DNA from: Umezawaea endophytica
Lineage (GTDB): Bacteria; Actinomycetota; Actinomycetes; Mycobacteriales; Pseudonocardiaceae
Assembly (NCBI RefSeq): GCF_025061645.1
Contig: NZ_JANYMP010000010.1
Span: 284,141 to 348,140, forward strand
Length of the DNA: 64,000 nucleotides
Reading direction: 5' to 3'
In this document: positions 1 to 64,000 of the stretch, one piece after another
Layout: every line of letters starts with the position of its first letter
How positions within the stretch are numbered: the stretch's first letter is position 1
Position numbers and translations under genes: made by a program
The notes under the pieces: generated by a model
Databases searched by the model: none
What the model was told of the DNA's origin: nothing
The model's input: the letters and a program-made list of their open reading frames with translations, nothing else

Positions 1-401
1 ACCCGCTCGCCGGTGCGCAGCAGGTAGTCCCGCAGGGCGGGGTCCGAACCGAACTTCGCGACGTTCCCGGCCACCACGATCCCCACCCGGTGGGCGTCCC
101 ACACGGCGCTGTCGAAGCCGCGCACCTGCCTGCCGATGTTCTTCGCCTCCGCGGGCGTGCGGGCGGCCAGCACCCGCCGCGCGGCCTCCTCGTCACCGAA
201 CAGCCGCGCCTTGCCCGCCATCATGAAGTGCTCGGCGGTCGCGTACGTCGTGCCCTCGACGTCGAACGGCGACTCGTACCACTGGCTCAGGCACTCCGCG
301 CCCGACGAGCCGGAGGACTTCGGCCCCCAGAAGAACACGAACGCCATCGGCACGCCGCCGTGCTCGGCGCGGCGGGCGCTGTCGAGGTCGCGGATGCCCA
401 T
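1..401 (-). CDS. NADAR-family (YbiA-like) protein, partial
   Basis: The gene runs off the left edge, so its C-terminus is missing. The visible protein has the NADAR core: FVFFWG near residue 21, then LSQWYESPF, a TAEHFMMAGKARLF stretch, and a later W-D pair. NADAR proteins such as YbiA are N-glycosidases acting on riboflavin-pathway intermediates or ADP-ribosyl substrates; the substrate here is unknown. The start at 401 is preferred over the internal ATG at 347 because the short leader before FFWG is usual for actinomycete homologues as I recall them. The ATG overlaps the stop of the upstream PPOX gene (TGATG), so the two are probably translationally coupled. Confidence 0.85.
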   Translation of the reverse strand, partial: MGIRDLDSARRAEHGGVPMAFVFFWGPKSSGSSGAECLSQWYESPFDVEGTTYATAEHFMMAGKARLFGDEEAARRVLAARTPAEAKNIGRQVRGFDSAVWDAHRVGIVVAGNVAKFGSDPALRDYLLRTGER

Positions 402-982
402 CACGCCGTCCTGGGCGGCACCGGCAGCGGCAGGGCGGGCAGCCCGTCCATGCTCACGCCGTTGAAGTCCTTGCTCTCGCAGTAGGCGCGGAACTCCTCG
501 TCGGACTTGCGGCCGAAGTACTCCGCGTGCAGCGTCCGCTCCTCGCGGTAGTCCATGAACGGCACCGCGAACCCGCAGGTGTCGCTGATCTGCTCGGCCG
601 TCACCACGACTATCGCCCGCAGCGCGGGCCCGTCGGCGTCGCCGAACCCGCCGATCAGCTCCGCGAAGCGCGGGTCGTCGCGGAACACCGGCACCCCGGT
701 GCCGTGGACCCGCACGATGTTCGGCGGCCCGGTGAACGCGCACCACATGAGCGTGATGCGGCCGTTCTCCCGCAGGTGGGCGATGGTTTCGGCGTGGCTG
801 CCGCCGAAGTCCAGGTAGGCCACCGTCCGCTCGTCGAGCACCCGCAGCGACCCCGACCGGCCCTTGGGGGAGACGTTGACGAACCCGTCCCCGGCCAGCG
901 GCGCCGTGCCGGTGAAGAAGATCGGCTGCGCGTCGATGAAGTCCCGGAGCCTGCCGTCGATCCGGTCGTAGACCTTTCCCAT
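401..982 (-). CDS. Pyridoxamine 5'-phosphate oxidase-family protein
   Basis: A 193-residue split-barrel flavin-binding protein. Visible family features are FFTGTAPL, then FVNVSPKG near residue 30, YLDFGGSHAETIAHLRENGRITLM in the middle, and a C-terminal region rich in aromatic and acidic residues. These proteins bind FMN, F420 or heme; the substrate cannot be read from sequence. The ATG at 982 is preceded by CATAAT exactly six bases upstream, so it is probably leaderless. Its stop overlaps the start of the NADAR gene, and the two would be co-transcribed. Confidence 0.85.
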   Translation of the reverse strand: MGKVYDRIDGRLRDFIDAQPIFFTGTAPLAGDGFVNVSPKGRSGSLRVLDERTVAYLDFGGSHAETIAHLRENGRITLMWCAFTGPPNIVRVHGTGVPVFRDDPRFAELIGGFGDADGPALRAIVVVTAEQISDTCGFAVPFMDYREERTLHAEYFGRKSDEEFRAYCESKDFNGVSMDGLPALPLPVPPRTA

Positions 983-988
983 ACCCCG

Positions 989-994
989 ATTATG
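989..994 (-). promoter_or_regulatory. -10 element of a leaderless promoter
   Basis: CATAAT on the minus strand lies six bases before the ATG at 982. That spacing puts the transcription start at or next to the start codon. I did not find a convincing -35. Confidence 0.5.
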
Positions 995-1062
995 GGCCGC
1001 GCACCCGTTCCCGATACCCGCTTTTTCCACACCGTGGACATACTCGGCGTGCTCGGGGGCGC

Positions 1063-1614
1063 TCACCGGTCGTCGCGCGCCAGCCGTCCGTGCAGGTGCT
1101 CGTCGTAACGCACACCGTCGCCGTACACGGCCGCCGACCGCAGCGTCCCCTCGATCAGGTAGCCCGCCCTCACCGCCACGCGGCACGACGCCTCGTTGGC
1201 CACCGCGTGGTAGAGCTGCACCCGGTGCAGGCCGACCCGCGCGAACGCCCACTCGGTCACCGCCCGCACCGCCGTGGTGGCGACCCCACGCCCGCGGGCC
1301 CACGGGGCGACCCGGTAGCCCATCTCCGCGCACCCCTGCTCGGGGTCGACCTTGTGCAGCGACACGGTGCCCAGCAGCCGCCCGGTGTCCGCGCCGACCA
1401 CCGAGAACGTGGCGTGCTCGCCGTCGGTCCAGTCCGCCATCCGCTCGCACCACTCGCGCGCGGAGGGCAGGTCCACCACCGAGGACACCGGGTTCCAGCG
1501 GACCGTGTCCGGGTCCAGCACCATCGCCAGCGCGTCCCGCGCCTCGCTCGCGTCGGGTGGCCGCAGCAGCAGGCCGCCGACGGCCAGTTCCACCGGTTCG
1601 ATCACGGGTGCCAT
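1063..1614 (-). CDS. GNAT N-acetyltransferase
   Basis: A 183-residue RimJ/RimL-type acetyltransferase. It begins LAVGGLLLRPPDASEA, has the middle beta strand AEMGYRVAPWARGRGVA (acetyl-CoA pyrophosphate loop, R/Q-x-x-G-x-G/A form) and ends with the VANEASCRVAVRAGY motif of this subgroup. It would transfer acetyl from acetyl-CoA to an amine; the acceptor is unknown. I chose the ATG at 1614 because an AGGA lies about ten bases upstream; an ATG at 1632 in frame is possible. It is divergent from the methyltransferase at 1670 across about 55 bp. Confidence 0.85.
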   Translation of the reverse strand: MAPVIEPVELAVGGLLLRPPDASEARDALAMVLDPDTVRWNPVSSVVDLPSAREWCERMADWTDGEHATFSVVGADTGRLLGTVSLHKVDPEQGCAEMGYRVAPWARGRGVATTAVRAVTEWAFARVGLHRVQLYHAVANEASCRVAVRAGYLIEGTLRSAAVYGDGVRYDEHLHGRLARDDR

Positions 1615-1655
1615 GGGGAGATCCTGACCCATCGGGCCGCCTCGGCGCAGTGCCC

Positions 1656-1661
1656 TAGGGT
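1656..1661 (+). promoter_or_regulatory. -10 element of a leaderless promoter for the methyltransferase
   Basis: TAGGGT lies eight bases before the GTG start at 1670, a spacing that fits a leaderless transcript. Confidence 0.45.
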
Positions 1662-1669
1662 GCTGCACC

Positions 1670-2308
1670 GTGACCGAACCGGCCTTCCTGAACGACACCA
1701 GGACCTCCTACGACACCATCGCCGCCGACTACGCGGACGTCGTCGACGACCTGCTGGCCCGCACACCGCTGGACCGGGCGATGCTCGGCGCGTTCGCCGA
1801 GCACGTCACCGGCGGCCCGGTGGGCGACATCGGCTGCGGCCCCGGTCTGGTCACCCACCACCTGCGCGGACTCGGGCTGGACGCGTTCGGCGTCGACCTG
1901 TCGCCGGGGATGGTCGAGGTGGCCCGCCGCCGGTACCCGGACCTGCGCTTCGAGGTCGGGTCGATGCTGGAACTGGACCTGCCCGACGGCGGCCTGGGCG
2001 GGCTGGTGGCGTGGTACTCGATCATCCACGTGCCGACCGACCGGCTGCCGGAGGTGTTCGCCGAGTTCCGCCGCGTCCTGGCCCCCGGCGGGCACGTGCT
2101 GCTCGCGTTCCAGGTCGGCGACGAGGCCCTGCACGTCACCCGCGGCTACGGCCACGACGTCGACCTGACCGCCTACCGGCTCCCGCCCGCGACGATCGAG
2201 GAGCTGCTGGAGAAGGCCGGGTTCACCATGACCGCGCGGATGGTGCGCGAACCGGGGGAGCGGGAGAAGGTGCCGCAGGCCTACCTGCTGGCCCGCACCC
2301 CCTCCTGA
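1670..2308 (+). CDS. Class I SAM-dependent methyltransferase
   Basis: A 212-residue Rossmann-fold methyltransferase. Motif I is GDIGCGPGLVTHHL near residue 51, the acidic end of strand beta-2 is VDLSPGMV, the post-I region carries SMLELDLPDGGLGG, and the LAPGGHVLLAF strand follows. The methyl acceptor is unknown. The GTG start is supported by a -10 box eight bases upstream. The 3' end overlaps the converging glycosyltransferase gene by 28 bp. It resembles the small YcgJ/UbiE-like methyltransferases common in actinomycetes. Confidence 0.88.
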   Translation: MTEPAFLNDTRTSYDTIAADYADVVDDLLARTPLDRAMLGAFAEHVTGGPVGDIGCGPGLVTHHLRGLGLDAFGVDLSPGMVEVARRRYPDLRFEVGSMLELDLPDGGLGGLVAWYSIIHVPTDRLPEVFAEFRRVLAPGGHVLLAFQVGDEALHVTRGYGHDVDLTAYRLPPATIEELLEKAGFTMTARMVREPGEREKVPQAYLLARTPS

Positions 2309-3444
2309 CCGGCCACCAGCTCCTCCAGCAGGGCCAGCGCCGCGCTCTGGTCTGGTAGCGCGGCGATGTCAGCGCGCACCCGCTCGGCCGCGAGCCGGTA
2401 GGCGGGGTCGGCCAGGACGGTGGCGACCGCGGCGCGGATCTGCGCGGGCGTCGCGTGCTCGGCGTCCAGCGACACCCCGGCGCCGAGCGCGACCACCCGG
2501 TCGGCGTTGTGCGGCTGGTCGGCGCCCATCGGGATCAGCACGGACGGCACACCGTGCGCCAGCGCCCCCAGGACGGTGCCGGAACCGCCGTGCGACACGA
2601 CGACGGCAGCGCGGGGGAGCACCGTGTCCTGCGGCAGGTACCGCTCGATCCGCACGTGCGGCGGACGCGGACCGAACTCCGCCGGATCGATCCGGCCGCC
2701 CACGGTCACGACCAGGTGCACGGGCAGGTCCTCCAGCCCGTCCAGCACGCGGGTGAACAGGTCGCCGGACTCGGTGTTGAAGATCGTGCCGAGCGTGAAG
2801 TACACCGTGGGCACGGCCGGCGGCACCGCGATCGGCACCGGCGGCGGCCCGTCACCGGCGGCCCGGAAGGAGAACGCGGTCGACGGCAGCGGGAACCCCG
2901 GATGCCGGAACGACGGCGGGAACGGCGAGAGCACCAGCCCTGGGCTCAGCATCGTCATCGCCGGGTCGGCGGGCAGCCCGTGCGCGGCCCGCAGCTCCTC
3001 CAGCGGCTCGACCACGACGTCCGGCCGCAGGAACGACCCGGACGCGATGACCAGCACCGGCACGTACGGGACCCCCGACCGCTCGGCCGCGATCATGGCC
3101 CCGAAGTCCACCTCGTCGCACACCACCACGTCCGGCCGCCACCGGGCGATCAGCTCCAGCAGTTCCGCCGCCCGCTCCGGCGCCGCCCGGCGCGCGAACC
3201 CCTCGCGCACGTCCTGTTCCTCCCGGTCGCGGTCCACCGGCAGCAGCGGCGACCGCTCGGTGGTGGACGACCCGAAATCCGGGCCGGTCGCGAACGCGGT
3301 GAACCCGGCGGCCTGCACCATCGGCACCACCGACAGCGCCCCCGTGCACGCCACCACGTGACCGGCCGCCACCGCCGCGCGCGCCAACGGCACCATCGGC
3401 TGGAAGTGCCCGTTGCCACCCACGAAACTGACCAGGACCCTCAT
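2281..3444 (-). CDS. MGT-family (GT1, GT-B fold) glycosyltransferase
   Basis: About 387 residues. The N-terminus MRVLVSFVGGNGHFQPMVPL is the acceptor-binding Rossmann start of the macrolide glycosyltransferase family, and the nucleotide-sugar motif VVSHGGSGTVLGALAHG followed by PSVLIPMGADQPHNA is in the C-terminal half. It would transfer a sugar from an NDP-sugar to a small hydrophobic aglycone. No biosynthetic cluster surrounds it, so a detoxification or tailoring role is only a guess. The ATG at 3444 has a GGGGG eight bases upstream; a GTG three codons earlier is possible. It converges on the methyltransferase with a 28-bp overlap. Confidence 0.9.
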   Translation of the reverse strand: MRVLVSFVGGNGHFQPMVPLARAAVAAGHVVACTGALSVVPMVQAAGFTAFATGPDFGSSTTERSPLLPVDRDREEQDVREGFARRAAPERAAELLELIARWRPDVVVCDEVDFGAMIAAERSGVPYVPVLVIASGSFLRPDVVVEPLEELRAAHGLPADPAMTMLSPGLVLSPFPPSFRHPGFPLPSTAFSFRAAGDGPPPVPIAVPPAVPTVYFTLGTIFNTESGDLFTRVLDGLEDLPVHLVVTVGGRIDPAEFGPRPPHVRIERYLPQDTVLPRAAVVVSHGGSGTVLGALAHGVPSVLIPMGADQPHNADRVVALGAGVSLDAEHATPAQIRAAVATVLADPAYRLAAERVRADIAALPDQSAALALLEELVAGQEGVRASR

Positions 3445-3459
3445 CCCACCCACCCCCGT

Positions 3460-3996
3460 TCACGTCCCCGCATCATCCCCGACCCGGTCGGCCCGCCAGA
3501 ACTGCCGGGGCGCGTACCCGTCGCGGCGCAACCAGTGCTCGGTGTAGACGATCCGCTCCGCGGCCACCACGACCAGCGGCCCACCGGGCGGCTCGTCCAG
3601 CGACAGCGACCGCTCCACGTGGTCGGACTGCCACCGGAACGCCTCCCAGTGCTCCTCGTGGGAGGCCTCGCCCGGCGAGAGCACCCGCGCCCGGCCGAAC
3701 ACCTGCGCGCCGCGGCTGCTGGCCTGCCCGACCAGCGGGGCGAAGATCCCCACCGACACCCGAGGGTCGGCGGCGATGTTGCGCATCTTCGGCGACCGGG
3801 GCGCGGCGGTGAACATGACCGTGAAGTCCAGGTGGTAGTACCGCACGGGGGTCGCCAGCGGCCCACCCGGACCGGTGGTCGCCAGCACGCACATGTTCTG
3901 GCAGGACAACAGGTTCAGGATCCGCTCGGACAGCCGTTCGCGGTCCAGCCGCTTCTCCGGCGAAGGTCCGGCCAACCAGGGGTTCGTGACGGGCAT
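3460..3996 (-). CDS. Pyridoxamine 5'-phosphate oxidase-family (PPOX) protein
   Basis: A 178-residue split-barrel protein. The barrel strands are recognisable: NMCVLATTGPGGPLATPVRYY near residue 34, IAADPRVSVGIFAPLVG near 73, then GRARVLSPGEASHEE, and a C-terminal part rich in aromatic residues (YTEHWLRRDGYAPRQFW). It would bind FMN or F420; the substrate is unknown. TAGGGT on the coding strand ends five bases before the ATG, so the mRNA is probably leaderless. The glycosyltransferase start lies only 15 bp downstream of its stop, so the two could form one transcript. Confidence 0.85.
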   Translation of the reverse strand: MPVTNPWLAGPSPEKRLDRERLSERILNLLSCQNMCVLATTGPGGPLATPVRYYHLDFTVMFTAAPRSPKMRNIAADPRVSVGIFAPLVGQASSRGAQVFGRARVLSPGEASHEEHWEAFRWQSDHVERSLSLDEPPGGPLVVVAAERIVYTEHWLRRDGYAPRQFWRADRVGDDAGT

Positions 3997-4015
3997 GATC
4001 GACCCTAGCGGGACC

Positions 4016-4333
4016 TCACCCGTCGAAGGACTCCACGAACGAGATCTCCCGCCCCCGGTTGGCCTCCCGCACGAACGCCCGCAGCGACTCGCTCCCCGCG
4101 AGCCACCCGGAGATGTCGCCGACGACGACCACGCGCATCCGGTACGCGGCGAACTTCCCGAGGATCGCCCCGGCGACGCGGGTGCTCAACGTCCAGAACG
4201 CCTCGTCCAACCGCTGCACGGGCACCACCACGGTCCGCGCCGACACCGACCACGCTTCGCCGATCACGTCGACGGCGTCCTGCTCGCCGCGCAGCACGGG
4301 CCCGTCGACCGGCAGCCTCAGCACGTCGCTCAT
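4016..4333 (-). CDS. DUF4180 domain-containing protein
   Basis: A 105-residue protein that I recognise as DUF4180 from its pattern: a short strand-rich start, DAVDVIGEAWSVSARTVVVPV, RLDEAFWTLSTRVAGAILGKFAAYRMRVVVVGD, then SESLRAFVREANRG. Its function is unknown. Its ATG overlaps the stop of the alpha/beta hydrolase by four bases (ATGA), so it is translationally coupled and is the last gene of the HTH, hydrolase and DUF4180 operon. Confidence 0.85.
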   Translation of the reverse strand: MSDVLRLPVDGPVLRGEQDAVDVIGEAWSVSARTVVVPVQRLDEAFWTLSTRVAGAILGKFAAYRMRVVVVGDISGWLAGSESLRAFVREANRGREISFVESFDG

Positions 4334-5151
4334 CGCAGGAACCCCAGCACCGCGTCGGCCTGCCCGAGCAGCAGGTGCCCGCCGGGCACCACGCGGACGT
4401 CGGCGTGCGGCACGAGCGCGGCCAGCCTGCGCGCGGTCATCGCGGAGTCGATCATCGCGTCCCGGTCGCCGACCACGGCCAGCACCGGCATCGTCAGCCG
4501 CTCCAGCACGTCGTCGGGGAACACCGGGATGTCCGTGCGGGGCTTGAACTCGCCGAAGGTCTCGCCGATGGACGACGCCACCGCGCCGAGTTCGACGCCG
4601 GTCACGATCCGCACCACCCGCCGCCGCCCCCACGCGCCCAGCGCGAAGAACGGCAGGGCCCGCAGGACCCACCCGTACCTCCGCCGCCCGACACCGCCGG
4701 GCGCCAGCAGCGCCAGCCTCGACACGCGGGAGGGCCGCCTGCTCGCGTAGTCCACCGCCAGCCACCCGCCCAACGACATCCCCAGGACGGCGGGGGAGTC
4801 CACCCCCAGCCCGTCGAGCACGTCGTCCAACCACTCCGCGTTCGCCGCCGACCCCAGTTCGGGCCGCACCGCGGCGCTGAGCCCCGGCTCGCCGATCACG
4901 TCGACCGCGTACACCCGCAGGTGCGGCGCCCACGTCGTGATGTCGGCCATCCACGTCGTCGCGTTCCCACCCGACCCGTGCAACGCCACCACCGGCGGCC
5001 CGTCGACCGGCCCGCTGACCAGCACGAACGTCTCCCCGGCGCGGGTGTTCAACCGCACCCGCTCCGCCGGTACCGGCCACCGCTCCAACACCGCCCGGTA
5101 CCGCTCGCGCACGGCCCGCCCCCCGGCGTCCGTGCGGTACACCTCGCTCAT
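4330..5151 (-). CDS. Alpha/beta hydrolase
   Basis: A 273-residue alpha/beta-hydrolase fold protein. VVALHGSGGNATTW (oxyanion region) is near residue 55, the nucleophile elbow is GMSLGG (Ser near residue 124), the acid is in VVGDRDAMID and the histidine in VVPGGHLLLGQ. It is likely an esterase or lipase-type hydrolase on a small ester; the substrate is unknown. Its ATG overlaps the stop of the HTH gene by four bases and its stop overlaps the DUF4180 start by four, so all three proteins should be made from one mRNA. Confidence 0.88.
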   Translation of the reverse strand: MSEVYRTDAGGRAVRERYRAVLERWPVPAERVRLNTRAGETFVLVSGPVDGPPVVALHGSGGNATTWMADITTWAPHLRVYAVDVIGEPGLSAAVRPELGSAANAEWLDDVLDGLGVDSPAVLGMSLGGWLAVDYASRRPSRVSRLALLAPGGVGRRRYGWVLRALPFFALGAWGRRRVVRIVTGVELGAVASSIGETFGEFKPRTDIPVFPDDVLERLTMPVLAVVGDRDAMIDSAMTARRLAALVPHADVRVVPGGHLLLGQADAVLGFLR

Positions 5152-5570
5152 CCGTCCTCCCCGGTGATCAATCCGACGGCCTTCAACAACTCGCTGGTCG
5201 TGTCCGGGCTCCCCAGCACGATGATCTTCAAGCTGAACCGCTCCGGGTCGTGCATCGTCTCCACCCGCAGCGGCCCGTCCCCGTCGCGCGGCCCGTTGAC
5301 CATGGCCATCAGCAGGCTGACGACCCGGTCGGCGTCGCGCGCGGAGATCCCGTCCACCCGCACGACGCTGGACACCTCCACGTAGCGCGGCAGCGGCGGC
5401 CGCGCGGGGGACTGGCCGACCAGTTCGTCGAGGTCCTCCCGCGCGATCCGGTACTGCTTGCCGATGCGCACGGCCTTCAGCCGCCCGTCCCGCACGTAGT
5501 TGCGCACCGTGCGCACGTGCAGGCCGAGCTTCTCGGCGACCTGTTCGACGGAGTACAACTCAGCGGACAT
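5148..5570 (-). CDS. Excisionase/MerR-type helix-turn-helix protein
   Basis: A 140-residue protein. The N-terminal 50 residues are a MerR/excisionase-like DNA-binding domain: LYSVEQVAEKLGLHVRTVRNYVRDGRLKAVRIGKQYRI (described here in parts: YSVEQVAEKLGLHVRTV, then VRDGRLKAVRIGKQYRI). The C-terminal 70 residues are a mixed alpha/beta region of no family I recognise. It heads the coupled operon with the hydrolase and DUF4180 gene and is a good candidate for its regulator. I preferred the ATG at 5570 over a TTG three codons upstream. It is divergent from the GNAT gene at 5656. Confidence 0.82.
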   Translation of the reverse strand: MSAELYSVEQVAEKLGLHVRTVRNYVRDGRLKAVRIGKQYRIAREDLDELVGQSPARPPLPRYVEVSSVVRVDGISARDADRVVSLLMAMVNGPRDGDGPLRVETMHDPERFSLKIIVLGSPDTTSELLKAVGLITGEDG

Positions 5571-5643
5571 GTTCCGCAAAGTACCCTATCGAGAGCGTTT
5601 CAGGGAACTATGGGGAACGATACGTCACCATCGGTCGGCTGGA

Positions 5644-5649
5644 TACGGT
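5644..5649 (+). promoter_or_regulatory. -10 element of a leaderless promoter for the GNAT gene
   Basis: TACGGT ends six bases before the GTG at 5656, the same geometry as several other starts in the window, and it decides the start of that gene. Confidence 0.5.
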
Positions 5650-5655
5650 GAACCG

Positions 5656-6141
5656 GTGACACCGCCCCGCGCCGAACCACCCATCCACCGACTCGACCTC
5701 ACCGACGACGACACCCTGCGCGGCCTGTGGGAACTGCAACGTGCCGCCTACGCCGTGGAAGCCGACCTCATCGGGTTCGACGGCATCCCACCCCTGCACG
5801 AGACCCTCGACGACCTGCGCGCGTGCGGCGAGACGTTCCTCGGCACCGAAGACCTCACCGGCGCCGTCTCCTGGCTCCGCCCGGACGACGGCACGCTCGA
5901 CATCTGCCGCCTCGTCGTGCACCCCCGCGCACACCGCACCGGAGTCGCCCGCGCCCTGCTCGACGCGCTGGACCGACGAGAACCCGCCGAGACCACCACC
6001 GTCTCCACCGGCACCGCGAACCTGCCCGCCATGACCCTCTACCGCCGCCGCGGATTCGTCCCCACCGGCCTGCGCGACCTCGCCCCCGGCGTCACCCTCA
6101 CCCTGCTCACCCGGCGAACGCCCCGGACAGCCCCTCAGTAG
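5656..6141 (+). CDS. GNAT N-acetyltransferase
   Basis: A 161-residue GNAT protein. LDICRLVVHPRAHRTGVARALLDAL near residue 80 is the acetyl-CoA binding motif A, followed by VSTGTANLPAMTLYRRRGFVPTG, the usual motif B. The acceptor is unknown. The GTG at 5656 was chosen over a longer upstream frame because the -10 box TACGGT sits six bases before it. The last seven bases overlap the converging erythromycin-esterase-family gene. The left skewed arm described in the findings begins inside this gene. Confidence 0.85.
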   Translation: MTPPRAEPPIHRLDLTDDDTLRGLWELQRAAYAVEADLIGFDGIPPLHETLDDLRACGETFLGTEDLTGAVSWLRPDDGTLDICRLVVHPRAHRTGVARALLDALDRREPAETTTVSTGTANLPAMTLYRRRGFVPTGLRDLAPGVTLTLLTRRTPRTAPQ

Positions 6142-7331
6142 CCCGTGTCGTCGGCGACCGTCGACACCGGGACACTGACCACCGCGTCGAACGCGCCACG
6201 CGGCACCACCCGCTGATAACCGCCGTGCATCCGGAACTTCACCGGCCCCTCCGGCGACCCCCGCAGGTCCACCACCACCGGACCCAACCCCACGAACGCC
6301 TCCTCCAGACTGCCCGGCTCCGGCGCCGCCAACCGGGCGGGACAGACCCTGAACCCGAACGGCGCCGCGTCGTCCCACCGCGTGTCCGCCGTCTCACCAC
6401 CCACACTGGTGAACCCGACCGCGAAGTACTCCCCACCGAGCGCCGCCGCCAGGTGCTGACCCATCGGCACCACCGACGCAACACCGCCATGGCTCACCGG
6501 AACCCGCTGCACGTGCGCGTTGTGCGCCGCCACCACGACCCGCTCACCCCGATCCACGTGCCAGCGCACCGAATCCGCCAGGTACACCTCCCGAGCCGAC
6601 ATGTCTGCGGGCAACCCGCACCCCGAGTACAACTCCGCCACCGCGCGCACCGTGTGATCCACGCTCACCGCCCCCACCAACCGGTGCACCGCCACGTCGA
6701 ACGCCGCCCGCCCCACCCTCTGCACGTGCAACGGCTCCACCGCCCGGAACCGCACAAGCAACCGCCCCAACACCGCGCTCAACGCGTCCTGCTCCGCCAC
6801 CCCCAACCGAGCCCACGCCGGAGCAGCCAACGCCATCGACGCCGCCCCGAACCGCCCCGCGATCTCCCGCGCCACCTCCACCAGCGGCACCACCTCCGGA
6901 TCCGCCACCCGCACGTACTCCACCAACGGATCGAGCGCGGGCAACGCCGACCCACCCGCCGCGGGCACGTCGATCCCCGCGAACCGCACCCGCCCACCCG
7001 TCACCCGGTTGTGCTCACGCAACCACCACAACGACTCACCGACACCCCACGGGATCTCCGGCCTGCCGTCCCACGCGTCATCCGGCCCCGCCCCACCCAG
7101 CCACGCGTCGACCTCGAACCCCTCGCTGAACCCGAACTCCGTGGCGTACGCGGTGAACCCGCACTCCCGCACCAGGAACCGCACCAGGTCGTGCCGCACC
7201 TCGGCGAACTCGCGGATGAAGTGCGAGTTCTCACCCAACGCCACCACACGGGCCCCACCCACGGCCCTCCGCAACGGCTCCAGGTCGTCCAGAGCACCGG
7301 CATGATCACGAACCCAGTCGGCGAAACCCAT
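6135..7331 (-). CDS. Erythromycin esterase-family protein
   Basis: A 398-residue member of the erythromycin esterase superfamily (EreA/EreB-like). Visible motifs are VVALGENSHFIREFAEVRHDLVRFLV with the conserved G-E-x-x-H, YATEFGFSEG, WWLREHN, RFAGIDVP, and VVAAHNAHVQR with the second catalytic His. EreA/EreB hydrolyse macrolide lactones, but most actinomycete members have no proven substrate, so resistance should not be assumed. The ATG at 7331 has a GGGAGG nine bases upstream; an upstream frame to 7400 is not supported. In spite of its minus orientation the + strand is C-rich here, like its neighbours. Confidence 0.88.
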   Translation of the reverse strand: MGFADWVRDHAGALDDLEPLRRAVGGARVVALGENSHFIREFAEVRHDLVRFLVRECGFTAYATEFGFSEGFEVDAWLGGAGPDDAWDGRPEIPWGVGESLWWLREHNRVTGGRVRFAGIDVPAAGGSALPALDPLVEYVRVADPEVVPLVEVAREIAGRFGAASMALAAPAWARLGVAEQDALSAVLGRLLVRFRAVEPLHVQRVGRAAFDVAVHRLVGAVSVDHTVRAVAELYSGCGLPADMSAREVYLADSVRWHVDRGERVVVAAHNAHVQRVPVSHGGVASVVPMGQHLAAALGGEYFAVGFTSVGGETADTRWDDAAPFGFRVCPARLAAPEPGSLEEAFVGLGPVVVDLRGSPEGPVKFRMHGGYQRVVPRGAFDAVVSVPVSTVADDTGY

Positions 7332-7492
7332 CCGATCGCCTCCCGGCAACACCCGCGGCACCAGTGGTGACCACCCACCCTGCCGGGCCCCGCCGAACAC
7401 CGTCCAGCACCCGAACGCCGCACCCCGCCAGATGACCAGCCCACCCGCATGATCGCGGTATCCTGCTACGCCCCGACGCAGCTAGGAGGACC

Positions 7493-8548
7493 ATGGCCCG
7501 GCTCACCAGGGCGCAAACCCAGGAACTCACCCGCGCCAGGATCCTCACCGCCGCCAAGGCCGAATTCACCGAACACGGCTACCGCGACGCCAAGATCGAC
7601 CGCATCGCCGACCGCGCCGACCTCACCCGCGGCGCCGTCTACTCCAACTTCCCCGGCAAACGCGCCCTCTACTTCGCCGTCCTCGCCCACACCGCCGAAG
7701 CCGCACCCGAACCGCGCGCCACACCAGGCCACACCGTCCGCGACGCACTCGGCGCACTCGCCCGCGCCTGGGCCGCCACCCTGCCCATGGCCACCGACAC
7801 CACCCACGGCACCGCCCGACTCGGCGTGCACCTGCTGCCCGAGATCATGACCGACGACCTCACCCGACAGCCGTTCGCCCAACTCCTCGCCCTCGACGCC
7901 ATCGCCCTCGGCCTCGCACTCGAACAACTCGACCCCACCGCAGGACGACTCGTCCGAGTCGCCGAAGCCGCCCTCACCACCCTGCACGGCGCCACCACCC
8001 TCGCCGCCGCCGCACCCGGCTTCGGCGAGCCCTTCAACACCGTCCGCGCCTGCGAACAACTCGCCGACCTCGACCTGCACGACCAGTGGTTCGACCCCCA
8101 CCTGTCCACCACCGCGCACACCGTCGACGAACCCTGGGAACCACTACCCGCCACCGACCTGCTCACCGGCCGACCCGCCCCCCTCGACGACGTCGTCCTC
8201 ATCCTCGGCACCCACCGGCTCTCCGCCGTCGAAGCACCACTGCGCGCCGGAGCGGCCGTCACCGCCGCCATCGTCACCGCCCACCCCGACGAACTCTCCC
8301 CACTCATCCGACTCACCACCGCGCACCTGCGCGACCACCTGCGCCACGCACTCCCACACCCCACCTGGCCACGACTCCGACTCGTCAACGACGACCGCGG
8401 CTTCCTCGCCGCCGCCGCGGGCGTCACCCCCCACGACACCACCGAAACCGCACTCCGCATCACCTCAGGCCGCGTCACCGCCCGCGCCCACGGCTTCGGC
8501 GCCGCCCACGCCATCGCAGCACCCACCAGCGCGGACCACCCGACCTAG
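7493..8548 (+). CDS. TetR-family regulator with redoxin-like C-terminal extension
   Basis: A 351-residue protein, far longer than the usual 190-220 residues. Residues 10-60 are a standard TetR HTH (RARILTAAKAEFTEHGYRDA, then ADLTRGAVYSNFPGKRAL). Residues 70-195 look like the TetR ligand domain. Residues from about 210 read like a thioredoxin/peroxiredoxin fold: VVLILGTHRLSAVEAPLRAG, a strand VTAAIVTAHPDELSPL, PRLRLVNDDRGFLAAAAGV and ALRITSGRVTARAHGFGAAH. No catalytic Cys is present, so if the fold assignment is right it would be a sensor or scaffold, not an oxidoreductase. A strong AGGAGG precedes the ATG. The RraA gene follows nine bases after the stop. Confidence 0.85.
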   Translation: MARLTRAQTQELTRARILTAAKAEFTEHGYRDAKIDRIADRADLTRGAVYSNFPGKRALYFAVLAHTAEAAPEPRATPGHTVRDALGALARAWAATLPMATDTTHGTARLGVHLLPEIMTDDLTRQPFAQLLALDAIALGLALEQLDPTAGRLVRVAEAALTTLHGATTLAAAAPGFGEPFNTVRACEQLADLDLHDQWFDPHLSTTAHTVDEPWEPLPATDLLTGRPAPLDDVVLILGTHRLSAVEAPLRAGAAVTAAIVTAHPDELSPLIRLTTAHLRDHLRHALPHPTWPRLRLVNDDRGFLAAAAGVTPHDTTETALRITSGRVTARAHGFGAAHAIAAPTSADHPT

Positions 8549-8557
8549 AGTTCCCCC

Positions 8558-9220
8558 ATGCCTCTGCACACCCTGCTGACCCGCGCCCGCCTCCTCCCCG
8601 TCTCCGTCATCAGCGACGCCGACAAGAGCCTCCCCACCATGGACCACGGCATCCACCGCATCGCGGGCACCGGCACCATCGCGGGCCGCGCCGTCACCGC
8701 ACACTCCGACGGCGACCTGCTCTCCGTCCTGGAAGGCCTCGAACTCGCCCAACCAGGCGACGTCCTCGTCGTCGACGCCTCCACCAACCCCACCGTCGCC
8801 GTCGCAGGCGGACTCTTCGCCACCGAAGCACACCGCAAAGGCCTCTCCGCCATCATCGTCGACGGCCTCGTCCGCGACCTCGACACCCTGCGACCACTCG
8901 GCTTCACCGTCTACGCCCGCGGCACCTGCCCCCGCTCCGGCCCCGCCACCACCCCACCCCGCACCCAGGTCCCGATCCGCTGCGGCGGCGTCAACGTCCA
9001 CCCCGGCACCCTCGTCCTCGCCGACGACGACGGCGTCCTCGTCACCACCCCCGAACGCCTCACCGCCCTCATCGACACCGCCGAAGCCATCCACCTGCAC
9101 GAAGAAACCGCCCTCGCCAAACTCACCGACGGCGGCAGCCTCTTCTCCTCCATGAACTTCCGCACCCACCGCGAGAACGTCCTCAACGGCACACCCAGCA
9201 AACTCGGCTTCATCGCCTGA
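8558..9220 (+). CDS. RraA-family protein (HMG/CHA aldolase-like)
   Basis: A 220-residue protein of the RraA / 4-hydroxy-4-methyl-2-oxoglutarate aldolase family. The conserved core is present: ISDADKSLPTMDHGIHRI at the N-terminus, GRAVTAHSDGD, LAQPGDVLVVDASTNPTVAVAGGLFATEA and the metal/substrate motif VDGLVRDLDTLRPLGFTVYARG near residue 95, ending in GVLVTTPERL. Family members are either metal-dependent aldolases or inhibitors of RNase E; the aldolase role is more likely in actinomycetes. It follows the TetR gene by nine bases, so co-transcription is likely, and a TAGAGT just before the ATG could give a second promoter. Confidence 0.85.
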   Translation: MPLHTLLTRARLLPVSVISDADKSLPTMDHGIHRIAGTGTIAGRAVTAHSDGDLLSVLEGLELAQPGDVLVVDASTNPTVAVAGGLFATEAHRKGLSAIIVDGLVRDLDTLRPLGFTVYARGTCPRSGPATTPPRTQVPIRCGGVNVHPGTLVLADDDGVLVTTPERLTALIDTAEAIHLHEETALAKLTDGGSLFSSMNFRTHRENVLNGTPSKLGFIA

Positions 9221-9223
9221 CCA

Positions 9224-9976
9224 TCACCGACACGCGAACGGCGTCGTCACCGCCAACTCCACGAACCCCAACCGCCGCAAGATCGGCAAACTGTCCGACG
9301 TCGCGTCCACCTGGAGGTAGCGGAACCCCCGCGCCGCCGCCTGCGCCGCCCGGAACGCCACCAACGCCCGGAACACCCCCCGACCACGCCACCCCGGCAC
9401 CGTCCCACCACCCCACAACCCCGCGAACTCCGACCCCGCGTGGAACTCCACCCGCGCCGCCGACACCGGCACACCCCCCGCCATCGCCACCACGGCCGCC
9501 ACCGCGCTCGGCTCCCGCCCCAACCCCGCCAACACCAGCTCACCCACCGCCGAGTGATCACCACCGAACACCTCGTCGTGCACGGCCACCAACGCCTCCA
9601 CCCCCGCCCGGTCCACCACCGGCACCAACTCCACCCCCTCCGGCGCGACCACCTCCAACCGCAACGCCGCGACCTCCGCCACCAACAACGTCTCCGACGG
9701 CTCCGCCACCAACCCCGCCGCGACCAACCTCGCGGGCAGATCAGCGGGGGAGTCGTAGGAGTAGTGCTTCCACTCCCACGGCACACCCGCGAACCGAGCC
9801 ACCTGCGCCGCGATCACCGCGTCAGCACACGACTCGTCCAACGCCGACCACTCCACACCCGTCCACCCCGCACCGATCGTGCGCACCACAGTGGACTCCC
9901 GCTCCACCACGCCCTCGGTCACCGGATGCCTGCGAACCTGGTGGTCGAACGCGGCCAACACCGCCTGCTTGTCCAT
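9224..9976 (-). CDS. GNAT N-acetyltransferase
   Basis: A 250-residue GNAT protein. The N-terminal half is helical (KQAVLAAFDHQVRRHP) and the C-terminal 100 residues form the acetyltransferase fold: SAARVEFHAGSEFAGLWGGG, then TVPGWRGRGVFRALVAFRAA (motif A) and LQVDATSDSLPILRRLGFVEL (motif B). The substrate is unknown. The ATG at 9976 begins MDKQAVLAAF; a longer frame to 10027 has no support. It converges on the RraA gene with a three-base gap. Confidence 0.83.
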   Translation of the reverse strand: MDKQAVLAAFDHQVRRHPVTEGVVERESTVVRTIGAGWTGVEWSALDESCADAVIAAQVARFAGVPWEWKHYSYDSPADLPARLVAAGLVAEPSETLLVAEVAALRLEVVAPEGVELVPVVDRAGVEALVAVHDEVFGGDHSAVGELVLAGLGREPSAVAAVVAMAGGVPVSAARVEFHAGSEFAGLWGGGTVPGWRGRGVFRALVAFRAAQAAARGFRYLQVDATSDSLPILRRLGFVELAVTTPFACR

Positions 9977-10034
9977 CACCACAGCCGACCAGAACCCCAC
10001 CACCAGCACAAACGACTTTCCCCGCACCCCGGCT

Positions 10035-10063
10035 TTGACACCACGACCCCCAGTCGATCTAAT
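10035..10063 (+). promoter_or_regulatory. Near-consensus vegetative promoter
   Basis: TTGACA at 10035-10040, a 17-base spacer, and TCTAAT at 10058-10063. The expected transcription start is about 10070, at or just before the GTG at 10073. This is the best sigma-70-type promoter I saw in the window. Confidence 0.6.
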
Positions 10064-10072
10064 GGTGCCGCG

Positions 10073-10195
10073 GTGCGCGTGATCCCGACCGAAGAGCAGT
10101 GGCCGGGTCGGAGATCGGGCGACACCCCTTCACCCACGGGACCACGCCATGAGCCTCCCGCGCACGACGTAACCGCCTTCCGCGCCACCGAGTGA
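10073..10195 (+). CDS. Small leaderless ORF, 40 residues, hypothetical
   Basis: A GTG-initiated frame of 40 residues (VRVIPTEEQWPGRRSGD at the start, DVTAFRATE at the end) that begins where the strong promoter at 10035-10063 should start transcription. I recognise no family. Codon third positions do not follow the C-rich pattern of the neighbours, so the transcript could also be a 5' leader for the Ddn-hemerythrin gene with the ORF as a leader peptide. The call rests on promoter geometry only. Confidence 0.3.
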   Translation: MRVIPTEEQWPGRRSGDTPSPTGPRHEPPAHDVTAFRATE

Positions 10196-10250
10196 CCACA
10201 CCTCGACGCGCGCGCCCGGTTCCGTCCACCACCGCACCAGGAGCACACCC

Positions 10251-11066
10251 ATGTCCTTCACCACGGCCATCATCGACGAATTCCGCGCCAACAACGGCCG
10301 CGTCACCCACTTCCCCGACGGCGACCTACTCCTGCTCACCACCACCGGCACCAAGACCGGCACCGACCACACCGTCCCGCTCGGCTACGTCCACCACGGC
10401 GACCACCTGCTCGTCATCGCCTCGAACGCGGGCTCAGACCACCACCCCGACTGGTACCACAACGTCCTCGCCAACCCCGCCGTCCGCGTCGAACTCGGCA
10501 CCGACACCTTCACCGCCATCGCCACACCCGCCCAAGGCGCGCACCGCGACGACCTGTTCGACCACGTCACCCGAACCGCACCCGGCTACGCCGACCACCA
10601 ACGCCGCACCACCCGAACGCTGCCCGTCCTCGTCCTCACCCGCACCGCCGCCGTCACCACGTTCGCCGACAAACTCGTCGAGGTCCACACCTGGCTGCGT
10701 GAACAGATCCGCGAGATCCAAGCCGAAGCAGGCGCACCCGCCGGGCTCAAACCCCAGCTACGGCAACACTGCCTCACCTTCTGCGAAGCCCTCACCTTCC
10801 ACCACACCTCCGAGGACGACCACGTCTTCCCCGGCATCGCCACCCACCACACCCACCTCGCCGACACCCTCGACCAGCTCCGCGAAGAGCACAAAACCGT
10901 CGCACGCATCAAGAACGACCTGCTCGCACTCCTCGCCGACCGGAACACCACCGGCTTCCGCACCGAACTCGACCGACTCGCGGGGGAGCTGAACACCCAC
11001 CTCGACCGCGAAGAACACTGGCTCCTCCCGGTCCTCGCCGACATCCCCTGGCCACCAGCAGGCTGA
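10251..11066 (+). CDS. Ddn-like F420/quinone nitroreductase fused to hemerythrin
   Basis: A 271-residue two-domain protein. Residues 1-130 match the deazaflavin-dependent nitroreductase (Ddn/FDOR-B) family: LLLLTTTGTKTG, then VPLGYVHHGDHLLVIASNAG and HPDWYHNVLANPAVRVELG. Residues 145-265 are a hemerythrin HHE domain with the di-iron ligands visible in FHHTSEDDHVFP, LREEHKTVA and HLDREEHWLLP. The first domain would use F420H2, the second bind O2, NO or iron. The ATG has AGGAG at the right distance. Genes of this fused type occur in other actinomycetes as I recall; the reaction is unproven. Confidence 0.85.
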   Translation: MSFTTAIIDEFRANNGRVTHFPDGDLLLLTTTGTKTGTDHTVPLGYVHHGDHLLVIASNAGSDHHPDWYHNVLANPAVRVELGTDTFTAIATPAQGAHRDDLFDHVTRTAPGYADHQRRTTRTLPVLVLTRTAAVTTFADKLVEVHTWLREQIREIQAEAGAPAGLKPQLRQHCLTFCEALTFHHTSEDDHVFPGIATHHTHLADTLDQLREEHKTVARIKNDLLALLADRNTTGFRTELDRLAGELNTHLDREEHWLLPVLADIPWPPAG

Positions 11067-11179
11067 CCACGATTCACCCCGACCACGAACATGGCCACAT
11101 CCTGGCAACGACGGCCAATACAAGGACAAAACCCCGCACCGCACATCACCCCCCACAGCCCCGTGCTTGCCTGAACGGC

Positions 11180-11614
11180 GTGAACACCCCGGCCAACATC
11201 GACGACCTCACCCACCGCACCGCACAAGCCCTCGTCCAAGCCATGCACACCGACCAGTGGCACCACGCCAGGGAATGGCTCACCGGCTTCCTCACCACCA
11301 ACAGCACCGACCCCACCCCGGTGCTCGCGGAAGCCGAACACAGCCGAGCCCTGCTCACCCAAGCCGACCACGACGACCTCGCGACCCTCCACAAAGCCGC
11401 CACCAAAGCCCTGGCCATCCGACTGCGCCAAGCCTCCACCAACCACCCGACAGCGGGGGAGGAGTTCCGCGACTACCTCGCCGAACACACCGAACCCACC
11501 CCACCCACCAACCCCCACGTCGTCCAGAACGCCTACGCCACCACCAAAGGCCAGATCTTCCAGACGACCGGACACCAGCACATCACCCTCAACCCCAAAC
11601 GAGAACACCGATGA
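11180..11614 (+). CDS. Hypothetical helical protein with Q-x-x-x-x-Q-H-I tail motif
   Basis: A 144-residue protein of no named family. The first 100 residues are predicted helical (LTHRTAQALVQAMHTDQWHH, then DHDDLATLHKAATKALAIRL). A proline-rich linker leads to NAYATTKGQIFQTTGHQHIT, which resembles the iyQAGxDQHI tail I recall in many actinomycete proteins next to STAND NTPases or other conflict genes. That likeness is from memory, not a search. The GTG at 11180 was chosen because it opens the conserved-looking helical part. Its stop overlaps the start of the next gene by four bases (ATGA), so the two are coupled. Confidence 0.7.
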   Translation: MNTPANIDDLTHRTAQALVQAMHTDQWHHAREWLTGFLTTNSTDPTPVLAEAEHSRALLTQADHDDLATLHKAATKALAIRLRQASTNHPTAGEEFRDYLAEHTEPTPPTNPHVVQNAYATTKGQIFQTTGHQHITLNPKREHR

Positions 11615-12354
11615 ACTGGCTCCGACGCACCACCACACCGGGCAAACCCACCACCAACCCCCACACCGGCGTCTCCACCTTCGACACCCTGCTCCCCAGC
11701 ACCCTGCCCGGACTGCACTTCCACACCCGACTCACCACGAGCTGGGCACTCGGCGAAGCCCCAGACCCACCACCCCCGGCACCACCACCCGACGTCCGCG
11801 CCAGATCCCACATCACCAGGATGGCCGCCACCGTCACCCGACAGCACTACGTCACCAACGGCCCCTCGGCCCGCGACGACATCCTGCTCACCCTGTCCCT
11901 GCCCACCGAACTACCAGGCACACCCACCGCCACCGCACGAGTCCGCGACGCCACCGTCACCGTCACCCCCGAAGACCTCGCCCAGGCCAAGGACCACCTC
12001 GCGGCACAACGACACGAACACCTCCGGTCCTACCGGACCCGACAACGAACCGAAGTGGTGAGAACCCTCCTCGCCGACACCGGCCTCGCCCACGCCTGGT
12101 GGCTCACCCGCAGCACGGGGGAGTCCACCGCACTGCCCATCGACGCGATCGACACCATCGTGCGGAAGATCCAGGGAACAGCCGTCCTCCCCGACGCCGA
12201 CCCCACCACGCACGACCCCGTCGCCCAGACCACCGCACTCCTGCTGAGCACGCTGTCGCCCACCGAACGACTCGCCCTCATCAGCCAACTACCCGGCCTG
12301 CTCGAACTCCTCGGCCACCACGACCACGCAGACCACCCCACACCCCACGGCTGA
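11611..12354 (+). CDS. Hypothetical protein, possibly SPFH/band 7-like
   Basis: A 247-residue protein translationally coupled to the gene before it. It begins with a basic stretch, then STFDTLLPSTLPGLHFHTRL, an alternating strand region VRDATVTVTPEDLAQAKDHL, a charged helix RHEHLRSYRTRQRTEVVRTL and LADTGLAHAWWL. The order, beta domain then long charged helix, recalls the SPFH-like actinomycete proteins whose partner carries the Q-A-G-x-D-Q-H-I motif, but I could not confirm this. There is no membrane segment or signal peptide. Third positions are C-rich like the rest of the left arm, so it has been resident long enough to acquire the local bias. Confidence 0.7.
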   Translation: MNWLRRTTTPGKPTTNPHTGVSTFDTLLPSTLPGLHFHTRLTTSWALGEAPDPPPPAPPPDVRARSHITRMAATVTRQHYVTNGPSARDDILLTLSLPTELPGTPTATARVRDATVTVTPEDLAQAKDHLAAQRHEHLRSYRTRQRTEVVRTLLADTGLAHAWWLTRSTGESTALPIDAIDTIVRKIQGTAVLPDADPTTHDPVAQTTALLLSTLSPTERLALISQLPGLLELLGHHDHADHPTPHG

Positions 12355-12402
12355 CCCGATTGGAGGACACGCCACCACAGCGCGCCCCCCAACCAGACCA
12401 CC

Positions 12403-13236
12403 TCACCGCTTCGCGAACGGCAACATCCCCGACGCCACCACCGCACGGCTCAACGGACGCGCCAACTCCACGAACCGCTCCCGCTCCACCGCACCCAACC
12501 CCGCGTACACCGACTCCGCCGCCGCGTCCGTCCGACCCTCCACCCGCGCCCGCAACTCCACACCCGACTCGCTCAACCCACCCCCGGCATCCACCACACC
12601 ACGCTCCCGCAACCCCTCCGTCGCCGCCGCCCACTCCTCCTCGGACCACCCCCGAGACCGGCGCAACCCCTCCACCGACACCTCACCACTCGCGGCGTGC
12701 ACCACCAACGCCTCCAACCCGCTCAACCCCTCCAGCAACAACGCCGCCAGATGACCGTCACCCCGGTACTCCCGCAACAACGTCTGCGCGTGCCACAGCA
12801 CCAGCAACGGATCCTCAGGCCAGGGGAGCGACGCGTGCGCGGCGAACAACGGCCTGCCCTGCGGCGTCAACCGCGCCCGATCCGCCGCCACCCTCGCCAG
12901 ATCCGCCAACTCCGACACGTCGTCCGCCAACTCACCCAGACCACGACGCAGAGCGTGGTCCACCGCGTCGAGCCGAGCCTCCAGCAGAGCGGCCGGCGTC
13001 GCCTTCTCCCACGCGGCCGGGATGGCGGCGTGCACGATCACCGGGTTGAAGTTGTAGAAGGTCGCGACGACCACCTCCGCCGACACCGGGCCCATGGCGG
13101 CCGCTCGGGAAGCGAAGTACCCCGCGGAACGGTCGAGGCCCAGCGCGGCGTAGCGCTCCTGGGCCTCGGGGGCGAAGTAGATCATCCCGTGCAGGGGTTC
13201 CAGAATCCGCCACAGCTCCCGTGCGCTCAACACCAC
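12403..13236 (-). CDS. SCO6745-family protein
   Basis: A 277-residue all-helical protein of the SCO6745 family. Typical features are LEPLHGMIYFAPEA, AAMGPVSAEVVVATFYNFNPVIVHAAIPAAW, and LPWPEDPLLVLWHAQTLLREYRGDGHLAALL. The C-terminal half contains a winged-helix-like segment (RRSRGWSEEEWAAATEGLRERGVV in parts), but no function is established. The start is decided by GGAGGAG six bases before the GTG at 13236; the longer frame to 13251 would place that ribosome binding site inside the gene. An 18-bp palindrome lies 22 bases upstream. Confidence 0.85.
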   Translation of the reverse strand: MVLSARELWRILEPLHGMIYFAPEAQERYAALGLDRSAGYFASRAAAMGPVSAEVVVATFYNFNPVIVHAAIPAAWEKATPAALLEARLDAVDHALRRGLGELADDVSELADLARVAADRARLTPQGRPLFAAHASLPWPEDPLLVLWHAQTLLREYRGDGHLAALLLEGLSGLEALVVHAASGEVSVEGLRRSRGWSEEEWAAATEGLRERGVVDAGGGLSESGVELRARVEGRTDAAAESVYAGLGAVERERFVELARPLSRAVVASGMLPFAKR

Positions 13237-13257
13237 GAAACTCTCCTCCACAGTGAG

Positions 13258-13275
13258 GTACCGACCGGTCGGTAC
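13258..13275. promoter_or_regulatory. 18-bp perfect palindromic operator
   Basis: GTACCGACCGGTCGGTAC is its own reverse complement and lies just upstream of the SCO6745-family gene. The form is typical of TetR-type operators. No TetR gene is adjacent; the nearest is at 7493. Confidence 0.65.
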
Positions 13276-13343
13276 GGTCTGGGGCCAACGTACCGCCAGG
13301 GGACGGGGCGTGCGAAGGGTGCGGGGAGGGTGCCGAACGCTTT

Positions 13344-13371
13344 ACTTAACATAATGTAGATTATCGGCGTT
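13344..13371 (-). other. dif: dif site (XerCD recombination site, replication terminus)
   Basis: Read on the minus strand, the 28 bases contain CCGATAATCTACATTATGT followed by TAAGT. The actinobacterial dif consensus I recall (Hendrickson and Lawrence) has CCGATAAT, two variable bases, ACATTATGT, then CAAGT. The match is 25 of 28, with mismatches at the first two bases and one in the XerD arm. XerC and XerD resolve chromosome dimers here and FtsK translocates toward it. It lies in an intergenic gap between the SCO6745-family gene and the recombinase gene, and the base skew of the window changes sign here. Confidence 0.88.
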
Positions 13372-13603
13372 TCGGCGACCTGGGATTATCAAGATCACGA
13401 GAGGGCCTGGCAGGCGGCAGATTTGGGCGTTGAGCGCTGCGTATCGACCGTTGTGCGCACGAACGCTCGACGGCGTCCGAGTCGAGTGCCGCGCGGCGGT
13501 GCGCTGGTGCCGCGGGTTGACTGGCGGGCGAATGGCCGGCGGGCGGCTCTGACCCCTTGAGGCCTCACGATTGGCGTTCGGCGTCCGAGTCAGTGCTCGT
13601 CAA

Positions 13604-13618
13604 ACGTCACAGTGACGT
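13604..13618. repeat. 15-bp perfect inverted repeat
   Basis: ACGTCAC, one base, GTGACGT. No gene nearby explains it; it could be a regulator site or a terminus-domain protein site. Confidence 0.45.
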
Positions 13619-13857
13619 ATGTGGATGGTGTGGCTGGATGTCCGCCGGACGACGCCGGGATGGTCGATTCGCCGCCTGGAGGGCTCATCTGAGGTTCGCC
13701 ATGACCTGAGGCTTTCGTCGGCGGCGACGCCTGGGTGCCCGCGCGATGCACGGTGTGCGTCCGGGAGTGCGGCGAAGGTCGGCGAAAACCCGGTTCGAAG
13801 ATCATCGGGAGGGCGCCGTCCCCCGGAGCAGTGGCACCCCTTCCGGGTCGCCATTTC

Positions 13858-13880
13858 ATGCATAATCGCCATTATCCAGC
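13858..13880 (+). repeat. dif-like core, possible degenerate Xer site
   Basis: ATGCATAATCGCCATTATCC contains ATAAT, four bases, ATTAT, the same core geometry as the dif site 0.5 kb to the left. The outer XerD arm does not match dif. It may be a decayed or accessory recombination site, or chance. Confidence 0.35.
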
Positions 13881-14377
13881 AAACCGGACAAATATCGTGG
13901 AACGGTCACGGTGCGCGGATTGACCGCTTGAACCTGGTGGGTTCGACACCGTTCTACGACGGCCATGATGATCACCTGCTGAGGCTGACCTGGCTCGACA
14001 ACGGCCCTCGTAACTCGGCCGGATCTCCCCGGCCATCGGTCCCCCGCAGCCGGACCGGGGCTCAACAATCGCCGCACTAGCTCCCGCTGGCGGACCCGCA
14101 CCTCGCCGCAGGTGAACCGGCCGGGTCTCCCCCACCAGAGCCCCCAGGGTCCGGCCTGGGCCTCCCCCGGCGTCGCGACGCCATCGCAGCCCAACCGAAC
14201 ACCCACGTCAGGCCTCTGACCAGGTGTTTCCCGTCATTCTCTCCTCAAAATCCGGGTCGGTCGTGCCGACTCCCCTCCCCTGTGCGCACGATCGGTTGTC
14301 GCTGGATCAGGCTTGAAGTTGATCTACCGGGTGGGTCTGGTCGTGGGAGTGTCGGTGGTGTGGGGTACAAGATCGGT

Positions 14378-15349
14378 ATGCGAGTGCTCGCCGCCCAGGA
14401 CTCGTTCTTCCTCGCCCGGCGTCCGAGGAAGGACTCCCCCCACACCACCGCCGCCTACCGCCGTGACCTCACGGGTGTCACGGTGCTGCTCGCCGAGTCC
14501 TTGTCCGTGCCCGTCGACGAGCTGGTGGTCGAGGACCTGACCAGCGGGAACCTACGTGCGGCGTTCGGGGTGTTCGCTGATTCGCACGCGAAGTCGTCGG
14601 TGTTGCGGGCGTGGTCGACGTGGAACCAGTTCTTGACGTTCTGCGTGGCGGACGACCTGTTGCCGGGCAATCCGATGGGGGCGGTGGCGCGGCCGAAGAC
14701 CCCTCCGCTGGTGCCGAAGCCGTTGCGGGGTGAGGACACGCCGGAGCAGTTGTTGAGCGCCGCGGCGGACGGGACGCACGGTGGGCGGGATCCGTGGCCT
14801 GAGCGGGACGTGCTGGTGATCGCGTTGGGGTTGGTGGCGGGGTTGCGGTCGGCGGAGATGCGGACGTTGACGTTGGCGTCGATCGTGGGGCGGGAGGGTG
14901 AGCGGCGGTTGCACGTGGTCGGGAAGGGGAATCGGGACCGGTCGGTGCCGATCGAGCCGTCGATGGAGCGGATCGTGGAGCAGTACCTGGCTTCGTGCCG
15001 GTCGCGTTTTCCGCAGGCGGGTTTTGATCGGGGGTCTCCCCTGTTGCGGGATCGGCGGGGTGAGGCGATCGGGCGGGGTGGGTTGGAGTACCTGGTGAAG
15101 TCGTGCTTCCGGTGGGCGGGGTTGCACGATCGGGTGCCGACGGGGGCGAACCTGCACGCTTTGCGGCACACGTTCGCGACGCGGTTGGCGGAGGACGGGG
15201 CGTCGGCGTCGGAGATCATGGCGTTGTTGGGGCACGCGTCGTTGGCGACGAGTCAGAACTACATCGAGGCGACGGCGCGCGAACGGCGGTCGGCGGCGGC
15301 GAGCAATCGGACGTATCGGGCGTTGGGGAGGATGGCCGAGTCGGAGTAG
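14378..15349 (+). CDS. Tyrosine recombinase, XerC/D-like, next to dif
   Basis: A complete 323-residue tyrosine recombinase. The N-terminal SAM-like domain has SPHTTAAYRRDLTGVTVL near residue 20. The catalytic set is intact: R157 in GLRSAEMRTL, K183 in GKGNRDRS, H260 and R263 in HALRHTFATRL, H286 in LLGHASLATSQ and nucleophile Y295 in NYIEATA. It should cut and rejoin a specific DNA site. The distance to dif (1 kb), the absence of a tRNA target and of phage genes, and the NHEJ genes behind it suggest a chromosomal role. The first 57 codons are C-ending, the rest strongly G-ending. The ATG begins MRVLAAQDSF. Confidence 0.9.
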   Translation: MRVLAAQDSFFLARRPRKDSPHTTAAYRRDLTGVTVLLAESLSVPVDELVVEDLTSGNLRAAFGVFADSHAKSSVLRAWSTWNQFLTFCVADDLLPGNPMGAVARPKTPPLVPKPLRGEDTPEQLLSAAADGTHGGRDPWPERDVLVIALGLVAGLRSAEMRTLTLASIVGREGERRLHVVGKGNRDRSVPIEPSMERIVEQYLASCRSRFPQAGFDRGSPLLRDRRGEAIGRGGLEYLVKSCFRWAGLHDRVPTGANLHALRHTFATRLAEDGASASEIMALLGHASLATSQNYIEATARERRSAAASNRTYRALGRMAESE

Positions 15350-15410
15350 TGGCTGGTGCGTGCGGGTGACTTGGGTTCGCACGGGCGTTCGGTGGGTGTT
15401 CCCTGGTGGT

Positions 15411-16193
15411 ATGCGGGCGTTGTGGCGTGGGGCTCTCTCGTTCGGGTTGGTGTCGATCCCGGTTCGGGTGTTCGGCGCTACCGAGGAGCACGGTTTTCGG
15501 TTCCACCAGGTGCACCGGGTGGATGGTGGGCAGGTTCGGCACCGGAGGGTGTGTTCGGTGTGCGACGAGGAGGTTCCGGCTGAGGCGATGGCCAAGGGGT
15601 ACCGGTTGGAGGACGGCCGGTTGGTGATCGTGGAGGCGGAGGACTTCGAAGGGTTGCCGTCGGCGTCGGATCACGTGATCGACGTGGTGGAGTTCGTGTC
15701 GGCTGAGCAGATCGATCCGATCTACCTGCACCGGTCGTACTACCTGCGGCCGGATGAGGAGGCGGTGCCGTCGTACTCGTTGTTGCGGGAGGCGTTGCGG
15801 CGGTCGTGGCGGGTGGCGGTCGTGAAGATCACGTTGCGGCGGCGGGAGACGTTGGCGGTGGTGCGGCCGCGTGGGGATCTGCTGGTGTTGCACTCGTTGT
15901 TGTGGCCGGATGAGGTGCGGGATCCGGGGTTCGAGTTGCCGGTGGTGCGGTCGCGTCCGCAGGAGGTGCGGATGGCGTTGTCGTTGGTGAACTCGATGGC
16001 GGCGGAGTTCGATCATTCGGCGTTCTCGGATGACTACCGGGAGGCGTTGGAGGCGGTGATCGCGGCGAAGAGTGCGGGGGCGGTGATCCCGGCGGCGCGG
16101 GCTCCGGAGGAGTCGGGTGCGGTGGATCTGCTGGTGGCGTTGCAGCGGAGTTTGGAGAAGGTGCGGGCGGAGCGGCCTGATCCGGCTCGTTAG
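15411..16193 (+). CDS. ku: Ku homodimer DNA end-binding protein, copy 1
   Basis: A 260-residue bacterial Ku. It begins with the family signature MRALWRGALSFGLVSIPVRV, has RRVCSVCDEEVP near residue 45, YYLRPDEEAV and LRREALRR-like helices in the middle, and the core MALSLVNSMAAEF. It would bind DNA double-strand ends and recruit LigD-type enzymes. There is no lysine-rich tail. The ATG lies 61 bp after the recombinase stop. It is about half identical by eye to the second Ku that follows, so the pair looks like a tandem duplication that has diverged. Confidence 0.93.
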   Translation: MRALWRGALSFGLVSIPVRVFGATEEHGFRFHQVHRVDGGQVRHRRVCSVCDEEVPAEAMAKGYRLEDGRLVIVEAEDFEGLPSASDHVIDVVEFVSAEQIDPIYLHRSYYLRPDEEAVPSYSLLREALRRSWRVAVVKITLRRRETLAVVRPRGDLLVLHSLLWPDEVRDPGFELPVVRSRPQEVRMALSLVNSMAAEFDHSAFSDDYREALEAVIAAKSAGAVIPAARAPEESGAVDLLVALQRSLEKVRAERPDPAR

Positions 16194-16248
16194 TCCGTGT
16201 GGGTGACGCTGGGGTGCGGATTCCGCATTTCGGGGGTAGCAAGTTGCC

Positions 16249-17082
16249 ATGAGGTCGATCTGGCGTGGTGCGATCTCCTTCGGCCTGGTCACGATCGGGG
16301 TTCGGCTGTTCTCGGCCACGGAGGAGCACAACTTTCGGTTCCACCAGATGCACCGCGAGGACGGTGGGCGCATCAAGTACCGGCGCGTCTGCTCGGTGTG
16401 CGGTGAGGAGGTGGCTTTCGCGGACATCGCGAAGGGCTACGAGTTGGACGACGGTCGTGTGGTGATGTTGGACGGCGAGGACTTCGAGTCGTTGCCGATC
16501 GAGACGGACCGGTCGATCCAGGTGTTGGAGTTCGTGCCGGTGGAGGAGATCGATCCGATCTACTTCCAGAAGTCGTACTACTTGGAGCCGGACAAGACGG
16601 CGGTTCGGCCTTATGTGTTGTTGCGGACGGCGTTGGAGGACGCGGAGCGGTTGGCGGTCGTGAAGATCACGATTCGTCAGCGGCAGACGTTGGCGACGTT
16701 GCGGGCGCGGGATGACGTGCTGGTGTTGCACACGATGTTGTGGCCGGATGAGATCCGGCGGCCGGAGTTCGACTTCCTGGGCGGTGACGTCGAGGTGCGT
16801 CCGCAGGAGTTGCGGATGGCGTCGTCGCTGGTGGAGAGCATGGCGGGGTCGTTCGAGGAGGAGGAGTTCACCGACGACTACCGGGACGCGATGGAGAAGC
16901 TGATCACGGCGAAGGCCGAGGGTGCGGTGCTGCCGGTCGCGGAGGAGTCGGAGGAGTCGGGTGAGGTGATCGACCTGATGACGGCGTTGGAGCGGAGTGT
17001 GGAGGCGGCGAGGTCGTCTCGGGTGGCGCCCGCGAAGCCGGGTAAGAAGAAGGCCGCGGAGAAGAAGGCCAGTTCCGCCTGA
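16249..17082 (+). CDS. ku: Ku homodimer DNA end-binding protein, copy 2 with lysine-rich tail
   Basis: A 277-residue Ku. MRSIWRGAISFGLVTIGVRL opens the beta-barrel, RRVCSVCGEEVAF follows, and the C-terminus ends AKPGKKKAAEKKASSA, the basic tail that in mycobacterial Ku aids DNA binding and threading. Compared with copy 1 it has a longer acidic segment before the tail. It lies 55 bp after copy 1. The LigD phosphoesterase start is 10 bp after its stop, so the genes form one transcript. Two Ku proteins may form homo- or heterodimers; sequence cannot decide. Confidence 0.94.
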   Translation: MRSIWRGAISFGLVTIGVRLFSATEEHNFRFHQMHREDGGRIKYRRVCSVCGEEVAFADIAKGYELDDGRVVMLDGEDFESLPIETDRSIQVLEFVPVEEIDPIYFQKSYYLEPDKTAVRPYVLLRTALEDAERLAVVKITIRQRQTLATLRARDDVLVLHTMLWPDEIRRPEFDFLGGDVEVRPQELRMASSLVESMAGSFEEEEFTDDYRDAMEKLITAKAEGAVLPVAEESEESGEVIDLMTALERSVEAARSSRVAPAKPGKKKAAEKKASSA

Positions 17083-17092
17083 GGGCGTGGTG

Positions 17093-18178
17093 ATGGCGGA
17101 TCTTTCGGAGTACCGGCGGAAGCGGGATCCGGGGCGCACTCCTGAGCCGGTGCCGGACGAGGGGGTACTCCCCCACGGTGCTGATGACACGTTCGTGATC
17201 CAGGAGCACCACGCGTCGTCGTTGCACTGGGACGTGCGGTTGGAGCGCGGTGGGGTGCTGGTGTCGTTCGCGGTGCCGAAGGGGTTGCCGCCGGAGCCGG
17301 GGGTGATCCGGTTGGCGGTGCGCACCGAGGATCACCCGTTGGAGTACGCGGGGTTCTCGGGGGTGATCCCGAGGGGTGAGTACGGCGGCGGGGAGATGTT
17401 CCTGTGGGACCGCGGTCGGTACGAGACGGTGAAGTGGTCGGACCGCGAGGTCGACGTGGTGTTGCACGGGGACCGGGTCGAGGGTGAGTTCGTGTTCTTC
17501 CGGCGGGACGGGTCGTCGGGCAAGGACTGGATGGTGCGGCGGCGGCACGTGGCGGCGCGGCCGGATTGGGTGTCGTTGCCGGTGGACCTGCGGCCGATGG
17601 TGGCGACGGTGGGGTCGTTGCCGCCGGTCGAGCAGGACGACGAGTGGTCGTACGAGTTCCGGTGGGACGGTCTGCGGGTGTTGGCGCGGGTCGAGGGTGG
17701 GCGGGTGGTGCTGTCGGACGGGGTGGGTGGGGATGTGACGGCGTTGTTCCCGGAGGTGCAGGGGTTGGGGGCGGGGTTGGGGATGACGCAGGTGGTACTG
17801 GACGGGGTGGTGGTGGCGTTCTCGGGTGGGCGGCCGAGTGCGGAGGGGTTGGGTCAGCGGTTGGGGGCGTCGTCGGCGGCGCGGGTGCGGCGGGTGGTGA
17901 GGTCGGTGCCGGTGAGTTTGCTGGTGTTCGACCTGTTGCACCTGGAGGGGCGGTCGACGGTGGGGTTGGGGCACGGGGATCGGCGGGTGTTGCTGGAGGA
18001 GTTGGGGTTGGCGGGGTCGTCGTGGCTGACTCCTCCGGCTTTTCGGGGTGGTGGTGCGGCGGTGGTGGCGGCGGGTGTGGAGCAGGGGTTGTCGGGGGTG
18101 GTGGCGAAGAGGTCGGATTCGGTGTACTCCCCCGGTGTTCGGTCTCCGCTGTGGGTGGAGGTGTTGTCGGGTGGGTGA
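17093..18178 (+). CDS. LigD-type 3'-phosphoesterase with degenerate ligase domain
   Basis: A 361-residue protein. Residues 5-155 are the LigD 3'-phosphoesterase domain, with FVIQEHHASSLHWDVRLE (H39/H40, H45, D47) and IPRGEYGGGEMFLWDRG. Residues 170-361 resemble the nucleotidyltransferase domain of an ATP-dependent ligase, but the adenylated lysine of motif I (KxDG) is Arg190 in YEFRWDGLRV, the motif IV acidic residue is lost near LSGVVAKR, and motif V ends WVEVL instead of WxKxK. No OB-fold follows. It should therefore trim 3' ends but not ligate. GAGG eight bases upstream supports the ATG. It overlaps the polymerase gene by eight bases. Confidence 0.85.
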   Translation: MADLSEYRRKRDPGRTPEPVPDEGVLPHGADDTFVIQEHHASSLHWDVRLERGGVLVSFAVPKGLPPEPGVIRLAVRTEDHPLEYAGFSGVIPRGEYGGGEMFLWDRGRYETVKWSDREVDVVLHGDRVEGEFVFFRRDGSSGKDWMVRRRHVAARPDWVSLPVDLRPMVATVGSLPPVEQDDEWSYEFRWDGLRVLARVEGGRVVLSDGVGGDVTALFPEVQGLGAGLGMTQVVLDGVVVAFSGGRPSAEGLGQRLGASSAARVRRVVRSVPVSLLVFDLLHLEGRSTVGLGHGDRRVLLEELGLAGSSWLTPPAFRGGGAAVVAAGVEQGLSGVVAKRSDSVYSPGVRSPLWVEVLSGG

Positions 18179-19082
18179 GTCGACGACGGTTCGGGTGGAG
18201 GGGCGGCTGTTGCGGCTGACGAACCTGGACAAGGTGTTGTACCCGGAGCAGGGGTTCACCAAGGCCGAGGTGATCGACTACTACTCGCGGGTGGCGCCGG
18301 TGTTGTTGCCGCGGTTGGTGGGGCGTCCGGTGACGTTGCGGCGGTATCCGGACGGGGTGGAGGGGCCGTCGTTCTTCGAGAAGAACGTGCCGGGGCACGC
18401 GCCGGAGTGGGTGCGGACGGTGCGGATCGAGACGCCGGGTAGCGCGAAGGGCAACGAGTTCGCGGATTTCGTGGTGGTGGAGGACCTGGCGACGTTGGTG
18501 TGGGTGGCGAACCTGGCGGCGTTGGAGTTGCACGTGCCGCAGTGGACGGTGGGTCCGCGTGGTGGGAGGCGCTCCCCTGATCTGCTGGTGTTCGACCTGG
18601 ATCCGGGGTTGCCGGCGACGGTGGTGGAGTGCTGTCGGGTGGCGGAGTTGTTGCGGGTGGAGTTGGAGCGGGACGGGTTGGTGGTGTTCGCGAAGACGAG
18701 CGGGTCGAAGGGGATGCAGTTGTGCGCGGCGGTGGAGGTGTCGTCGCCGGAGCGGACGGCGGTGTACGCGAAGGGGTTGGCGCAGCGGTTGGCGGCGGAG
18801 CACCCGGAGTTGGTGGTGTCGACGATGGCGAGGGCGGCGCGGCCGGGGAAGGTGTTGATCGACTGGTCGCAGAACAACCCGGCGAAGACGACGGTGGTGG
18901 CGTATTCGTTGCGGGCTCGGGTGGTGCCGTCGGTGTCGACGCCGGTGTCGTGGGACGAGGTGAAGGCGTGTGCGCGGCCGGAGGACCTGGTGTTCACGGC
19001 GGAGGACGTGTTGGGGCGGGTGACGCACGGGGGTGATCTGTTCGCGGAGCTGCTGGACGACCCGGTGCGGTTGCCGGGCTGA
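18171..19082 (+). CDS. LigD-type NHEJ primase-polymerase
   Basis: A 303-residue archaeo-eukaryotic primase-type polymerase, the stand-alone version of the LigD POL domain. LTNLDKVLYPEQGFTKAEVI is the family start, FFEKNVPGHAPEWV follows, metal-binding D142 and D144 lie in LLVFDLDPG, TSGSKGMQL is the nucleotide-binding motif and D231 in LIDWSQNN the third acidic residue. It would fill gaps and add ribonucleotides at DNA ends. The GTG at 18171 has GGAGG nine bases upstream and overlaps the previous gene by eight bases, so it is coupled. Leucine codons are mostly TTG, a sign of the local bias. Confidence 0.9.
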   Translation: MGESTTVRVEGRLLRLTNLDKVLYPEQGFTKAEVIDYYSRVAPVLLPRLVGRPVTLRRYPDGVEGPSFFEKNVPGHAPEWVRTVRIETPGSAKGNEFADFVVVEDLATLVWVANLAALELHVPQWTVGPRGGRRSPDLLVFDLDPGLPATVVECCRVAELLRVELERDGLVVFAKTSGSKGMQLCAAVEVSSPERTAVYAKGLAQRLAAEHPELVVSTMARAARPGKVLIDWSQNNPAKTTVVAYSLRARVVPSVSTPVSWDEVKACARPEDLVFTAEDVLGRVTHGGDLFAELLDDPVRLPG

Positions 19083-19124
19083 TCCGCGTTATTCTGGCCG
19101 ACTGCCTTCTGGAAGGAATTGGTC

Positions 19125-19682
19125 GTGTCGGAGAGCTCGGAGAGCATGGAGGAGCGGTTGGCTCGGGCTTATGTGGCCGAGCCGCCGAAGCTGAACTCGA
19201 CGGTGACGCTGGTGGAGTACGACCCGGCGTGGCCGGGGTTGTTCGCGCGGGAGGAGGCGCGGATCCGCGGGGTGTTGGGGCCGGTGGCGGTGGTGTTGGA
19301 GCACGTGGGGTCGACGTCGGTGCCGGGGTTGGCGGCGAAGCCGATCGTGGACGTGGTGCTGGGCGTGCCGGATTCGACGGACGAGGTGGCGTACGTGCCG
19401 TTGTTGGAGGCGGCGGGGTACGTGTTGCGGATTCGTGAGGCGGAGGACGAGCACCGGTTGTTCAAGGGGCCGGACACGGACATCAACCTGCACGTGTACT
19501 CGGTGTCGTGCGGGGAGATCGCGCGGATGGTGGGGTTCCGGGATCGGTTGCGGGCGGTGCCTGGGGAGCGGGAGTTGTACGAGCGGACGAAGCGGGGGTT
19601 GGCGGCGCGGACGTGGACTTACGTGCAGGAGTACGCGGACGCGAAGTCGGAGGTGGTGGAGGGGATCCTGGGTCGGGCGTGA
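19125..19682 (+). CDS. GrpB/UPF0157-family nucleotidyltransferase-like protein
   Basis: A 185-residue GrpB family protein. VTLVEYDPAWPGLFAREEAR near residue 30, then LEHVGSTSVPGLAAKPIVDVVLGV, with G-S-T-S-V-x-G-L and the two acidic residues typical of the polymerase-beta-like fold, and HRLFKGPDTDINLHVYS. The biological substrate is unknown. The GTG at 19125 has GGAAGGA nine bases upstream and TATTCT as a likely -10 about 32 bases upstream, so it may have its own promoter apart from the NHEJ genes. Confidence 0.88.
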   Translation: MSESSESMEERLARAYVAEPPKLNSTVTLVEYDPAWPGLFAREEARIRGVLGPVAVVLEHVGSTSVPGLAAKPIVDVVLGVPDSTDEVAYVPLLEAAGYVLRIREAEDEHRLFKGPDTDINLHVYSVSCGEIARMVGFRDRLRAVPGERELYERTKRGLAARTWTYVQEYADAKSEVVEGILGRA

Positions 19683-19691
19683 GGCTGCCGG

Positions 19692-20531
19692 TCAGCGCAG
19701 GAATTCGGCGATGGCCTGGACCAGGTGGTGGGGGTCGTCGAGCCACGGGAAGTGGCCGCCGCCGGGTTGGACGGTGAGGGTGGCGGTGGGGATGAGGTCG
19801 GCGAGTTCGGCGCACCGGTGGGGTGGGGCGATCGGGTCGTGGTCGGCGGCGTAGACGAGCACGGGGACGTCCAGGGCCATCAGGGCGCGGCGGGTGGTGC
19901 CGGGGGTGAACGCGCCGGGTGCCCAGTAGCCCTCCAGCGCGGGCAGGGAGCGCTGGGTCCGCTCGGCGTCGGCGTGGGCTTTCGTGGTGTCGTCCCAGCG
20001 GCCGTAGAACAGCGGGGCGGCGGTGAGGCGGTCGTGGTGGGTGGCGTGTCCGGCGTTGAGGCGGTCCAGTGCGGCCGCGGCGGCGGGGTACCAGGGTTGG
20101 TGGGCGTGGGAGGCGAGGTGGTGGGTCCAGTCGTCGGCCGTGGGGGTGAGGTCGACGGCGCGCAGGGCGGGGGTGAGCAGGACCAGTCGGTGGAGCCGGT
20201 CGGGGTGGTCGTAGGCGTGGGCCATGGCGATCCCGGCTCCGGCGGAGTGGCCGAGCAGGTCGACGCGGTCGAGGTCGAGGTGGCGGCGCAGGGCGTCGAC
20301 GTCGTGGGCGAGGCGGTCGCGTCGGTAGGTGGCGGGGTCGGTGGGGGTGTCGGAGTCGCCGGTCCCCCGGTTGTCGAGCAGGACGAGTTGGCGGTGGGCG
20401 GTGAGTCCGCCGAGGTCGCCGAGGTAGTCCGCGGAGCGGCCCGCGCCTCCTGGTAGGCACAGCAGCGGGTCGCCGGAGCCCGCGAGGTGGTAGGCGAGGC
20501 GGGTGCCGTCGTAGGAGGTGAATCGGGGCAT
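19692..20531 (-). CDS. Alpha/beta hydrolase (proline iminopeptidase-like)
   Basis: A 279-residue alpha/beta hydrolase. LLCLPGGAGRSADYLGDL is the oxyanion loop, VLLDNRGTGDSDTP follows, the nucleophile elbow is LLGHSAGAGIAMAHA (Ser near 98), and the His is in VQPGGGHFPWLDDP near the C-terminus. The form is close to proline iminopeptidases and other S33 peptidases. GAGG eight bases upstream supports the ATG at 20531. It is the second gene after the S9 peptidase (29-bp gap), so a peptide-degrading operon is likely. A decayed paralogue lies at 22348-22764. Confidence 0.87.
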   Translation of the reverse strand: MPRFTSYDGTRLAYHLAGSGDPLLCLPGGAGRSADYLGDLGGLTAHRQLVLLDNRGTGDSDTPTDPATYRRDRLAHDVDALRRHLDLDRVDLLGHSAGAGIAMAHAYDHPDRLHRLVLLTPALRAVDLTPTADDWTHHLASHAHQPWYPAAAAALDRLNAGHATHHDRLTAAPLFYGRWDDTTKAHADAERTQRSLPALEGYWAPGAFTPGTTRRALMALDVPVLVYAADHDPIAPPHRCAELADLIPTATLTVQPGGGHFPWLDDPHHLVQAIAEFLR

Positions 20532-20560
20532 CGGGTCATCCTCGCGCACCTGGGGTGCCC

Positions 20561-22354
20561 TTAGCGGCCCCTGTCGCGCAGCCACCGGTCGAACCAGGCG
20601 CGGGTGCGGTGCAGCAGGTCGAGTTGGTGGGCGCGGTCGCGCAGGGTGTGGGGTTCGGCGGGGTAGACGACGTGGTCGTGGTGGACGCCGTGGTGGTGCA
20701 GGGCGTGGCGGAGGCGTTCGGCCTGGGTGGCGGGGACGTTGGTGTCGTTTTCGCCGTGGGCGATGAGCACGGGGGTGTCGATGGTGCGGGCGTGGGTGAT
20801 GGGGCTGTTGCGGTGCGGGTCCTCCCCCGCGAGGGCGGCTTCGAAGGCGCCTTCCTCACCGGTGGCGGCGAGCAGTGGCCAGTCGCTGATGCCCGCGCCG
20901 ACGAGGGCGGCTTTGAACCGGTGGGTTCGGGTGACGGCCCAGGCGGCCATGAACCCACCGTGGCTCCAGCCGCCGATGCCGAGGCGGTCGGGGTCGGCGA
21001 CGCCGTCGGCGGTGAGCAGGTCGATGCCGGTGAGGATGTCGGTCCACTCGTCGCCGCCGACGGCGCCCGCGACGAGGGCGGCGAAGGCGTGGCCGTGGCC
21101 TCGTCCGCCGCGCGGGTTGGGGAGGAAGACGGCGTAGCCGTGGGTGGCGAGCCATTGGCCGCTGGGGTACCAGCCGAGGTGGAGTTGGTCGGCGTGGCGG
21201 TCGTAGGGGCCGCCGTGGACGAGGGTGACGAGTGGGAAGGGGCCGTCGGTTCGGGTGGTGCCGGGTGGGAGGAGGAGCAGGCCGTCGAGTGGGAGTCCGT
21301 CGGGGGCGGGGTAGGCGAGGCGTTCCTGGACGCCCCAGCGGATGTCGCGCAGTGGTGGGTTGGTGTCGGTGAGGCGGGTGAGTGGTCCGAGGACGGGGCC
21401 AGCGTGGACGTCCTTGGGTTCGTAGGCGGAGCTGGCGATGACGGCGACGACGTCGCCGCGGGTGCTGGTGGTGAGGGATCCGGCGTAGCCGTTGAGGCGG
21501 GTGACCTCGGCCAGTGGTGGTCCGAGGCGGTGGATGGCGGTGTCGAGGCCGTCGGCGACGAGGACGAGGGGTGGGCCGGTGTCGACCTGGACGAGTTCGA
21601 CCGGGCAGGCGGTGAGGTCGGTGGTCGGGGTGTGGTGGTCGGAGGTGTCGGTGGCCAGGTCGATGACGGTGGTGCCGCCGACGAGACCGGGTGGTGTGGT
21701 GGCCAGGTAGGCGAGGTGCCAGGTGGTGTCGGGGTGTCGCCACCAGACCGGTGAGGTCGCCGCGACGGCGGTGGTGCCGAGGTCGCGCGGGGTGCCGGTG
21801 GTGGGGTCGAGCAGGTGGAGTTCGGATTCGAGCAGGCCGGGGTCGGGGTCGCGGGTGGAGCGGGTGAGCACGGCCAGTGCGCCGCCGTCGGGGCGTCGGG
21901 CGAGGGCGGCGACGTGGCGGCCGGGGAACACGTCGGGGGTGTGGAGGTCGCCGGTGGTGGGGTTGAGCAGTCGCAGGCGTGAAGGGCCTGGGGTGGTGTC
22001 GTCGGGGGCGGTGAGGGCGAGTTGGTCGGTGGTGACGGGCAGGTGGTCGTCGATGCCGCCCGGCCACGCGGTGAGGGTCTGCGCGGGTCCGCCGGTGGGG
22101 TGGATTCGGCCGATCTGCCGGTCGTCGGTGAGGAAGTAGATCCACTGGCCGTCGGGTGACCAGCGGGGGGTGGTGCCGGTGGTGAGAGGGCGGGGTGGGG
22201 TGGTGCGGTCGACGGGGGTCAGCCACAGGGCGCGGTCGGGCCTGTCCCCCGCTTGTCCGACGGGGCCGAGGACGTAGGCGACCCATCGGCCGTCCGGGGA
22301 CAGGGCGGGTGTGGTCGGGACGAGGCTGTCGACGACGGCGGCGGCGGTCAGCAC
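20561..22354 (-). CDS. S9-family (prolyl oligopeptidase) serine peptidase
   Basis: A 597-residue peptidase with a seven-bladed beta-propeller (LSPDGRWVAYVLGP, then TPRWSPDGQWIYFLTDDRQI) followed by the catalytic alpha/beta hydrolase domain from about residue 350: LVTLVHGGPYDRHADQ, FLPNPRGGRGHGHAF, nucleophile in IGGWSHGGFMAAWAVT, Asp in IAHGENDTNVP and His in YPAEPHTLRDRAHQ. It cuts short peptides in the cytoplasm; there is no signal peptide. The GTG at 22354 has a GGTGGG before it; a GTG four codons upstream is possible. The start overlaps the 3' end of the decayed hydrolase gene by seven bases. Confidence 0.9.
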   Translation of the reverse strand: MLTAAAVVDSLVPTTPALSPDGRWVAYVLGPVGQAGDRPDRALWLTPVDRTTPPRPLTTGTTPRWSPDGQWIYFLTDDRQIGRIHPTGGPAQTLTAWPGGIDDHLPVTTDQLALTAPDDTTPGPSRLRLLNPTTGDLHTPDVFPGRHVAALARRPDGGALAVLTRSTRDPDPGLLESELHLLDPTTGTPRDLGTTAVAATSPVWWRHPDTTWHLAYLATTPPGLVGGTTVIDLATDTSDHHTPTTDLTACPVELVQVDTGPPLVLVADGLDTAIHRLGPPLAEVTRLNGYAGSLTTSTRGDVVAVIASSAYEPKDVHAGPVLGPLTRLTDTNPPLRDIRWGVQERLAYPAPDGLPLDGLLLLPPGTTRTDGPFPLVTLVHGGPYDRHADQLHLGWYPSGQWLATHGYAVFLPNPRGGRGHGHAFAALVAGAVGGDEWTDILTGIDLLTADGVADPDRLGIGGWSHGGFMAAWAVTRTHRFKAALVGAGISDWPLLAATGEEGAFEAALAGEDPHRNSPITHARTIDTPVLIAHGENDTNVPATQAERLRHALHHHGVHHDHVVYPAEPHTLRDRAHQLDLLHRTRAWFDRWLRDRGR

Positions 22355-22764
22355 GTCGACGCCCACCAGGCCGTGGGGTGCTCCACCAGCCACGCCGGGT
22401 CGTCCAGCCACGGGACGTGGGCCGCGTCGGGTTGGACGTGGCAGGAGGCGCCGGGGATGAGCGCGGCCAGGGCGCGGCACCGGATGGGGTCGGCGCCGCC
22501 CGCGTAGACCGGCACGGGCGCCGTCAGGCCCGCCAACGCCGTCCGCACGGCCGCCGCGTCGGGGCCGCCGTCGGCGCGGTAGCCCAGGCTCGCGGCGGCG
22601 GTGGGGATCGCGGAGTCGCCGGTCCCCCGGCTGTCCGGTACCACGAGGTCGCCGAGGTAGGTCCCGGCGCGGCCGGCGCCGCCCGGTAAGCACGGCAGGG
22701 GGTCGCCGTCGCCGAGCACGCGGTAGGCGAGGGACGTGTCGTCGTGGGCGCGCGGGAACGGCAT
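22348..22764 (-). pseudogene. Decayed alpha/beta hydrolase with in-frame deletions
   Basis: The 139-residue frame aligns with both ends of the intact hydrolase at 19692-20531: LAYRVLGDGDPLPCLPGGAGR, then TYLGDL at the N-terminus, and ALIPGASCHVQPDAAHVPWL at the C-terminus. The centre, including the nucleophile elbow and the cap, is missing, and a second smaller deletion removes the strand before DSRGTGDS. It lacks the catalytic serine and cannot be an active hydrolase. The frame is still open, so a short protein may be made. It sits upstream of the S9 gene as the intact copy sits downstream, so a local duplication is likely. It marks the right edge of the skewed arm. Confidence 0.75.
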
Positions 22765-22791
22765 GACCCGCATCCTCGCCCATCGGTCTCC

Positions 22792-22797
22792 TAGGGT
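22792..22797 (+). promoter_or_regulatory. -10 element of a leaderless promoter
   Basis: TAGGGT ends seven bases before the ATG at 22805, fitting a leaderless mRNA. Confidence 0.5.
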
Positions 22798-22804
22798 GGG
22801 GTGC

Positions 22805-23266
22805 ATGCCGAAGATCGCCACTGCCGACGTCGTCGAGCGGGACCGCCTGCTCGAGTTCCTCCGCCCGCGTCACCGCGGCCTGCTCGTCACCGCTCGCGCC
22901 GATGGACGCCCCCAGGTGTCGCCGGTGGCGTGCGGCGTCGACACGCAGGGCCGTCTGGTCGTGTCGACCTATCCGGGGCGGGCGAAGTCCCGCAACGCCC
23001 GCCGTGACGACCGGGTCACGCTGTGCGTGTTGTCCGATGACTGGGACGGCCCGTACGTGCAGGTCGACGGGCGTGCGGAGGTGCTCGACCTGCCGGACTC
23101 GGTGGAGCCGCTGGTCGAGTACTTCCGGTGCATCGCCGGGGAGCACCCGGATTGGGACGAGTACCGGGCGGCGATGGTGCGCCAGGGCAAGAGCCTGATC
23201 CGGGTGACGATCGAGCGGTGGGGTCCGATCGCCACCGGGGGTTTCCCGCCCGAACTCGGCGACTGA
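22805..23266 (+). CDS. PPOX-class F420-dependent oxidoreductase
   Basis: A 153-residue split-barrel protein. FLRPRHRGLLVTARADGRPQVSPV near residue 18 and GRAKSRNARRDDRVTLCVL, then YVQVDGRAEVLDLPDSVEPL and RQGKSLIRVTIERWGP are typical of F420-binding members (TIGR03618-type). It would transfer hydride between F420 and an unknown substrate. The ATG at 22805 is supported by a -10 box seven bases upstream. It is divergent from the decayed hydrolase. Confidence 0.87.
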   Translation: MPKIATADVVERDRLLEFLRPRHRGLLVTARADGRPQVSPVACGVDTQGRLVVSTYPGRAKSRNARRDDRVTLCVLSDDWDGPYVQVDGRAEVLDLPDSVEPLVEYFRCIAGEHPDWDEYRAAMVRQGKSLIRVTIERWGPIATGGFPPELGD

Positions 23267-23281
23267 CCCGACGTCACCGCG

Positions 23282-23965
23282 TCAGGGCGTCCCGGAGCCG
23301 GTGGGTTCCGGGACGTGCGCCCACGCGCCGCCCCACCCGGCGGGGTTCTCCAGCAGCGTCACGACCGCGCCCGCCGGGTCGGCGATCGACGCGACGAGCC
23401 CGGTCGGCACCTCGTGGGGGTCGGTGACGACGCTGCCGCCCAGGTCGGTCGCGGACGCCACGGCCGCGTCGAGGTCGGGGACGGAGAAGTACACCATCCA
23501 GCCGGGTGGGAGTCCGGTGTCGGTGGTGAGCCTGCCCGCGACGGCTCGCGGGGTGCCGTCGGGGTCGACGTCGAGGAGGCTGAACGGTTCGGCGGGGTCG
23601 CGGACCGACCAGCCCAGTTCGCGCGCGTAGTCGGCGTCCCGGTCGCCGAGCATCTCCAGCCAGCACGGTTCGCCGGGGCGTGGTTCGGGTGCCCACGGTC
23701 CGTGCAGCACCCGGCCGCGGTCGACCGCGACGCCGTGCTCCGATGCCCGAACGGGCACGCCCGCGAACACCAGCCGCCAGTCGACGTGCTCGCCGGGGCT
23801 GATGCGCACGGCGAGGCGGTCGCCGACCCAGCCGCCGTACACCTCGCCGGCCTCCGGCAGGACCGACCAGCCGAGGAGCTGGGAGAAGAAGTCGGCGGTC
23901 GCCTCTGGGGCGCGGGTCGTCAACTCGATCCGGCGCAGCCCGCGCACCGGGTGGGACAAGAGCAC
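23282..23965 (-). CDS. VOC-family (glyoxalase/bleomycin resistance-like) protein, two domains
   Basis: A 227-residue protein made of two vicinal-oxygen-chelate modules. Module 1 starts LRRIELTTRAPEATADFFSQLLGWSV, module 2 ends MVYFSVPDLDAAVASATDLGGSVV and IADPAGAVVTLLEN. The two-module form is typical of actinomycete hydroxylase-like or sequestering proteins; the metal and substrate are unknown. The GTG at 23965 is the first start in frame, with no strong ribosome binding site, so the start is less certain. It converges on the F420 oxidoreductase gene with a 15-bp gap. Confidence 0.82.
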   Translation of the reverse strand: MLLSHPVRGLRRIELTTRAPEATADFFSQLLGWSVLPEAGEVYGGWVGDRLAVRISPGEHVDWRLVFAGVPVRASEHGVAVDRGRVLHGPWAPEPRPGEPCWLEMLGDRDADYARELGWSVRDPAEPFSLLDVDPDGTPRAVAGRLTTDTGLPPGWMVYFSVPDLDAAVASATDLGGSVVTDPHEVPTGLVASIADPAGAVVTLLENPAGWGGAWAHVPEPTGSGTP

Positions 23966-24019
23966 TTGGTGAGTCCGTTTCGTGAGTGAGATCCCCGAAC
24001 GGGCACCATCATGTTCGTC

Positions 24020-26038
24020 TCACCGAGAGGACTTCAATGCTCCATTCGGCCCCACCGTGCGCTCCGCGAGGACCTCGGCCAGTGGTCGGGGCTTGCCGAG
24101 GTGGAACCCCTGCCCCACTCGCACACCCAGTCTGATCAGGGCTTCCACCTGGGTGGGGCGCTCGACCCACTCGGCGACGGCGGACAGTCCGAGGCCTCGG
24201 GCGATCTCCACGATCCCGGATACCAGAACGGCATCGGTGCTGTGCTCGTCGATGCCGCGGACGAACTCGCCGTCGATCTTGATCCCGGTGATCGGCAGGT
24301 GCTTGAGGTGCACGAACGACCCGAAGCCGGAGCCGAAGTCGTCCAGGGTGATGCGGCAGCCGAAGCCGCGCAGCTTCAGGGCCAGGGAGCGGGCGGCGTC
24401 GAGGTTGGTCACCGCGGCGGTCTCGGTGATCTCCAGGCCCAAGCGGCCGGGTGCCACGCCTGCGACGGCGAGGCGGTCCAGGACGAACCCGGCGAAGTCC
24501 TCGTCCTCCAGGGTCCGGCCGGAGACGTTGACGTTGAACCGGAGTTCGGGGTCGGGGTGCTGCACGAGGGTGTCGATGGCGCGGCTGAGGACCCAGCGGT
24601 CGATGTCGTGCACCAGGTTGGAGCGTTCGGCCTCGGGCAGGAACTCCGCGGGCCCGAGGTAGGGCTCCTGGCCGTCCTCCAGGCGCAGCAGGATCTCGTG
24701 GCCCAGTACCTTCCCGGACACGAGCTGCACCATCGGCATGGCGTGCAGGGCGAACCCGCCGGTGTCCAGGGCGGTGCGGAGCCGGTCCATCACCGACACC
24801 CGCTTCACGGTGTCGGCGTAGTGGCCGGGCTCGTAGACGGTGACGCGGTTGCGGCCCGCGGCCTTGGACGCGTACAGGGCGAGGTCGGCGTTGGCGAGCA
24901 CCAGCTCCCACGCGTCGCCCGCGGTGTAGGACGCGACGCCGGTGCTGACCGTGATCCGCGAGTTCGGGGCGACCCCGACCAGCGGCAACGACGACACCGC
25001 GTCGCGCAGCCGGTGCGCGACCGCCTCGGCCTGCGCGCCGGTCAGACCGGGCAGCACCACCGCGAACTCGTCGCCGCCCAACCGGCCGATGAGCTGCGGC
25101 TCCTCCAGCCGGGAGCGCAGCGCGACCGCCAGCGACCGCATCAGCCGGTCGCCGACGGCGTGCCCGCGCAGGTCGTTGACGTCCTTGAAGTTGTCCAGGT
25201 CCAGCAGCAGCAGCGTCCCGTCGCCGCCGGTCGCGAGCTGGCGTTCCAGTTCGCGGGTGATCGCGCGCCGGTTCGACAGGCCGGTCAGCGGGTCCTGTTC
25301 GGCCATCAGCAGCAGCTCGTCGTGGACCCGCCGCGCGGTGGTGATGTCGTGGGCGGTGCCCAGGGCGCGCACCGGGACGCCGTGCTCGTCGTGCACGACC
25401 TCGCCGAAGCACTCGAAGACCCGTTCGACGACCTCACCGCTGTCCAGGTCGGGGTGGGTCATGCGGTGGGTGAAGTTGAAGCCCGAGCCGGTGCGCATGG
25501 CCTCCTGGAGGACGGCCTGGATCATCGGCAGGTCCTCCGGGTGCACCAGCTCGGTGTAGCCCTGGAAGTCCATCTGCGTGCCCTTGGGCATGCTCCACAT
25601 CTCCAGGAGCGTGTCCGACCAGACGATGCGGTCCTCGAGGATGTGCCACTCCCACGTGCCCATCCGGCCGAGCACCTGGGCGCGGCGCAGCGCGTCGGCC
25701 TCGTGGGTGGCCTCCAGCTCGCGGTCGCGCCACGCCGAGACGTCCACCATCTGGTAGAGCAGCTCGTCGGGCGAGATCCGGCGGCACGACACCTCCAGCC
25801 ACCGGTGGCCCTGGTCGCACGTGCTGGGCGTGAGCAGGGTGAGCCCGGAGCGGGGCCGTTCCGGTGTGCCGGGCAGCAGCGCGGGCAGCGAGCGGCCCAC
25901 GACGTGCTCGAGGGCGACGCCGAGCAGCCCGGCCAGTGCCGGGTTGGCCCAGCGCAGCGTTCCACGCGGGTCGGTGACGCCGAAACCGACGTTCGCCCGG
26001 TCGAGCACCTCGCGGTACAGGGCGCTGTTGCTGGTCAC
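24020..26038 (-). CDS. PAS-PAS-GGDEF-EAL cyclic-di-GMP enzyme
   Basis: A 672-residue soluble signalling protein. Residues 5-110 and 125-240 are PAS/PAC sensor domains (VGFGVTDPRGTLRWANPALA; TWEWHILEDRIVWSDTLLEM). The GGDEF domain (about 245-405) has the intact motif GGDEF at 321-325, so cyclase activity is plausible. The EAL domain (about 420-660) carries EIL in place of EAL at E448 (GHEILLRL), and keeps NVNVSG, ITETAAV, LDDFGSGFGS, IKIDGEFV and AEWVE, so phosphodiesterase activity is also plausible. No membrane segment. The GTG has GAGGAGG before it. The gap to the next gene upstream on the same strand is 67 bp. Confidence 0.93.
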   Translation of the reverse strand: MTSNSALYREVLDRANVGFGVTDPRGTLRWANPALAGLLGVALEHVVGRSLPALLPGTPERPRSGLTLLTPSTCDQGHRWLEVSCRRISPDELLYQMVDVSAWRDRELEATHEADALRRAQVLGRMGTWEWHILEDRIVWSDTLLEMWSMPKGTQMDFQGYTELVHPEDLPMIQAVLQEAMRTGSGFNFTHRMTHPDLDSGEVVERVFECFGEVVHDEHGVPVRALGTAHDITTARRVHDELLLMAEQDPLTGLSNRRAITRELERQLATGGDGTLLLLDLDNFKDVNDLRGHAVGDRLMRSLAVALRSRLEEPQLIGRLGGDEFAVVLPGLTGAQAEAVAHRLRDAVSSLPLVGVAPNSRITVSTGVASYTAGDAWELVLANADLALYASKAAGRNRVTVYEPGHYADTVKRVSVMDRLRTALDTGGFALHAMPMVQLVSGKVLGHEILLRLEDGQEPYLGPAEFLPEAERSNLVHDIDRWVLSRAIDTLVQHPDPELRFNVNVSGRTLEDEDFAGFVLDRLAVAGVAPGRLGLEITETAAVTNLDAARSLALKLRGFGCRITLDDFGSGFGSFVHLKHLPITGIKIDGEFVRGIDEHSTDAVLVSGIVEIARGLGLSAVAEWVERPTQVEALIRLGVRVGQGFHLGKPRPLAEVLAERTVGPNGALKSSR

Positions 26039-26105
26039 GCAGTCCTCCTCGCCACCTGCGCGACATGATGGTTCAGTTCACGGTCCGTGGGCAAGCCGCC
26101 ACCGT

Positions 26106-26480
26106 TCAGCGCAACCGCTCCAGTCCTCGTGCCGCGTCCACCATGCCCGCGGCCAGCCCTCGCAGCTCCTCGCCGCCCGCCCCGTCCTCCGCCGCGGTCA
26201 TGATGTCCTCCGCGGCGCACCTGAGCTGGAACAACCTGTCCTGGAGGTCGGCCAGCTCGGTGCTGGAGAGCACCACGGCGTCCTCGGGCAGCCCACCTCG
26301 CTGCACGGCGGCGCGCCGTTCGTAGGCGCGTTGCCTGCACGGTTGGGCGCAGTAGCGGCGGGGACGGCCTATCCGGCCGTGGTCGGGCAGTCTTCGACCG
26401 CACCAGGCGCAATGCCGGGCGACCTCGCGGCGTTGGCCGATCACGCCGACGGCGCCCTCGGCGTCGGTCACCAGTTCCAT
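26106..26480 (-). CDS. Small Cys4 zinc-motif protein
   Basis: A 124-residue protein with C24-x2-C27-x16-C44-x3-C48 (HCAWCGRRLPDHGRIGRPRR, then YCAQPCRQRAYERR). The pattern recalls the FPG/recombinational-type zinc ribbons and the CGxx-GRPxxYC actinomycete hypothetical proteins. The C-terminal part is a helical region (STELADLQDRLFQLRCAAED). A related motif with C-x4-C-x16-C-x4-H occurs in the coiled-coil protein at 62007-63152. The ATG at 26480 opens the conserved region. Function unknown; DNA or RNA binding is a guess. Confidence 0.75.
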   Translation of the reverse strand: MELVTDAEGAVGVIGQRREVARHCAWCGRRLPDHGRIGRPRRYCAQPCRQRAYERRAAVQRGGLPEDAVVLSSTELADLQDRLFQLRCAAEDIMTAAEDGAGGEELRGLAAGMVDAARGLERLR

Positions 26481-26548
26481 GGCGCGCGACGGTATCCCGC
26501 CACCCGCCGTTCGCTCCAGCGCCACGCCGCCAAGGCACACTGCTTGCC

Positions 26549-27325
26549 GTGAGCGACACGCATCCGTATCTGGACGGCCCGCACCCCAGGGCCTACGCCC
26601 ACCGGGGGTGGCACCTCGACGACCTGTCGGGCATGGAGAACTCCCTGTCCGGGTTCCGCCGCGCGGTGGCCGAGGGGTACCGCTACCTGGAGACCGACGT
26701 GCACGCCACGTCCGACGGCGTGGTGGTGGTGCACCACGACTCGACGTTGGACCGCACGACCGACAAGACCGGTCCGGTGGGCGCGCAACCGTGGTCGGCG
26801 GTGGGTGGGGCGTTGATCGGTGGCCGGGAGAAGATCACCCGGTTGGCGGATCTGCTGGAGGAGTTGCCGGACGCGATGGTCAACATCGACGTGAAGGCCG
26901 ACGCGGCGGTGGAGCCGGTGCTGGCGGTGCTGCGGCGCGCCGGGGCGATGGGGCGGGTGTGCCTGGCGTCGTTCTCCGACACCCGGCTGGCGCGGTTGCG
27001 GCGGTTGGGTGGGCCGAGGCTGCTCACGTCGATGGGGCCGCGGTCGGTGGGGGCGCTGTGGGTGTCGGGTCGGGTGCCCGCGGCGGGGTTGGTGGTGCGG
27101 GGGTCGCTGGCGCAGGTGCCCGCGGCGCGGGGGCGGCTGCGGGTGGTGGACGGGTTGTTCGTGCGGGCCGCGCACCGGCGTGGCGCGGAGGTGCACGTGT
27201 GGACGGTGGACGACGAGGCGGAGATGGGGCGGCTGCTCGACCTGGGGGTGGACGGGCTGGTCACCGACCGTCCCGACGTGTTGCGCGACGTGCTGCGGGC
27301 GCGGCGGGCGTGGGCCGGTTCCTGA
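26549..27325 (+). CDS. Glycerophosphodiester phosphodiesterase
   Basis: A 258-residue GDPD. The catalytic region is intact: AYAHRGWHLDDLSGMENSLSG with H-R-G and the E, N pair, then YLETDVHATSDGVVVVHHD and LDRTTDKTG, LVNIDVK-like VNIDVKADAAVE and, at the end, VHVWTVDDEAEMGRLLDLGVDG and LVTDRPD. It hydrolyses glycerophosphodiesters to glycerol 3-phosphate and an alcohol. There is no signal peptide. The GTG start follows the divergent zinc-motif gene across 68 bp. Confidence 0.93.
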   Translation: MSDTHPYLDGPHPRAYAHRGWHLDDLSGMENSLSGFRRAVAEGYRYLETDVHATSDGVVVVHHDSTLDRTTDKTGPVGAQPWSAVGGALIGGREKITRLADLLEELPDAMVNIDVKADAAVEPVLAVLRRAGAMGRVCLASFSDTRLARLRRLGGPRLLTSMGPRSVGALWVSGRVPAAGLVVRGSLAQVPAARGRLRVVDGLFVRAAHRRGAEVHVWTVDDEAEMGRLLDLGVDGLVTDRPDVLRDVLRARRAWAGS

Positions 27326-27401
27326 CGCGCGGGTGGACGATTGACAACACCTTGGGGTAACCGTCGATCAGCGGATCGGGTGACCAGTACAGTCCGCCGT
27401 C

Positions 27402-28811
27402 ATGAGCGTGGTCGACAGCAGCCCCGAGAGCGCGGGCACCACTCCCGAACGGGTTCGCGAGCAGCGCGGGTGGTGCTGGTACGACTGGGCCAACTCGGTG
27501 TTCCCGACATCGGTGGGGACGGTGTTCCTGTCGCTGTACCTCACCGCCATCGCGGAGAACGACGCCAAGGCCGACGTCGCCCGCAACGGGCCGGACGCGT
27601 GCGCCGACAGCGCACTCCAGTCGTGCGACATCTCCGCGTTCGGCCTGCACTTCCCGGCCGGGTCGCTGTGGGGGTACCTGCTGTCGATCGCGACCGTCGT
27701 GCAGGTGCTGGTGCTGCCGGTGATGGGCGCCATCGCCGACCGCACGCAGAACAAGAAGCGGATGCTGGGCACGTTCGCGTTCGCCGGGTCGTTCGCGACG
27801 GCGCTGCTGGGGCTGGTGGCGGGCTCGAACTGGACGCTGGGTGTGCTGCTGTTCATCCTGGCCAACATCTGCTGGGGCTCGTCGGTGGTCGTCTACTACG
27901 CGTTCCTGCCGGAGATCGCGACACCGGACGAGCGCGACGCGGTGTCGGCGCGGGGGTGGGCGTTCGGCTACCTCGGTGGCGGGGTGGCGCTGGCGATCCA
28001 GTTGGCGCTGTTCCTGGGCCACGACGTCGTGGGCATCGAGGAGTCGACGGCGGTGCGGATCGCGTTCGTGCTCTCGGGGCTGTGGTGGGCCGGGTTCACC
28101 CTCATCCCGCTGGCCCGGCTGCGGCAGCACCAGGAGCCGCACGGCGGTGAGCACGGGGCGGGCATCGTCGCGGCGGGCTTCAAGGAGCTGTTCCAGACGA
28201 TCCGCTCGGCCCGGATGTTCCCGCTGACGCTGGCGTTCCTGTTCACCTACCTGATCTACACCGACGGCATCTCCACCGTCGCCGGGGTGTCGGCCCAGTA
28301 CGGCAGCGCCGAGCTCAAGCTCGACCAGTCGGTGCTGATCTCCACGATCCTGATCGTCCAGTTCGTCGCGTTCTTCGGCGGTGTGCTGCACGGGTGGGGC
28401 GCCAAGCGGTGGGGTGCCAAGCGCACGATCCAGATCAGCCTGCTGATGTGGATCGTGGTGGTCAGCGCCGCGTACTTCGTGCAGGCGGGCCAGCAGTTCC
28501 AGTTCTACGGGCTGGCGGTGGGCATCGGTCTGGTGCTGGGTGGCACGAACGCCCTGTCGCGGTCGCTGTTCAGCCAGATGGTGCCGCCCGGCCGCGAGGC
28601 CCAGTACTTCTCGCTCTACGAGGTCGGTGAGCGCTCCACGTCGTGGCTGGGTCCGCTGGTGTTCGCCGGTGTCGGGCAGGCGACCGGGTCGTTCCGGTTG
28701 GCGATCATCTCGCTGGTGGTGTTCTTCGTGGTCGGGTTCGTGCTGATGATCTTCGTGCCGGTGCGGCGGGCGATCGAGGCGTCCGGGAACCCGGTGCCGG
28801 TCAAGGTGTGA
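27402..28811 (+). CDS. MFS transporter, UMF1/Atg22-like
   Basis: A 469-residue integral membrane protein of about 12 segments. The signature WCWYDWANSVFPTSVGTVFL at residues 24-43 is characteristic of the UMF1 (Atg22-like) family, and LPVMGAIADRTQNKKRML is the MFS loop 2-3 motif. Members efflux amino acids or small metabolites; the substrate here is unknown. The last 11 bases overlap the converging membrane-protein gene. It follows GDPD by 76 bp, a gap with a TACAGT that may be its own -10. Confidence 0.9.
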   Translation: MSVVDSSPESAGTTPERVREQRGWCWYDWANSVFPTSVGTVFLSLYLTAIAENDAKADVARNGPDACADSALQSCDISAFGLHFPAGSLWGYLLSIATVVQVLVLPVMGAIADRTQNKKRMLGTFAFAGSFATALLGLVAGSNWTLGVLLFILANICWGSSVVVYYAFLPEIATPDERDAVSARGWAFGYLGGGVALAIQLALFLGHDVVGIEESTAVRIAFVLSGLWWAGFTLIPLARLRQHQEPHGGEHGAGIVAAGFKELFQTIRSARMFPLTLAFLFTYLIYTDGISTVAGVSAQYGSAELKLDQSVLISTILIVQFVAFFGGVLHGWGAKRWGAKRTIQISLLMWIVVVSAAYFVQAGQQFQFYGLAVGIGLVLGGTNALSRSLFSQMVPPGREAQYFSLYEVGERSTSWLGPLVFAGVGQATGSFRLAIISLVVFFVVGFVLMIFVPVRRAIEASGNPVPVKV

Positions 28812-29742
28812 CGGGGAGCGCTGGTCGCCGCGCTCCCCCGGCGACCAGCAGCGCGATTCCCACCAGGGCCAGGCAGACCACCCGGCCGACCAGGAACGCG
28901 GTCATGCCGGGGACGTCCGCGACCCAGCGCAGCAGGGTGAGTTCGCCCAGGGTCAGGGGCAGCAGAGCCAGTGCCCAGCACGCCAGCGCGAGCGATCCGG
29001 CGGCCGAGCCCCGGCGGCCAAGGTGGACCACGCCCGCGATCACGACGGCCACCGGGACGAGTCCGCTCGACGCGGCGGTCAGGACGTGGTCGGGGTCGCC
29101 CGCGCTCCACGCGGTGAGCCCGCCCGTGGTGACGGCCACCGCGAGCAGCGCCCACCACCACGGCCGCGGGTCCGGTCGGGTGGCGTCGCGGTGGTAGCCC
29201 GCGAACAGCGCGAACGCCGTCACCCACACGGGCACGTGCCACAGCACGGCCAGGGGTGGGGACGCCTCGGCCACGGCCTGGCCCGCGACCACCAGGCCGT
29301 AGGCGGCGCTGAGCCCGACCTGCGCCTTCGCGACTCCGCGCAGACCGGCGAGCATCGCGATCGGGCCCGCCACCATCGCCAGGTTCACCACCACGTCCAC
29401 CGGCTCGAACCCGACGGCGTTCCACGACGGGCCGGTCAGCGCGGCGCTCGCCCACCGCACCCCGTAGGCGGCCTGCCCGACCAGGCCCAGCATCGCGACC
29501 AGCCGCACCACGTCGCCGACCGCGACCGCCCGCGCCGGGGCGCCCGACGCCGCGAACCGCGTCCGCACCGCGAGCGCGACCGTCGCCCCGGTCTCGCCCC
29601 AGCCGGGCCACCCGTGCTCCAGGTCCAGGTCGTCGGTGCGATCGGCCAGCAGCAGCCCGACCATCTCCTCCTCGCGCTCCGCCCGGTACCAGCGGGGCAG
29701 CACCCGCAGCAGGCGGCGGTAGCGGTTCTCCAGGTTGCTCAC
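28801..29742 (-). CDS. Polytopic membrane protein paired with PadR
   Basis: A 313-residue protein. The soluble N-terminus ENRYRRLLRVLPRWYRAERE, then EMVGLLLADRTDD is the form seen in actinomycete membrane proteins that follow PadR genes. About seven hydrophobic segments follow (for example VVRLVAMLGLVGQAAYGV and VVCLALVGIALLVAGG). No function known. The GTG overlaps the PadR stop by four bases (GTGA), so it is coupled to the regulator. This is the two-gene PadR/membrane-protein unit that is common in Gram-positive bacteria, often answering envelope stress; that role is an inference here. Confidence 0.82.
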   Translation of the reverse strand: MSNLENRYRRLLRVLPRWYRAEREEEMVGLLLADRTDDLDLEHGWPGWGETGATVALAVRTRFAASGAPARAVAVGDVVRLVAMLGLVGQAAYGVRWASAALTGPSWNAVGFEPVDVVVNLAMVAGPIAMLAGLRGVAKAQVGLSAAYGLVVAGQAVAEASPPLAVLWHVPVWVTAFALFAGYHRDATRPDPRPWWWALLAVAVTTGGLTAWSAGDPDHVLTAASSGLVPVAVVIAGVVHLGRRGSAAGSLALACWALALLPLTLGELTLLRWVADVPGMTAFLVGRVVCLALVGIALLVAGGARRPALPVTP

Positions 29743-30068
29743 AGCGCTCCCCTGGCCTTGAGCACGAACGACGCCGCGCGCACGTTCGCCGACAACCGGG
29801 CGACCTCCGCCGCGAGCGCCCTGACCCCGCTGTCGGTGAGCCGGTAGTACCGCCGCAGCCGCCCCTGGTGCACCTCTTCGCGGTCCCGCTCGGCGAACCC
29901 GTCGGCGACCAGCCGGTCGAGCACCCCGTAGAGGGTGCCGACCCGCAGCCTCATCCGGCCCTCGGACAGGACGTCGACCGCCTGGACGATCGCGTAGCCG
30001 TGCAGCGGCTCCTCGGCCAGTGCCGTCAGCACGAGGAAGCTCTGCTCCGTCATCACCCGAGCACTCAT
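29739..30068 (-). CDS. PadR-family transcriptional regulator
   Basis: A 109-residue PadR winged-helix regulator: FLVLTALAEEPLHGYAIVQA, GTLYGVLDRLVADGFAERD, RRYYRLTDSGVRALAAEVAR. The ATG at 30068 is chosen because an inverted repeat typical of PadR operators lies immediately upstream; the longer frame would run through it. Its product probably represses its own operon, which includes the membrane protein translated from the overlapping GTGA. Confidence 0.9.
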   Translation of the reverse strand: MSARVMTEQSFLVLTALAEEPLHGYAIVQAVDVLSEGRMRLRVGTLYGVLDRLVADGFAERDREEVHQGRLRRYYRLTDSGVRALAAEVARLSANVRAASFVLKARGAL

Positions 30069-30076
30069 GGCACGAG

Positions 30077-30099
30077 TTATATCGGAAAGCGGTATATAA
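30077..30099. promoter_or_regulatory. PadR autoregulatory operator overlapping promoters
   Basis: TTATAT and ATATAA flank an 11-base centre with CGG repeats on both sides. The site lies nine bases before the PadR ATG. It also contains TATAAT (30095-30100) on the + strand, though no + strand gene follows. Confidence 0.65.
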
Positions 30100-30107
30100 T
30101 GGCAAGG

Positions 30108-30135
30108 GGTGGGTCCCGACGCGTCGGGACCCACC
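30108..30135 (-). terminator. Perfect 12-bp stem-loop terminator after the beta-propeller gene
   Basis: GGTGGGTCCCGA, loop CGCG, TCGGGACCCACC. It begins three bases after the stop of the gene at 30139. There is no U-tract, as is usual in actinomycetes. Confidence 0.7.
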
Positions 30136-30138
30136 ACC

Positions 30139-31734
30139 TCACAGCCCGAACGCCAGCAGCACGTGCCCGCCGTCGGGGTTGGGGTAGGCGGGCCAGTAGC
30201 CCGCCTGCACGTACACCATGCCGCCCGACACCACGGCTCCCCCGCCGCCACCGGAGATCGCCCCGCCCCGACCGGGCAGGCCGTTGACGCCGGTGAAGTC
30301 GCGCACGGTGTCGTAGGTCCACAGGACGCGGCCGGTGGACGCCGAGTACGCGCGCAGCTTGCCGTCGTTGCTGCCCTCGTAGACCACGCCCGGACTGCTG
30401 CTCACCGCGGGACCGTGGCCCAGGGTGCAGTTGGGTTGCCCGGCCGCGCCGCCGGTGGTGCAGCCGTCCGCCGGGTTCGGCGTCTCCCACAGGACTCGGC
30501 CGGTGGCGGGGTCGACGGCGAACACCTTGCCGGGATCGGCGAAGTAGGTGGCGATGTAGAGGCGCTGGCCGTCGTAGCTCGACCCCCACTGGATGCCGGA
30601 GACGCCGCCGCTGGGCAGCGGGACGCCCAGTTGCCTGCGCCACACGACCTCGCCGGTGCGGGCGTCGAACACGTGGTAGACGCCCAACTTCTGGCCCACG
30701 CCGACCAGGGTGCGGCCGCCGACGGTGAACACGTTCGGCGTGGCGCCGATGTCGTAGTCCAGCGCGGAGCCGTCCTTGAGGCCGGGGCAGTAGCCCTCCG
30801 GGTCGGGGTCGTTGCACAGCGAGCGCCACGTGTCGGCCTTCGTGACCTGGTTGCGCCACTTCACCGCGCCGCTGCGCGGGTCCAGTGCGAGCATCGTGTC
30901 GAAGTCGCCCGCGCTGCCGGTGTAGTTCTGGCCGGTGCCGACGAACAGCGTGCGGGTCCTGGTGTCGATCACCGGCGAACTCCACACGCCACCGCCGGAC
31001 GGCTCGTACCTGGTGGCGCCGCTGGGCCAGGTGCCCACCGCCTGCGGCTGCGGCACGGTGTAGTGCCGCCACGCCAGCGCCCCGGTGTTCGCGTCGAGGG
31101 CGTCGATGTGGCCGCGGAACGTGCAGCACGCGTAGTCGCGGCCCAGCGTGTTCTCGCCGCTGGAGGTGCCGACGTACACCCGGCCCTCGAACACGATCGG
31201 GGAGCTGGTCACGAACGCGGCCGGGTGGGAGTCGACCTGCGTGGCCCACAGCAGCCTGCCGTCGCGCTGGTCGAGCGCGTAGACGTAGCCGCGGGTGTCG
31301 CCGAAGTAGACCTTGCCGCCGGCAACCGCCGGGCCGTCCCAGGTCGCGGTGGTCCGCGGCCCCGGATCGACGCTGGTCAGGTCGAAGGTCCACCGGGCGG
31401 CCCCGGTGCGGGCGTCGCGGGCGTAGAACTTGCCGTCCGGGCCGCCGAAGTAGGCGACGCCGCCCACGATCGCGGGCTGGCTGCGGACGAACAACTCGGT
31501 CTTCGGGTACGCGAACGCCCACTTGAGCTCGAGGTTGCCGACGTTGCGCTGGTTGATCCGCCACTCCGCGGCGTTGTGCCGGGTGCCGGACAGGTCCTTC
31601 TGCCAGGTCGCCCAGTCACCGCTGCCGCGACCACCGCCCCCGGTGGTGGCGGTGTCCGGGGCGGCCGACGCGACGGCCGCGCCGACCAGCGCGAGGACCA
31701 GACCGGTGGCTAACGCTGTTCGAATGCCCTTCAT
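30139..31734 (-). CDS. Secreted PQQ-like beta-propeller (quinoprotein) protein
   Basis: A 531-residue protein with a signal peptide (MKGIRTALATGLVLALVGAA) and repeated beta-propeller blades: AYFGGPDGKFYARDARTGAARW, VYFGDTRGYVYALDQRDG, VYEGSNDGKLRAYSASTGRV. WATWQKDLSGTRHN near residue 42 matches the start of polyvinyl-alcohol-dehydrogenase-type quinoproteins. The vicinal pair in YACCTFRG (Cys-Cys) is the disulfide ring seen in PQQ alcohol dehydrogenases. No haem motif CxxCH is present, and no PQQ biosynthesis genes are nearby. It should act outside the cell. Confidence 0.87.
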   Translation of the reverse strand: MKGIRTALATGLVLALVGAAVASAAPDTATTGGGGRGSGDWATWQKDLSGTRHNAAEWRINQRNVGNLELKWAFAYPKTELFVRSQPAIVGGVAYFGGPDGKFYARDARTGAARWTFDLTSVDPGPRTTATWDGPAVAGGKVYFGDTRGYVYALDQRDGRLLWATQVDSHPAAFVTSSPIVFEGRVYVGTSSGENTLGRDYACCTFRGHIDALDANTGALAWRHYTVPQPQAVGTWPSGATRYEPSGGGVWSSPVIDTRTRTLFVGTGQNYTGSAGDFDTMLALDPRSGAVKWRNQVTKADTWRSLCNDPDPEGYCPGLKDGSALDYDIGATPNVFTVGGRTLVGVGQKLGVYHVFDARTGEVVWRRQLGVPLPSGGVSGIQWGSSYDGQRLYIATYFADPGKVFAVDPATGRVLWETPNPADGCTTGGAAGQPNCTLGHGPAVSSSPGVVYEGSNDGKLRAYSASTGRVLWTYDTVRDFTGVNGLPGRGGAISGGGGGAVVSGGMVYVQAGYWPAYPNPDGGHVLLAFGL

Positions 31735-31836
31735 GGGAGTCCCCCTCGTCTATCGGGCACCCCTCACCCTGACAGCGTTCGGACCGCGCCGGATCCGCTG
31801 AAGGTCGTCACCGGGACGGGAGAAGGTTGACACCGG

Positions 31837-31856
31837 GATCAGTCGATCGGTTGATC
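31837..31856. repeat. Imperfect palindrome upstream of the phosphatase
   Basis: GATCAGTCGATCGGTTGATC. The outer five bases and the central CGATCG are symmetrical and two positions on each side are not. TTGACA precedes it (about 31828), so it may cover a promoter. Confidence 0.35.
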
Positions 31857-31903
31857 CGGACCCGTAGGGGCGGGTGCCGCGCGCGGTCGAGAAGATGGGT
31901 GCC

Positions 31904-32347
31904 ATGACCGACACCCACCTCACCGGCGCGACCGAACTCCCCGACGGCACCTGGGTGCGCGGCCGGGGCCTGCGCCACCCGACGCCGTCAGGCCCGGAAC
32001 CCGATCACGGCCTCTACCTGGGCGGATCGCGGTTGCGCGGACGTCACGACGCCACGATCACCTGGCCGCACGAGTGGGTCCGCTGGCCCGACTTCCTGCT
32101 GCCGCGCGACAGCGCCGAGGCCGTCGCCCGCATCCGCGAGCTGCACGAGTACGCCCGCGCGGGCCACCGCGTCGAGGTCGCCTGCTTCGGCGGCAAGGGC
32201 CGCACGGGCACCGTCCTGGCCTGTCTCGCGGTGCTCGCGGGCGTCCCGCGCGAGGAGGCCGTCGCCTGGACCCGCACCCACTACGACCGGCACGCCGCCG
32301 AAACCCCGTGGCAGCGCCGCTGGGTGCTCAGGTTCCCCGAGTCCTGA
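31904..32347 (+). CDS. Protein-tyrosine phosphatase-like protein
   Basis: A 147-residue cysteine-phosphatase fold protein. The P-loop is VEVACFGGKGRTGTVLACLA (C-x5-R at about residues 98-104), preceded by the general-acid region WPDFLLPRD. The residue before the Cys is Ala instead of the usual His, common in actinomycete members. It would dephosphorylate protein tyrosine or a small phosphoester. The ATG at 31904 was taken over a longer frame at 31874. Its 3' end overlaps the converging XRE gene by 20 bp. Confidence 0.85.
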   Translation: MTDTHLTGATELPDGTWVRGRGLRHPTPSGPEPDHGLYLGGSRLRGRHDATITWPHEWVRWPDFLLPRDSAEAVARIRELHEYARAGHRVEVACFGGKGRTGTVLACLAVLAGVPREEAVAWTRTHYDRHAAETPWQRRWVLRFPES

Positions 32348-33224
32348 GGGTGTCGGGGACGCGGGTCCGGTCCGGGGTGATGGCCGTGGCGAGCAGCGCC
32401 AGCGCGCTCTCCGAGGCCGAGCCCGGCTCGGGGACGGCCATCACCACGTGCACGTCGGTGCCCCGCGGGCTCTGCAACGTCTGCTGGGTGAGCGTCATCG
32501 ACCCGACCAGGGGGTGGTGCATCCGGTACTCGACGACGTCGCACACCCGCACCCGGTGATCGGCCCACATGCCGGCGAACTCCGGGCTGCGCACGCACAG
32601 GTCGCCGATCAACCCGGCCAGCAGCGGGTCGTCGGGGTGCAGGCCCACCGTCACCCGCAGGTTGCCCACCACGGCCTTCGCCTTGGCCTGCCAGTCGGTG
32701 TAGAGCTCCCGCAGGTGCGCGTCGAGGAACACCAGCCGCGCCATGTTCGGCCGCCGGGCGGGGTCCTCCGGCGCCGAGAAGTCCAGGTGCCCGGCGAACA
32801 CCGCGTGCCCCGTGCGGTTCCACGCCAGCACGTCGGTGCGCCGCCCCAGCACGATCGTCGGCACGTCGCCCACCGCCGCCAGCAGCGCGCGGGTCGCCGC
32901 GGGCACCCGTTCCGGCGGTGGCCTGCGCACCGGGCGGCGGCGTGTCGCCGTGCTCGCCAGCGCGTGCAGGTGGGCGCGCTCGGAGTCGTCCAGCATCAGC
33001 GCCCCGGCGATGGCGTCGAGCACCTCGGACGAGGCGTTGTGCGACTGTCCCTGCTCCAGCCGCGTGTAGTACGGCGCGCTGACCCCCGCCAGCAGCGCCA
33101 GCTCCTCGCGCCGCAGCCCTGGGACCCGCCGCCGGTCGCCGTAGGTCGGCAGCCCGACGTCCTCGGGGCGCAGCCGGGCCCGCCGCGCCTGGAGGAAGTC
33201 GCCGAGCCGTCCCTGTCCGTCCAT
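32328..33224 (-). CDS. XRE-family regulator with MmyB-like ligand domain
   Basis: A 298-residue regulator. Residues 10-75 are the XRE HTH (PGLRREELALLAGVSAPYYT, then RLEQGQSHNASSEVLDAIAG). From about residue 110 lies the MmyB-like ligand-binding PAS domain (TDVLAWNRTGHAVFAGHLDF; VRSPEFAGMWADHRVRVCD). MmyB-type regulators control short-chain dehydrogenase or related genes; here the divergent gene is SRPBCC at 33359, 134 bp away. The ATG at 33224 was chosen because the frame upstream is not coding-like. Confidence 0.87.
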   Translation of the reverse strand: MDGQGRLGDFLQARRARLRPEDVGLPTYGDRRRVPGLRREELALLAGVSAPYYTRLEQGQSHNASSEVLDAIAGALMLDDSERAHLHALASTATRRRPVRRPPPERVPAATRALLAAVGDVPTIVLGRRTDVLAWNRTGHAVFAGHLDFSAPEDPARRPNMARLVFLDAHLRELYTDWQAKAKAVVGNLRVTVGLHPDDPLLAGLIGDLCVRSPEFAGMWADHRVRVCDVVEYRMHHPLVGSMTLTQQTLQSPRGTDVHVVMAVPEPGSASESALALLATAITPDRTRVPDTLRTRGT

Positions 33225-33358
33225 GCCGTCGAGTATCGACCGCGCCGCCGCGCGCTGCCGCACCCCGCCGGGGTCAGGCACCGCAGGGTGTGGCGGGCGT
33301 CGCGGGCCGCCGCGAGGGTGGAGCACGTCACCCCCTCGACGAGCCAGGAGCACCCACC

Positions 33359-33847
33359 ATGACCACCGAGCTGGACACCCTCGACGTGACCGGGTTCGCG
33401 TTCACCCGCCGGACCTGGGTCGCCGCGCCTCCCGCGGCGGTCTACGACCTCGTCAGCGACGTGTCCACGATCGAGCGGTGGAGCCCCAGCGCCAGCGCGG
33501 TCGCCTACGACGCCGGTGACGGCCCTCGCGTCGGCGCCTGGTTCAGCGGCCACAACCGCCGCGGCGAGCAGGAGTGGACCACCCGCTCGCAGGTCGTGGC
33601 GGCGGCACCGGGCGCGGAGTTCGCGTTCGTCGTCGGCGGCGTCGACGAGGGAATCGTGCGGTGGCGGTGGACCTTCCACGAGGACGGCGACGGCACGGTC
33701 GTCGCGCAGTCCTGGCGGCTGCTGCGCCACGTCCCGGCGCTCGGCACGACCCTCGCCGAGGTGGCCGAGCTGCGCGACCACATGACCGCCAGCGTCGAGT
33801 CGACCCTCATCGCGCTGGCCCGGTGGATCTCGACGCCGCGAAATTGA
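33359..33847 (+). CDS. SRPBCC (polyketide cyclase/START-like) protein
   Basis: A 162-residue helix-grip protein. It begins FTRRTWVAAPPAAVYDLVSD, then VSTIERWSPSASAVAYDAGD, GAWFSGHNRRGEQEWTTRSQV, and ends in a long C-terminal helix (LAEVAELRDHMTASVESTLI). The fold binds hydrophobic ligands; the ligand is unknown. AGGAG nine bases upstream supports the ATG. It is divergent from the MmyB-type regulator at 32328 and is its likely target. Confidence 0.85.
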   Translation: MTTELDTLDVTGFAFTRRTWVAAPPAAVYDLVSDVSTIERWSPSASAVAYDAGDGPRVGAWFSGHNRRGEQEWTTRSQVVAAAPGAEFAFVVGGVDEGIVRWRWTFHEDGDGTVVAQSWRLLRHVPALGTTLAEVAELRDHMTASVESTLIALARWISTPRN

Positions 33848-33883
33848 CGCGCGCGGGCCCGGACCGGGTCCCTACAGTGGCGC

Positions 33884-34107
33884 CAACGCGTCGACGGAGA
33901 CGAGTAGCCGGGGACCACGCGGGTCCAGAGAGCCGCCGGTAGCTGCGAAAGCGGCCCCGCGCCCCACGGTGAAGACCCTCCCGAGCGCGGGGAGGAACGG
34001 CGGGGCCCTCGGCCCCGCCCCATGCCCCGCCGGTTCGCCCCCGTCATCGGGCTCGTCGAGGCCGCCGCCCGTTCGCGGGTGGCGGCGAAGGCGCGGTGGT
34101 ACCGCGA
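33884..34107 (+). promoter_or_regulatory. T-box riboswitch upstream of the AspRS gene
   Basis: The conserved parts are in order: GACGAGTAG (K-turn strand, about 33899-33907), AGAGAG (33927-33932) and the apical GGTAGCTGCGAAAGCGG that follow as in a full Stem I, a GTGAA then GAC (33974-33976) before CTCCCGAGC in the specifier position, a perfect 9-bp stem-loop at 33999-34019 (loop CTC) as Stem III, and the T-box core GGTGGTACCGCG (34095-34106). The GAC specifier would read tRNA-Asp. TACAGT at 33873-33878 is a -10 candidate. I could not see a clear terminator, so control of translation is as likely as control of termination. Confidence 0.8.
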
Positions 34108-34160
34108 GTTCCCTTTCTCGCCCGCGCCCCCAAAGGATCGCGCACGTCCCCAGGAGTGTG

Positions 34161-35444
34161 ATGATCTCCCGAACCATGGCCGCCGACCTGCCCCGGCACG
34201 TCGGCGAACACGTCAGGATCGCCGGGTGGGTCCACCGCCTGCGCGTCCTCAAGTCCGTCTCCTTCCTCGTCGTGCGGGACCGCTCCGGCCTGGCCCAAGT
34301 CGTGCTGACCGGCCCGCTCGACGTCGGGGAGGAAACCGTCGTCGAGGTCCACGGCCTGGTCACCGCCAACGACAGGGCCCCCGGCGGCGCCGAGGTCACC
34401 GGGCCGCGGATCACGGTGCTCGCCACGTCGACACCCCCGCCGTTCGACCTCTACCGCCCGACCGTCACCGCCACGCTCCCGACGATCCTGGACAACGCCG
34501 CCGTCGCCCTGCGCCACCCGCGGCTGCGGGCGCCGTTCGAGGTGTCCGCCGCGAGCGTGGCCGGGTTCCGGGCCGCGCTGCGCGAGCGGGGGTCCACCGA
34601 GATCCACACGCCCAAGATCGTCGGGTCGGCCACCGAGTCCGGCGCGAGCGTGTTCGGCGTCGACTACTTCGGCACGCCCGCGTTCCTCGCGCAGTCGCCG
34701 CAGTTGTTCAAGCAGGCCATGGTGGGGGTGTTCGAACGGGTCCACGAGGTCGGGCCGGTGTTCCGGGCCGAACCCCACGACACGACCCGCCACCTCGCGC
34801 AGTACACGAGCCTGGACGCCGAACTGGGGTTCGTCGCCGACCACCGCGACGTCATGGCCCTCCTGCGCGCCGCGGTGGCGGGGATGGTCGCCGCCGTCGC
34901 GCAGGACGCCCCGGCCGCCGTGGCACTGCTGGGAGCGGCGCTGCCGGACGTGCCCGCGCAGATCCCGGAGATCCACTTCACCGACGCCCAGGCCCTGCTC
35001 GCCCGGCACACCGACACCGACCCGCGCGGCGAACCGGACCTCGCCCCCGCCCACGAGCGGTGGCTCTCGGCGTGGGCGGAGCGCGAACACGGGTCGGAGT
35101 TCCTGTTCGTCACCGGCTACCCGATGGTCAAACGGCCGTTCTACACCCACCCCGACCCGGACCGCCCGGAGTCGTCCAACAGCTTCGACCTGCTCTTCCG
35201 CGGCCTGGAACTCGTGACCGGGGGCCAACGCCTGCACCGGCACGCCGACTACGTGGCCGCGCTGGAGCGCCGCGGTGAGGACCCGGCCGCCCACCAGGAC
35301 CACCTGGACGTCTTCGCCCGCGGCATGCCACCGCACGGCGGGTTCGCCATCGGCCTGGAACGGTGGACCGCCCGCCTGCTCGGCCTGGACAACGTCCGCC
35401 GCGCCGCGCTGTTCCCGCGCGACCGGCACCGCCTGCACCCGTGA
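34161..35444 (+). CDS. Aspartate-tRNA synthetase, archaeal-type
   Basis: A 427-residue class II synthetase. The N-terminal OB-fold has GEHVRIAGWVHRLRVLKSVS, then FLVVRDRSGLAQVVL. Class II motifs are FEVSAASVAGFRAALRERG-type motif 1, FRAEPHDTTRHLAQYTSLDAE (motif 2, with R-x-E) and GFAIGLERWTARLLGL (motif 3). FLAQSPQLFKQ is typical of archaeal AspRS. This type lacks the bacterial insertion domain and is often non-discriminating (charging tRNA-Asn too); whether this one is cannot be read from sequence. AGGAG four bases upstream of the ATG and the T-box upstream show dedicated control. A bacterial AspRS probably exists elsewhere. Confidence 0.88.
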   Translation: MISRTMAADLPRHVGEHVRIAGWVHRLRVLKSVSFLVVRDRSGLAQVVLTGPLDVGEETVVEVHGLVTANDRAPGGAEVTGPRITVLATSTPPPFDLYRPTVTATLPTILDNAAVALRHPRLRAPFEVSAASVAGFRAALRERGSTEIHTPKIVGSATESGASVFGVDYFGTPAFLAQSPQLFKQAMVGVFERVHEVGPVFRAEPHDTTRHLAQYTSLDAELGFVADHRDVMALLRAAVAGMVAAVAQDAPAAVALLGAALPDVPAQIPEIHFTDAQALLARHTDTDPRGEPDLAPAHERWLSAWAEREHGSEFLFVTGYPMVKRPFYTHPDPDRPESSNSFDLLFRGLELVTGGQRLHRHADYVAALERRGEDPAAHQDHLDVFARGMPPHGGFAIGLERWTARLLGLDNVRRAALFPRDRHRLHP

Positions 35445-35463
35445 CCGCAGGGCCGGCTCGCCC

Positions 35464-36324
35464 CTACCGTGCGGGGAGCGAGCCGGTCACCGGCGGTCCG
35501 GCGATCTCGGCGAGCCGCAGCGCGGTCTCGTCCGGGCTGCCGGGCACGGCGGTCATGATCACGATCTTGAGTTCGGTGTCGCCGTCGGTGAGGACGTCGC
35601 AGTCCACCGCGATCGGCCCCACCGACGGGTGCTCGACGGTCTTGTGGTCCTCGCGGTGGGTGGCCACCGCGCCGCCCGCCCACAGTTCGGCGAACCGCGG
35701 GTTGCCCGCGGCCAGCTCGCGGATCAGCGCCGCGAGGCGCGGGTCGTCGGGGAAGCGGCCGGTGACGCGGCGCAGGTCCGACACCACGGCGGCGTCGGTG
35801 GCGGCGCGGTCCTGCTCGGCCACCGGCCACCGCGCCAGGGTCGCGGGGCCCTCGTCGACGGGGAACCGGTCGCGGGCGAAGTTGCGCAGCCGGGGCGGCG
35901 ACGTGGAGGGGTCGCCCAGCAGGGCGGCCCACCCGCGGTTCCACCACACGAGCTGCCAGTCCGCCGCGAACACCGCCGCCGCGACGTCCCCGAGCCGGGT
36001 CAGCACGCGCCGCACGCCGGGCGGGATGTGGTCGGAGATCGCCCCGTCGGCGGGCGGCACCAGGTTCGCCAACCGGTACAGGTGGTCGCGTTCGGCCGCG
36101 GAGAGCTGCAACGCACGGGCCAGCGACGCCACGACCTGCGCCGATGGTGTCGTGGACCGGCCCTGCTCCAGGCGCACGACGTAGTCCACCGACACCCCGG
36201 CCAGCTCGGCCAGTTCCTCGCGGCGCAAGCCGACCGCGCGCCGGGCCCGGCCCACCGGCAACGCCGCGGCCGAGGGCGGCAACCGCTCCCGCCACGTGCG
36301 GATCATCGCGCCCAGCCCGGTCAT
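35464..36324 (-). CDS. XRE-family regulator with MmyB-like ligand domain
   Basis: A 286-residue regulator of the same type as the one at 32328. The XRE HTH has VGLRREELAELAGVSVDYVV, then RLEQGRSTTPSAQVVASLAR. The MmyB-like half includes WQLVWWNRGWAALLGDPSTS, and ends near VLTDGDTELKIVIMTAVPGS. GGAGG nine bases upstream fixes the ATG at 36324; an ATG three codons earlier would have no spacing. The divergent SDR at 36428 is its likely target, as in many MmyB-type pairs. Confidence 0.88.
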   Translation of the reverse strand: MTGLGAMIRTWRERLPPSAAALPVGRARRAVGLRREELAELAGVSVDYVVRLEQGRSTTPSAQVVASLARALQLSAAERDHLYRLANLVPPADGAISDHIPPGVRRVLTRLGDVAAAVFAADWQLVWWNRGWAALLGDPSTSPPRLRNFARDRFPVDEGPATLARWPVAEQDRAATDAAVVSDLRRVTGRFPDDPRLAALIRELAAGNPRFAELWAGGAVATHREDHKTVEHPSVGPIAVDCDVLTDGDTELKIVIMTAVPGSPDETALRLAEIAGPPVTGSLPAR

Positions 36325-36427
36325 GGCACCCATCCTCCCGCACGGCGGCGCGGTGAGGGTGGTACGGCGGTTCCTACCGTCGAGCCGTCCCTGGTCCCGC
36401 CCCGAGGACGCGCCGAGGATCGAGGGC

Positions 36428-37126
36428 ATGACGATCACCTTCATCACCGGCGCCAACAAGGGCCTCGGCCGCGAGACCGCCCGCCGACTCGTCGACCTCG
36501 GCCACACCGTGCTGCTCGGCGCCCGCGACCCCGACCTGGGGCAGCGGGCCGCCGCCGCGGTCGGCGCCCGGTTCGTCCGCATCGACGTCACCGACGACGC
36601 GTCGGTGGCCGCCGCCGCGGCCGACGTCGCCGCCCACGAGGGCCGGGTCGACGTCCTGGTCAACAACGCGGGCGTCCACGGCCCGTTCGGCGACCCGACC
36701 ACCCTGACCGGCGCCGACGCGCTCGGCGTCCTGGACGTCAACCTCGCAGGCGTGGTCCGCGCCACGACCGCGTTCCTGCCGCTGCTGCGCCGCTCACCGG
36801 ACCCGGTCATCGTCAACGTCAGCAGCGGCATGGGCTCGCTGGCCCACACCCACGACCCGTCCCGCCCGGAGTCCTCGGTGGTCGCGCCCCTCTACACCGC
36901 GTCGAAGGCGGCGCTGACGATGCTGACCACCCAGTACGCCAAGGCGCTGCCCGACATCCGCGTCAACGCCGCCGACCCCGGCTACACCGCGACCGACCTC
37001 AACGGCCACAGCGGCCCGCAGACCGTCACCGAGGGCACGGACGCCGTCGTCGGCCTCGCGACCGAGGGCCCCGGAGCGGGCTCGGGGCGGTTCGTCGACC
37101 GGGCAGGCGAGATCGCCTGGTCCTGA
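36428..37126 (+). CDS. Short-chain dehydrogenase/reductase
   Basis: A 232-residue SDR. ITGANKGLGRETARRLVDLG is the NAD(P) loop (T-G-x3-G-x-G), VLVNNAGVHG is the N-N-A-G motif, S in NVSSGMGS and Y-x3-K in LYTASKAALTM form the active site. The lack of an acidic residue after strand 2 (GARDPD) leans to NADP. It follows an MmyB-type regulator divergently (103 bp), a common pair in which the regulator controls the dehydrogenase. The ATG at 36428 begins MTITFITG. Confidence 0.9.
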   Translation: MTITFITGANKGLGRETARRLVDLGHTVLLGARDPDLGQRAAAAVGARFVRIDVTDDASVAAAAADVAAHEGRVDVLVNNAGVHGPFGDPTTLTGADALGVLDVNLAGVVRATTAFLPLLRRSPDPVIVNVSSGMGSLAHTHDPSRPESSVVAPLYTASKAALTMLTTQYAKALPDIRVNAADPGYTATDLNGHSGPQTVTEGTDAVVGLATEGPGAGSGRFVDRAGEIAWS

Positions 37127-37173
37127 TCGCCGCCGAGTGGGCGAAAGCCCGGACGACGAGCAGGTCCCGGTCC

Positions 37174-37179
37174 TAAGGT
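37174..37179 (+). promoter_or_regulatory. -10 element of a leaderless promoter
   Basis: TAAGGT ends six bases before the GTG at 37186 and supports that start over the ATG three codons later. Confidence 0.5.
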
Positions 37180-37185
37180 TCCGGT

Positions 37186-37884
37186 GTGGCCAAGATGCGG
37201 GTGCTTCCCTACGCGTTGTCACTCGCGCTGGTGGCCGGCGGCTGCACGAGCGCGACACCGGGCAGGCCGGTCGCGGGCTCCGCCACCGCACCGAGCAGCA
37301 CAGTCGCCGAGGAACCGATGCCGTGCCGGTTCGAGCTCATCCAGGACGGGCCGTTGCGCCGGATCGGGACGCCGCCGGACAAGGGGTTCCGCACGAGCGG
37401 GAAGTCGACCATCCGCTTCGACACCAGCCTCGGCCGGGTGGACGTGGAACTGGACGCGGCGAGCGCGCCGTGCTCCGTGCACAACTTCCGCCACCTCGTG
37501 CGGCAGCAGGTGTACAAGTCCGGGACCTGCCACCGGCTCACGTTGGAGGGGATCTTCGTGCTCCAGTGCGGCGACCCCACCGACACCGGCTTCGGGACGG
37601 TCGGCTACCAGTTCGCCGACCCGACCGCCGTGACGGCGGGCTACGCGCGAGGTGTCGTGGCGATGGCCAACAGCGGGCCGGGCACCAACAGCAGCCAGTT
37701 CTTCATCGTGCACGAGGACAGCCCCGCGATCGTCCCTGACTCCCCGGTCATCGGCCGGGTGGTCAGGGGCATGGACGTCATCGACCAGGTGGTCGCGGGT
37801 GGCGTGCTCCCGGACACCGGGCTCGAGCCCTCCGACGGCAAGCCAGCCAAGCTGATCGTGTTCCTGATCGTCGAACCCGCCTAG
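37186..37884 (+). CDS. Cyclophilin-type peptidyl-prolyl isomerase lipoprotein
   Basis: A 232-residue extracytoplasmic lipoprotein. The signal peptide ends in the lipobox LVAGGC (Cys20). A Ser/Thr/Pro linker leads to the cyclophilin domain: IRFDTSLGRVDVELDAASAP, NFRHLVRQQVYKSGTCHRL, FVLQCGDPTDTGFG, MANSGPGTNSSQFFIVHED and VIGRVVRGMDVIDQV. It would help fold secreted proteins at the membrane face. The catalytic Arg of the F-H-R motif is in CHRL, the F being replaced by C. Confidence 0.9.
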   Translation: MAKMRVLPYALSLALVAGGCTSATPGRPVAGSATAPSSTVAEEPMPCRFELIQDGPLRRIGTPPDKGFRTSGKSTIRFDTSLGRVDVELDAASAPCSVHNFRHLVRQQVYKSGTCHRLTLEGIFVLQCGDPTDTGFGTVGYQFADPTAVTAGYARGVVAMANSGPGTNSSQFFIVHEDSPAIVPDSPVIGRVVRGMDVIDQVVAGGVLPDTGLEPSDGKPAKLIVFLIVEPA

Positions 37885-37910
37885 CGCGGTGACCGCGAAC
37901 GGTCACCGCG
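37885..37910. terminator. Bidirectional stem-loop between converging genes
   Basis: CGCGGTGACCG, loop CGAA, CGGTCACCGCG: a perfect 11-bp stem between the cyclophilin stop (37884) and the acyl-CoA dehydrogenase stop (37933). Confidence 0.75.
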
Positions 37911-37932
37911 CCGACGAGCGGCCCGAACCGCG

Positions 37933-39144
37933 CTAGCGGTACTTCTTCAGCTCGCGCTTCGCGAGCGACATGCGGTGCACCTCGTCGGGCCCGTCGGCCA
38001 GCCGCAGCGTGCGCGCCGCCGCCCACAGGTTCGCCAGCGGGAAGTCCTGGCTCACGCCACCCGCGCCGTGCGCCTGGATCGCCTTGTCCAGCACCCACTC
38101 CGCCATCAGCGGCACCCCGATCTTGATCGCCTGGATCTCGGTGTGCGCGCCCTTGTTGCCCACGGTGTCCATCAGCCACGCCGTCTTGAGCACCAGCAGC
38201 CTGGCCTGCTCGATCCGCACCCGCGACTCGGCGATCCACTCCTGCACGACGCCCTGCGCGGCGATCGGCTTGCCGAACGCGACGCGCTCGTTGGCGCGCT
38301 TGCACATCAGCTCCAGCGCCCGCTCGGCCATGCCGATCAGCCGCATGCAGTGGTGGATGCGGCCGGGACCCAGGCGGGCCTGGGCGATGGCGAAGCCCTG
38401 GCCCTCGCCTGCGACCAGGTTGTCCACGGGCACGCGCACGTCGGTGAACACGACCTCGGCGTGACCGCCGTGCGGGCCGTCGGTGTAGCCGAACACGGTC
38501 ATGCCGCGCTTGACCTCGACACCGGGGGTGTCGCGCGGGACCAGGATCATCGCCTGCTGCTGGTGGCGCTCGGCCTCGGGGTTGGTCTTGCCCATCACGA
38601 TGAAGATCGCGCAGTTCGGGTTCATCGCGCCCGAGGACCACCACTTGGTCCCGTTGATCACGTAGGAGTCGCCGTCGCGCTCGATGCGGGTCGCGATGTT
38701 CGTCGCGTCCGAGGACGCCACGTCCGGCTCGGTCATGCAGAACGCCGAGCGGATCTCGCCGTCGAGCAGGGGCCGCAGCCACTGCTTCTTCTGCTCCTCG
38801 GTGCCGAACATCGCCAGCACCTCCATGTTCCCGGTGTCCGGCGCGGCGCAGTTGAACGCCTCCGGCGCCAGGTGCGGGCTGCGGCCGGTGATCTCCGCCA
38901 GCGGCGCGTACTGGAGGTTCGTCAGCCCCGCGCCGTGCTCGGCGTCGGGCAGGAACAGGTTCCACAGCCCGGCCTCGCGGGCGCGGGCCTTGAGCTCCTC
39001 CACGACCGGCTTGCGCGTCCACTCGTCGTCGGAGGCCGCGAGCTGCTCCTCCAGCACCGCCTCGGCGGGGTAGACGAACTCGTCCATGAAGGACAGCAGC
39101 CTGCCGCGGAAGTCTTCCGTCTTGGCGTCGTAGGCGAAGTCCAT
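37933..39144 (-). CDS. Acyl-CoA dehydrogenase (ACAD10/11-like)
   Basis: A 403-residue acyl-CoA dehydrogenase. [20 protein letters not shown] is the FAD/substrate strand, [19 protein letters not shown] and [20 protein letters not shown] follow, then [20 protein letters not shown] and [17 protein letters not shown]. The pattern G-P-G-R-I-H-H-C-M and the WWSSGAMNP motif are those of the ACAD10/ACAD11 branch. It is the third gene of a HAD, APH and ACAD operon (3-bp gap after the APH gene). The natural substrate in bacteria is not established; mammalian ACAD10/11 handle 4-hydroxyacyl-CoAs after phosphorylation. Confidence 0.9.
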
Positions 39145-39147
39145 CGG

Positions 39148-40149
39148 TCAGTACTCCTTGATCGCGTGGAGGCCCTGGCGCACGAGCGGCAGGGTGAAGG
39201 AGCCGAGCTGGGAGAACCCCGCGCCGACCGTCTTGCCGGTGGTGTAGCGGTAGTGGATCCCCTCGAGGATCACGGCGAGCTTGAAGTAGCCGAACGCGAC
39301 GTACCAGCCGAGGTTGGACACGTCCGCGCCGGTGCGGGCCGCGTAGCGGGCGACCAGGTCCTCGGCGGTGGGGAAGCCCGGCAGCGACGGGACGGTGCCG
39401 GTGATCGGGTCCTCGTCGATGCCCAGGCCGTGCCAGTACACGTGCAGCAGGCCGACGTCGGCCAGCGGGTCGCCCAGCGTCGCCATCTCCCAGTCGAGCA
39501 CCGCGCTGATCCCGAGCGGGTCACGGGTGACCAGCACGTTGTCCAGCCGGTAGTCGCCGTGCACGATCGTGGACCGCGCCGACTCCGGGACGCGGTCGCC
39601 CAGCTTGTCGCGCAGCTCGTCGATGCCCTCCAGGTCACGGCTGCGCGAGGCGTCGAGCTGCTTGCCCCACCGCTTCACCTGCCGGACCAGGAACCCCTCG
39701 GGGCGGCCGAAGTCGGCCAGGCCCACCGAGTCGGGGTCGACGTCGTGCAGGTCGGCGAGCACGTCCACCAGCCGGTCCGACAGCACCCGCGCGTCGGCGG
39801 GGGTGAGCCAGTCGCACTGCGCCCGGTCGCGCAGCGCGGCGCCCGCGACCTCCTCCATCAGGTAGAACGGCGCGCCCAGCACGTCGGGGTCGGTGCACAG
39901 CAGCTCCGCGTGCGGCACGGGCACCGCGGTGTCGGCCAGCGCGGAGATGACCCGGTGCTCGCGGGTCATGTCGTGCGCGGTGGCCAGCACGTGGCCCAGC
40001 GGCGGGCGGCGCAGCACCCACCGGTCCTGCCCGTCGGTCACCCGGTAGGTCAGGTTGGAGCGGCCGCCGGGGATCAGCTCGCCGGTCAGCGGCCCCTTGC
40101 CGAGGTAGGCGGCGAGCTTGTCCAGGTCCAGGCCCGGCAGGTCGGTCAC
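39148..40149 (-). CDS. APH-like phosphotransferase (ACAD10/11 kinase-domain type)
   Basis: A 333-residue aminoglycoside-phosphotransferase-fold kinase. GELIPGGRSNLTYRVTDGQD is the nucleotide loop, WVLRRPPLGHVL carries the Lys/Arg region of the family, STIVHGDYRLDNVLVT is the catalytic loop (H-G-D-x-x-x-x-N) and ISAVLDWEMATLGDPLADVG holds the metal Asp. These motifs match the kinase domain of ACAD10/11, which phosphorylates 4-hydroxyacyl-CoA. The GTG overlaps the HAD stop by four bases, and the ACAD gene follows three bases after its stop. Confidence 0.9.
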   Translation of the reverse strand: MTDLPGLDLDKLAAYLGKGPLTGELIPGGRSNLTYRVTDGQDRWVLRRPPLGHVLATAHDMTREHRVISALADTAVPVPHAELLCTDPDVLGAPFYLMEEVAGAALRDRAQCDWLTPADARVLSDRLVDVLADLHDVDPDSVGLADFGRPEGFLVRQVKRWGKQLDASRSRDLEGIDELRDKLGDRVPESARSTIVHGDYRLDNVLVTRDPLGISAVLDWEMATLGDPLADVGLLHVYWHGLGIDEDPITGTVPSLPGFPTAEDLVARYAARTGADVSNLGWYVAFGYFKLAVILEGIHYRYTTGKTVGAGFSQLGSFTLPLVRQGLHAIKEY

Positions 40150-40793
40150 GGCTTCACTCCCAGGTCGGCGAGCGCGGCACGGGTGCTGTCCGCGTCGGTG
40201 TGCAGGTGGGCGTGCAGGCCCACGGCCTTGGCGCCGTCGACGTTGACCTGCATGTCGTCGAAGAACACGCACCGCTCCGCTGGCAGGTCCAGCAGGTCCA
40301 GGGTGTGGGTGAAGATCGCCGGGTCCGGTTTGCGCAGGCCGACCCGGCCGCTGATGACGAGCGTGTCGAACAGCTCCAGCAGCAGCTCCTCGGGGTAGCC
40401 CTCGCCCCAGCTATTGGACAGCAGCACCGTGCGCACGCCGCTCGCGCGGACCTCGCGGACCAGCTCCACCATCGCCGGGTCGGTGTTCGCGGTGCCGAAC
40501 ATGCGGCGCAGCAGCCCCTTGGCGACGATCTCGCCGCCGTCGGCGGTCATCAGCTCGGCGGCCAGCAGCCGCTCGAACTCCGCCACCGGCAGCGCGCCGG
40601 TCTCCAGCAGCGCCACCGGGTTGTCCGGGAGCGCGTCGCGCCCCATCCAGCCGCGGATGGTCGTCCGGTAGCGGTCGCGGTCGATGTTCTCGGTCCGCAT
40701 CCAGTCCTCGACGAACCGCGGCACCGACACCGTGAGCACTCCGCCCCAGTCCAGCACCACCGCGTCGATCTGCCGTTCGTCGTCGTTGCCCAC
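40146..40793 (-). CDS. HAD-like hydrolase (HAD-IA, ACAD10 N-domain type)
   Basis: A 215-residue HAD protein. Motif I is VVLDWGGVLTVSVPRF, in which the usual second Asp (D-x-D) is Gly; motif II is TVLLSNSWGEG; motif III/IV KPDPAIFTHTL with D-D in CVFFDDMQVNVDGAKAVGL. The loss of the second Asp makes a canonical phosphatase less sure, but this DxG form is also seen in soluble-epoxide-hydrolase N-domains and the ACAD10 HAD domain as I recall. It is the first gene of the operon. The GTG at 40793 has no strong ribosome binding site. Confidence 0.85.
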   Translation of the reverse strand: MGNDDERQIDAVVLDWGGVLTVSVPRFVEDWMRTENIDRDRYRTTIRGWMGRDALPDNPVALLETGALPVAEFERLLAAELMTADGGEIVAKGLLRRMFGTANTDPAMVELVREVRASGVRTVLLSNSWGEGYPEELLLELFDTLVISGRVGLRKPDPAIFTHTLDLLDLPAERCVFFDDMQVNVDGAKAVGLHAHLHTDADSTRAALADLGVKP

Positions 40794-40908
40794 GACCGGG
40801 AGCGTACCGACCAGTTGGTATGTCGGCAATGGGGGCGCCGATCCGAGTCCACGCGAGGTATCCCCGCGCCGCACGGGACACTCTTGATCTGTGTGGGGGG
40901 TGAGCGAC

Positions 40909-42774
40909 ATGTCGGTCGTTCCGGAACGGGACGAAGCGGAATCGATGGTGGCGTCGGGAGAACGCGCGCTGCACGTCGACGGTGACCTGGCGGGGGCGCG
41001 CTGCTGGTTCACCAAGGCCTACGAGGTGGCCGAGCGCGTCGGCGACGAGCGGCTGATGGCGCTGGCCGCGGTCGGGCTCGGCGGGCTGTGGGTGCACGAG
41101 CACCGCACCGCCGCCGACGCCGCCTCCGTCGAGGCGCACCAGCGCGAGGCGCTGCGAGCGCTGGACCCAGCGTCGTCGCTGGCGCTGCGGATGCGGACCC
41201 GGCTGGCCGCCGAGGCCGACTACCGGGCGCAGCGCTCGACCACGATCATGCCGCTGGTGGCCGAGGCCCGCGAGGCGGGCGACCTGGTGGCGCTGTCGGA
41301 GGCGCTGAGCCTGGCCCACCACTGCCTGCTCGGCCCCCAGGACGCCGAGCTGCGGCTGCGGCTGGCCGAGGAACTGCTGCGCGTCGGCTCGCGCACCGGA
41401 CGCCCCAGCGACGTGGTGATGGGCCTGCTGTGGCGCACCGTCGACCTGTTCCTGCTCGGCGACGCGCACGCCGAGCGCTCGCTGGCCGAGCTGTCGGCGT
41501 CGGAGGCCGCGGACCGCAACGCCGCCGTCTCGTTCGTCCGCACCGCACTGCGGGTCATGCTCGACGTCCGCGCGGGCCGCTTGGACGACGCCGAGAAACT
41601 CGCCCACGAGTGCGCCGCGCAGGGCCGCACCACCGGCGACGCCGACCACGTCGGCTGGTACGGCGCGCAACTGGTCGCGATCCGCTGGTACCAGGGCCGG
41701 GTCGCCGAACTGGTCGCGGTGCTGGGCGAGATCGCCAACTCCCCCACGCTCAGCGCCACCGACGACGCGTTCGTCGCCGGGCTGGCCGTCGCCGCCGCGT
41801 CCGCGGGCGACACCCGCATGGCCCGCGGCGCGCTCGCCCGGCTGCGCGGTGACGGCTTCGAGCACCTCGCCCGCTCCAGCACATGGCTGTGCGCGATGAA
41901 CGGCGCCGTGGAGGCCGCCGCGCTGCTGGGCGACACCGACACCGCCGCGCAGGTCTACCCGCTGCTGCTGCCCCACGCGCGGCTGCCGGTGATGGCGAGC
42001 CTGGCGGCGGCCTGCTTCGGCTCGGCCCAGCACGCGCTGGGCGTGGCCTCGCTCGTGCTCGGCGAGACCGAGCGCGCCGTCACGCACTTCCGCGCCGCCG
42101 TGGAGCAGAACGCCGCCCTGGGCCACTGGCCCGCCGCCGCGCTGTCGCGCAACCGGCTCGCCGAGGCGCTGGCCGCCCGCGGCGAGACGTGGGCCGCGGA
42201 GGTCGAGCGCTCCGCCGCCGCGCGGGAGGCCGCGTCGATGGGCATGGCGCTGCCCCAACCGGCGCGAGGAGCGCTGGTGTGCACGCGGACGGGTCGGCGG
42301 TGGCGGCTCGAACTCGGCGAGCGCGCCGTCGTCGTGGACGACTCGGTGGGCGTCCGGTACCTGGCGACGCTGGTGGCGAACCCGGCCGTGGAGATCCCCG
42401 CCATCGAACTCGCCGATGGCTGCGTGCCGGAGGTCCGCACCGCCCAGCCGGTCCTCGACGACGCCGCGCTGCGCCAGTACCGGCAGCGCCTGGCCCAGTT
42501 GCGCGAGGAGATCGCCGAGGCCGAGGCCGCCCACCAGGAGGCGCGGGTGGCCCGGCTGCGGGCGGACGCGGACTGGCTGGCCGACGAACTGCGCGGGTCG
42601 ACCGGCCTGGGTGGTCGCGCGCGCCAGTTCGCCGACAACCCCGAACGGGCGCGCATCGCCGTCGGCAAGGCGATCCGCCGCGCGCTCGACCGCGTCGCCG
42701 CCGCCGACCCCGTGCTCGGCGAGCACCTGCGCGGCAGCGTGCAGACCGGGATGAGGTGCTGCTACCAGCCATAG
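40909..42774 (+). CDS. TPR-like protein with conserved actinomycete C-terminal domain
   Basis: About 621 residues. The first 430 are helical repeats of TPR type (LAGARCWFTKAYEVAERVGD; RGRLDDAEK-like RAGRLDDAEKLAHECAAQGR). The C-terminal 170 residues carry RTGRRWRLELGERAVVVDDS, GVRYLATLVANPAVEIPAIE and QFADNPERARIAVGKAIRRA, with HLRGSVQTGMRCCYQP at the end; this tail is shared with large actinomycete ATPase regulators. There is no Walker A motif, so it is not itself an NTPase. A GGGGGG eight bases before the ATG at 40909 supports that start; GTG at 40891 and 40900 are in frame. It is divergent from the HAD operon. Confidence 0.8.
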   Translation: MSVVPERDEAESMVASGERALHVDGDLAGARCWFTKAYEVAERVGDERLMALAAVGLGGLWVHEHRTAADAASVEAHQREALRALDPASSLALRMRTRLAAEADYRAQRSTTIMPLVAEAREAGDLVALSEALSLAHHCLLGPQDAELRLRLAEELLRVGSRTGRPSDVVMGLLWRTVDLFLLGDAHAERSLAELSASEAADRNAAVSFVRTALRVMLDVRAGRLDDAEKLAHECAAQGRTTGDADHVGWYGAQLVAIRWYQGRVAELVAVLGEIANSPTLSATDDAFVAGLAVAAASAGDTRMARGALARLRGDGFEHLARSSTWLCAMNGAVEAAALLGDTDTAAQVYPLLLPHARLPVMASLAAACFGSAQHALGVASLVLGETERAVTHFRAAVEQNAALGHWPAAALSRNRLAEALAARGETWAAEVERSAAAREAASMGMALPQPARGALVCTRTGRRWRLELGERAVVVDDSVGVRYLATLVANPAVEIPAIELADGCVPEVRTAQPVLDDAALRQYRQRLAQLREEIAEAEAAHQEARVARLRADADWLADELRGSTGLGGRARQFADNPERARIAVGKAIRRALDRVAAADPVLGEHLRGSVQTGMRCCYQP

Positions 42775-42946
42775 CGGGTGCCTATCGGTGGAACGGCGTG
42801 GAACGGCGGCGTCACGCCTTGCGGGGTGACCGGCGGTTCTCCCGGAAGGCGGACGGATGTTCCACACCAGCTTCGGCACCAGCGGCACGGCTCCACGGCA
42901 CTCGGCGCGCGCGCCGTGGACCGGGTGTGCCACCTGAGCGGCCCGC

Positions 42947-42976
42947 GGTGGCCCGACGGATCGCCGTCGGGCCACC
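42947..42976. terminator. Bidirectional stem-loop terminator
   Basis: GGTGGCCCGACGG, loop ATCG, CCGTCGGGCCACC: a perfect 13-bp stem. It ends the lipoprotein gene (stop 42983, minus) and can end the TPR-like gene (stop 42774, plus). Confidence 0.8.
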
Positions 42977-42982
42977 GGGACG

Positions 42983-43516
42983 TCACCTGATCCCCGCCAC
43001 CTCCTGCTGGCAGGCGGAGTTGAGCGTCATGACCTCGTCGATGCCCTTGACCGGCCCGGTGATCGCGTTCGGGTCCACCTCGTCGGTGATCGTCGTGCCG
43101 ACGACGCCGGACTCGGTGTTCGTGGACACCTCGACGTTGGTGACGCCCTTGGCCCGCAGGCACGCCACGGTCTTCTCCGCGAACGCGTGGGCGTCGGGGT
43201 TGGTCGCGTCGAGTTCCCACGGCGGCAGCGGCAGCAGCGGGTCGCACTCCTGCTGGGTCGCCCGGTCGACCTTCTTGCCCTCGGTGCCCCTGGGCGCGAT
43301 GCCGTGCTTGTCCAGGCACTTCTGGTAGGGGGCGTAGACGACCTCCCGGTCGGCGTCGGTCATGTCCAGCCGCTGGCGCGCCCGTTCGGTCGAGGGGGCC
43401 GCCGCGGCGGTGGACGAGGCCGACGACGTGACGAGTGAGGCGACGCCGGTCGGCTGGGCCGGTGCGGAGCACGCGGCCAGCGCGACGGCCAGGACGAGGA
43501 GGCAGGAGGGCTTCAT
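42983..43516 (-). CDS. Hypothetical lipoprotein
   Basis: A 177-residue protein with a lipoprotein signal peptide: MKPSCLLVLAVALAAC, lipobox LAAC with Cys16. A Ser/Thr/Ala-rich linker follows, then a domain of about 110 residues with four cysteines (KCLDKHG, QECDPLL, ACLRAKG, NSACQQE) that may pair. I recognise no family. It is attached to the outer face of the membrane. The gap to the NIS synthetase upstream is 63 bp, so it may belong to the same transcript as the transporter operon. Confidence 0.8.
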   Translation of the reverse strand: MKPSCLLVLAVALAACSAPAQPTGVASLVTSSASSTAAAAPSTERARQRLDMTDADREVVYAPYQKCLDKHGIAPRGTEGKKVDRATQQECDPLLPLPPWELDATNPDAHAFAEKTVACLRAKGVTNVEVSTNTESGVVGTTITDEVDPNAITGPVKGIDEVMTLNSACQQEVAGIR

Positions 43517-43579
43517 AGCGGTGCAGCGTGGTCGGGTGGTGTCAGGGACCTGTTCGGTCGCCGTGGTGATCCGGTGGTG

Positions 43580-45346
43580 TCACCAGCCGTCGGGGGGTTC
43601 GATCCCGGTCACCGCGGCCAGCGGGTTGGGCACCTCGCCCGACGGGCGCACCGAGCGGTGGGCAGGCTGCTCGGCGTACCCGGTGACCAGCAGCCGGTCG
43701 CCGTTGAGCGGGTAGTGCGGGAGCCGGGGCCCGAGCAGGTCGACCGCGTCGATCCGCTCGGCGAGCGCGGGGAAGCGCCGCCGGTAGGCCTCGACCTCGC
43801 CGCGCACCCGTTCCCACAGGCCCGTCCCGGGCAGCAGCAGGTCCAGCGGCTGGCCGACACCGACCAGGAACGCGTTGACCAGGTAGGACCGCAGCGCGGG
43901 CCACGCCCGGCGCGGCAGCACCGGGTCGTGCTCGTCGGGTGCCGGACCGCGCTGCGGCACCGGCTCCAGCGACAGGCTCACGTCGTCGACGAGGTCCTTC
44001 ACCGCGATCCGCGCGGGCAGCCCGTCGGGGCCCTCGATGACCAGGATGTTCTGCCCGTGCGGGTTCACCGTCACGCCGTAGTGGAACAGCAGGTGCAGCA
44101 ACGGCCGCAGCAGGGCCCGCAGCAGCGCAGACACCCACACCCCCCGGTCCACACCCGCCCGTGCGACGAACTCCTCCACCAGCGGCTGCCCGTGCTGGTC
44201 GACGTGCAGCACCGCCGCCAGCGGCCACACCCGCTCGCCCGCGGTCAACCGGGGTTCGACCGGTTCGCGCCACACGCACGCCAGCGTCTCGCGCAGCCGG
44301 TAGGGCGAGCCCTCGATCCCGTCGACGCGGGGGTGCGCGACCGCCACCGAGGCGACCTCGCCCAGCAGTTCGGTGCGCCACCCGGCCAGCAGGTCGTCGC
44401 AGCCCCACAGGCCCTTGAGCCACTGGGTGATCACCGGCGCGGACTCGGCGATCTCGGGCAGCACCCCGCGCCACACGGTGGTGTTGAGGATCCGCAGCGG
44501 CAGCTTCACCTGGTGGCGGTCCACCCGGTCGACGTTGGACAGCGTGCGGATCGACTGCGTCGGCAGGTACTCGTCCGGCGCCTCGCCCAGCGGCACGATC
44601 CGGTCGCCCGCCACCTCCGGCGCCCACATCGTGGCCACCACGTTGTCGAACTGCCACGGGTGCACCGGCATCCACACGTACGCGTCGGGGTCCAGACCGC
44701 GCTCGCGCAGCACCGCCGTGAACGCCGCCACCGTCCCCGGATCCAGCTCCGCCTCGCGCAGCGCGTGCTCCGACAGCGCCGGGACCGACCGGAACCGGCC
44801 CAGCCCGCGGTGCACGGCCAGCCACGGCAGCCGCAGCACCCGCCGCGACTCCGGCGCGTACGCGGCGACGTCGGAGGCGGAGAACCCGATCCGGCCCTTG
44901 TTCGCCACCAGCCGCGGGTGGCCGGTCAGGTGCCCCTCCAGCTCGGTATGGTCGAGCTTCGCCACCTCCGCCACCGGCAGCGCGCTCGCCGCGAGCGCCA
45001 CGTCCGCGGCCAGCGTCGAGGTGATCTCCAGCAGGTAGTTCGCCAGCGTCACCGGCGCGACGCCCAGCACCCCGGCCGCCTCCACCAGGAACAATTGCAC
45101 GTCGTCGGCCGGGCCGGGGGCGCCGGGCCCGTAGCGGCCGACCGGGATCCGCCGCAGGCTCGCCGGGTCCACCCGCCACCCGCCGAACGCGCCGCGCGCC
45201 GCCGTGAACGCGTAGCGGACCGCGCCGAGGTCGAGCAGGTGGCCGTCGCCGTCGGGCTCGGGGCGTAGCAGGCCCTCGAACGCCAGCTCACCGATCAGCT
45301 TGCCCAGCAGCGCTGTCGACGCGGTGCGCCATCGCACACGGCTCAT
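43580..45346 (-). CDS. IucA/IucC-family NIS siderophore synthetase
   Basis: A 588-residue NRPS-independent siderophore synthetase. Visible motifs are GHPRLVANKGRIGFSASDVA (ATP-binding region), MPVHPWQFDNVV, PTQSIRTLSNVD, KLPLRILNTTVWRG, and HYGVTVNPHGQNILVIEG with IAVKDLVDDVSLSLE. These enzymes condense a carboxylate (citrate or a succinyl derivative) with an amine or alcohol to build a metal chelator. GGAGG six bases upstream fixes the ATG at 45346. It follows the ABC ATPase gene by 63 bp on the same strand. No amine-side biosynthesis genes are present, so a complete siderophore pathway is not visible here. Confidence 0.92.
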   Translation of the reverse strand: MSRVRWRTASTALLGKLIGELAFEGLLRPEPDGDGHLLDLGAVRYAFTAARGAFGGWRVDPASLRRIPVGRYGPGAPGPADDVQLFLVEAAGVLGVAPVTLANYLLEITSTLAADVALAASALPVAEVAKLDHTELEGHLTGHPRLVANKGRIGFSASDVAAYAPESRRVLRLPWLAVHRGLGRFRSVPALSEHALREAELDPGTVAAFTAVLRERGLDPDAYVWMPVHPWQFDNVVATMWAPEVAGDRIVPLGEAPDEYLPTQSIRTLSNVDRVDRHQVKLPLRILNTTVWRGVLPEIAESAPVITQWLKGLWGCDDLLAGWRTELLGEVASVAVAHPRVDGIEGSPYRLRETLACVWREPVEPRLTAGERVWPLAAVLHVDQHGQPLVEEFVARAGVDRGVWVSALLRALLRPLLHLLFHYGVTVNPHGQNILVIEGPDGLPARIAVKDLVDDVSLSLEPVPQRGPAPDEHDPVLPRRAWPALRSYLVNAFLVGVGQPLDLLLPGTGLWERVRGEVEAYRRRFPALAERIDAVDLLGPRLPHYPLNGDRLLVTGYAEQPAHRSVRPSGEVPNPLAAVTGIEPPDGW

Positions 45347-45409
45347 GTCCACCTCCCCGGCCGAGACCAAGATCAGTGTTCACCGGCGGTGGCGGTTTGC
45401 GCTACGGCC

Positions 45410-46978
45410 TCACGGGGTGGTGCTCGGCACTGCCGCGAGCAGCCTGCGGGTGTACTCGTGGCTCGGGTCGAGCAGCACCTGCTCCACCGTTCCCTGCTCG
45501 ACCAGCACGCCCTCGTGCATCACCGCGACCCGGTCCGCGATGCTCCACGCCAGCCCCAGGTCGTGGGTGATGATCAGCGCGGCCAGCCCCAGCTCGCGGC
45601 GCAGCCGCAGCAGTAGCGCCAGGATCTCGCCGCGCACCGACGCGTCGAGCGAGGCCACCGGCTCGTCGGCCACCAGCAGCCGAGGCCCCAGCGCCAGCGC
45701 TCCCGCGATCACCACCCGCTGCCGCTGCCCGCCCGACAGCTCGTGCGGCAGCACCGGGAAGAACTCCTCCGGCGGCCGCAGCTCGGCCTTGGCCAGCGCG
45801 TCGGCGACCAGCGCCGCCTCGTCGCCGGGCACCCGGTGGATGCGCAGGCCCTCGGCGACCGACTCGTACACCGTGTGCCGCGGGTTGAGCGCGCTGGTCG
45901 GGTCCTGGAGCACGAGCTGCACCTGCCGCCGGTACTCCCGCAGCCCCTTCGACGACGTCGGCAGATCCGCGCCCTCGAACAGCACCCGCCCGGCCGTCGG
46001 CGGGCGCAGCCCCAGCAGGGCGCGGGCGGTCGTGGTCTTGCCGGACCCCGACTCGCCGACCAGCGCCACGATCTCGCCGGACCCGATCTCCAGGTCGACG
46101 CCCTTGACGGCGGACACGACCCCGCCGCGGCCGCGGTAGTCGACCCGCAGGCCCTCGGCCCGCAGCAGCGGCGTGGACTCGCGCACCTCGTCCGGCTCGA
46201 CCTGCCGGAACGCCGGGTCGCCCACGACGGGGAACGCGGCGGCGAGCGCCTGGGTGTGCGGGTGGGTGGGGGCGGCGATCACCGACCGCGCCGGGCCCTG
46301 CTCGACGATCCGGCCGTGCCGCATGACCGCGAGCCGGTCGCACGTGCTCGCGAGCACCGACAGGTCGTGGCTGATCATGACCAGCCCGATGCCCTGCTCG
46401 GCGACCAGCCTGCTCAGCACCCCCAGGACCTGGGCCTGCACGATCACGTCCAGCGCCGTGGTCGGCTCGTCGGCGATCACCAGCTTCGGGTCGCACGCCA
46501 GCGCCATCGCGATCATGATCCGCTGCTTCTGCCCGCCCGAGAGCTCGTGCGGGTAGGACCGGGCCTTCGCCGCGGGCAGCTCGACCTGGTCGAGCAGGTC
46601 CGCCACGCGGGCGGTGCCGCCGTGCAGCCGGATCGGCTCGGCGATCTGCTCACCAACCCGCCGCACCGGGTTGAGGGCGTGCATGGCGCCCTGGAACACC
46701 ACCGACGCGCGCGCCCAGCGCACCGCCCGCAACCGGCCCCACCCCATCGTGACGACGTCCTCGCCGTCGAGCAGGACCTCCCCGTCCACGCGCGCGGACT
46801 TCGGCAGCAGCCGCAGCACCGACATGGCCAGGGTCGACTTGCCACACCCCGACTCACCGGCCAGGCCGAGGGTCTCGCCCGCCTCCAGCACCAGGTCCAC
46901 GTCGCGCACGGCGGTGACCTCACCGCGGTCGGTGCGGTAGCGCACCCCCAGACCGCGCAGTTCCAGCAGCGGGCTCAC
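45410..46978 (-). CDS. Peptide/metal-type ABC transporter, fused twin ATPase
   Basis: A 522-residue protein with two ABC domains in one chain, equivalent to DppD plus DppF. Domain 1: GESGCGKST (Walker A), ELSGGQKQRI (signature), LVIADEPTTALD (Walker B). Domain 2: GESGSGKTT, ELSGGQRQRVVIAG, LLVADEPVASLD. Both domains keep all catalytic residues. It powers the two permeases encoded just upstream. The GTG overlaps the permease stop by four bases (GTGA). The gene order is binding protein, permease, permease, fused ATPase, all coupled. Confidence 0.93.
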   Translation of the reverse strand: MSPLLELRGLGVRYRTDRGEVTAVRDVDLVLEAGETLGLAGESGCGKSTLAMSVLRLLPKSARVDGEVLLDGEDVVTMGWGRLRAVRWARASVVFQGAMHALNPVRRVGEQIAEPIRLHGGTARVADLLDQVELPAAKARSYPHELSGGQKQRIMIAMALACDPKLVIADEPTTALDVIVQAQVLGVLSRLVAEQGIGLVMISHDLSVLASTCDRLAVMRHGRIVEQGPARSVIAAPTHPHTQALAAAFPVVGDPAFRQVEPDEVRESTPLLRAEGLRVDYRGRGGVVSAVKGVDLEIGSGEIVALVGESGSGKTTTARALLGLRPPTAGRVLFEGADLPTSSKGLREYRRQVQLVLQDPTSALNPRHTVYESVAEGLRIHRVPGDEAALVADALAKAELRPPEEFFPVLPHELSGGQRQRVVIAGALALGPRLLVADEPVASLDASVRGEILALLLRLRRELGLAALIITHDLGLAWSIADRVAVMHEGVLVEQGTVEQVLLDPSHEYTRRLLAAVPSTTP

Positions 46979-47859
46979 CGGTCTCCCCTCAGCCTCGGGT
47001 TCAGCACCGTCTCCAACGCGCGTCCCACCAGCGTGAACGCCAGCACGATCACCACCACACCCAGCCCCGGCGGCAGCAGGAACCACCACGCCCGCTGCGA
47101 CACCGCGCCGTGCAGGTTCGCCGCGCGCAGCATCGACCCCCACGACACCATCGACGGGTCGCCCAGCCCCAGGAACGACAGGGTCGCCTCCGCCACGATC
47201 GCGTTGGCCACCGTCAGCGTCGTGTTCACGAACACCAGCGGCAGCACCGCGGGCAGCACGTGACGGCCGATCACGTGCGCGTGCCCGCCACCGAGCACCT
47301 TCGCGCGTTCGATGAACGGCCGCGCCTCCACGCTCAGCGTCTGCGCCCGCACCAGCCGCGCCGACGACGCCCACGACGTCACGCCGATCGCCAGCACGAT
47401 CGTCCCGATCCCGCGCGGCAGCACCGTGGACAACGCGATGGCGAGCACCAGCGACGGCAGCACCAGGAAGAAGTTCGTCACCCACATCAGCCCCGCCGAC
47501 GCCCACCCGCCGAAGTGCGCGGCCGTGACGCCGACCAGGGTGCCGATGGCCACCGACAGCACGGTCGCGGTCAGCCCGATCAGCAGCGAGATCCGGCTGC
47601 CCCACCACGTCAGCAGCAGCACGGAGCGGCCGGTGTGGTCGGTGCCGAACCAGTACTCGCCGCTGGGCGGCTGCCACCGGTCACCGGCGGCCTTCGTCAC
47701 GTCCAGGCCGGTCGCGTCGGTGACCAGCGGCGCGAGCAGCGCCAGCACCACGACCACCCCCAGCACGACCAGCCCGACCAGGCCACCGCGGTTGCGGGTG
47801 AACTCCCGCCACGTCGAGGAGACCGCCGCCCTGCGGCGCTGCCACACGATGCTCGTCAC
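46975..47859 (-). CDS. ABC transporter permease, DppC/OppC-type
   Basis: A 294-residue inner-membrane permease. FTRNRGGLVGLVVLGVVVVL is the first membrane segment, then WFGTDHTGRSVLLLTWWGSR, the DppC-type periplasmic start, and EAx3-G-like VLGGGHAHVIGRHVLPAVLP is the cytoplasmic loop that contacts the ATPase. The GTG overlaps the previous permease stop by four bases and its stop overlaps the ATPase start by four bases. Confidence 0.92.
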   Translation of the reverse strand: MTSIVWQRRRAAVSSTWREFTRNRGGLVGLVVLGVVVVLALLAPLVTDATGLDVTKAAGDRWQPPSGEYWFGTDHTGRSVLLLTWWGSRISLLIGLTATVLSVAIGTLVGVTAAHFGGWASAGLMWVTNFFLVLPSLVLAIALSTVLPRGIGTIVLAIGVTSWASSARLVRAQTLSVEARPFIERAKVLGGGHAHVIGRHVLPAVLPLVFVNTTLTVANAIVAEATLSFLGLGDPSMVSWGSMLRAANLHGAVSQRAWWFLLPPGLGVVVIVLAFTLVGRALETVLNPRLRGDR

Positions 47860-48860
47860 GACGCCCGCACCCTCGGGTCGAGGACCTGGTAGAGCAGGTC
47901 CGCCAGCACGTTCATCACGATCACCGAGCCCGCCAGCACCACGAACGTGCCCTGCAACAGCGGCAGGTCGGGCCCGGCGAGCGCCTCGTAGGTCAACAGC
48001 CCCAGACCCGGCCAGGAGTACACCGTCTCCACGGTGATCGCCCCGGTCACGACCAGGCCGATGTGCAGGAACACCAGCGTCACCGTCGGCAGCAGCGCGT
48101 TGGGCACCGCGTGGCGGCGCCGCACCTGGTCGTCGCGCAGCCCCTTGGCGCGCGCGGTCGTCAGGTAATCGGCGTTCATCTCCTCCAGCAGCGAGGACCG
48201 CATCACGAGCTGGTACTGGGCGTAGACCACCGCGATCAGCGTCAGGGACGGCAGCACCATGTGGTGGGCCACGTCCAGCGCCTGCGGCCAGAACCCCGGC
48301 GGGGTGCTGGAGAACCGCATCCCGCCACTGGGGAACAGGTCGCCGGTCACCATCGACAGCAGCATGCCCAGCCAGAACGCGGGCATCGCCCACCCGAGCA
48401 GCGCCACCCCCGTCGACGTCCGGTCGAACAGGCTGTCGCGCCGCCACGCGCCCCGGATGCCCAGCCACAGCCCGAGCGTCACCGCGATCAGCGTCGAGGT
48501 GCCCACCAGCAGCAGCGTCGGCCCGACCCGTTCCCCGATCAGCTCCGCCACCGTGCGCCGGTAGAACAGCGACGTGCCCATGTCACCCCGCAGCAGCCCG
48601 CCGACGTACTTGCCGAACTGCTCGACGATTGGCCGGTCGTAGCCGTGCAGCGCCCGCAGCTCCGCGATCTGCGCCTCGTCGACCTGGCGGCCCCTGGTCA
48701 TCGTGACCGTCGGGTCGCCGGGGATCATCCGGAACAGGAAGAACCCCAGCACCACCACGGCCGCCACCCCGGCCACCGCGCCGCCGAGCTTCCCCGCGAC
48801 GTGGCGCAGCACCCCGCCACCGCGCCGCGGGGAAGCCCCGAGCAGGGGCGGAGCGCTCAC
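47856..48860 (-). CDS. ABC transporter permease, DppB/OppB-type
   Basis: A 334-residue permease. A hydrophobic segment GAVAGVAAVVVLGFFLF is followed by RMIPGDPTVTMTRGRQVDEA, a DppB-type hallmark (R-x-x-P-G-D-P), and MGTSLFYRRTVAELIGERVG; TARAKGLRDDQVRRRHAVPN is the loop that contacts the ATPase. About six membrane segments. It overlaps its neighbours by four bases (GTGA) at both ends. Confidence 0.92.
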   Translation of the reverse strand: MSAPPLLGASPRRGGGVLRHVAGKLGGAVAGVAAVVVLGFFLFRMIPGDPTVTMTRGRQVDEAQIAELRALHGYDRPIVEQFGKYVGGLLRGDMGTSLFYRRTVAELIGERVGPTLLLVGTSTLIAVTLGLWLGIRGAWRRDSLFDRTSTGVALLGWAMPAFWLGMLLSMVTGDLFPSGGMRFSSTPPGFWPQALDVAHHMVLPSLTLIAVVYAQYQLVMRSSLLEEMNADYLTTARAKGLRDDQVRRRHAVPNALLPTVTLVFLHIGLVVTGAITVETVYSWPGLGLLTYEALAGPDLPLLQGTFVVLAGSVIVMNVLADLLYQVLDPRVRAS

Positions 48861-50632
48861 TCCCGGTCCCCGGCGGTCGCGCCGCGCCGCTTGGCCAGCA
48901 GCCACACGCCGCCGCCCACGAGCAGGACGACGACCACGATCCCGCCGATGAGCAGCCCGCTGGGCCCCGAGGACCCGGACGCCGCCGCCGCGGGCACCGC
49001 GCCGTAGTACCCCCACGCCCCGTTCTGCGCCATGATCACGCCACCGGGGTCGGGCTGGATCGTGAAGCTCGCGAACGTGTCGTTGCGGTGGGCCTCCAGC
49101 GCGCTGTCGTAGCCCAGCACGACCGCCGGGACCTGGTCGTAGAACCGCTGCTGCATCTGCTTGACCAGCTCCGACCGCTTGGCCTGGTCCAGCTCCGCGC
49201 CCTGCTTCGCGTACAGCTCGTCGTAGGTCGGGTCGCAGAAGAACGTGTCCGTGGTGCCGCTCGCGCTCGGCGACGCGGGCCGCGCGCCGCAGGTGTGCAG
49301 CGAGAGGATGAAGTCGGGGTCCGGGTTGGTGCCCCACCCGCTGAAGACGAGGTCGAACTTGCCCGCGACGCTGTACTCGTCGAGCAGCGTGTCCGCCACG
49401 ATCTGCACGTCCACCGCGATGCCGATCTCGGCCAGCGAACTCTTGACGTACTCGCCTGCCTGCTCGTCGTAGGCGCGGCTGGCGTGCCCGAGCAGCCGGA
49501 ACTTCAGCGGCCTGCCGTCCGGGCCGACCCTGGTCCCGTCCGAGCCCCTCGGGTACCCGGCCTGGTCGAGGTCGGTGTTGGCCGCGGCCGGGTCGAAGGG
49601 CCACGCCTTCGCGGGCGTGAGGTGGTAGTCCGGGAACACCGGCGGGATCAGCCCGGTGCCGCGCTCGGCGTACCCGCCGTTGACCCGCGCGATGATCGCG
49701 TCCAGGTCGATGGCCTTGGCCACGGCTTGGCGCACCTTCACGTCCTTGAGCGCCGGGTGCCCGTCGCCGATCGGCTCACCGGTCTTCGTGGCCGCCCCGG
49801 AGTTGAGCACCAGCTCGTTGAAGCGCCTGCCCTGCGCCTTGTTCAGGGTGATGTCGGACTTGCCCTTGAGCGAGTCGAACTGCGCCGGGCCCATCCGGTT
49901 GACCAGGTCCAGCTCGCCCTTGCCCAGCGCCTGCACCGCCGCGTCCACGGTCTTGTAGTAGACGAAGTGCAGCTCGTCGTACTTCGGCGCGCCCCGCCAG
50001 TAGTCCTTGTTCGCCTTCATCTTGATGAACTCGTTCGCCCGGTACTCCGACAGCACGAACGGGCCGCTGCTCACCGGTGCCGTGTCGTTCTTGAAGTCGG
50101 CGATCTTCCCGACGCCCTTCCAGACGTGCTCCGGGACGATCGGCACGTCCAGGGCCAGCATGGACGCCCGCGGCGCCGTCGTCTTGATCACGACCGTGCG
50201 GTCGTCGGGCGCCACCACCGACTCGAAGCCCGCCACGAAGCTGCCGTTGGCGGTCGCGGCGTCCGGGTCGGTCATCATCAGGTTGTAGGTGAAGGCGACG
50301 TCCCTGGCCGTGACCGGTTGGCCGTCGGACCACTTCTTGCCGTCGGGGACGGTGAACGTCCAGGTCAGGTTGTCCGCCGACTTCTCCCACGACTTGGCGA
50401 CGCCCTCGACGGGCCGCTGGTCCTTCGCGTCGTAGGCGGTCAGGTAGTCGTACATCAGGCGCCCGACCTCCGTGCTCGCCTGGTACGCGGCGAGGAACGG
50501 GTTGAGCGAGTCGATCTGCTGGACGATGGCCACCCTCAGCGTGACCGGTTGCTGTGCTTGGACGGGCGGTGCCAGTGGCACGACCACCAGGGCCGCCGCC
50601 CCCACCATCGATCCCAGACGCGTGATCCTCAC
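48857..50632 (-). CDS. ABC transporter substrate-binding protein with C-terminal anchor
   Basis: A 591-residue SBP_bac_5-type extracellular binding protein. Signal peptide VGAAALVVVPLAPPVQA, then the family strands: QIDSLNPFLAAYQASTEVGR, WTFTVPDGKKWSDGQPVTAR, DVAFTYNLM and RQAVAKAIDLDAIIARVNGG. Instead of a lipobox it is held by a C-terminal membrane segment (LLIGGIVVVVLLVGGGVWLL) followed by KRRG. It captures peptides or metal-chelate for the permeases. It heads the operon. The GTG at 50632 is followed downstream by the four-base overlap with the first permease gene. Confidence 0.92.
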   Translation of the reverse strand: MRITRLGSMVGAAALVVVPLAPPVQAQQPVTLRVAIVQQIDSLNPFLAAYQASTEVGRLMYDYLTAYDAKDQRPVEGVAKSWEKSADNLTWTFTVPDGKKWSDGQPVTARDVAFTYNLMMTDPDAATANGSFVAGFESVVAPDDRTVVIKTTAPRASMLALDVPIVPEHVWKGVGKIADFKNDTAPVSSGPFVLSEYRANEFIKMKANKDYWRGAPKYDELHFVYYKTVDAAVQALGKGELDLVNRMGPAQFDSLKGKSDITLNKAQGRRFNELVLNSGAATKTGEPIGDGHPALKDVKVRQAVAKAIDLDAIIARVNGGYAERGTGLIPPVFPDYHLTPAKAWPFDPAAANTDLDQAGYPRGSDGTRVGPDGRPLKFRLLGHASRAYDEQAGEYVKSSLAEIGIAVDVQIVADTLLDEYSVAGKFDLVFSGWGTNPDPDFILSLHTCGARPASPSASGTTDTFFCDPTYDELYAKQGAELDQAKRSELVKQMQQRFYDQVPAVVLGYDSALEAHRNDTFASFTIQPDPGGVIMAQNGAWGYYGAVPAAAASGSSGPSGLLIGGIVVVVLLVGGGVWLLAKRRGATAGDRE

Positions 50633-50690
50633 TTGGCTCTACCTCTCCCCAGAGTGTTGCCGCGCGAAACCAACCATCTACCCCATGATC

Positions 50691-50718
50691 TCGACAAAGA
50701 CCACCCACCGCCTAGTGT
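50691..50718 (+). promoter_or_regulatory. Promoter for the D-aminopeptidase gene, probably leaderless
   Basis: TCGACA (50691-50696), a 16-base spacer, TAGTGT (50713-50718), and the ATG at 50726 seven bases later. Confidence 0.5.
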
Positions 50719-50725
50719 GGCGGCC

Positions 50726-51541
50726 ATGCGGATCATGATCTCGGCGGACATGGAGGGCGCGACCGGCGTCACCTGCCCCGCCGACGTCGCCCCCGGAACC
50801 GAGCAGTGGCAGCGCTTCCGGCGGCTGTTCACCGGGGACGTCAACGCCGTCATCGGCGGGCTCGCCACCGAAGTCCTGGTCAACGAGGCGCACAACAGCC
50901 AGCGCAACCTGCTGCTGGAGGGCCTGGACCCGAGGGCCAGGATGCTCACCGGTCGGCACAAGCCGCTGTCGATGATGCAGGGGATCGACACCGGTGTGCA
51001 CGGGGTCGTCTTCCTCGGTTACCACACCGGCGCGGGCGAGGACGGGGTCCTCGCGCACACCTACCTGGAGAACTCGATCACCCAGGTCCGGCTCGACGGC
51101 GTGCCCGCGAGCGAGGGCAGGCTCAACGCCGCGCTGGCGGCCGAATACGGTGTGCCGGTGCTCCTGGTGTCCGGCGACGACAAGACCTGCGAGGACGCCG
51201 CCGACTACGCGCCCGCGGCGGAACTCGTGCCGGTCAAGGAGTGCGTCAGCCGCTACGCCGCGATCTGCGACCCTCCCGAGATCACCTCCGAGCGCCTCAC
51301 CGCGGGCGCCCGCCGCGCCGTCCGCCGCGCGGGCCCGGTCGCGCCGGTGACCGGAGAGCGCTGGATCGAGGTCGACTTCGACGCCACGCACCTCGCGCAC
51401 GCCGCCGCCGTCATCCCCACCGTGGAGCTGATCGGCACCCGCACGGTCGGGTTCGACGCGGCCACCATGACCGACGCCATGAAGGCGTTCAAGATCGTCA
51501 CCGCCATCGCGGCGGGAGCGGTGGAGGCGGAGTATGGCTGA
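50726..51541 (+). CDS. dppA: M55-family D-aminopeptidase (DppA-like)
   Basis: A 271-residue zinc peptidase. MRIMISADMEGATGVTCPAD carries the metal ligands D8 and E10; VNEAHNSQRNLLLEGLDPRA and GYHTGAG with a His continue the active site; TYLENSITQVRLDGVPASEG is the family middle. DppA of Bacillus cuts D-Ala-containing dipeptides and its gene is linked to a dpp transporter, as here (divergent, 93 bp apart). This supports a peptide, perhaps cell-wall peptide, substrate for the transporter. Overlaps the M20 gene by eight bases. Confidence 0.9.
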   Translation: MRIMISADMEGATGVTCPADVAPGTEQWQRFRRLFTGDVNAVIGGLATEVLVNEAHNSQRNLLLEGLDPRARMLTGRHKPLSMMQGIDTGVHGVVFLGYHTGAGEDGVLAHTYLENSITQVRLDGVPASEGRLNAALAAEYGVPVLLVSGDDKTCEDAADYAPAAELVPVKECVSRYAAICDPPEITSERLTAGARRAVRRAGPVAPVTGERWIEVDFDATHLAHAAAVIPTVELIGTRTVGFDAATMTDAMKAFKIVTAIAAGAVEAEYG

Positions 51542-52820
51542 GGACGTCGTCGACCTGTGCGCGTCGCTGATCAGGATCGACACCACCAACCGGGGCGGCG
51601 GGAACGCCGAGGGCGAACGCGAGGCGGCGGAGTTCGTCGCCGCCCACCTCGCCGCGCTGGGGGTCGAGCCGACCTTGTTCGAACCCGCGCCGCGCCGCAC
51701 CAACGTGGTCGCGCGCGTCCCCGGCAGCGACCCGACGCTGCCCGCGCTGCTCGTGCAGGCGCACCTGGACGTCGTGCCCGCCGACCCGGCCGAGTGGACC
51801 GTGCCGCCGTTCTCCGGCGAGCTGCGCGACGGCTACCTGTGGGGCCGCGGCTCGGTGGACATGAAGGACATGGTCGCGATGGTCCTGTCCGTGCTGTCGA
51901 CCTGGTCGCGCGAGGGCAGGGGACCGCGCCGCGACCTCGTGCTGGCGTTCGTCGCCGACGAGGAGGACCAGGGCGAGTTCGGCGCCCAGTACCTCGTCGA
52001 CCACCAGCCGCACCTGTTCGCCGACTGCGCCGCCGCCATCAGCGAGTCCGGCGGCTACTCCTACCGCGTCGGCGACCGGCGCGTGTACCCCGTCGGCACC
52101 GCCGAGCGCGGCACCTCGCACCTCAGGCTCACCGCCCGCGGCCGCGCGGGCCACGGGTCGCGCCGCAACGAGGACAACGCCGTGGTCACCCTGGCCAACG
52201 CGCTGGCCCGGCTGGCCGCCTACCGCCACCCCGTGCGGCTGACGCCGACCGTGGAGGCGTTCATCGTCCGCACCGGCGAGGCGCTGGGCGTCGAGGTGGA
52301 CCTCGACGACGTCGACGCCACCCTCGCCCGCCTCGGGCCCGCGGGCGCGCTGGCCGAGTCGACCGTCCGCAACAGCACCACCCCGACGATGCTGTCGGCC
52401 GGGTACAAGGTCAACGTCATCCCCGGCACCGCCACCGCGCACGTCGACGTCCGCACCCTGCCCGGCACCGTGGACGAGCTGATGACCACCATCGACAGCC
52501 TCATCGGCCCGAACGTGACCCGCGAGTTCCTCGAGCACCTGCCGCCCGTGCAGGCCCCGATCGACTCGCCGTGGTTCACCGCCATGGCCGACGCCCTGCG
52601 CTCCGAGGACCCCGACGCCGTCGTCGTCCCGTACTGCATGGGCGGCGGCACCGACGCCAAGGCGTTCAGCACCCTGGGCATCGACTGCTACGGCTTCGCC
52701 CCGCTGCTGCTGCCCGACGGCTACGACTACCGCGCCATGGCGCACGGCGTGGACGAACGCGTCCCCGTGGAAGGCCTGCGCTTCGGCACCCGCGTCCTGG
52801 ACCACCTGCTGTCGCGCTAG
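51534..52820 (+). CDS. M20-family metallopeptidase
   Basis: A 428-residue di-zinc peptidase. LVQAHLDVVPADPAEWTVPP gives the first metal His-x-Asp, GRGSVDMKDMVAMVL the bridging Asp, and VADEEDQGEFGAQYLVDHQP the catalytic and metal Glu. GRAGHGSRRNEDNAVV is the dimer-domain His region and MGGGTDAKAFSTLGI closes the active site. It could act as an aminoacylase or dipeptidase. The ATG overlaps the DppA stop region by eight bases, so the two are co-translated: import by the Dpp system, then hydrolysis by these two enzymes. Confidence 0.91.
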   Translation: MAEDVVDLCASLIRIDTTNRGGGNAEGEREAAEFVAAHLAALGVEPTLFEPAPRRTNVVARVPGSDPTLPALLVQAHLDVVPADPAEWTVPPFSGELRDGYLWGRGSVDMKDMVAMVLSVLSTWSREGRGPRRDLVLAFVADEEDQGEFGAQYLVDHQPHLFADCAAAISESGGYSYRVGDRRVYPVGTAERGTSHLRLTARGRAGHGSRRNEDNAVVTLANALARLAAYRHPVRLTPTVEAFIVRTGEALGVEVDLDDVDATLARLGPAGALAESTVRNSTTPTMLSAGYKVNVIPGTATAHVDVRTLPGTVDELMTTIDSLIGPNVTREFLEHLPPVQAPIDSPWFTAMADALRSEDPDAVVVPYCMGGGTDAKAFSTLGIDCYGFAPLLLPDGYDYRAMAHGVDERVPVEGLRFGTRVLDHLLSR

Positions 52821-53401
52821 GAGCCGTCCGCCGGGCTCGACCCCGTCGACGACAGGGCGCGCAGATCGTCGAAGGCCCGCACCAGGTGCGCGTCCAGGCC
52901 CGGCGCCGGGTCGTCGATCCAGACCTGGACCGCGTGCTGGTAGGCGGCCCAGCCGGTCCGTGCGGCCAGGTCCGCGACCCCGGCGCCGACCCCGCGCCGC
53001 CGCAGGGCGTCCACCACGGCCTCCGTGAGCCACGCGTGCTTGGCCAGCTCGCGTTCGCGGAGCGCGGGCGTCTCCGCGACGACCCGCCACCGCGGTTCGG
53101 CGAACGGGCGGCTGGCCTCCAGCCCGCGCGCCGACTCGCGGAAGGCACGCAGCAGCACCTCGAACGGCTCCAGCCCGGCGGGCGCGTCGACCACCGCCCG
53201 CGTCAGCGCGGCGCGCAGCTCGGCCTCGCCGTCGAAGAGCACCTCGCGCTTGTCGGGGAAGTGCCGGAAGAAGGTGCGCTCGTTGACCCCGGCCCGCGCG
53301 GCGATCTCCGCCGCCGTGGTCCGGTCGAACCCCCGCTCCCGGTAGAGCTCCAACGCCGCCTCGCGCAGGCGGCGGCGCGCTTCGGCTCCGCTTCGTGGCA
53401 C
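52817..53401 (-). CDS. TetR-family regulator
   Basis: A 194-residue regulator. The HTH is ALELYRERGFDRTTAAEIAA, then RAGVNERTFFRHFPDKREVL. The ligand domain has AFRESARGLEASRPFAEP and ELAKHAWLTEAVVDALRRRG. I place the start at the GTG at 53401 because the segment 53422-53456 upstream repeats the operator half-sites; the longer frame to 53440 would use an ATG inside that segment. The divergent NAD-dependent epimerase gene at 53524 is its likely target. The last four bases overlap the stop of the M20 gene. Confidence 0.87.
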   Translation of the reverse strand: MPRSGAEARRRLREAALELYRERGFDRTTAAEIAARAGVNERTFFRHFPDKREVLFDGEAELRAALTRAVVDAPAGLEPFEVLLRAFRESARGLEASRPFAEPRWRVVAETPALRERELAKHAWLTEAVVDALRRRGVGAGVADLAARTGWAAYQHAVQVWIDDPAPGLDAHLVRAFDDLRALSSTGSSPADGS

Positions 53402-53468
53402 CGTCCGAGGATAGCGCGTTCCGCCAGTGACTGACGTCATGTTGTGCCAGCCGCTGACGTTACGCGTA

Positions 53469-53508
53469 GTGTCAGTGACTGGCACTACTTAGTGCCAGTC
53501 ACTGACAC
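53469..53508. promoter_or_regulatory. 40-bp operator with perfect 18-bp arms
   Basis: Arm AGTGCCAGTCACTGACAC (53491-53508) is the exact reverse complement of 53469-53486, with a four-base centre. It lies 16 bases before the ATG at 53524 and in the TetR promoter region; further AGTGACTG half-site copies lie at about 53425-53456. Confidence 0.8.
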
Positions 53509-53523
53509 AACCGGGAGTGTCCC

Positions 53524-54582
53524 ATGCACGTCTTCGTCACCGGCGGCACCGGCCAGACCGGCCCCACCGTCGTCGCCGAACTCCTCGCGGCGGGCCACAC
53601 CGTCACCGGCCTGGCCCGCTCGGACGCCGCCGCCGCGCGACTGGAGGCTCTGGGCGCCGCACCGCACCGCGGCGGTCTTGACGGCCTCGACGCCCTCAAC
53701 CACGGCGCCGAGGCCGCCGACGGCGTCCTGCACATGGCCTACGGCGGCGACTTCGCCGATCCCGACGACCTCGCCCGCCGCGACCGCGCCGCGATCGAGG
53801 CGCTCGGACGGGCGCTGGTCGGAACCGGCAAACCGCTCGTCAGCACCTCGGGCACGCTGGTGACGACGGCGGGCCGGGTCAGCACCGAACAGGACGCGCC
53901 CGACCCCGACTCGGTCGCCGCCTTCCGCGTCCACGGCGAGCGCGCCTGCCTGGGCTTCGCCGACCACGGGGTCCGAGCCTGCGTCGTGCGACTAGCGCCG
54001 ACCGTGCACGGCCCCGGCGACCACGGGTTCATCCCGGCCCTCATCGCCGCCGCCCGCCGAGCGGGCGTCTCGGCCTACATCGGGGACGGCGCCAACCGGT
54101 GGCCCGCCGTCCACCGCTCCGACGCCGCCGTCCTCTTCCGCCTGGCGCTGGAGAAGGCCCCGGCGGGCAGCGTGCTGCACGGCGCGGGCGAAAGCGCCGT
54201 CACGATCAGGAGCGTCGCCGAGCAGATCGCCCGGACGCTCGACGTCCCCACCACCTCGCTCACCCCCGACCAGGCCGCCGAGCACCTCGGGAACCCGTTC
54301 CTGGCCCGGTTCTTCGCCCTGGACGTGCCGGTCTCCAGCGAACGCACCCGCGTGCTCCTCGGCTGGGCGCCACGGCACCCGACCCTGCTCGAAGACCTCG
54401 ACACCGGCGACTACTTCACCCCGCGGGCGGGCGACCGCGCCGAGGAGATCTGGCTGACCGGCCCCCGGCACGGCACGATTCACCCGAGCACGGTCTCGCT
54501 GCCCCAGCCGGGGTCACCGCCCGCCGCGAACCGGACCCACGCGTCCCGCAGCCGCGTGTCCTCCCGACGGCCGAACGCGTAG
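53524..54582 (+). CDS. NAD-dependent epimerase/dehydratase-like extended SDR
   Basis: A 352-residue protein. The first 300 residues are an extended SDR: MHVFVTGGTGQTGPTVVAEL (G-x-x-G-x-x-G), LARSDAAAARLEALGAAPHR, GALVGTGKPLVSTSGTLVTT and VVRLAPTVHGPGDHGFIPAL; the family end is near TLLEDLDTGDYF. The last 50 residues (from about TPRAGDRAEE) have no family resemblance and are read from the antisense of the carboxylesterase gene, a 103-bp overlap. The usual Y-x3-K is not obvious, so the reaction is unclear. Expression is probably released from TetR (52817) by its ligand. Confidence 0.85.
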   Translation: MHVFVTGGTGQTGPTVVAELLAAGHTVTGLARSDAAAARLEALGAAPHRGGLDGLDALNHGAEAADGVLHMAYGGDFADPDDLARRDRAAIEALGRALVGTGKPLVSTSGTLVTTAGRVSTEQDAPDPDSVAAFRVHGERACLGFADHGVRACVVRLAPTVHGPGDHGFIPALIAAARRAGVSAYIGDGANRWPAVHRSDAAVLFRLALEKAPAGSVLHGAGESAVTIRSVAEQIARTLDVPTTSLTPDQAAEHLGNPFLARFFALDVPVSSERTRVLLGWAPRHPTLLEDLDTGDYFTPRAGDRAEEIWLTGPRHGTIHPSTVSLPQPGSPPAANRTHASRSRVSSRRPNA

Positions 54583-55478
54583 GCGATCTCGTCGTTGTGC
54601 CGCGCGGGCGGGATCGCGAAGCGCAGCAGGTGGGCACGGGGGTGCCGGGCGGCCAGCGCCCGCACGGGCTCGGTGAACAGCGGTTCCTCGTTCGCCGTGT
54701 GGCACAGCAGCAGCGGCACGGCGTCCGGCACGCCCGAGAGTGGACTCGCCTCCAGCACCGGCTGGTAGGTCGCCCCCGCCCGGTCGGACGCCGCGACGGT
54801 GACGGCGGGCGTGTCCAGCGGGAACCCGGCGAACCGGGCCGCCGCCTCGGCGGGGGTGAAGCGCAGGTCCGGGGGACTGTGCAGGATCGCCCGGTCGAGC
54901 AGGCCCGTCCCGGTCAGGCACGCGACCGACGTCGCGCCCGACGACTGGCCCGCCGCGGTGACCAGCGCCGGGTCGCCGCCGAACGCCGCGATCTCCTCCC
55001 GCACCCACCGCAACGCCGCGGCCAGGTCGAGCAGTCCCCGGTTGTCCGGGAACCCGGCCACGTGCCCGAACCCCTCGAACCCGAGCCGGTGGTTCCCCGT
55101 CACCACCACCAGCCCGCGCCGGGCCAACGCGGTCCCGTCGAAGTCCCGCTGAGCCCCGGACCCGAACGCGTTCGCCCCGCCGTGCACCCAGAACAGGACC
55201 GGCAGACCGCGGGCGCCGACCGGGGCCCACACGTTGACGGTGAGCACGTCCACCTCGCCGGGCCGCCAGCGCGGCAGCCCATCGATCACCGCCGACTGGG
55301 GCGCCACCGGCCCGAACCGCGTGCAGTCCCGCACCCCCGACCACCCGGCGACCGGGCGGGGAGGGGCGAAGCGCAGTAGGCCGAACGGGGGTTCGCCGAA
55401 CGGGATCCCGAGGTGCGCGACCACGTCCGGCGCCGCCGCGAACCCCCTGACCCGACCGCTGCCGATCATCACGTCCAC
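54480..55478 (-). CDS. Type-B carboxylesterase, short form
   Basis: A 332-residue carboxylesterase, about 150 residues shorter than usual. LGIPFGEPPFGLLRFAPPRP, VLFWVHGGANAFGSGAQRDF and TAAGQSSGATSVACLTGTG (nucleophile Ser in G-Q-S-S-G) are intact; the His lies in ARHNDEIAYAFGRRED. The acidic member was not certain, and the missing part is the lid/regulatory region in the middle. It would hydrolyse a carboxylic ester in the cytoplasm. The GTG at 55478 has CAGG ten bases upstream; a TTG at 55487 is in frame. The 3' end overlaps the converging epimerase-like gene. Confidence 0.83.
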   Translation of the reverse strand: MDVMIGSGRVRGFAAAPDVVAHLGIPFGEPPFGLLRFAPPRPVAGWSGVRDCTRFGPVAPQSAVIDGLPRWRPGEVDVLTVNVWAPVGARGLPVLFWVHGGANAFGSGAQRDFDGTALARRGLVVVTGNHRLGFEGFGHVAGFPDNRGLLDLAAALRWVREEIAAFGGDPALVTAAGQSSGATSVACLTGTGLLDRAILHSPPDLRFTPAEAAARFAGFPLDTPAVTVAASDRAGATYQPVLEASPLSGVPDAVPLLLCHTANEEPLFTEPVRALAARHPRAHLLRFAIPPARHNDEIAYAFGRREDTRLRDAWVRFAAGGDPGWGSETVLG

Positions 55479-55615
55479 GGTGGTCAACCTGCCCGAAAAC
55501 GGTGGTCACCGCACCCGATTCATGCCCGAATCTCCTCACTATCCGCACATGAGCCACAGACAGTCACCTGCTGTAACACCTTCCCATCCGCCGAAAGGTG
55601 CCTATAGTTGTCACG

Positions 55616-56146
55616 ATGGGTCACATTTCGGAAGTCCTCGACCGGCTCCGCCAGGCCGCCTCCGACGGCCGGATCGATCTCGTCGTGACCGAGCGGGCCC
55701 CCGGCGCGCCGGTGCTCGTGGGACCGCCCGGCTACACGACCCTGCTGGCCGAGCACGGCTGCGTCTCGTGCCACCGCGAGTACGCCGGAGTGACGGTCCG
55801 CTTCGCCGTGGTCGACGAGAAGGGCGTCGAGGCCCTCAACGGCGACCTCGTCCACCCGCCGCGCCCCGGCATGTCCACGGCCCACCTCCTGGCGTTCGCC
55901 GAGGCGGGCGACGACGCCGCGTGGTGCTTCGACATCACCGAGGAGACCTGCCCGGTCTACTACGTGCACCGCGCCGAGCCCAAGGCCCGCCGAGCCGACA
56001 CCGGCGCCTGGGAGAACCCCGCCGACGCGGCACCGGACTTCCCGTCCTTCGACGCCTGGTTCGACGCCCTGGCCGACGCGTTCACCGCCGCGAACCCCCC
56101 GCGCTGGTTCCCCTACCTGGGCGAACCCGGCCTAACGTTCACCTGA
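55616..56146 (+). CDS. Hypothetical protein, possibly SMI1/KNR4 (SUKH)-like
   Basis: A 176-residue protein. The middle, TAHLLAFAEAGDDAAWCFDI, and the end, DFPSFDAWFDALADAFTA, have the rhythm of SUKH/SMI1 proteins, which often serve as immunity proteins; the resemblance is weak. HGCVSCHREYAG contains a C-x2-C-H that might bind metal. The ATG at 55616 begins MGHISEVLDRL. No toxin gene is adjacent. The 3' end overlaps the aldo-keto reductase by 15 bp. Confidence 0.6.
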   Translation: MGHISEVLDRLRQAASDGRIDLVVTERAPGAPVLVGPPGYTTLLAEHGCVSCHREYAGVTVRFAVVDEKGVEALNGDLVHPPRPGMSTAHLLAFAEAGDDAAWCFDITEETCPVYYVHRAEPKARRADTGAWENPADAAPDFPSFDAWFDALADAFTAANPPRWFPYLGEPGLTFT

Positions 56147-57178
56147 GCGCCGCCGTCGCGCCGGGTCGACCAGCGCGGGCGGCCACCAGCCCACGTCCTC
56201 GGGGTTGACGTTCGTCCCCGGCGGCACGATCTCGTCGATCCGGTCCAGCACGGCGGGCTCCAGCCGGACGTCCGGCGCCGACAGCGACGTCTCCAGGTGC
56301 GCCGAGGTACGCGGGCCGATGATCGCGGCGCTCACGGCGGGGTGCTCGAGCACGAACGCCAGCGCCATCTCCACCATCGTCAGACCGGCCTCGGCGGCGA
56401 CCGCGGCCAGGTCGGTGACGATCTCCAGCTTGCGCCGGTTGACCGGGACCGCGAGGTCGAAGCGGCCACCGGCTCCCGGCCGCCGGGGCAGCAGCCGGTC
56501 CCGTTCGCTGGTGTTGGCCCGGCCCGCGCCGAACCCGCCGGACAACCAGCCACCCGCCAGCGGGCTCCACGGGATCACGCCCAGACCGTGCGCCTGGGCG
56601 ACCGGGAACACGGTGGCCTCCGCGCCGCGCACCAGCATCGAGTAGGGCGGCTGCTCGGTGCGGAACCGCTCCCGCCCGCGCCGTTCGGCCACCCACTGGG
56701 CCTCCACGATCTGCTCGGCGGGGAAGGTCGAACTGCCGAACGCCCGGATCTTGCCCGCGTGGACCAAGTCACCGAGCGCGCCGAGCGTCTCGTCCACGTC
56801 GGTCGCCGGGTCGGGCCGGTGGACCTGGTAGAGGTCGAGGTAGTCGGTCCCCAGCCTGCGCAGGCTGGCCTCGCAGGCGGCCGTGATCCAGCGCCGCGAC
56901 GCCCCGCTCGCATTGGGGTCGTCGCCCATCGGCGAGCCGACCTTGGTGGCCAGCACGACCCGCGACCGGTCCACCGTCGCGAGGGCCTTGCCCACGATGA
57001 CCTCGGACTCGCCCGCCGAGTAGACGTCCGCGGTGTCGATGAAGTTGATCCCGGCGTCGAGCGCCCGGTGGACGATGCCGACGCAGTCGTCGTGGTCGGC
57101 GTTGCCCCACGCCCCGAACATCATGGCGCCGAGGCACAGCGGGCTGACCTTGATCCCGGTCTTCCCGAGCGTGTTCAT
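56132..57178 (-). CDS. Aldo/keto reductase
   Basis: A 348-residue AKR. The start LGKTGIKVSPLCLGAMMFGA, then INFIDTADVYSAGESEVIVG with catalytic Asp and Tyr, LATKVGSPMGDDPNASGASR with the Lys, YLDLYQVHRPDPATDVDETL with His, and GVIPWSPLAGGWLSGGFGAG are the family blocks. It reduces aldehydes or ketones with NADPH; the substrate is unknown. The ATG at 57178 begins MNTLGKTG. It is divergent from the AraC-type regulator at 57328 (150 bp), which may control it. Confidence 0.92.
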   Translation of the reverse strand: MNTLGKTGIKVSPLCLGAMMFGAWGNADHDDCVGIVHRALDAGINFIDTADVYSAGESEVIVGKALATVDRSRVVLATKVGSPMGDDPNASGASRRWITAACEASLRRLGTDYLDLYQVHRPDPATDVDETLGALGDLVHAGKIRAFGSSTFPAEQIVEAQWVAERRGRERFRTEQPPYSMLVRGAEATVFPVAQAHGLGVIPWSPLAGGWLSGGFGAGRANTSERDRLLPRRPGAGGRFDLAVPVNRRKLEIVTDLAAVAAEAGLTMVEMALAFVLEHPAVSAAIIGPRTSAHLETSLSAPDVRLEPAVLDRIDEIVPPGTNVNPEDVGWWPPALVDPARRRRSGER

Positions 57179-57327
57179 CCTGTTCCCCCGTGTTCCGTCG
57201 GTGAGGCTCCACCAGACCACCGGCGCGGCGCGGACCGTGAGGCCGATACCGGCGCGGTCTTGCCCGATCCGGTCAACCTCGAGCAGATCGGGCGGCACGG
57301 CCCCGGCCCACGTGCTTGGCTCGGGCC

Positions 57328-58215
57328 GTGGACCTGTTGGACGAACTGCGCTCGCTGGTGCTGGCGCGCACCCGCGCCGAGGGGCGGCGGAAGGTGCGCG
57401 TGCTCGACGGCGGGTCGCTGACCGCGGTCGACGAGCCGACCCCGCCGATCGGCGCGATGTCGGAACCCTCGTTCGCCGTCGTGGCCCAGGGCGTCAAGCG
57501 CACGACGCTCAACGGCACGCCGCACGACTACCGCGCGGGCCAGTACCTGGTCGTCACGGTCGACCTGCCGGTGACCGGCCAGGCGGTCGAGGCCAGCGCG
57601 GACGCGCCCCTGGTGGTGTTCAGCATGACGTTGACGCCGCGGACGATCGCGCCGCTGCTGCTGGAGACGGACGCGCCCCCGCGCCGTCCCAGGCTCGCCG
57701 GTCTCGCCACGAGCACCGCGCCGCCGGAACTGCTCGACCCGGTCGTCCGGCTCCTGCGCCTGCTCGACCACCCGGCCGACCTCCGCGTGCTCGGACCCGG
57801 TGTCCGGCGGGAGATCCTCTGGCGCCTGGTCACCGGCGAGCAGGGGGCGCTCGTCCGCCAGATCGGCGTCGCCGACGGCAACCTCGCCCACGTCTCGCGC
57901 GCGATCCGGTGGATCCGCCGCCACTACGACGAGCCCGTGCACGTCCCGGACCTGGCCGAGATGGCGGGCATGAGCGTGTCCACCTTCCAGCGGCACTTCC
58001 GCGCGGCCACGTCGATGACGCCGATCGAGTTCCGCCAGCAGATCCGCCTCCAGGAGGCGCGCGTCCTGCTCCGGACTCGCGCGAGCACCGTCGCCGAGGT
58101 GGGGTACCGGGTGGGCTACGAGAGCCCGTCGCAGTTCAGCCGCGAGTACCAGAGGACCTTCGGCACGTCCCCCGGCCGGGACGCCGCCCGGATGGAGGCG
58201 GCTATTCCCGACTGA
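57328..58215 (+). CDS. AraC-family regulator
   Basis: A 295-residue regulator of the AraC_N (cupin-like, DUF1680-like) type. Residues 20-180 form the sensing domain (EPSFAVVAQGVKRTTLNGTP; GQYLVVTVDLPVTGQAVEAS). The C-terminal 100 residues hold the two HTHs: VPDLAEMAGMSVSTFQRHFR and STVAEVGYRVGYESPSQFSR. Such regulators usually control the adjacent dehydrogenase or aldo/keto reductase; here both an AKR (divergent) and an SDR (downstream, with two operators) are candidates. The start is the GTG at 57328. Confidence 0.9.
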   Translation: MDLLDELRSLVLARTRAEGRRKVRVLDGGSLTAVDEPTPPIGAMSEPSFAVVAQGVKRTTLNGTPHDYRAGQYLVVTVDLPVTGQAVEASADAPLVVFSMTLTPRTIAPLLLETDAPPRRPRLAGLATSTAPPELLDPVVRLLRLLDHPADLRVLGPGVRREILWRLVTGEQGALVRQIGVADGNLAHVSRAIRWIRRHYDEPVHVPDLAEMAGMSVSTFQRHFRAATSMTPIEFRQQIRLQEARVLLRTRASTVAEVGYRVGYESPSQFSREYQRTFGTSPGRDAARMEAAIPD

Positions 58216-58236
58216 CGCGCGTTCGTCCCCACATGG

Positions 58237-58260
58237 CTAACCGGAGTATGTTCCGGTTAG
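58237..58260. promoter_or_regulatory. Operator site 1 upstream of the SDR gene
   Basis: CTAACCGGA, six bases, TCCGGTTAG: a perfect 9-bp inverted repeat. Confidence 0.7.
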
Positions 58261-58266
58261 GCTGGA

Positions 58267-58292
58267 GCCAAGCGGAACGAGTTCCGGTTGGC
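58267..58292. promoter_or_regulatory. Operator site 2 upstream of the SDR gene
   Basis: GCCAAGCGGAAC, two bases, GTTCCGGTTGGC: a 12-bp inverted repeat with one mismatch. It shares AA(C/G)CGGA-N6-TCCGGTT with site 1, centred about 31 bp away (three turns), so one regulator probably binds both. Confidence 0.7.
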
Positions 58293-58312
58293 TTCGTCAG
58301 AACAGGACCACA

Positions 58313-59263
58313 GTGACCACTCCAACGCGCATCACCACGCCCTTCACCCGCGACAACACCGCGGCCGACGTCGTCGAGGGCATCGACCTGACCGGCCGCC
58401 GGGTCGTCGTCACCGGCGGCGCCTCCGGCATCGGGGTCGAGACCGCCCGCGCCCTGGCCGCGGCGGGCGCCGAGGTGACCCTGGCCGTCCGCGACGTCGA
58501 CGCGGGCCACCGCACGGCCGCCGACATCACCGCGACCACCGGCGGCGCCGCGCTCGCCGTCGCGCGGCTCGACCTGTCCGACCTGGACTCCGTCGCCGCG
58601 TTCACCGATGCCTGGACCGGCCCGCTGCACGTGCTGATCAACAACGCGGGCGTCATGGCCACCCCGGAAACCCGCACGCCACGGGGCTGGGAACTCCAGT
58701 TCGCCACCAACCACCTCGGCCACTTCGCCCTGGCGCTGGGCCTGCACGACGCCCTCGCGCAGGCCGACGACGCCCGTGTCGTCTCGGTCAGCTCCAGCGC
58801 CCACCTGCGGTCACCGGTCGTCTTCGACGACCTGCACTTCCGGGAGCGCCCCTACGAGCCGTGGGAGGCCTACGGGCAGTCCAAGACGGCGAACGTCCTG
58901 TTCGCGGTGGAGGGCACCCGCCGCTGGGCCAAGGACGGCATCACCGTCAACGCCGTCATGCCGGGCGGCATCCGCACCGGCCTGCAACGCCACCAGTCCA
59001 AGGAGCAGATGGACGCCCTGCTGGCCGCCGCGAGCGCGAACGGCACGGCCATCACCTGGAAGACCACCGAGCAGGGCGCGTCCACGTCGGTGCTGCTCGC
59101 GACGTCCCCGCTGCTCAAGGGCATCGGCGGCCGCTACTTCGAGGACAACGCCGAGGCGCTCCCCCACACCCCGCCCACCCGCACCGGCGTGGCCGCCTAC
59201 GCGCTGGACCCCGACGCCGCCGCGACCCTGTGGGAGGTCTCGGCCGACCTGGTCGCCCGCTGA
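58313..59263 (+). CDS. Short-chain dehydrogenase/reductase (retinol-dehydrogenase-like)
   Basis: A 316-residue SDR. VVVTGGASGIGVETARALAA is the NAD(P) loop, VLINNAGVMATPETRTPRGW the N-N-A-G motif, VVSVSSSAHLRSP the Ser and WEAYGQSKTANVLFA the Y-x3-K. The GxxNH-like FATNHLGHFALA and HLRSP are those of the light-dependent/retinol-type subfamily. AGGA eight bases upstream supports the GTG at 58313. Two palindromic operators precede it, and the AraC-family gene ends 97 bp upstream. Confidence 0.92.
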   Translation: MTTPTRITTPFTRDNTAADVVEGIDLTGRRVVVTGGASGIGVETARALAAAGAEVTLAVRDVDAGHRTAADITATTGGAALAVARLDLSDLDSVAAFTDAWTGPLHVLINNAGVMATPETRTPRGWELQFATNHLGHFALALGLHDALAQADDARVVSVSSSAHLRSPVVFDDLHFRERPYEPWEAYGQSKTANVLFAVEGTRRWAKDGITVNAVMPGGIRTGLQRHQSKEQMDALLAAASANGTAITWKTTEQGASTSVLLATSPLLKGIGGRYFEDNAEALPHTPPTRTGVAAYALDPDAAATLWEVSADLVAR

Positions 59264-59309
59264 GGACTCCGTGGACCGTCCCGGACCAGGGGCGGTCCAC
59301 CTCCGATGG

Positions 59310-60737
59310 TCAGCACTGGTCGCGACACGGCAACCCGCTGGTGTCCGGCACGCGGTCGCGGTAGGTCGTCTCGACGAACTCGACGAACCGCTCGACGTCC
59401 CCCACCGTCGAGGCCACGCCGAACGACACCCGCACCGCGCCCGCTGTCGGCAGCCCGATCAGCCGCAGGTACTCGTCCAGCGACCGCACCCGCGCCCTGC
59501 TCAGCCTCCGCACCGCCCGCGCGTCCACGCCGAACGCGTTCTCCCCGGCTCCGGGGTTGCAGAAGCACCCCGTGCGCAGCGAGATCCCGACCGCCGAGGA
59601 CTCCGCGGCGACGACCCGTTCGTCGACCACGTCACCGGCGGGCGTGAGGACGTTGACCGTGACGGTGCCGCCGCGCGCCATCGTGGTCAACGGCCCGTAC
59701 ACCCGGACCAGCGGCATCCCGTTGCCGTGGCGCAACGCGGTGAGCCGGTCCAGCGTCCAGCCCGTCAACGCGCGCACCCGCCGTCCGATGGTCTCGACCC
59801 CGACGCCCGCCACCCACTCCAGGCCCACCTGCACGTCGGGGATGGACAGGAAGTTGACCGTCCCGTCCTCGAACGCCGCCTCACCCGACGCCATCGCGTG
59901 CCACTGCGCCTGGACGCTGACCGCCTTGATCGTCCCGCCGGAGAACCACGGCCTGCGCAGCCGCGCCAACGCGTCGCGCCGCGCGACCAGGCAGCCCACG
60001 CCGGTGGGGTAGCCGAAGACCTTGTACCAGCTCGCGACCACGAACTCCGGGCGCACGACACCCAGGTCCAGCCGGTTGGTCGGCAGGAACGCGGCGCAGT
60101 CCAGCAGCACGTCGTAACCGCGCGCCTGAGCCCGATCGACCCACTCCAGCGGGTGCTGAACGCCGCTGAAGTTGCTCTGCGCCGGATACGCGAACAGTCC
60201 CTTCCCCCTGTTCAGGGCCTTGTCGACCACCTCGGTCGACGCCCGCAGGTCCGGCGGCTCCACCGGCACGTACGTCGTGCGCGCCCGACCCGCGCGGGCG
60301 AACCGCCGGATCCCGTTGATCGAGTTGTGGTTGTCGAAGGTCAACGCGAACCGCGTGCCACGCCGGAACGGGTACGCCTCGCCGACCAGCCGGGCCGCCG
60401 CCGTGGCGTTGGCCGTGAAGATCGCCACGTACTCGTCGGGGTCGGCGTTGAGGTGCCGCAGCACGGCCCGCCGCGCGCTCTCGACGACCTCGGTGGAGGC
60501 GGTGGACGTGGGGTTGACCGAGTGGGGATTGCCGAACACCCCGCCGTCCAGCCGCTCCTGATGCGCCCGGTACTGGGCACGCGCGGCCAGGCCTGCACCG
60601 GTGTAGTCGAGGTAGGCGTGACCGTGCTCGTCGAGGTAGGAGTACTCGGTGTCGCGCAGCCGGTCGAGCGAGCGGGTGCGCGCGTAGTCGGGGTAGCGCC
60701 GCAGGAACTCGGCGGGCTCGACAGCGGTATCCCTCAT
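59310..60737 (-). CDS. Class V aminotransferase-fold, MoCo sulfurase-like PLP enzyme
   Basis: A 475-residue PLP protein. GNPHSVNPTSTASTEVVESA is the N-terminal block of MoCo sulfurase/cysteine desulfurase-like enzymes, SWYKVFGYPTGVGCLVARRD includes the PLP lysine, and RTGCFCNPGAGENAFGVD has the catalytic Cys (G-C-F-C-N-P-G-A). These are the motifs of the MOCOS N-terminal domain, which forms a persulfide from cysteine. There is no MOSC domain in the protein, so the acceptor is uncertain. The gap upstream (60738-60929) holds an imperfect inverted repeat at 60785-60819. Confidence 0.87.
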   Translation of the reverse strand: MRDTAVEPAEFLRRYPDYARTRSLDRLRDTEYSYLDEHGHAYLDYTGAGLAARAQYRAHQERLDGGVFGNPHSVNPTSTASTEVVESARRAVLRHLNADPDEYVAIFTANATAAARLVGEAYPFRRGTRFALTFDNHNSINGIRRFARAGRARTTYVPVEPPDLRASTEVVDKALNRGKGLFAYPAQSNFSGVQHPLEWVDRAQARGYDVLLDCAAFLPTNRLDLGVVRPEFVVASWYKVFGYPTGVGCLVARRDALARLRRPWFSGGTIKAVSVQAQWHAMASGEAAFEDGTVNFLSIPDVQVGLEWVAGVGVETIGRRVRALTGWTLDRLTALRHGNGMPLVRVYGPLTTMARGGTVTVNVLTPAGDVVDERVVAAESSAVGISLRTGCFCNPGAGENAFGVDARAVRRLSRARVRSLDEYLRLIGLPTAGAVRVSFGVASTVGDVERFVEFVETTYRDRVPDTSGLPCRDQC

Positions 60738-60784
60738 CGCGGCACCACCGTGCCTATTCCCGTCGCCCCGCCCACTCGCACCTT

Positions 60785-60819
60785 CTCACTGGTAGAAGCT
60801 CTAAAGCTTCCATGGTGAG
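60785..60819. repeat. Imperfect inverted repeat in the MoCo-sulfurase-like promoter region
   Basis: CTCAC and GTGAG flank an inner GAAGCT, four bases, AGCTTC. Its place upstream of the start at 60737 suggests an operator. Confidence 0.4.
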
Positions 60820-60929
60820 CACGAGTCGCCCGCGCGTCCGCAATTAGCGCTGACAATGGCGACAAAACGCCGTATCAGGTCGCGATTGGCGCATGTATTC
60901 CTATCGACACAATGGTATAGGTGATTTAT

Positions 60930-61529
60930 TCACGGCGTGGAATTCGCCGTCTTGCGCCGGTAGGTCAGCGAAATCGATCCGGTGACCATCGTGTTGGCCC
61001 CGTCCAACACCCAGTCCGACGCCGGAATCCCGTCGTCGAAGAACCTCAGCCCGGCACCAAGGATCGACGGCGCGAGGTGGATCCGCAGCTCGTCGACCAG
61101 GTCCGCCTTGAGTAGCGTCCGGATCACGCTGGCACTGGACAGCACGATGATGTCCCGCCCCGAAGCCGCCTTCAGCTCCCGAACCTCGGTCTCCAGGTCC
61201 CGCTCCGCGATCCGCGAGTTCTGCCACGGCGCCTCGGTCAACGTCGTCGAGAAGACCACCTTCTCCACCCGGTCCAGCCACACCGCCATGTCGTGCGCCC
61301 GCCCCGACCCGTTCGGATCGGCGGCCACCGACGGCCAGAACCCGTGGAACCCCTCGTAGTTGTTCCGCCCCAACAACACCGTGTCCGCCCCACTCCACAC
61401 CCCGGCGAAGTAGGTCGTCATCTGCTCGTGGACCGCGTGCTCCACGAGCCACGACATGTCACCACCAGGCCCAGAGGCGAACCCGTCAATGGACAGGGTC
61501 ACGTTCGCGATCAGCTTCCGGTCGTTCAT
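60930..61529 (-). CDS. Dihydrofolate reductase/RibD C-terminal-like protein
   Basis: A 199-residue DHFR-fold protein. LIANVTLSIDGFASGPGGDM is the start of the family, LLGRNNYEGFHGFWPSVAAD follows, then VVFSTTLTEAPWQNSRIAER, DIIVLSSASVIRTLLKADLV and PSILGAGLRFFDDG. Members are RibD_C proteins of unknown substrate rather than classical DHFR. It starts at the ATG at 61529, which begins MNDRKLIAN. Confidence 0.88.
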   Translation of the reverse strand: MNDRKLIANVTLSIDGFASGPGGDMSWLVEHAVHEQMTTYFAGVWSGADTVLLGRNNYEGFHGFWPSVAADPNGSGRAHDMAVWLDRVEKVVFSTTLTEAPWQNSRIAERDLETEVRELKAASGRDIIVLSSASVIRTLLKADLVDELRIHLAPSILGAGLRFFDDGIPASDWVLDGANTMVTGSISLTYRRKTANSTP

Positions 61530-61630
61530 CGGTGAGGCCTCTCCCTGCGATCGACTGTTCTCACCCCTGGGACGAAGCCACCCCCACGACTTCGACATCG
61601 ACCCCCACGGTTTTTGTCGGTGCCCGTTGC

Positions 61631-61636
61631 TAGCGT
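61631..61636 (+). promoter_or_regulatory. -10 element of a leaderless promoter
   Basis: TAGCGT ends six bases before the GTG at 61643 and supports that small gene. Confidence 0.5.
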
Positions 61637-61642
61637 GCGCGG

Positions 61643-61858
61643 GTGATCAAGAACGAGCCCGTCGTGGCCGCCGAAGAACTGCACGAAGGCCAGTGGTTCC
61701 TGCACATCCCGGCCCCAGGCATGCGCGGCTGGCCCTTGAAGGTCGCGACCCGCGAGTTCGACGCAGACCAGGTACGCATCCACACCACAGACAAAACCCG
61801 CGAACTGATCTCCTACGCCCGAACCCGCCAAGTCCCCCTACTACCCGCCCACGCCTAA
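61643..61858 (+). CDS. Hypothetical 71-residue protein
   Basis: A small acidic/basic protein of no recognised family, rich in charged residues: EELHEGQWFLHIPAPGMRGW, then REFDADQVRIHTTDKTRELI. The -10 box TAGCGT exactly six bases before the GTG makes a leaderless gene credible. It lies between the DHFR-like and the coiled-coil genes, neither of which it overlaps. The 148 bp that follow it before the coiled-coil stop hold no gene that I can support. Confidence 0.55.
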   Translation: MIKNEPVVAAEELHEGQWFLHIPAPGMRGWPLKVATREFDADQVRIHTTDKTRELISYARTRQVPLLPAHA

Positions 61859-62006
61859 CCCCGCTGGACGGCAGCCCCAGACCCACACCGCCCGCTGCCG
61901 TCCAGCCACCCGACCACCCACCGCTTCCACCCGTCCGGCCATCAGCAGCCCTAGTCACGCGCCACCGCTGCTGCCTACTCACCAACGTGCCCACCACAGC
62001 CCCAGG

Positions 62007-63152
62007 TCACGCCTTCTTGCCCTCCACGGACTCCCGCAGCCGAGCCAGCTCACCCATCGCCCAGTCCAACTGCGTCTCAGCCCGCTCAGCCCGCACCAAC
62101 ACCTGCGCCCGAGCGTCCTCCACCGCGGCCACCCGCTCCGCAGCCCCACCCCGCGCCACCTCGACCTGCGCCGCAGCCTCAACCCTCACCCGAGCGACCT
62201 CGTCCTCACCGGCCTTCCGCACCGCCGCCAGATCGCCCAACACCCGCTCCAACTCACCCCGCACATCCACCGCCGACTGCCGAGCCACCGACGCGTCCCG
62301 CTCAGCCCGCTCCACCAACGCCCGAGCCTCATCCCGCTCACCCTGAGCCACCCCCACAGCCACCAGGGCTTTCTCCACCTCACCAGCGGCTTCCCCCCGA
62401 ACCCGCTCCACCTGCGCAGCAGCGTCCGCCCGCGCCACCTCAACGTCCTTCGCAGCCTGCCGCCGAGCCTGCTCAGCCCGCGCCACCGCGTCCGCTTTGG
62501 CAGCCTCGACCTCCCGCGCCGCACCAGCCCGAATCTTCTCGACAGCAGCAGCGGCCTCCACCCGAATCGCCACGATCTCCGACTCGGCCCGCTCCACAGC
62601 CGCGTCAGCCTCCCGCCGAGCCTCGTCCCGCTGCCCGAACGCCCCAGCCGCATCCCGCTCAGCAACCTCAGCAGCCGCAACAGCAGCCTCAGTCGTCTCC
62701 TCCGCAGCCTTCCGCGCCCGCTCAGCATCCCGCCGCCGCCGCTCAGCCACAGCCACGGCCGCTTCCGCCTCGGCCACCTGCCGAGCAGCCTGCGCCTCAG
62801 CCGCCTGCACCTGACTCTCCGCAACACTCGGATCAGCAAGCGTCGACAGCTCAGTCACCGCGTTCCCCAACGTCGACGACATCTGCTCAGCCAACACCCG
62901 AAACCGCTCCAACAAATCCTCAGCCCGAACCCGAGCCGACGTAATCCCCCCACCCTCTTTCGTCACGGTGACAGCAACCCCCTCAAGCTCCTCAGCGTGA
63001 ATCACCCGCTGCCGCTCCCGCCAAGCCCGCCACCGCGTGTGCTCCGCCAGGTCGCAGTACTCCGAAGGCCGCCCAGGCCCACCCCCTCGAAACACCGGCC
63101 GCGTACAGCCGGGGTAGTTGCAGGTCGTCGAGGAGGTCTCTGATGCCGTCAC
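62007..63152 (-). CDS. Coiled-coil protein with N-terminal CCCH zinc motif
   Basis: A 381-residue protein. Near the N-terminus C11-x4-C16-x16-C33-x4-H38 (CNYPGCTRPVFRGGGPGRPS, then EYCDLAEHTRWRAWRERQ) may bind zinc. From about residue 95 almost all of the chain is an Ala/Glu/Arg-rich coiled coil (for example RQVAEAEAAVAVAERRRRDA; VERAESEIVAIRVEAAAAVE), with regular heptads. I know no function. The fold recalls plasmid KfrA or SMC-like structural proteins, but this is not a family match. The GTG is leaderless (TACGAT six bases upstream) and an operator covers the promoter. The zinc motif shares GRPxxYC with the protein at 26106-26480. Confidence 0.75.
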   Translation of the reverse strand: MTASETSSTTCNYPGCTRPVFRGGGPGRPSEYCDLAEHTRWRAWRERQRVIHAEELEGVAVTVTKEGGGITSARVRAEDLLERFRVLAEQMSSTLGNAVTELSTLADPSVAESQVQAAEAQAARQVAEAEAAVAVAERRRRDAERARKAAEETTEAAVAAAEVAERDAAGAFGQRDEARREADAAVERAESEIVAIRVEAAAAVEKIRAGAAREVEAAKADAVARAEQARRQAAKDVEVARADAAAQVERVRGEAAGEVEKALVAVGVAQGERDEARALVERAERDASVARQSAVDVRGELERVLGDLAAVRKAGEDEVARVRVEAAAQVEVARGGAAERVAAVEDARAQVLVRAERAETQLDWAMGELARLRESVEGKKA

Positions 63153-63158
63153 CCGGAT

Positions 63159-63164
63159 ATCGTA
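63159..63164 (-). promoter_or_regulatory. -10 element of a leaderless promoter
   Basis: TACGAT on the minus strand ends six bases before the GTG at 63152. Confidence 0.55.
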
Positions 63165-63170
63165 GCAGAA

Positions 63171-63190
63171 TAACGTTGGTGAAAACGTTA
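63171..63190. promoter_or_regulatory. Operator over the coiled-coil gene promoter
   Basis: TAACGTT, six bases, AACGTTA: a perfect 7-bp inverted repeat covering the region between -35 and -10, so bound protein would repress. Confidence 0.65.
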
Positions 63191-63226
63191 GTAGCTGCAA
63201 CACAACGATACAGACCGGTTCGTTTC

Positions 63227-63259
63227 TGACTTCTGATAAGTGAACATTATCGGAAGTCA
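63227..63259. repeat. 33-bp inverted repeat in intergenic region
   Basis: TGACTTCTGATAA, seven bases, TTATCGGAAGTCA: 13-bp arms with one mismatch. There is no T-run. It lies between the MFS gene stop (63325) and the coiled-coil gene start. Confidence 0.5.
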
Positions 63260-63324
63260 ACTTTCCGGCTGGCTCACCGCTCCCCCGTTCCGTTTGCATG
63301 GAACTCGCGGGAAGGCGGCAACGT

Positions 63325-64000
63325 TCAGCGGCGGTGGGCGGGTTCGGGTTCGGCCGGGAGGTGCCGAACGGAGCGCACGGATAGCGCCAGTGGTGCGCTC
63401 AGCACGGCGATCACCGCGCCAGCGAGGAGCACGACGTCGGTGCCGATGAGTTCGGCCGCCGGTCCGGCCAGGGCCATGCCCAGCGGCACGGCGGCCAAGC
63501 CGACGACGGTGGACAAGCTGGTGGCCCTGGCCATGAGGTCGGCGGGCACGTGAACCTGCCGCGCGGTCTCGGTGAGCACGGCGTAGAGCCCGGCCTGCAC
63601 CCCCGCAGGGACGGCTGCTGTGACGAGGATCGGGACCGGTGCGCCCGCGGCGAGCAGGGCCAGCAGTGGGGCCAGCGCGATCGGGATGGTGACGGCCACC
63701 AGCAGTGGGCGCCGCGGTCGCCAGCGTAGGGCTAGGGCGCTGCCCAGCAGCGCGCCGACGGCGTAGCCGTTGGCGATGAACCCCCAGGCCAGAGCGCCAC
63801 CCAGCCGTTGATCGGCGATGACCGGGGCGAGGACCAGGAACGGGGAGAGGCAGGCGCCGTTGAGGACGGCGACCTGGATCGTGGTGGCCTGCAACCACGG
63901 GCGGGCGCGGAAGTCGCGCCATCCGTGCCGCGCGGCGTCGAGCAACGCGGGCCGTGGTGCCACCGGCTTGTCCGGGACTTTCAGCGCGACGAGGGCGGCG
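63325..64000 (-). CDS. MFS transporter, partial
   Basis: The gene runs off the right edge; the visible 224 residues are the C-terminal half of a 12-segment major facilitator. Hydrophobic segments are PFLVLAPVIADQRLGGALAW, then GSALALRWRPRRPLLVAVTI, PILVTAAVPAGVQAGLYAVL, STVVGLAAVPLGMALAGPAA and VVLLAGAVIAVLSAPLAL. It resembles the MFS efflux proteins of the actinomycete DHA3 group. It ends in a basic tail (PAEPEPAHRR). Substrate unknown. Confidence 0.82.
   Translation of the reverse strand, partial: AALVALKVPDKPVAPRPALLDAARHGWRDFRARPWLQATTIQVAVLNGACLSPFLVLAPVIADQRLGGALAWGFIANGYAVGALLGSALALRWRPRRPLLVAVTIPIALAPLLALLAAGAPVPILVTAAVPAGVQAGLYAVLTETARQVHVPADLMARATSLSTVVGLAAVPLGMALAGPAAELIGTDVVLLAGAVIAVLSAPLALSVRSVRHLPAEPEPAHRR

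Follow-up and report, generated by a model that had tools for sequence, protein, structure and literature searches.

Inverted GC-skew arms flanking dif in actinomycete chromosomes suggest long-lasting exposure of the outward-running strand

Two steep, divergent arms of GC skew flank dif in the 64,000-nucleotide stretch of Umezawaea endophytica DNA analysed here (the window), and at fourfold sites the G-rich strand runs outward from dif on both sides, opposite to the normal leading-strand rule. The pattern had been claimed from a sequence-only reading of this DNA, which proposed a comparison with related genera. In that comparison the inverted pattern recurred in 51 of 121 actinomycete dif loci (our own, 42 of 60 from the family and 8 of 60 from the wider class) above a fourfold contrast of 0.45, a threshold picked once the spread had been seen; an equally strong normal pattern (below -0.45) occurred in 0 of 121. 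We give a probability of roughly one half to the reading that the outward-running strand has been exposed over a long time in a process anchored at dif, most likely because a break or the fusion of forks there starts DNA synthesis that proceeds outward.

In 1-kb steps across the window, GC skew was -0.34 to -0.42 over 6-13 kb, where AT skew was +0.17 to +0.46, and +0.30 to +0.38 over 15-22 kb, where AT skew was -0.14 to -0.31. In the steep left arm (approximately 5800-13000) the G/T-rich strand is the minus strand, outward from dif, and the plus strand is C/A-rich; in the steep right arm (approximately 15000-22350) the G/T-rich, outward strand is the plus strand. Between them the same 1-kb steps delimit a near-neutral centre (13000-15000) that holds dif and a 1-kb intergenic region. 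The four hand counts of C and G on plus-strand lines behind the original claim were exact on recount, and the arms are real and stronger than claimed: fourfold codon sites in genes of both strands were ~77% C and ~12% G in the left arm and ~74% G and ~13% C in the right arm, with a C:G ratio of ~51:44 outside the arms. Genes were taken from our own GC-position calls, not from an annotation. Referred to the plus strand, left-arm fourfold sites had C.80, G.10, A.10 and T.00 in plus genes and C.74, G.13, A.11 and T.01 in minus genes; right-arm sites had G.80, C.09, T.11 and A.01 in plus genes and G.67, C.18, T.10 and A.05 in minus genes; the background at 23-61 kb had C.51, G.44-.45, A.02 and T.02 on both gene strands. 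As genes of both strands share the bias, it follows position and not gene direction, as had been proposed. This differs from ordinary coding-strand skew, since the sign was independent of gene direction in the window and in relatives. That leucine on the right is mostly TTG was correct for plus genes (113 of 178 leucine codons) and wrong for minus genes, in which CTC leads; TTG also dominated in left-arm minus genes (57 of 91) and CTC was most used in the remaining arm and strand combinations, the distribution that a strand bias predicts.

To gauge chance, a right-minus-left statistic with 7-kb arms was used. It reached 0.70 at dif, compared with -0.19 to +0.23 at 471 positions more than 25 kb from dif on the same contig and -0.11 to +0.08 on nine other contigs, from which ten 20-kb samples supplied 200 positions. 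On the right, a weaker tail extended to about +16 kb from dif (~29 kb in the window). Further out, shoulders of normal polarity were found from -48 to -22 kb (fourfold skew +0.25 to +0.40) and from +16 to +50 kb (-0.13 to -0.28), and the fourfold skew was back to +0.15 at +50 to +65 kb and 0.00 at -117 to -60 kb. Ordinary replication-strand skew with the terminus at dif was thus inverted within the arms and present further out, and a uniform skew along each replichore, named beforehand as evidence against a local effect, was not seen. No Rfam match at the gathering threshold was detected in window positions 1-30000.

The dif site (TTACTTAACATAATGTAGATTATCGGCG, 13342-13369, plus strand) lies close to the centre of the skew reversal, is the single match in the 11.0-Mb genome and has the form given for the actinobacterial dif in PMC3364876, seen in excerpt. 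The first gene to its left encodes a SCO6745-family HTH protein (12403-13251, minus strand; PF21863, E 3e-102; NF047719); this HTH_67 gene was rejected as a cause, as tblastn at 1e-8 gave no match in 60 family dif loci. To the right, a second dif-like site (TTTCATGCATAATCGCCATTATCCAGC, 13854-13880, plus strand) is linked to the gene of a Xer-like tyrosine recombinase (14282-15349, plus strand; PF00589) that adjoins dif and reaches neither the XerC nor the XerD cut-off of NCBIfam (TIGR02224, 149 bits versus a cut-off of 335). With a homology query starting at 14381, inside this gene, dif was upstream of the recombinase in 72 of 73 named loci of at least 20 kb, and in 55 of these 73 the first 13 bases of the second site recurred, with at most one mismatch, either in the 3 kb preceding the recombinase match or slightly inside it. 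Two Ku genes follow on the plus strand (15360-16193 and 16249-17082; both PF02735 and TIGR02772; fourfold skew +0.88 and +0.64), then the LigD phosphoesterase and ligase domains (16997-18178, plus strand) and the LigD primase-polymerase domain (18048-19082, plus strand). An NCBIfam scan of seven proteins gave nothing bearing on the cause of the skew, and the locus comparison together with the position tests led us to reject Ku/LigD and the dif-linked recombinase as causes.

For the comparison, an element of the TTACTTAACATAATGTAGATTATCGGCG form (at most one mismatch) was found, in one copy each, in 89 of 150 family genomes, of which 60 were compared. In the class sample 199 of 246 genomes had a match and 60 were compared; three of these were truncated where a contig stopped, and in a few that are richer in AT hardly any genes were called, or none. 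Neither of the other two genomes belonging to the genus of the window gave a dif match, and the comparison therefore starts with more distant relatives. The contrast ranged up to +1.44 in skewed and down to -0.27 in unskewed loci; arms were mostly 5-12 kb per side, and the gene strands agreed on the bias in our own locus and most relatives. The genes flanking dif differ among skewed genera. Arms occur without the recombinase in many genera, and Kribbella has the recombinase beside dif and no arms; this clade label is our own reading and takes in L224, deposited as Streptomyces sp. SID13031. Named loci with weak or no arms included some Amycolatopsis (L225, L226, L249) and a Kutzneria MAG (L244). 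Normal polarity returned beyond the arms in our genome and in genome G109, mostly with the same G-with-T signature. The right arm was the stronger in 36 of 51 loci (p 2e-4, counted by genome and uncorrected for ancestry). Compared by genus, gene orientation in the arms did not differ (p 0.25, or 0.89 within the family), and a shift that was significant in two of three distance bins by pooled gene counts was therefore dropped. The motif GNCCTG occurred just downstream of dif in 20 of 43 skewed versus 2 of 17 unskewed family loci and in 3 of 48 others; a link to the arms is suggestive and confounded by ancestry.

Single genes carry or lack the skew according to their position relative to dif. 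The third Ku gene of our genome, on another contig, had a fourfold skew of -0.14, in contrast to its two dif-adjacent counterparts. It is one of 20 Ku genes outside the 10-kb dif stretches, 18 of which fell within -0.27 to +0.23; the remaining two, ~23 and ~11 kb from dif, had +0.44 and +0.29, with a sign that fits arm tails. The recombinase gene beside dif had a median skew of +0.51 (range -0.05 to +0.91, 66 loci). In Actinoalloteichus caeruleus, which we read as genome G023, this gene has no dif within 10 kb and a skew of +0.12; strong arms (contrast 1.15) flank the dif of that genome, ~0.5 Mb off on the contig of the gene.

Furthermore, substitution pressure among relatives was mirrored, with C>T and G>T on the right and G>A and C>A on the left. 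In the Lentzea left arm, rates of G>A versus C>T were.29 versus.04 in plus genes and.29 versus.10 in minus genes, and those of C>A versus G>T.26 versus.00 and.24 versus.05. Right-arm plus genes had C>T.42 versus G>A.07 and G>T.28 versus C>A.06, where parsimony may inflate common-to-rare changes and on this side favours G>T over C>A and disfavours C>T over G>A. Saccharothrix agreed wherever changes were countable, and Amycolatopsis A showed mirrored rates in all four classes. In right-arm minus genes the asymmetry was clear only in Amycolatopsis A, weak in Lentzea and contrary in Amycolatopsis B (C>T 0, G>A 4). The same gene beside dif in armless Kribbella showed no G>T/C>A asymmetry (5 versus 10 changes), with C>T still ~2x G>A. 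Altogether, the strand running outward 5' to 3' took more C>T and G>T changes than its partner, both in the long term and among close living relatives, and irrespective of the genes present; in most bearers this holds for ~5-12 kb per side. The opposite-strand C-to-T change first proposed from codon usage is thereby seen as actual substitutions, with G>T as a further component.

The cause of the arms seems to be anchored at dif. Skew changepoints in 51 loci lay at most 1 kb from dif in 31 (median +722 bp), and only 6 of 51 changepoint intervals contained dif itself; changepoints are noisy because conserved genes interrupt the signal. Several complete arm-bearing genomes have unequal replichores (G183, 3.45/4.05 Mb; G098, 3.77/3.35 Mb; G079, 3.52/3.17 Mb), so that forks of equal speed, as assumed in computing the expected meeting point, would meet ~170-300 kb from dif, yet the switch lay at -217, -2375 and +791 bp from dif, respectively. 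Arm strength did not track which replichore was the shorter (rho 0.14, p 0.51, n=23; with two displaced-centre genomes added, rho 0.30, p 0.14, n=25), and replichore imbalance was rejected as a predictor of arm asymmetry for want of a significant relation. The switch near dif despite unequal replichores and the missing relation to replichore length both argue for anchoring. For the replication-associated cause suggested earlier, this means that a local cause at dif holds up, with outward synthesis as its best, conditional reading, and that a passive fork-collision point is not supported in the form proposed.

RecB was absent from 54 of 54 arm-bearing genomes, our own included (the 54 take in three f16 loci with displaced centres, L168-L170, added by hand), and 0 of 19 RecB-carrying genomes exceeded the arm threshold. 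Arms were present in 54 of 102 RecB-less genomes and missing in 48; absence of RecB is thus not sufficient. RecB is clumped by family, and its association with arms may therefore be due to ancestry; one genome with RecB (G241) had a weak left arm with a contrast of 0.35. All 28 arm-bearing genomes tested for RecG, and 21 of 22 without arms, had a match to it besides a shorter match in a protein of 1.2 thousand amino acids that we take to be Mfd-like; genome G256 had only this shorter match, and the RecG match exceeded the curated cut-off in 32 of 50 genomes. As RecG-like genes occur in all arm-bearing genomes tested, RecG loss was rejected as the cause of the arms.

On the reading that we prefer, DNA synthesis would start at or near dif and run outward both ways, repeatedly leaving the displaced or lagging-template strand single-stranded on each side. 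The trigger, most likely dif-anchored, would be breakage of the DNA that segregates last, at the septum/FtsK/XerCD complex of dividing cells, or alternatively fork fusion held at dif. Repair by strand invasion into the sister would then extend past dif in both directions, by D-loop, SDSA or BIR-like synthesis or by re-replication. In E. coli, RecBCD deals with such ends at the terminus, and its lack, consistent with the absence of RecB in arm bearers, would let the tracts persist. The loss of DNA that accompanies division in E. coli recB cells has its centre at the dif region and does not depend on the merging of forks (PMC5638614, in excerpt). The neutral centre would fit end resection or a scattered start point. 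Because plain resection at a break would bare the other strand, tracts of synthesis would have to outweigh resection. Symmetric initiation at dif predicts neither the arms on one side only in family f17 nor the displacement of the skew centre in three f16 genomes; on this reading the start point or direction can vary. It is a more doubtful extension that dif may act as a regular start of DNA synthesis in several actinobacterial lineages, with outward copying over 5-12 kb in a large share of cell cycles that meets incoming forks, the end point thus being also a DnaA-free, recombination-primed start.

Among the alternatives, divergent non-coding transcription from beside dif is the most serious, albeit unlikely. 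R-loops reaching 5-12 kb outward would expose the non-template, and hence the same, strand with the same C>T and G>T signature, and such transcription could be one-sided or end sharply, as do the arms of G109 at ~-6 and ~+11 kb. However, it must cross genes of both orientations and be conserved despite differing gene content, the skew in genes is independent of their own transcription direction, and the right boundary in the window, in 1-kb steps, apparently lies inside gene 20561-23146. Ranking next, and improbable, are inward forks with reversed asymmetry in the last kilobases, the leading template being exposed as forks slow or uncouple when converging on a barrier at dif. Outward synthesis would then not be needed and displaced centres could be displaced meeting points, but the forks must stop at dif despite unequal replichores, arm asymmetry is unrelated to replichore length, and no mechanism is known to us by which 5-12 kb of leading template would be laid bare.

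The -/+ pattern with normal-polarity flanks further out is origin-like. That dif adjoins a genuine second origin, of the oriC or plasmid type, is nevertheless very unlikely: in 43 skewed family loci the stretches from -1.5 to +2 kb of dif, 150.5 kb in all, held 0 DnaA boxes, although more distant sequence was poor in them too (2 in 709.5 kb), no initiator was found among the Pfam-scanned arm genes, and the flanking genes differ between genera. Selection for oriented motifs, FtsK-guiding or similar, has in its favour that motifs orienting FtsK in E. coli converge on dif (PMC5638614, in excerpt) and that GGGCAGGG occurred 57 times outward versus 14 inward in the arms. It is hardly credible as the source of the skew, since the bulk composition is biased, AT skew included, the mirroring extends to the C>T and G>T rates, and the arm polarity would steer FtsK away from dif; moreover, k-mer counts of 102 arms revealed no dominant 6-, 7- or 8-mer (best z 11.8, 9.0 and 6.7) and no motif whose removal abolishes the skew. 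Integration of a foreign element or island bringing its own skew can practically be dismissed in spite of the dif-linked recombinase and second dif-like site, as arms and recombinase occur without each other (many genera, Kribbella), bearers differ in gene content and share no element genes, and the position tests contradict it.

In the papers found, the end of chromosome copying and the fate of DNA at dif are studied mainly in E. coli mutants. The wild-type genomes described here carry a lasting trace of strand exposure at dif that can still be read, and provide natural controls (armless lineages, one-sided arms, genes beside and away from dif), and synthesis or breakage at a wild-type terminus becomes directly testable. 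The arms could also mislead tools that place oriC or ter by local GC skew. In line with the earlier statement that no description was known, none of such arms was found among the literature matches listed.

Known systems resemble the arms in part. Replication-strand GC skew with a reversal near dif (Hendrickson and Lawrence 2007, according to excerpts of PMC3317982) shares with the arms a G+T excess on one strand, a switch near dif and a strong signal at synonymous sites; in contrast to it, the arms are opposite in sign, several-fold steeper than the normal contrast of the unskewed loci compared here, and mostly limited to 5-12 kb per side, with normal polarity beyond. In E. coli without RecG or 3' exonucleases, the terminus is over-replicated, with new forks leaving the fork-fusion site and double-stranded ends and D-loops at the terminus (PMC12809603 and PMC10331603, both in excerpt). 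That is a mutant condition, whereas the arms occur in wild-type lineages with RecG-like genes and are anchored near dif; RecG is thus not missing in the arm bearers tested, and the mutational polarity would be consistent with outward synthesis. In the excerpts of PMC5638614, which mention no skew arms, the division-induced breaks of E. coli recB mutants are likewise anchored at the dif region; they are independent of fork merging and are seen where RecB is missing, as it is in the 54 arm bearers, in which breaks at dif are putative.

Recounting confirmed exactly all four hand base counts of the sequence-only reading. Calculated in 1-kb steps, GC skew in the window ranges from -0.34 to -0.42 per kb between 6 and 13 kb (left arm) and from +0.30 to +0.38 per kb between 15 and 22 kb (right arm), on either side of the dif site (13342-13369, a single match in this genome), and AT skew has the opposite sign to GC skew in either arm. 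As that reading had proposed, the skew is set by position and not by gene direction: in genes of both strands, fourfold codon sites hold 74-80% C and 10-13% G in the left arm and 67-80% G and 9-18% C in the right arm, against a background of about 51% C and 44% G at 23-61 kb. Individual genes reach fourfold skews of -0.86 and +0.92. At dif the skew statistic is 0.70, well beyond the values at 471 positions elsewhere on the same contig and at 200 positions (ten samples) on nine other contigs. Far from dif, the gene at 62007-63299 also shows a strong local GC skew (-0.37), probably due to its coding content; it encodes a 430-aa protein rich in Ala/Glu/Val coiled-coil-like repeats, with no Pfam match at 1e-3.

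Outside the inverted arms the contig carries shoulders of normal polarity, with fourfold skews of +0.25 to +0.40 at -48 to -22 kb from dif and -0.13 to -0.28 at +16 to +50 kb; further out the values are 0.00 (-117 to -60 kb) and +0.15 (+50 to +65 kb). A complete genome (G109) of the genus group g22, to which Saccharothrix probably belongs, has the same shape with sharper edges, its skew being positive up to about -8 kb, negative from -5 kb to dif, positive to +11 kb and negative from +12 to about +27 kb. Within 1 kb of dif, to the left and to the right, skew is weak, and the mean profile over 41 loci has its maximum at 2-4 kb.

For comparison with related genera, 150 genomes of the family were searched for the dif element (89 matched; dif +-10 kb taken from 60) and 246 of the class (199 matched; 60 loci taken), giving 121 loci with the window. 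Inverted arms recur: the contrast (fourfold GC skew right minus left of dif) exceeds 0.45, a threshold chosen after seeing the spread, in 51 of the 121, namely the window, 42/60 family loci (17/29 genera) and three further families, f3 (2/2), f17 (4/5) and f16 (2/8). Contrasts in the remaining class families lie between -0.19 and +0.35, and none of the 121 loci falls below -0.45 (minimum -0.27). Named arm-bearers include Saccharothrix, Lentzea, Actinosynnema, Kutzneria, most Amycolatopsis, Goodfellowiella, Solihabitans and Kibdelosporangium. Counted by locus and ignoring kinship, the right arm in window orientation is the stronger in 36/51. Three further f16 loci (L168, L169, L170) have a strongly G-rich plus strand on both sides of dif and switch 3-6 kb to its left, so that the process there is centred away from dif; in one such f16 genome (G351), the only one traced to +30 kb, the right arm extends about 30 kb or more. 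A strongly armed locus is deposited as Rhodococcus rhodnii, but its recombinase matches about as well as the Kibdelosporangium one does, and the organism label may be wrong. Saccharothrix luteola has two contigs with nearly identical dif/recombinase regions, either an assembly duplicate or a real terminus duplication.

Few genes beside dif are common to the skewed genera. Fourfold skew is +0.88 and +0.64 in the two right-arm Ku genes and -0.14 in the third Ku of this genome, on another contig. Of 20 Ku genes taken from beyond the 10-kb stretches around dif, 18 have values from -0.27 to +0.23; the remaining two (+0.44 and +0.29), at distances of about 23 and 11 kb, have the sign that an arm tail should show. 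In both Pseudonocardiaceae and Kribbella (named loci L173-L252), a third Xer-like tyrosine recombinase (in the window 14282-15349, below the XerC/XerD cut-offs) is encoded next to dif, with its orientation unchanged. Its gene has a median fourfold skew of +0.51 over 66 loci beside dif; in six loci of Kribbella, one of them deposited as Streptomyces, where the same recombinase adjoins dif and arms are absent, the value is -0.14 to -0.33. In Actinoalloteichus caeruleus (taken to be G023), dif has strong arms and no neighbouring recombinase gene; that gene lies about 0.5 Mb away, with no dif within 10 kb, and has a skew of +0.12, which provides a within-genome control. In Kutzneria viridogrisea dif and the gene are 4.9 kb apart and positive skew starts between them.

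Of the best 80 named loci 73 were sufficiently long, and dif lies at most 10 kb upstream of the recombinase in 72 of these; in 61 the distance is no more than 1.1 kb. Ahead of the gene, 55/73 loci carry a second dif-like site (window 13854-13880); the recombinase possibly serves a dedicated second resolution system. A partly conserved flank, GNCCTG ... GAGAGGGGC, lies +20 to +80 downstream of dif; its parts GNCCTG and GAGAGGGGC occur in 20/43 and 16/43 skewed versus 2/17 each of the unskewed family genomes.

When fourfold sites were analysed by parsimony, in gene families common to the members of a clade, the substitution rates of the two arms mirrored each other. In the Lentzea left arm, G>A exceeds C>T (.29 vs.04 in plus-strand,.29 vs.10 in minus-strand genes) and C>A exceeds G>T (.26 vs.00 and.24 vs.05); in right-arm plus-strand genes C>T exceeds G>A (.42 vs.07) and G>T exceeds C>A (.28 vs.06), with weak asymmetry in minus-strand genes. 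The pattern is upheld in all three classes of Saccharothrix and all four of Amycolatopsis A. Amycolatopsis B agrees in right plus-strand and left minus-strand genes, has C>T about equal to G>A in left plus-strand genes, and is contrary in right minus-strand genes (C>T 0, G>A 4, one family). In the recombinase gene of Kribbella, asymmetry of G>T against C>A is absent (5 vs 10 changes), though C>T is about twice as frequent as G>A. The proposal that C>T acts on opposite strands in the two arms is thus borne out, with a G>T component besides, implying that the outward-running strand takes both changes. From the chemistry of DNA lesions, both are expected on a strand that is often single.

By likelihood, the changepoint is placed no more than 1 kb from dif in 31/51 loci (median +722 bp), and its interval contains dif in 6/51. 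In complete genomes dif is roughly opposite dnaA, replichores are unequal by several hundred kb in several cases, and arm asymmetry does not follow this imbalance. A meeting point of forks that is free to shift is disfavoured by this, and either a barrier at dif or some process anchored there is favoured. Of the replication-linked cause first suggested, fork collision at the terminus, outward re-replication stays favoured and the free meeting point does not.

RecB (a match of about 475 bits or more) occurs in 19 of 121 genomes, none of which passes the arm threshold; of the 102 RecB-less genomes 54 bear arms, the three f16 loci with displaced centres counted among them (nominal Fisher p 4e-6). 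As RecB follows family lines and 48 genomes lack both it and arms, this is a lead and not proof. G241 combines RecB with a weak left arm (contrast 0.35). Ku presence (64/67) was rejected as a discriminator of arm-bearers, as was RecG loss as a cause, RecG-like genes being found in 28/28 arm-bearing and 21/22 other genomes tested. The right arm holds a non-homologous end-joining cluster (15360-19082), made up of two Ku genes and of separately called genes for the ligase and the primase-polymerase domains of LigD; such a cluster also lies beside dif in Lentzea, some genomes of g22 (the Saccharothrix group) and Goodfellowiella.

At a probability of about one half, our preferred reading is DNA synthesis that runs outward from an anchor at dif, either as repair or as re-replication. 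The exposed strand would be the one that outward synthesis displaces or copies as its lagging template, or the nascent strand of outward D-loop extension. There are two main rivals. Divergent transcription outward from dif would expose the same outward strand, as non-template strand, and we regard it as unlikely; ordinary inward forks with reversed asymmetry appear slightly less probable again. The exposed strand is not the one that 5' resection of a dif break would leave by itself.

The sequence-only reading knew of no such arms, and among the matches listed in openly licensed papers we found no report of inverted skew arms flanking dif. In published genome descriptions, G+C skew was reported as not noticeable in Saccharothrix espanaensis (PMC3469384), a cumulative skew inversion was reported at oriC and dif of Kutzneria albida (PMC4210621), and two replichores and a dif site in Actinoplanes (PMC3364876). 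E. coli recB cells are described as losing DNA around dif at division irrespective of where forks merge (PMC5638614), and fork fusions as able to give rise to new forks, with over-replication of the terminus (PMC10331603; PMC12809603); together these precedents favour outward synthesis anchored at dif.
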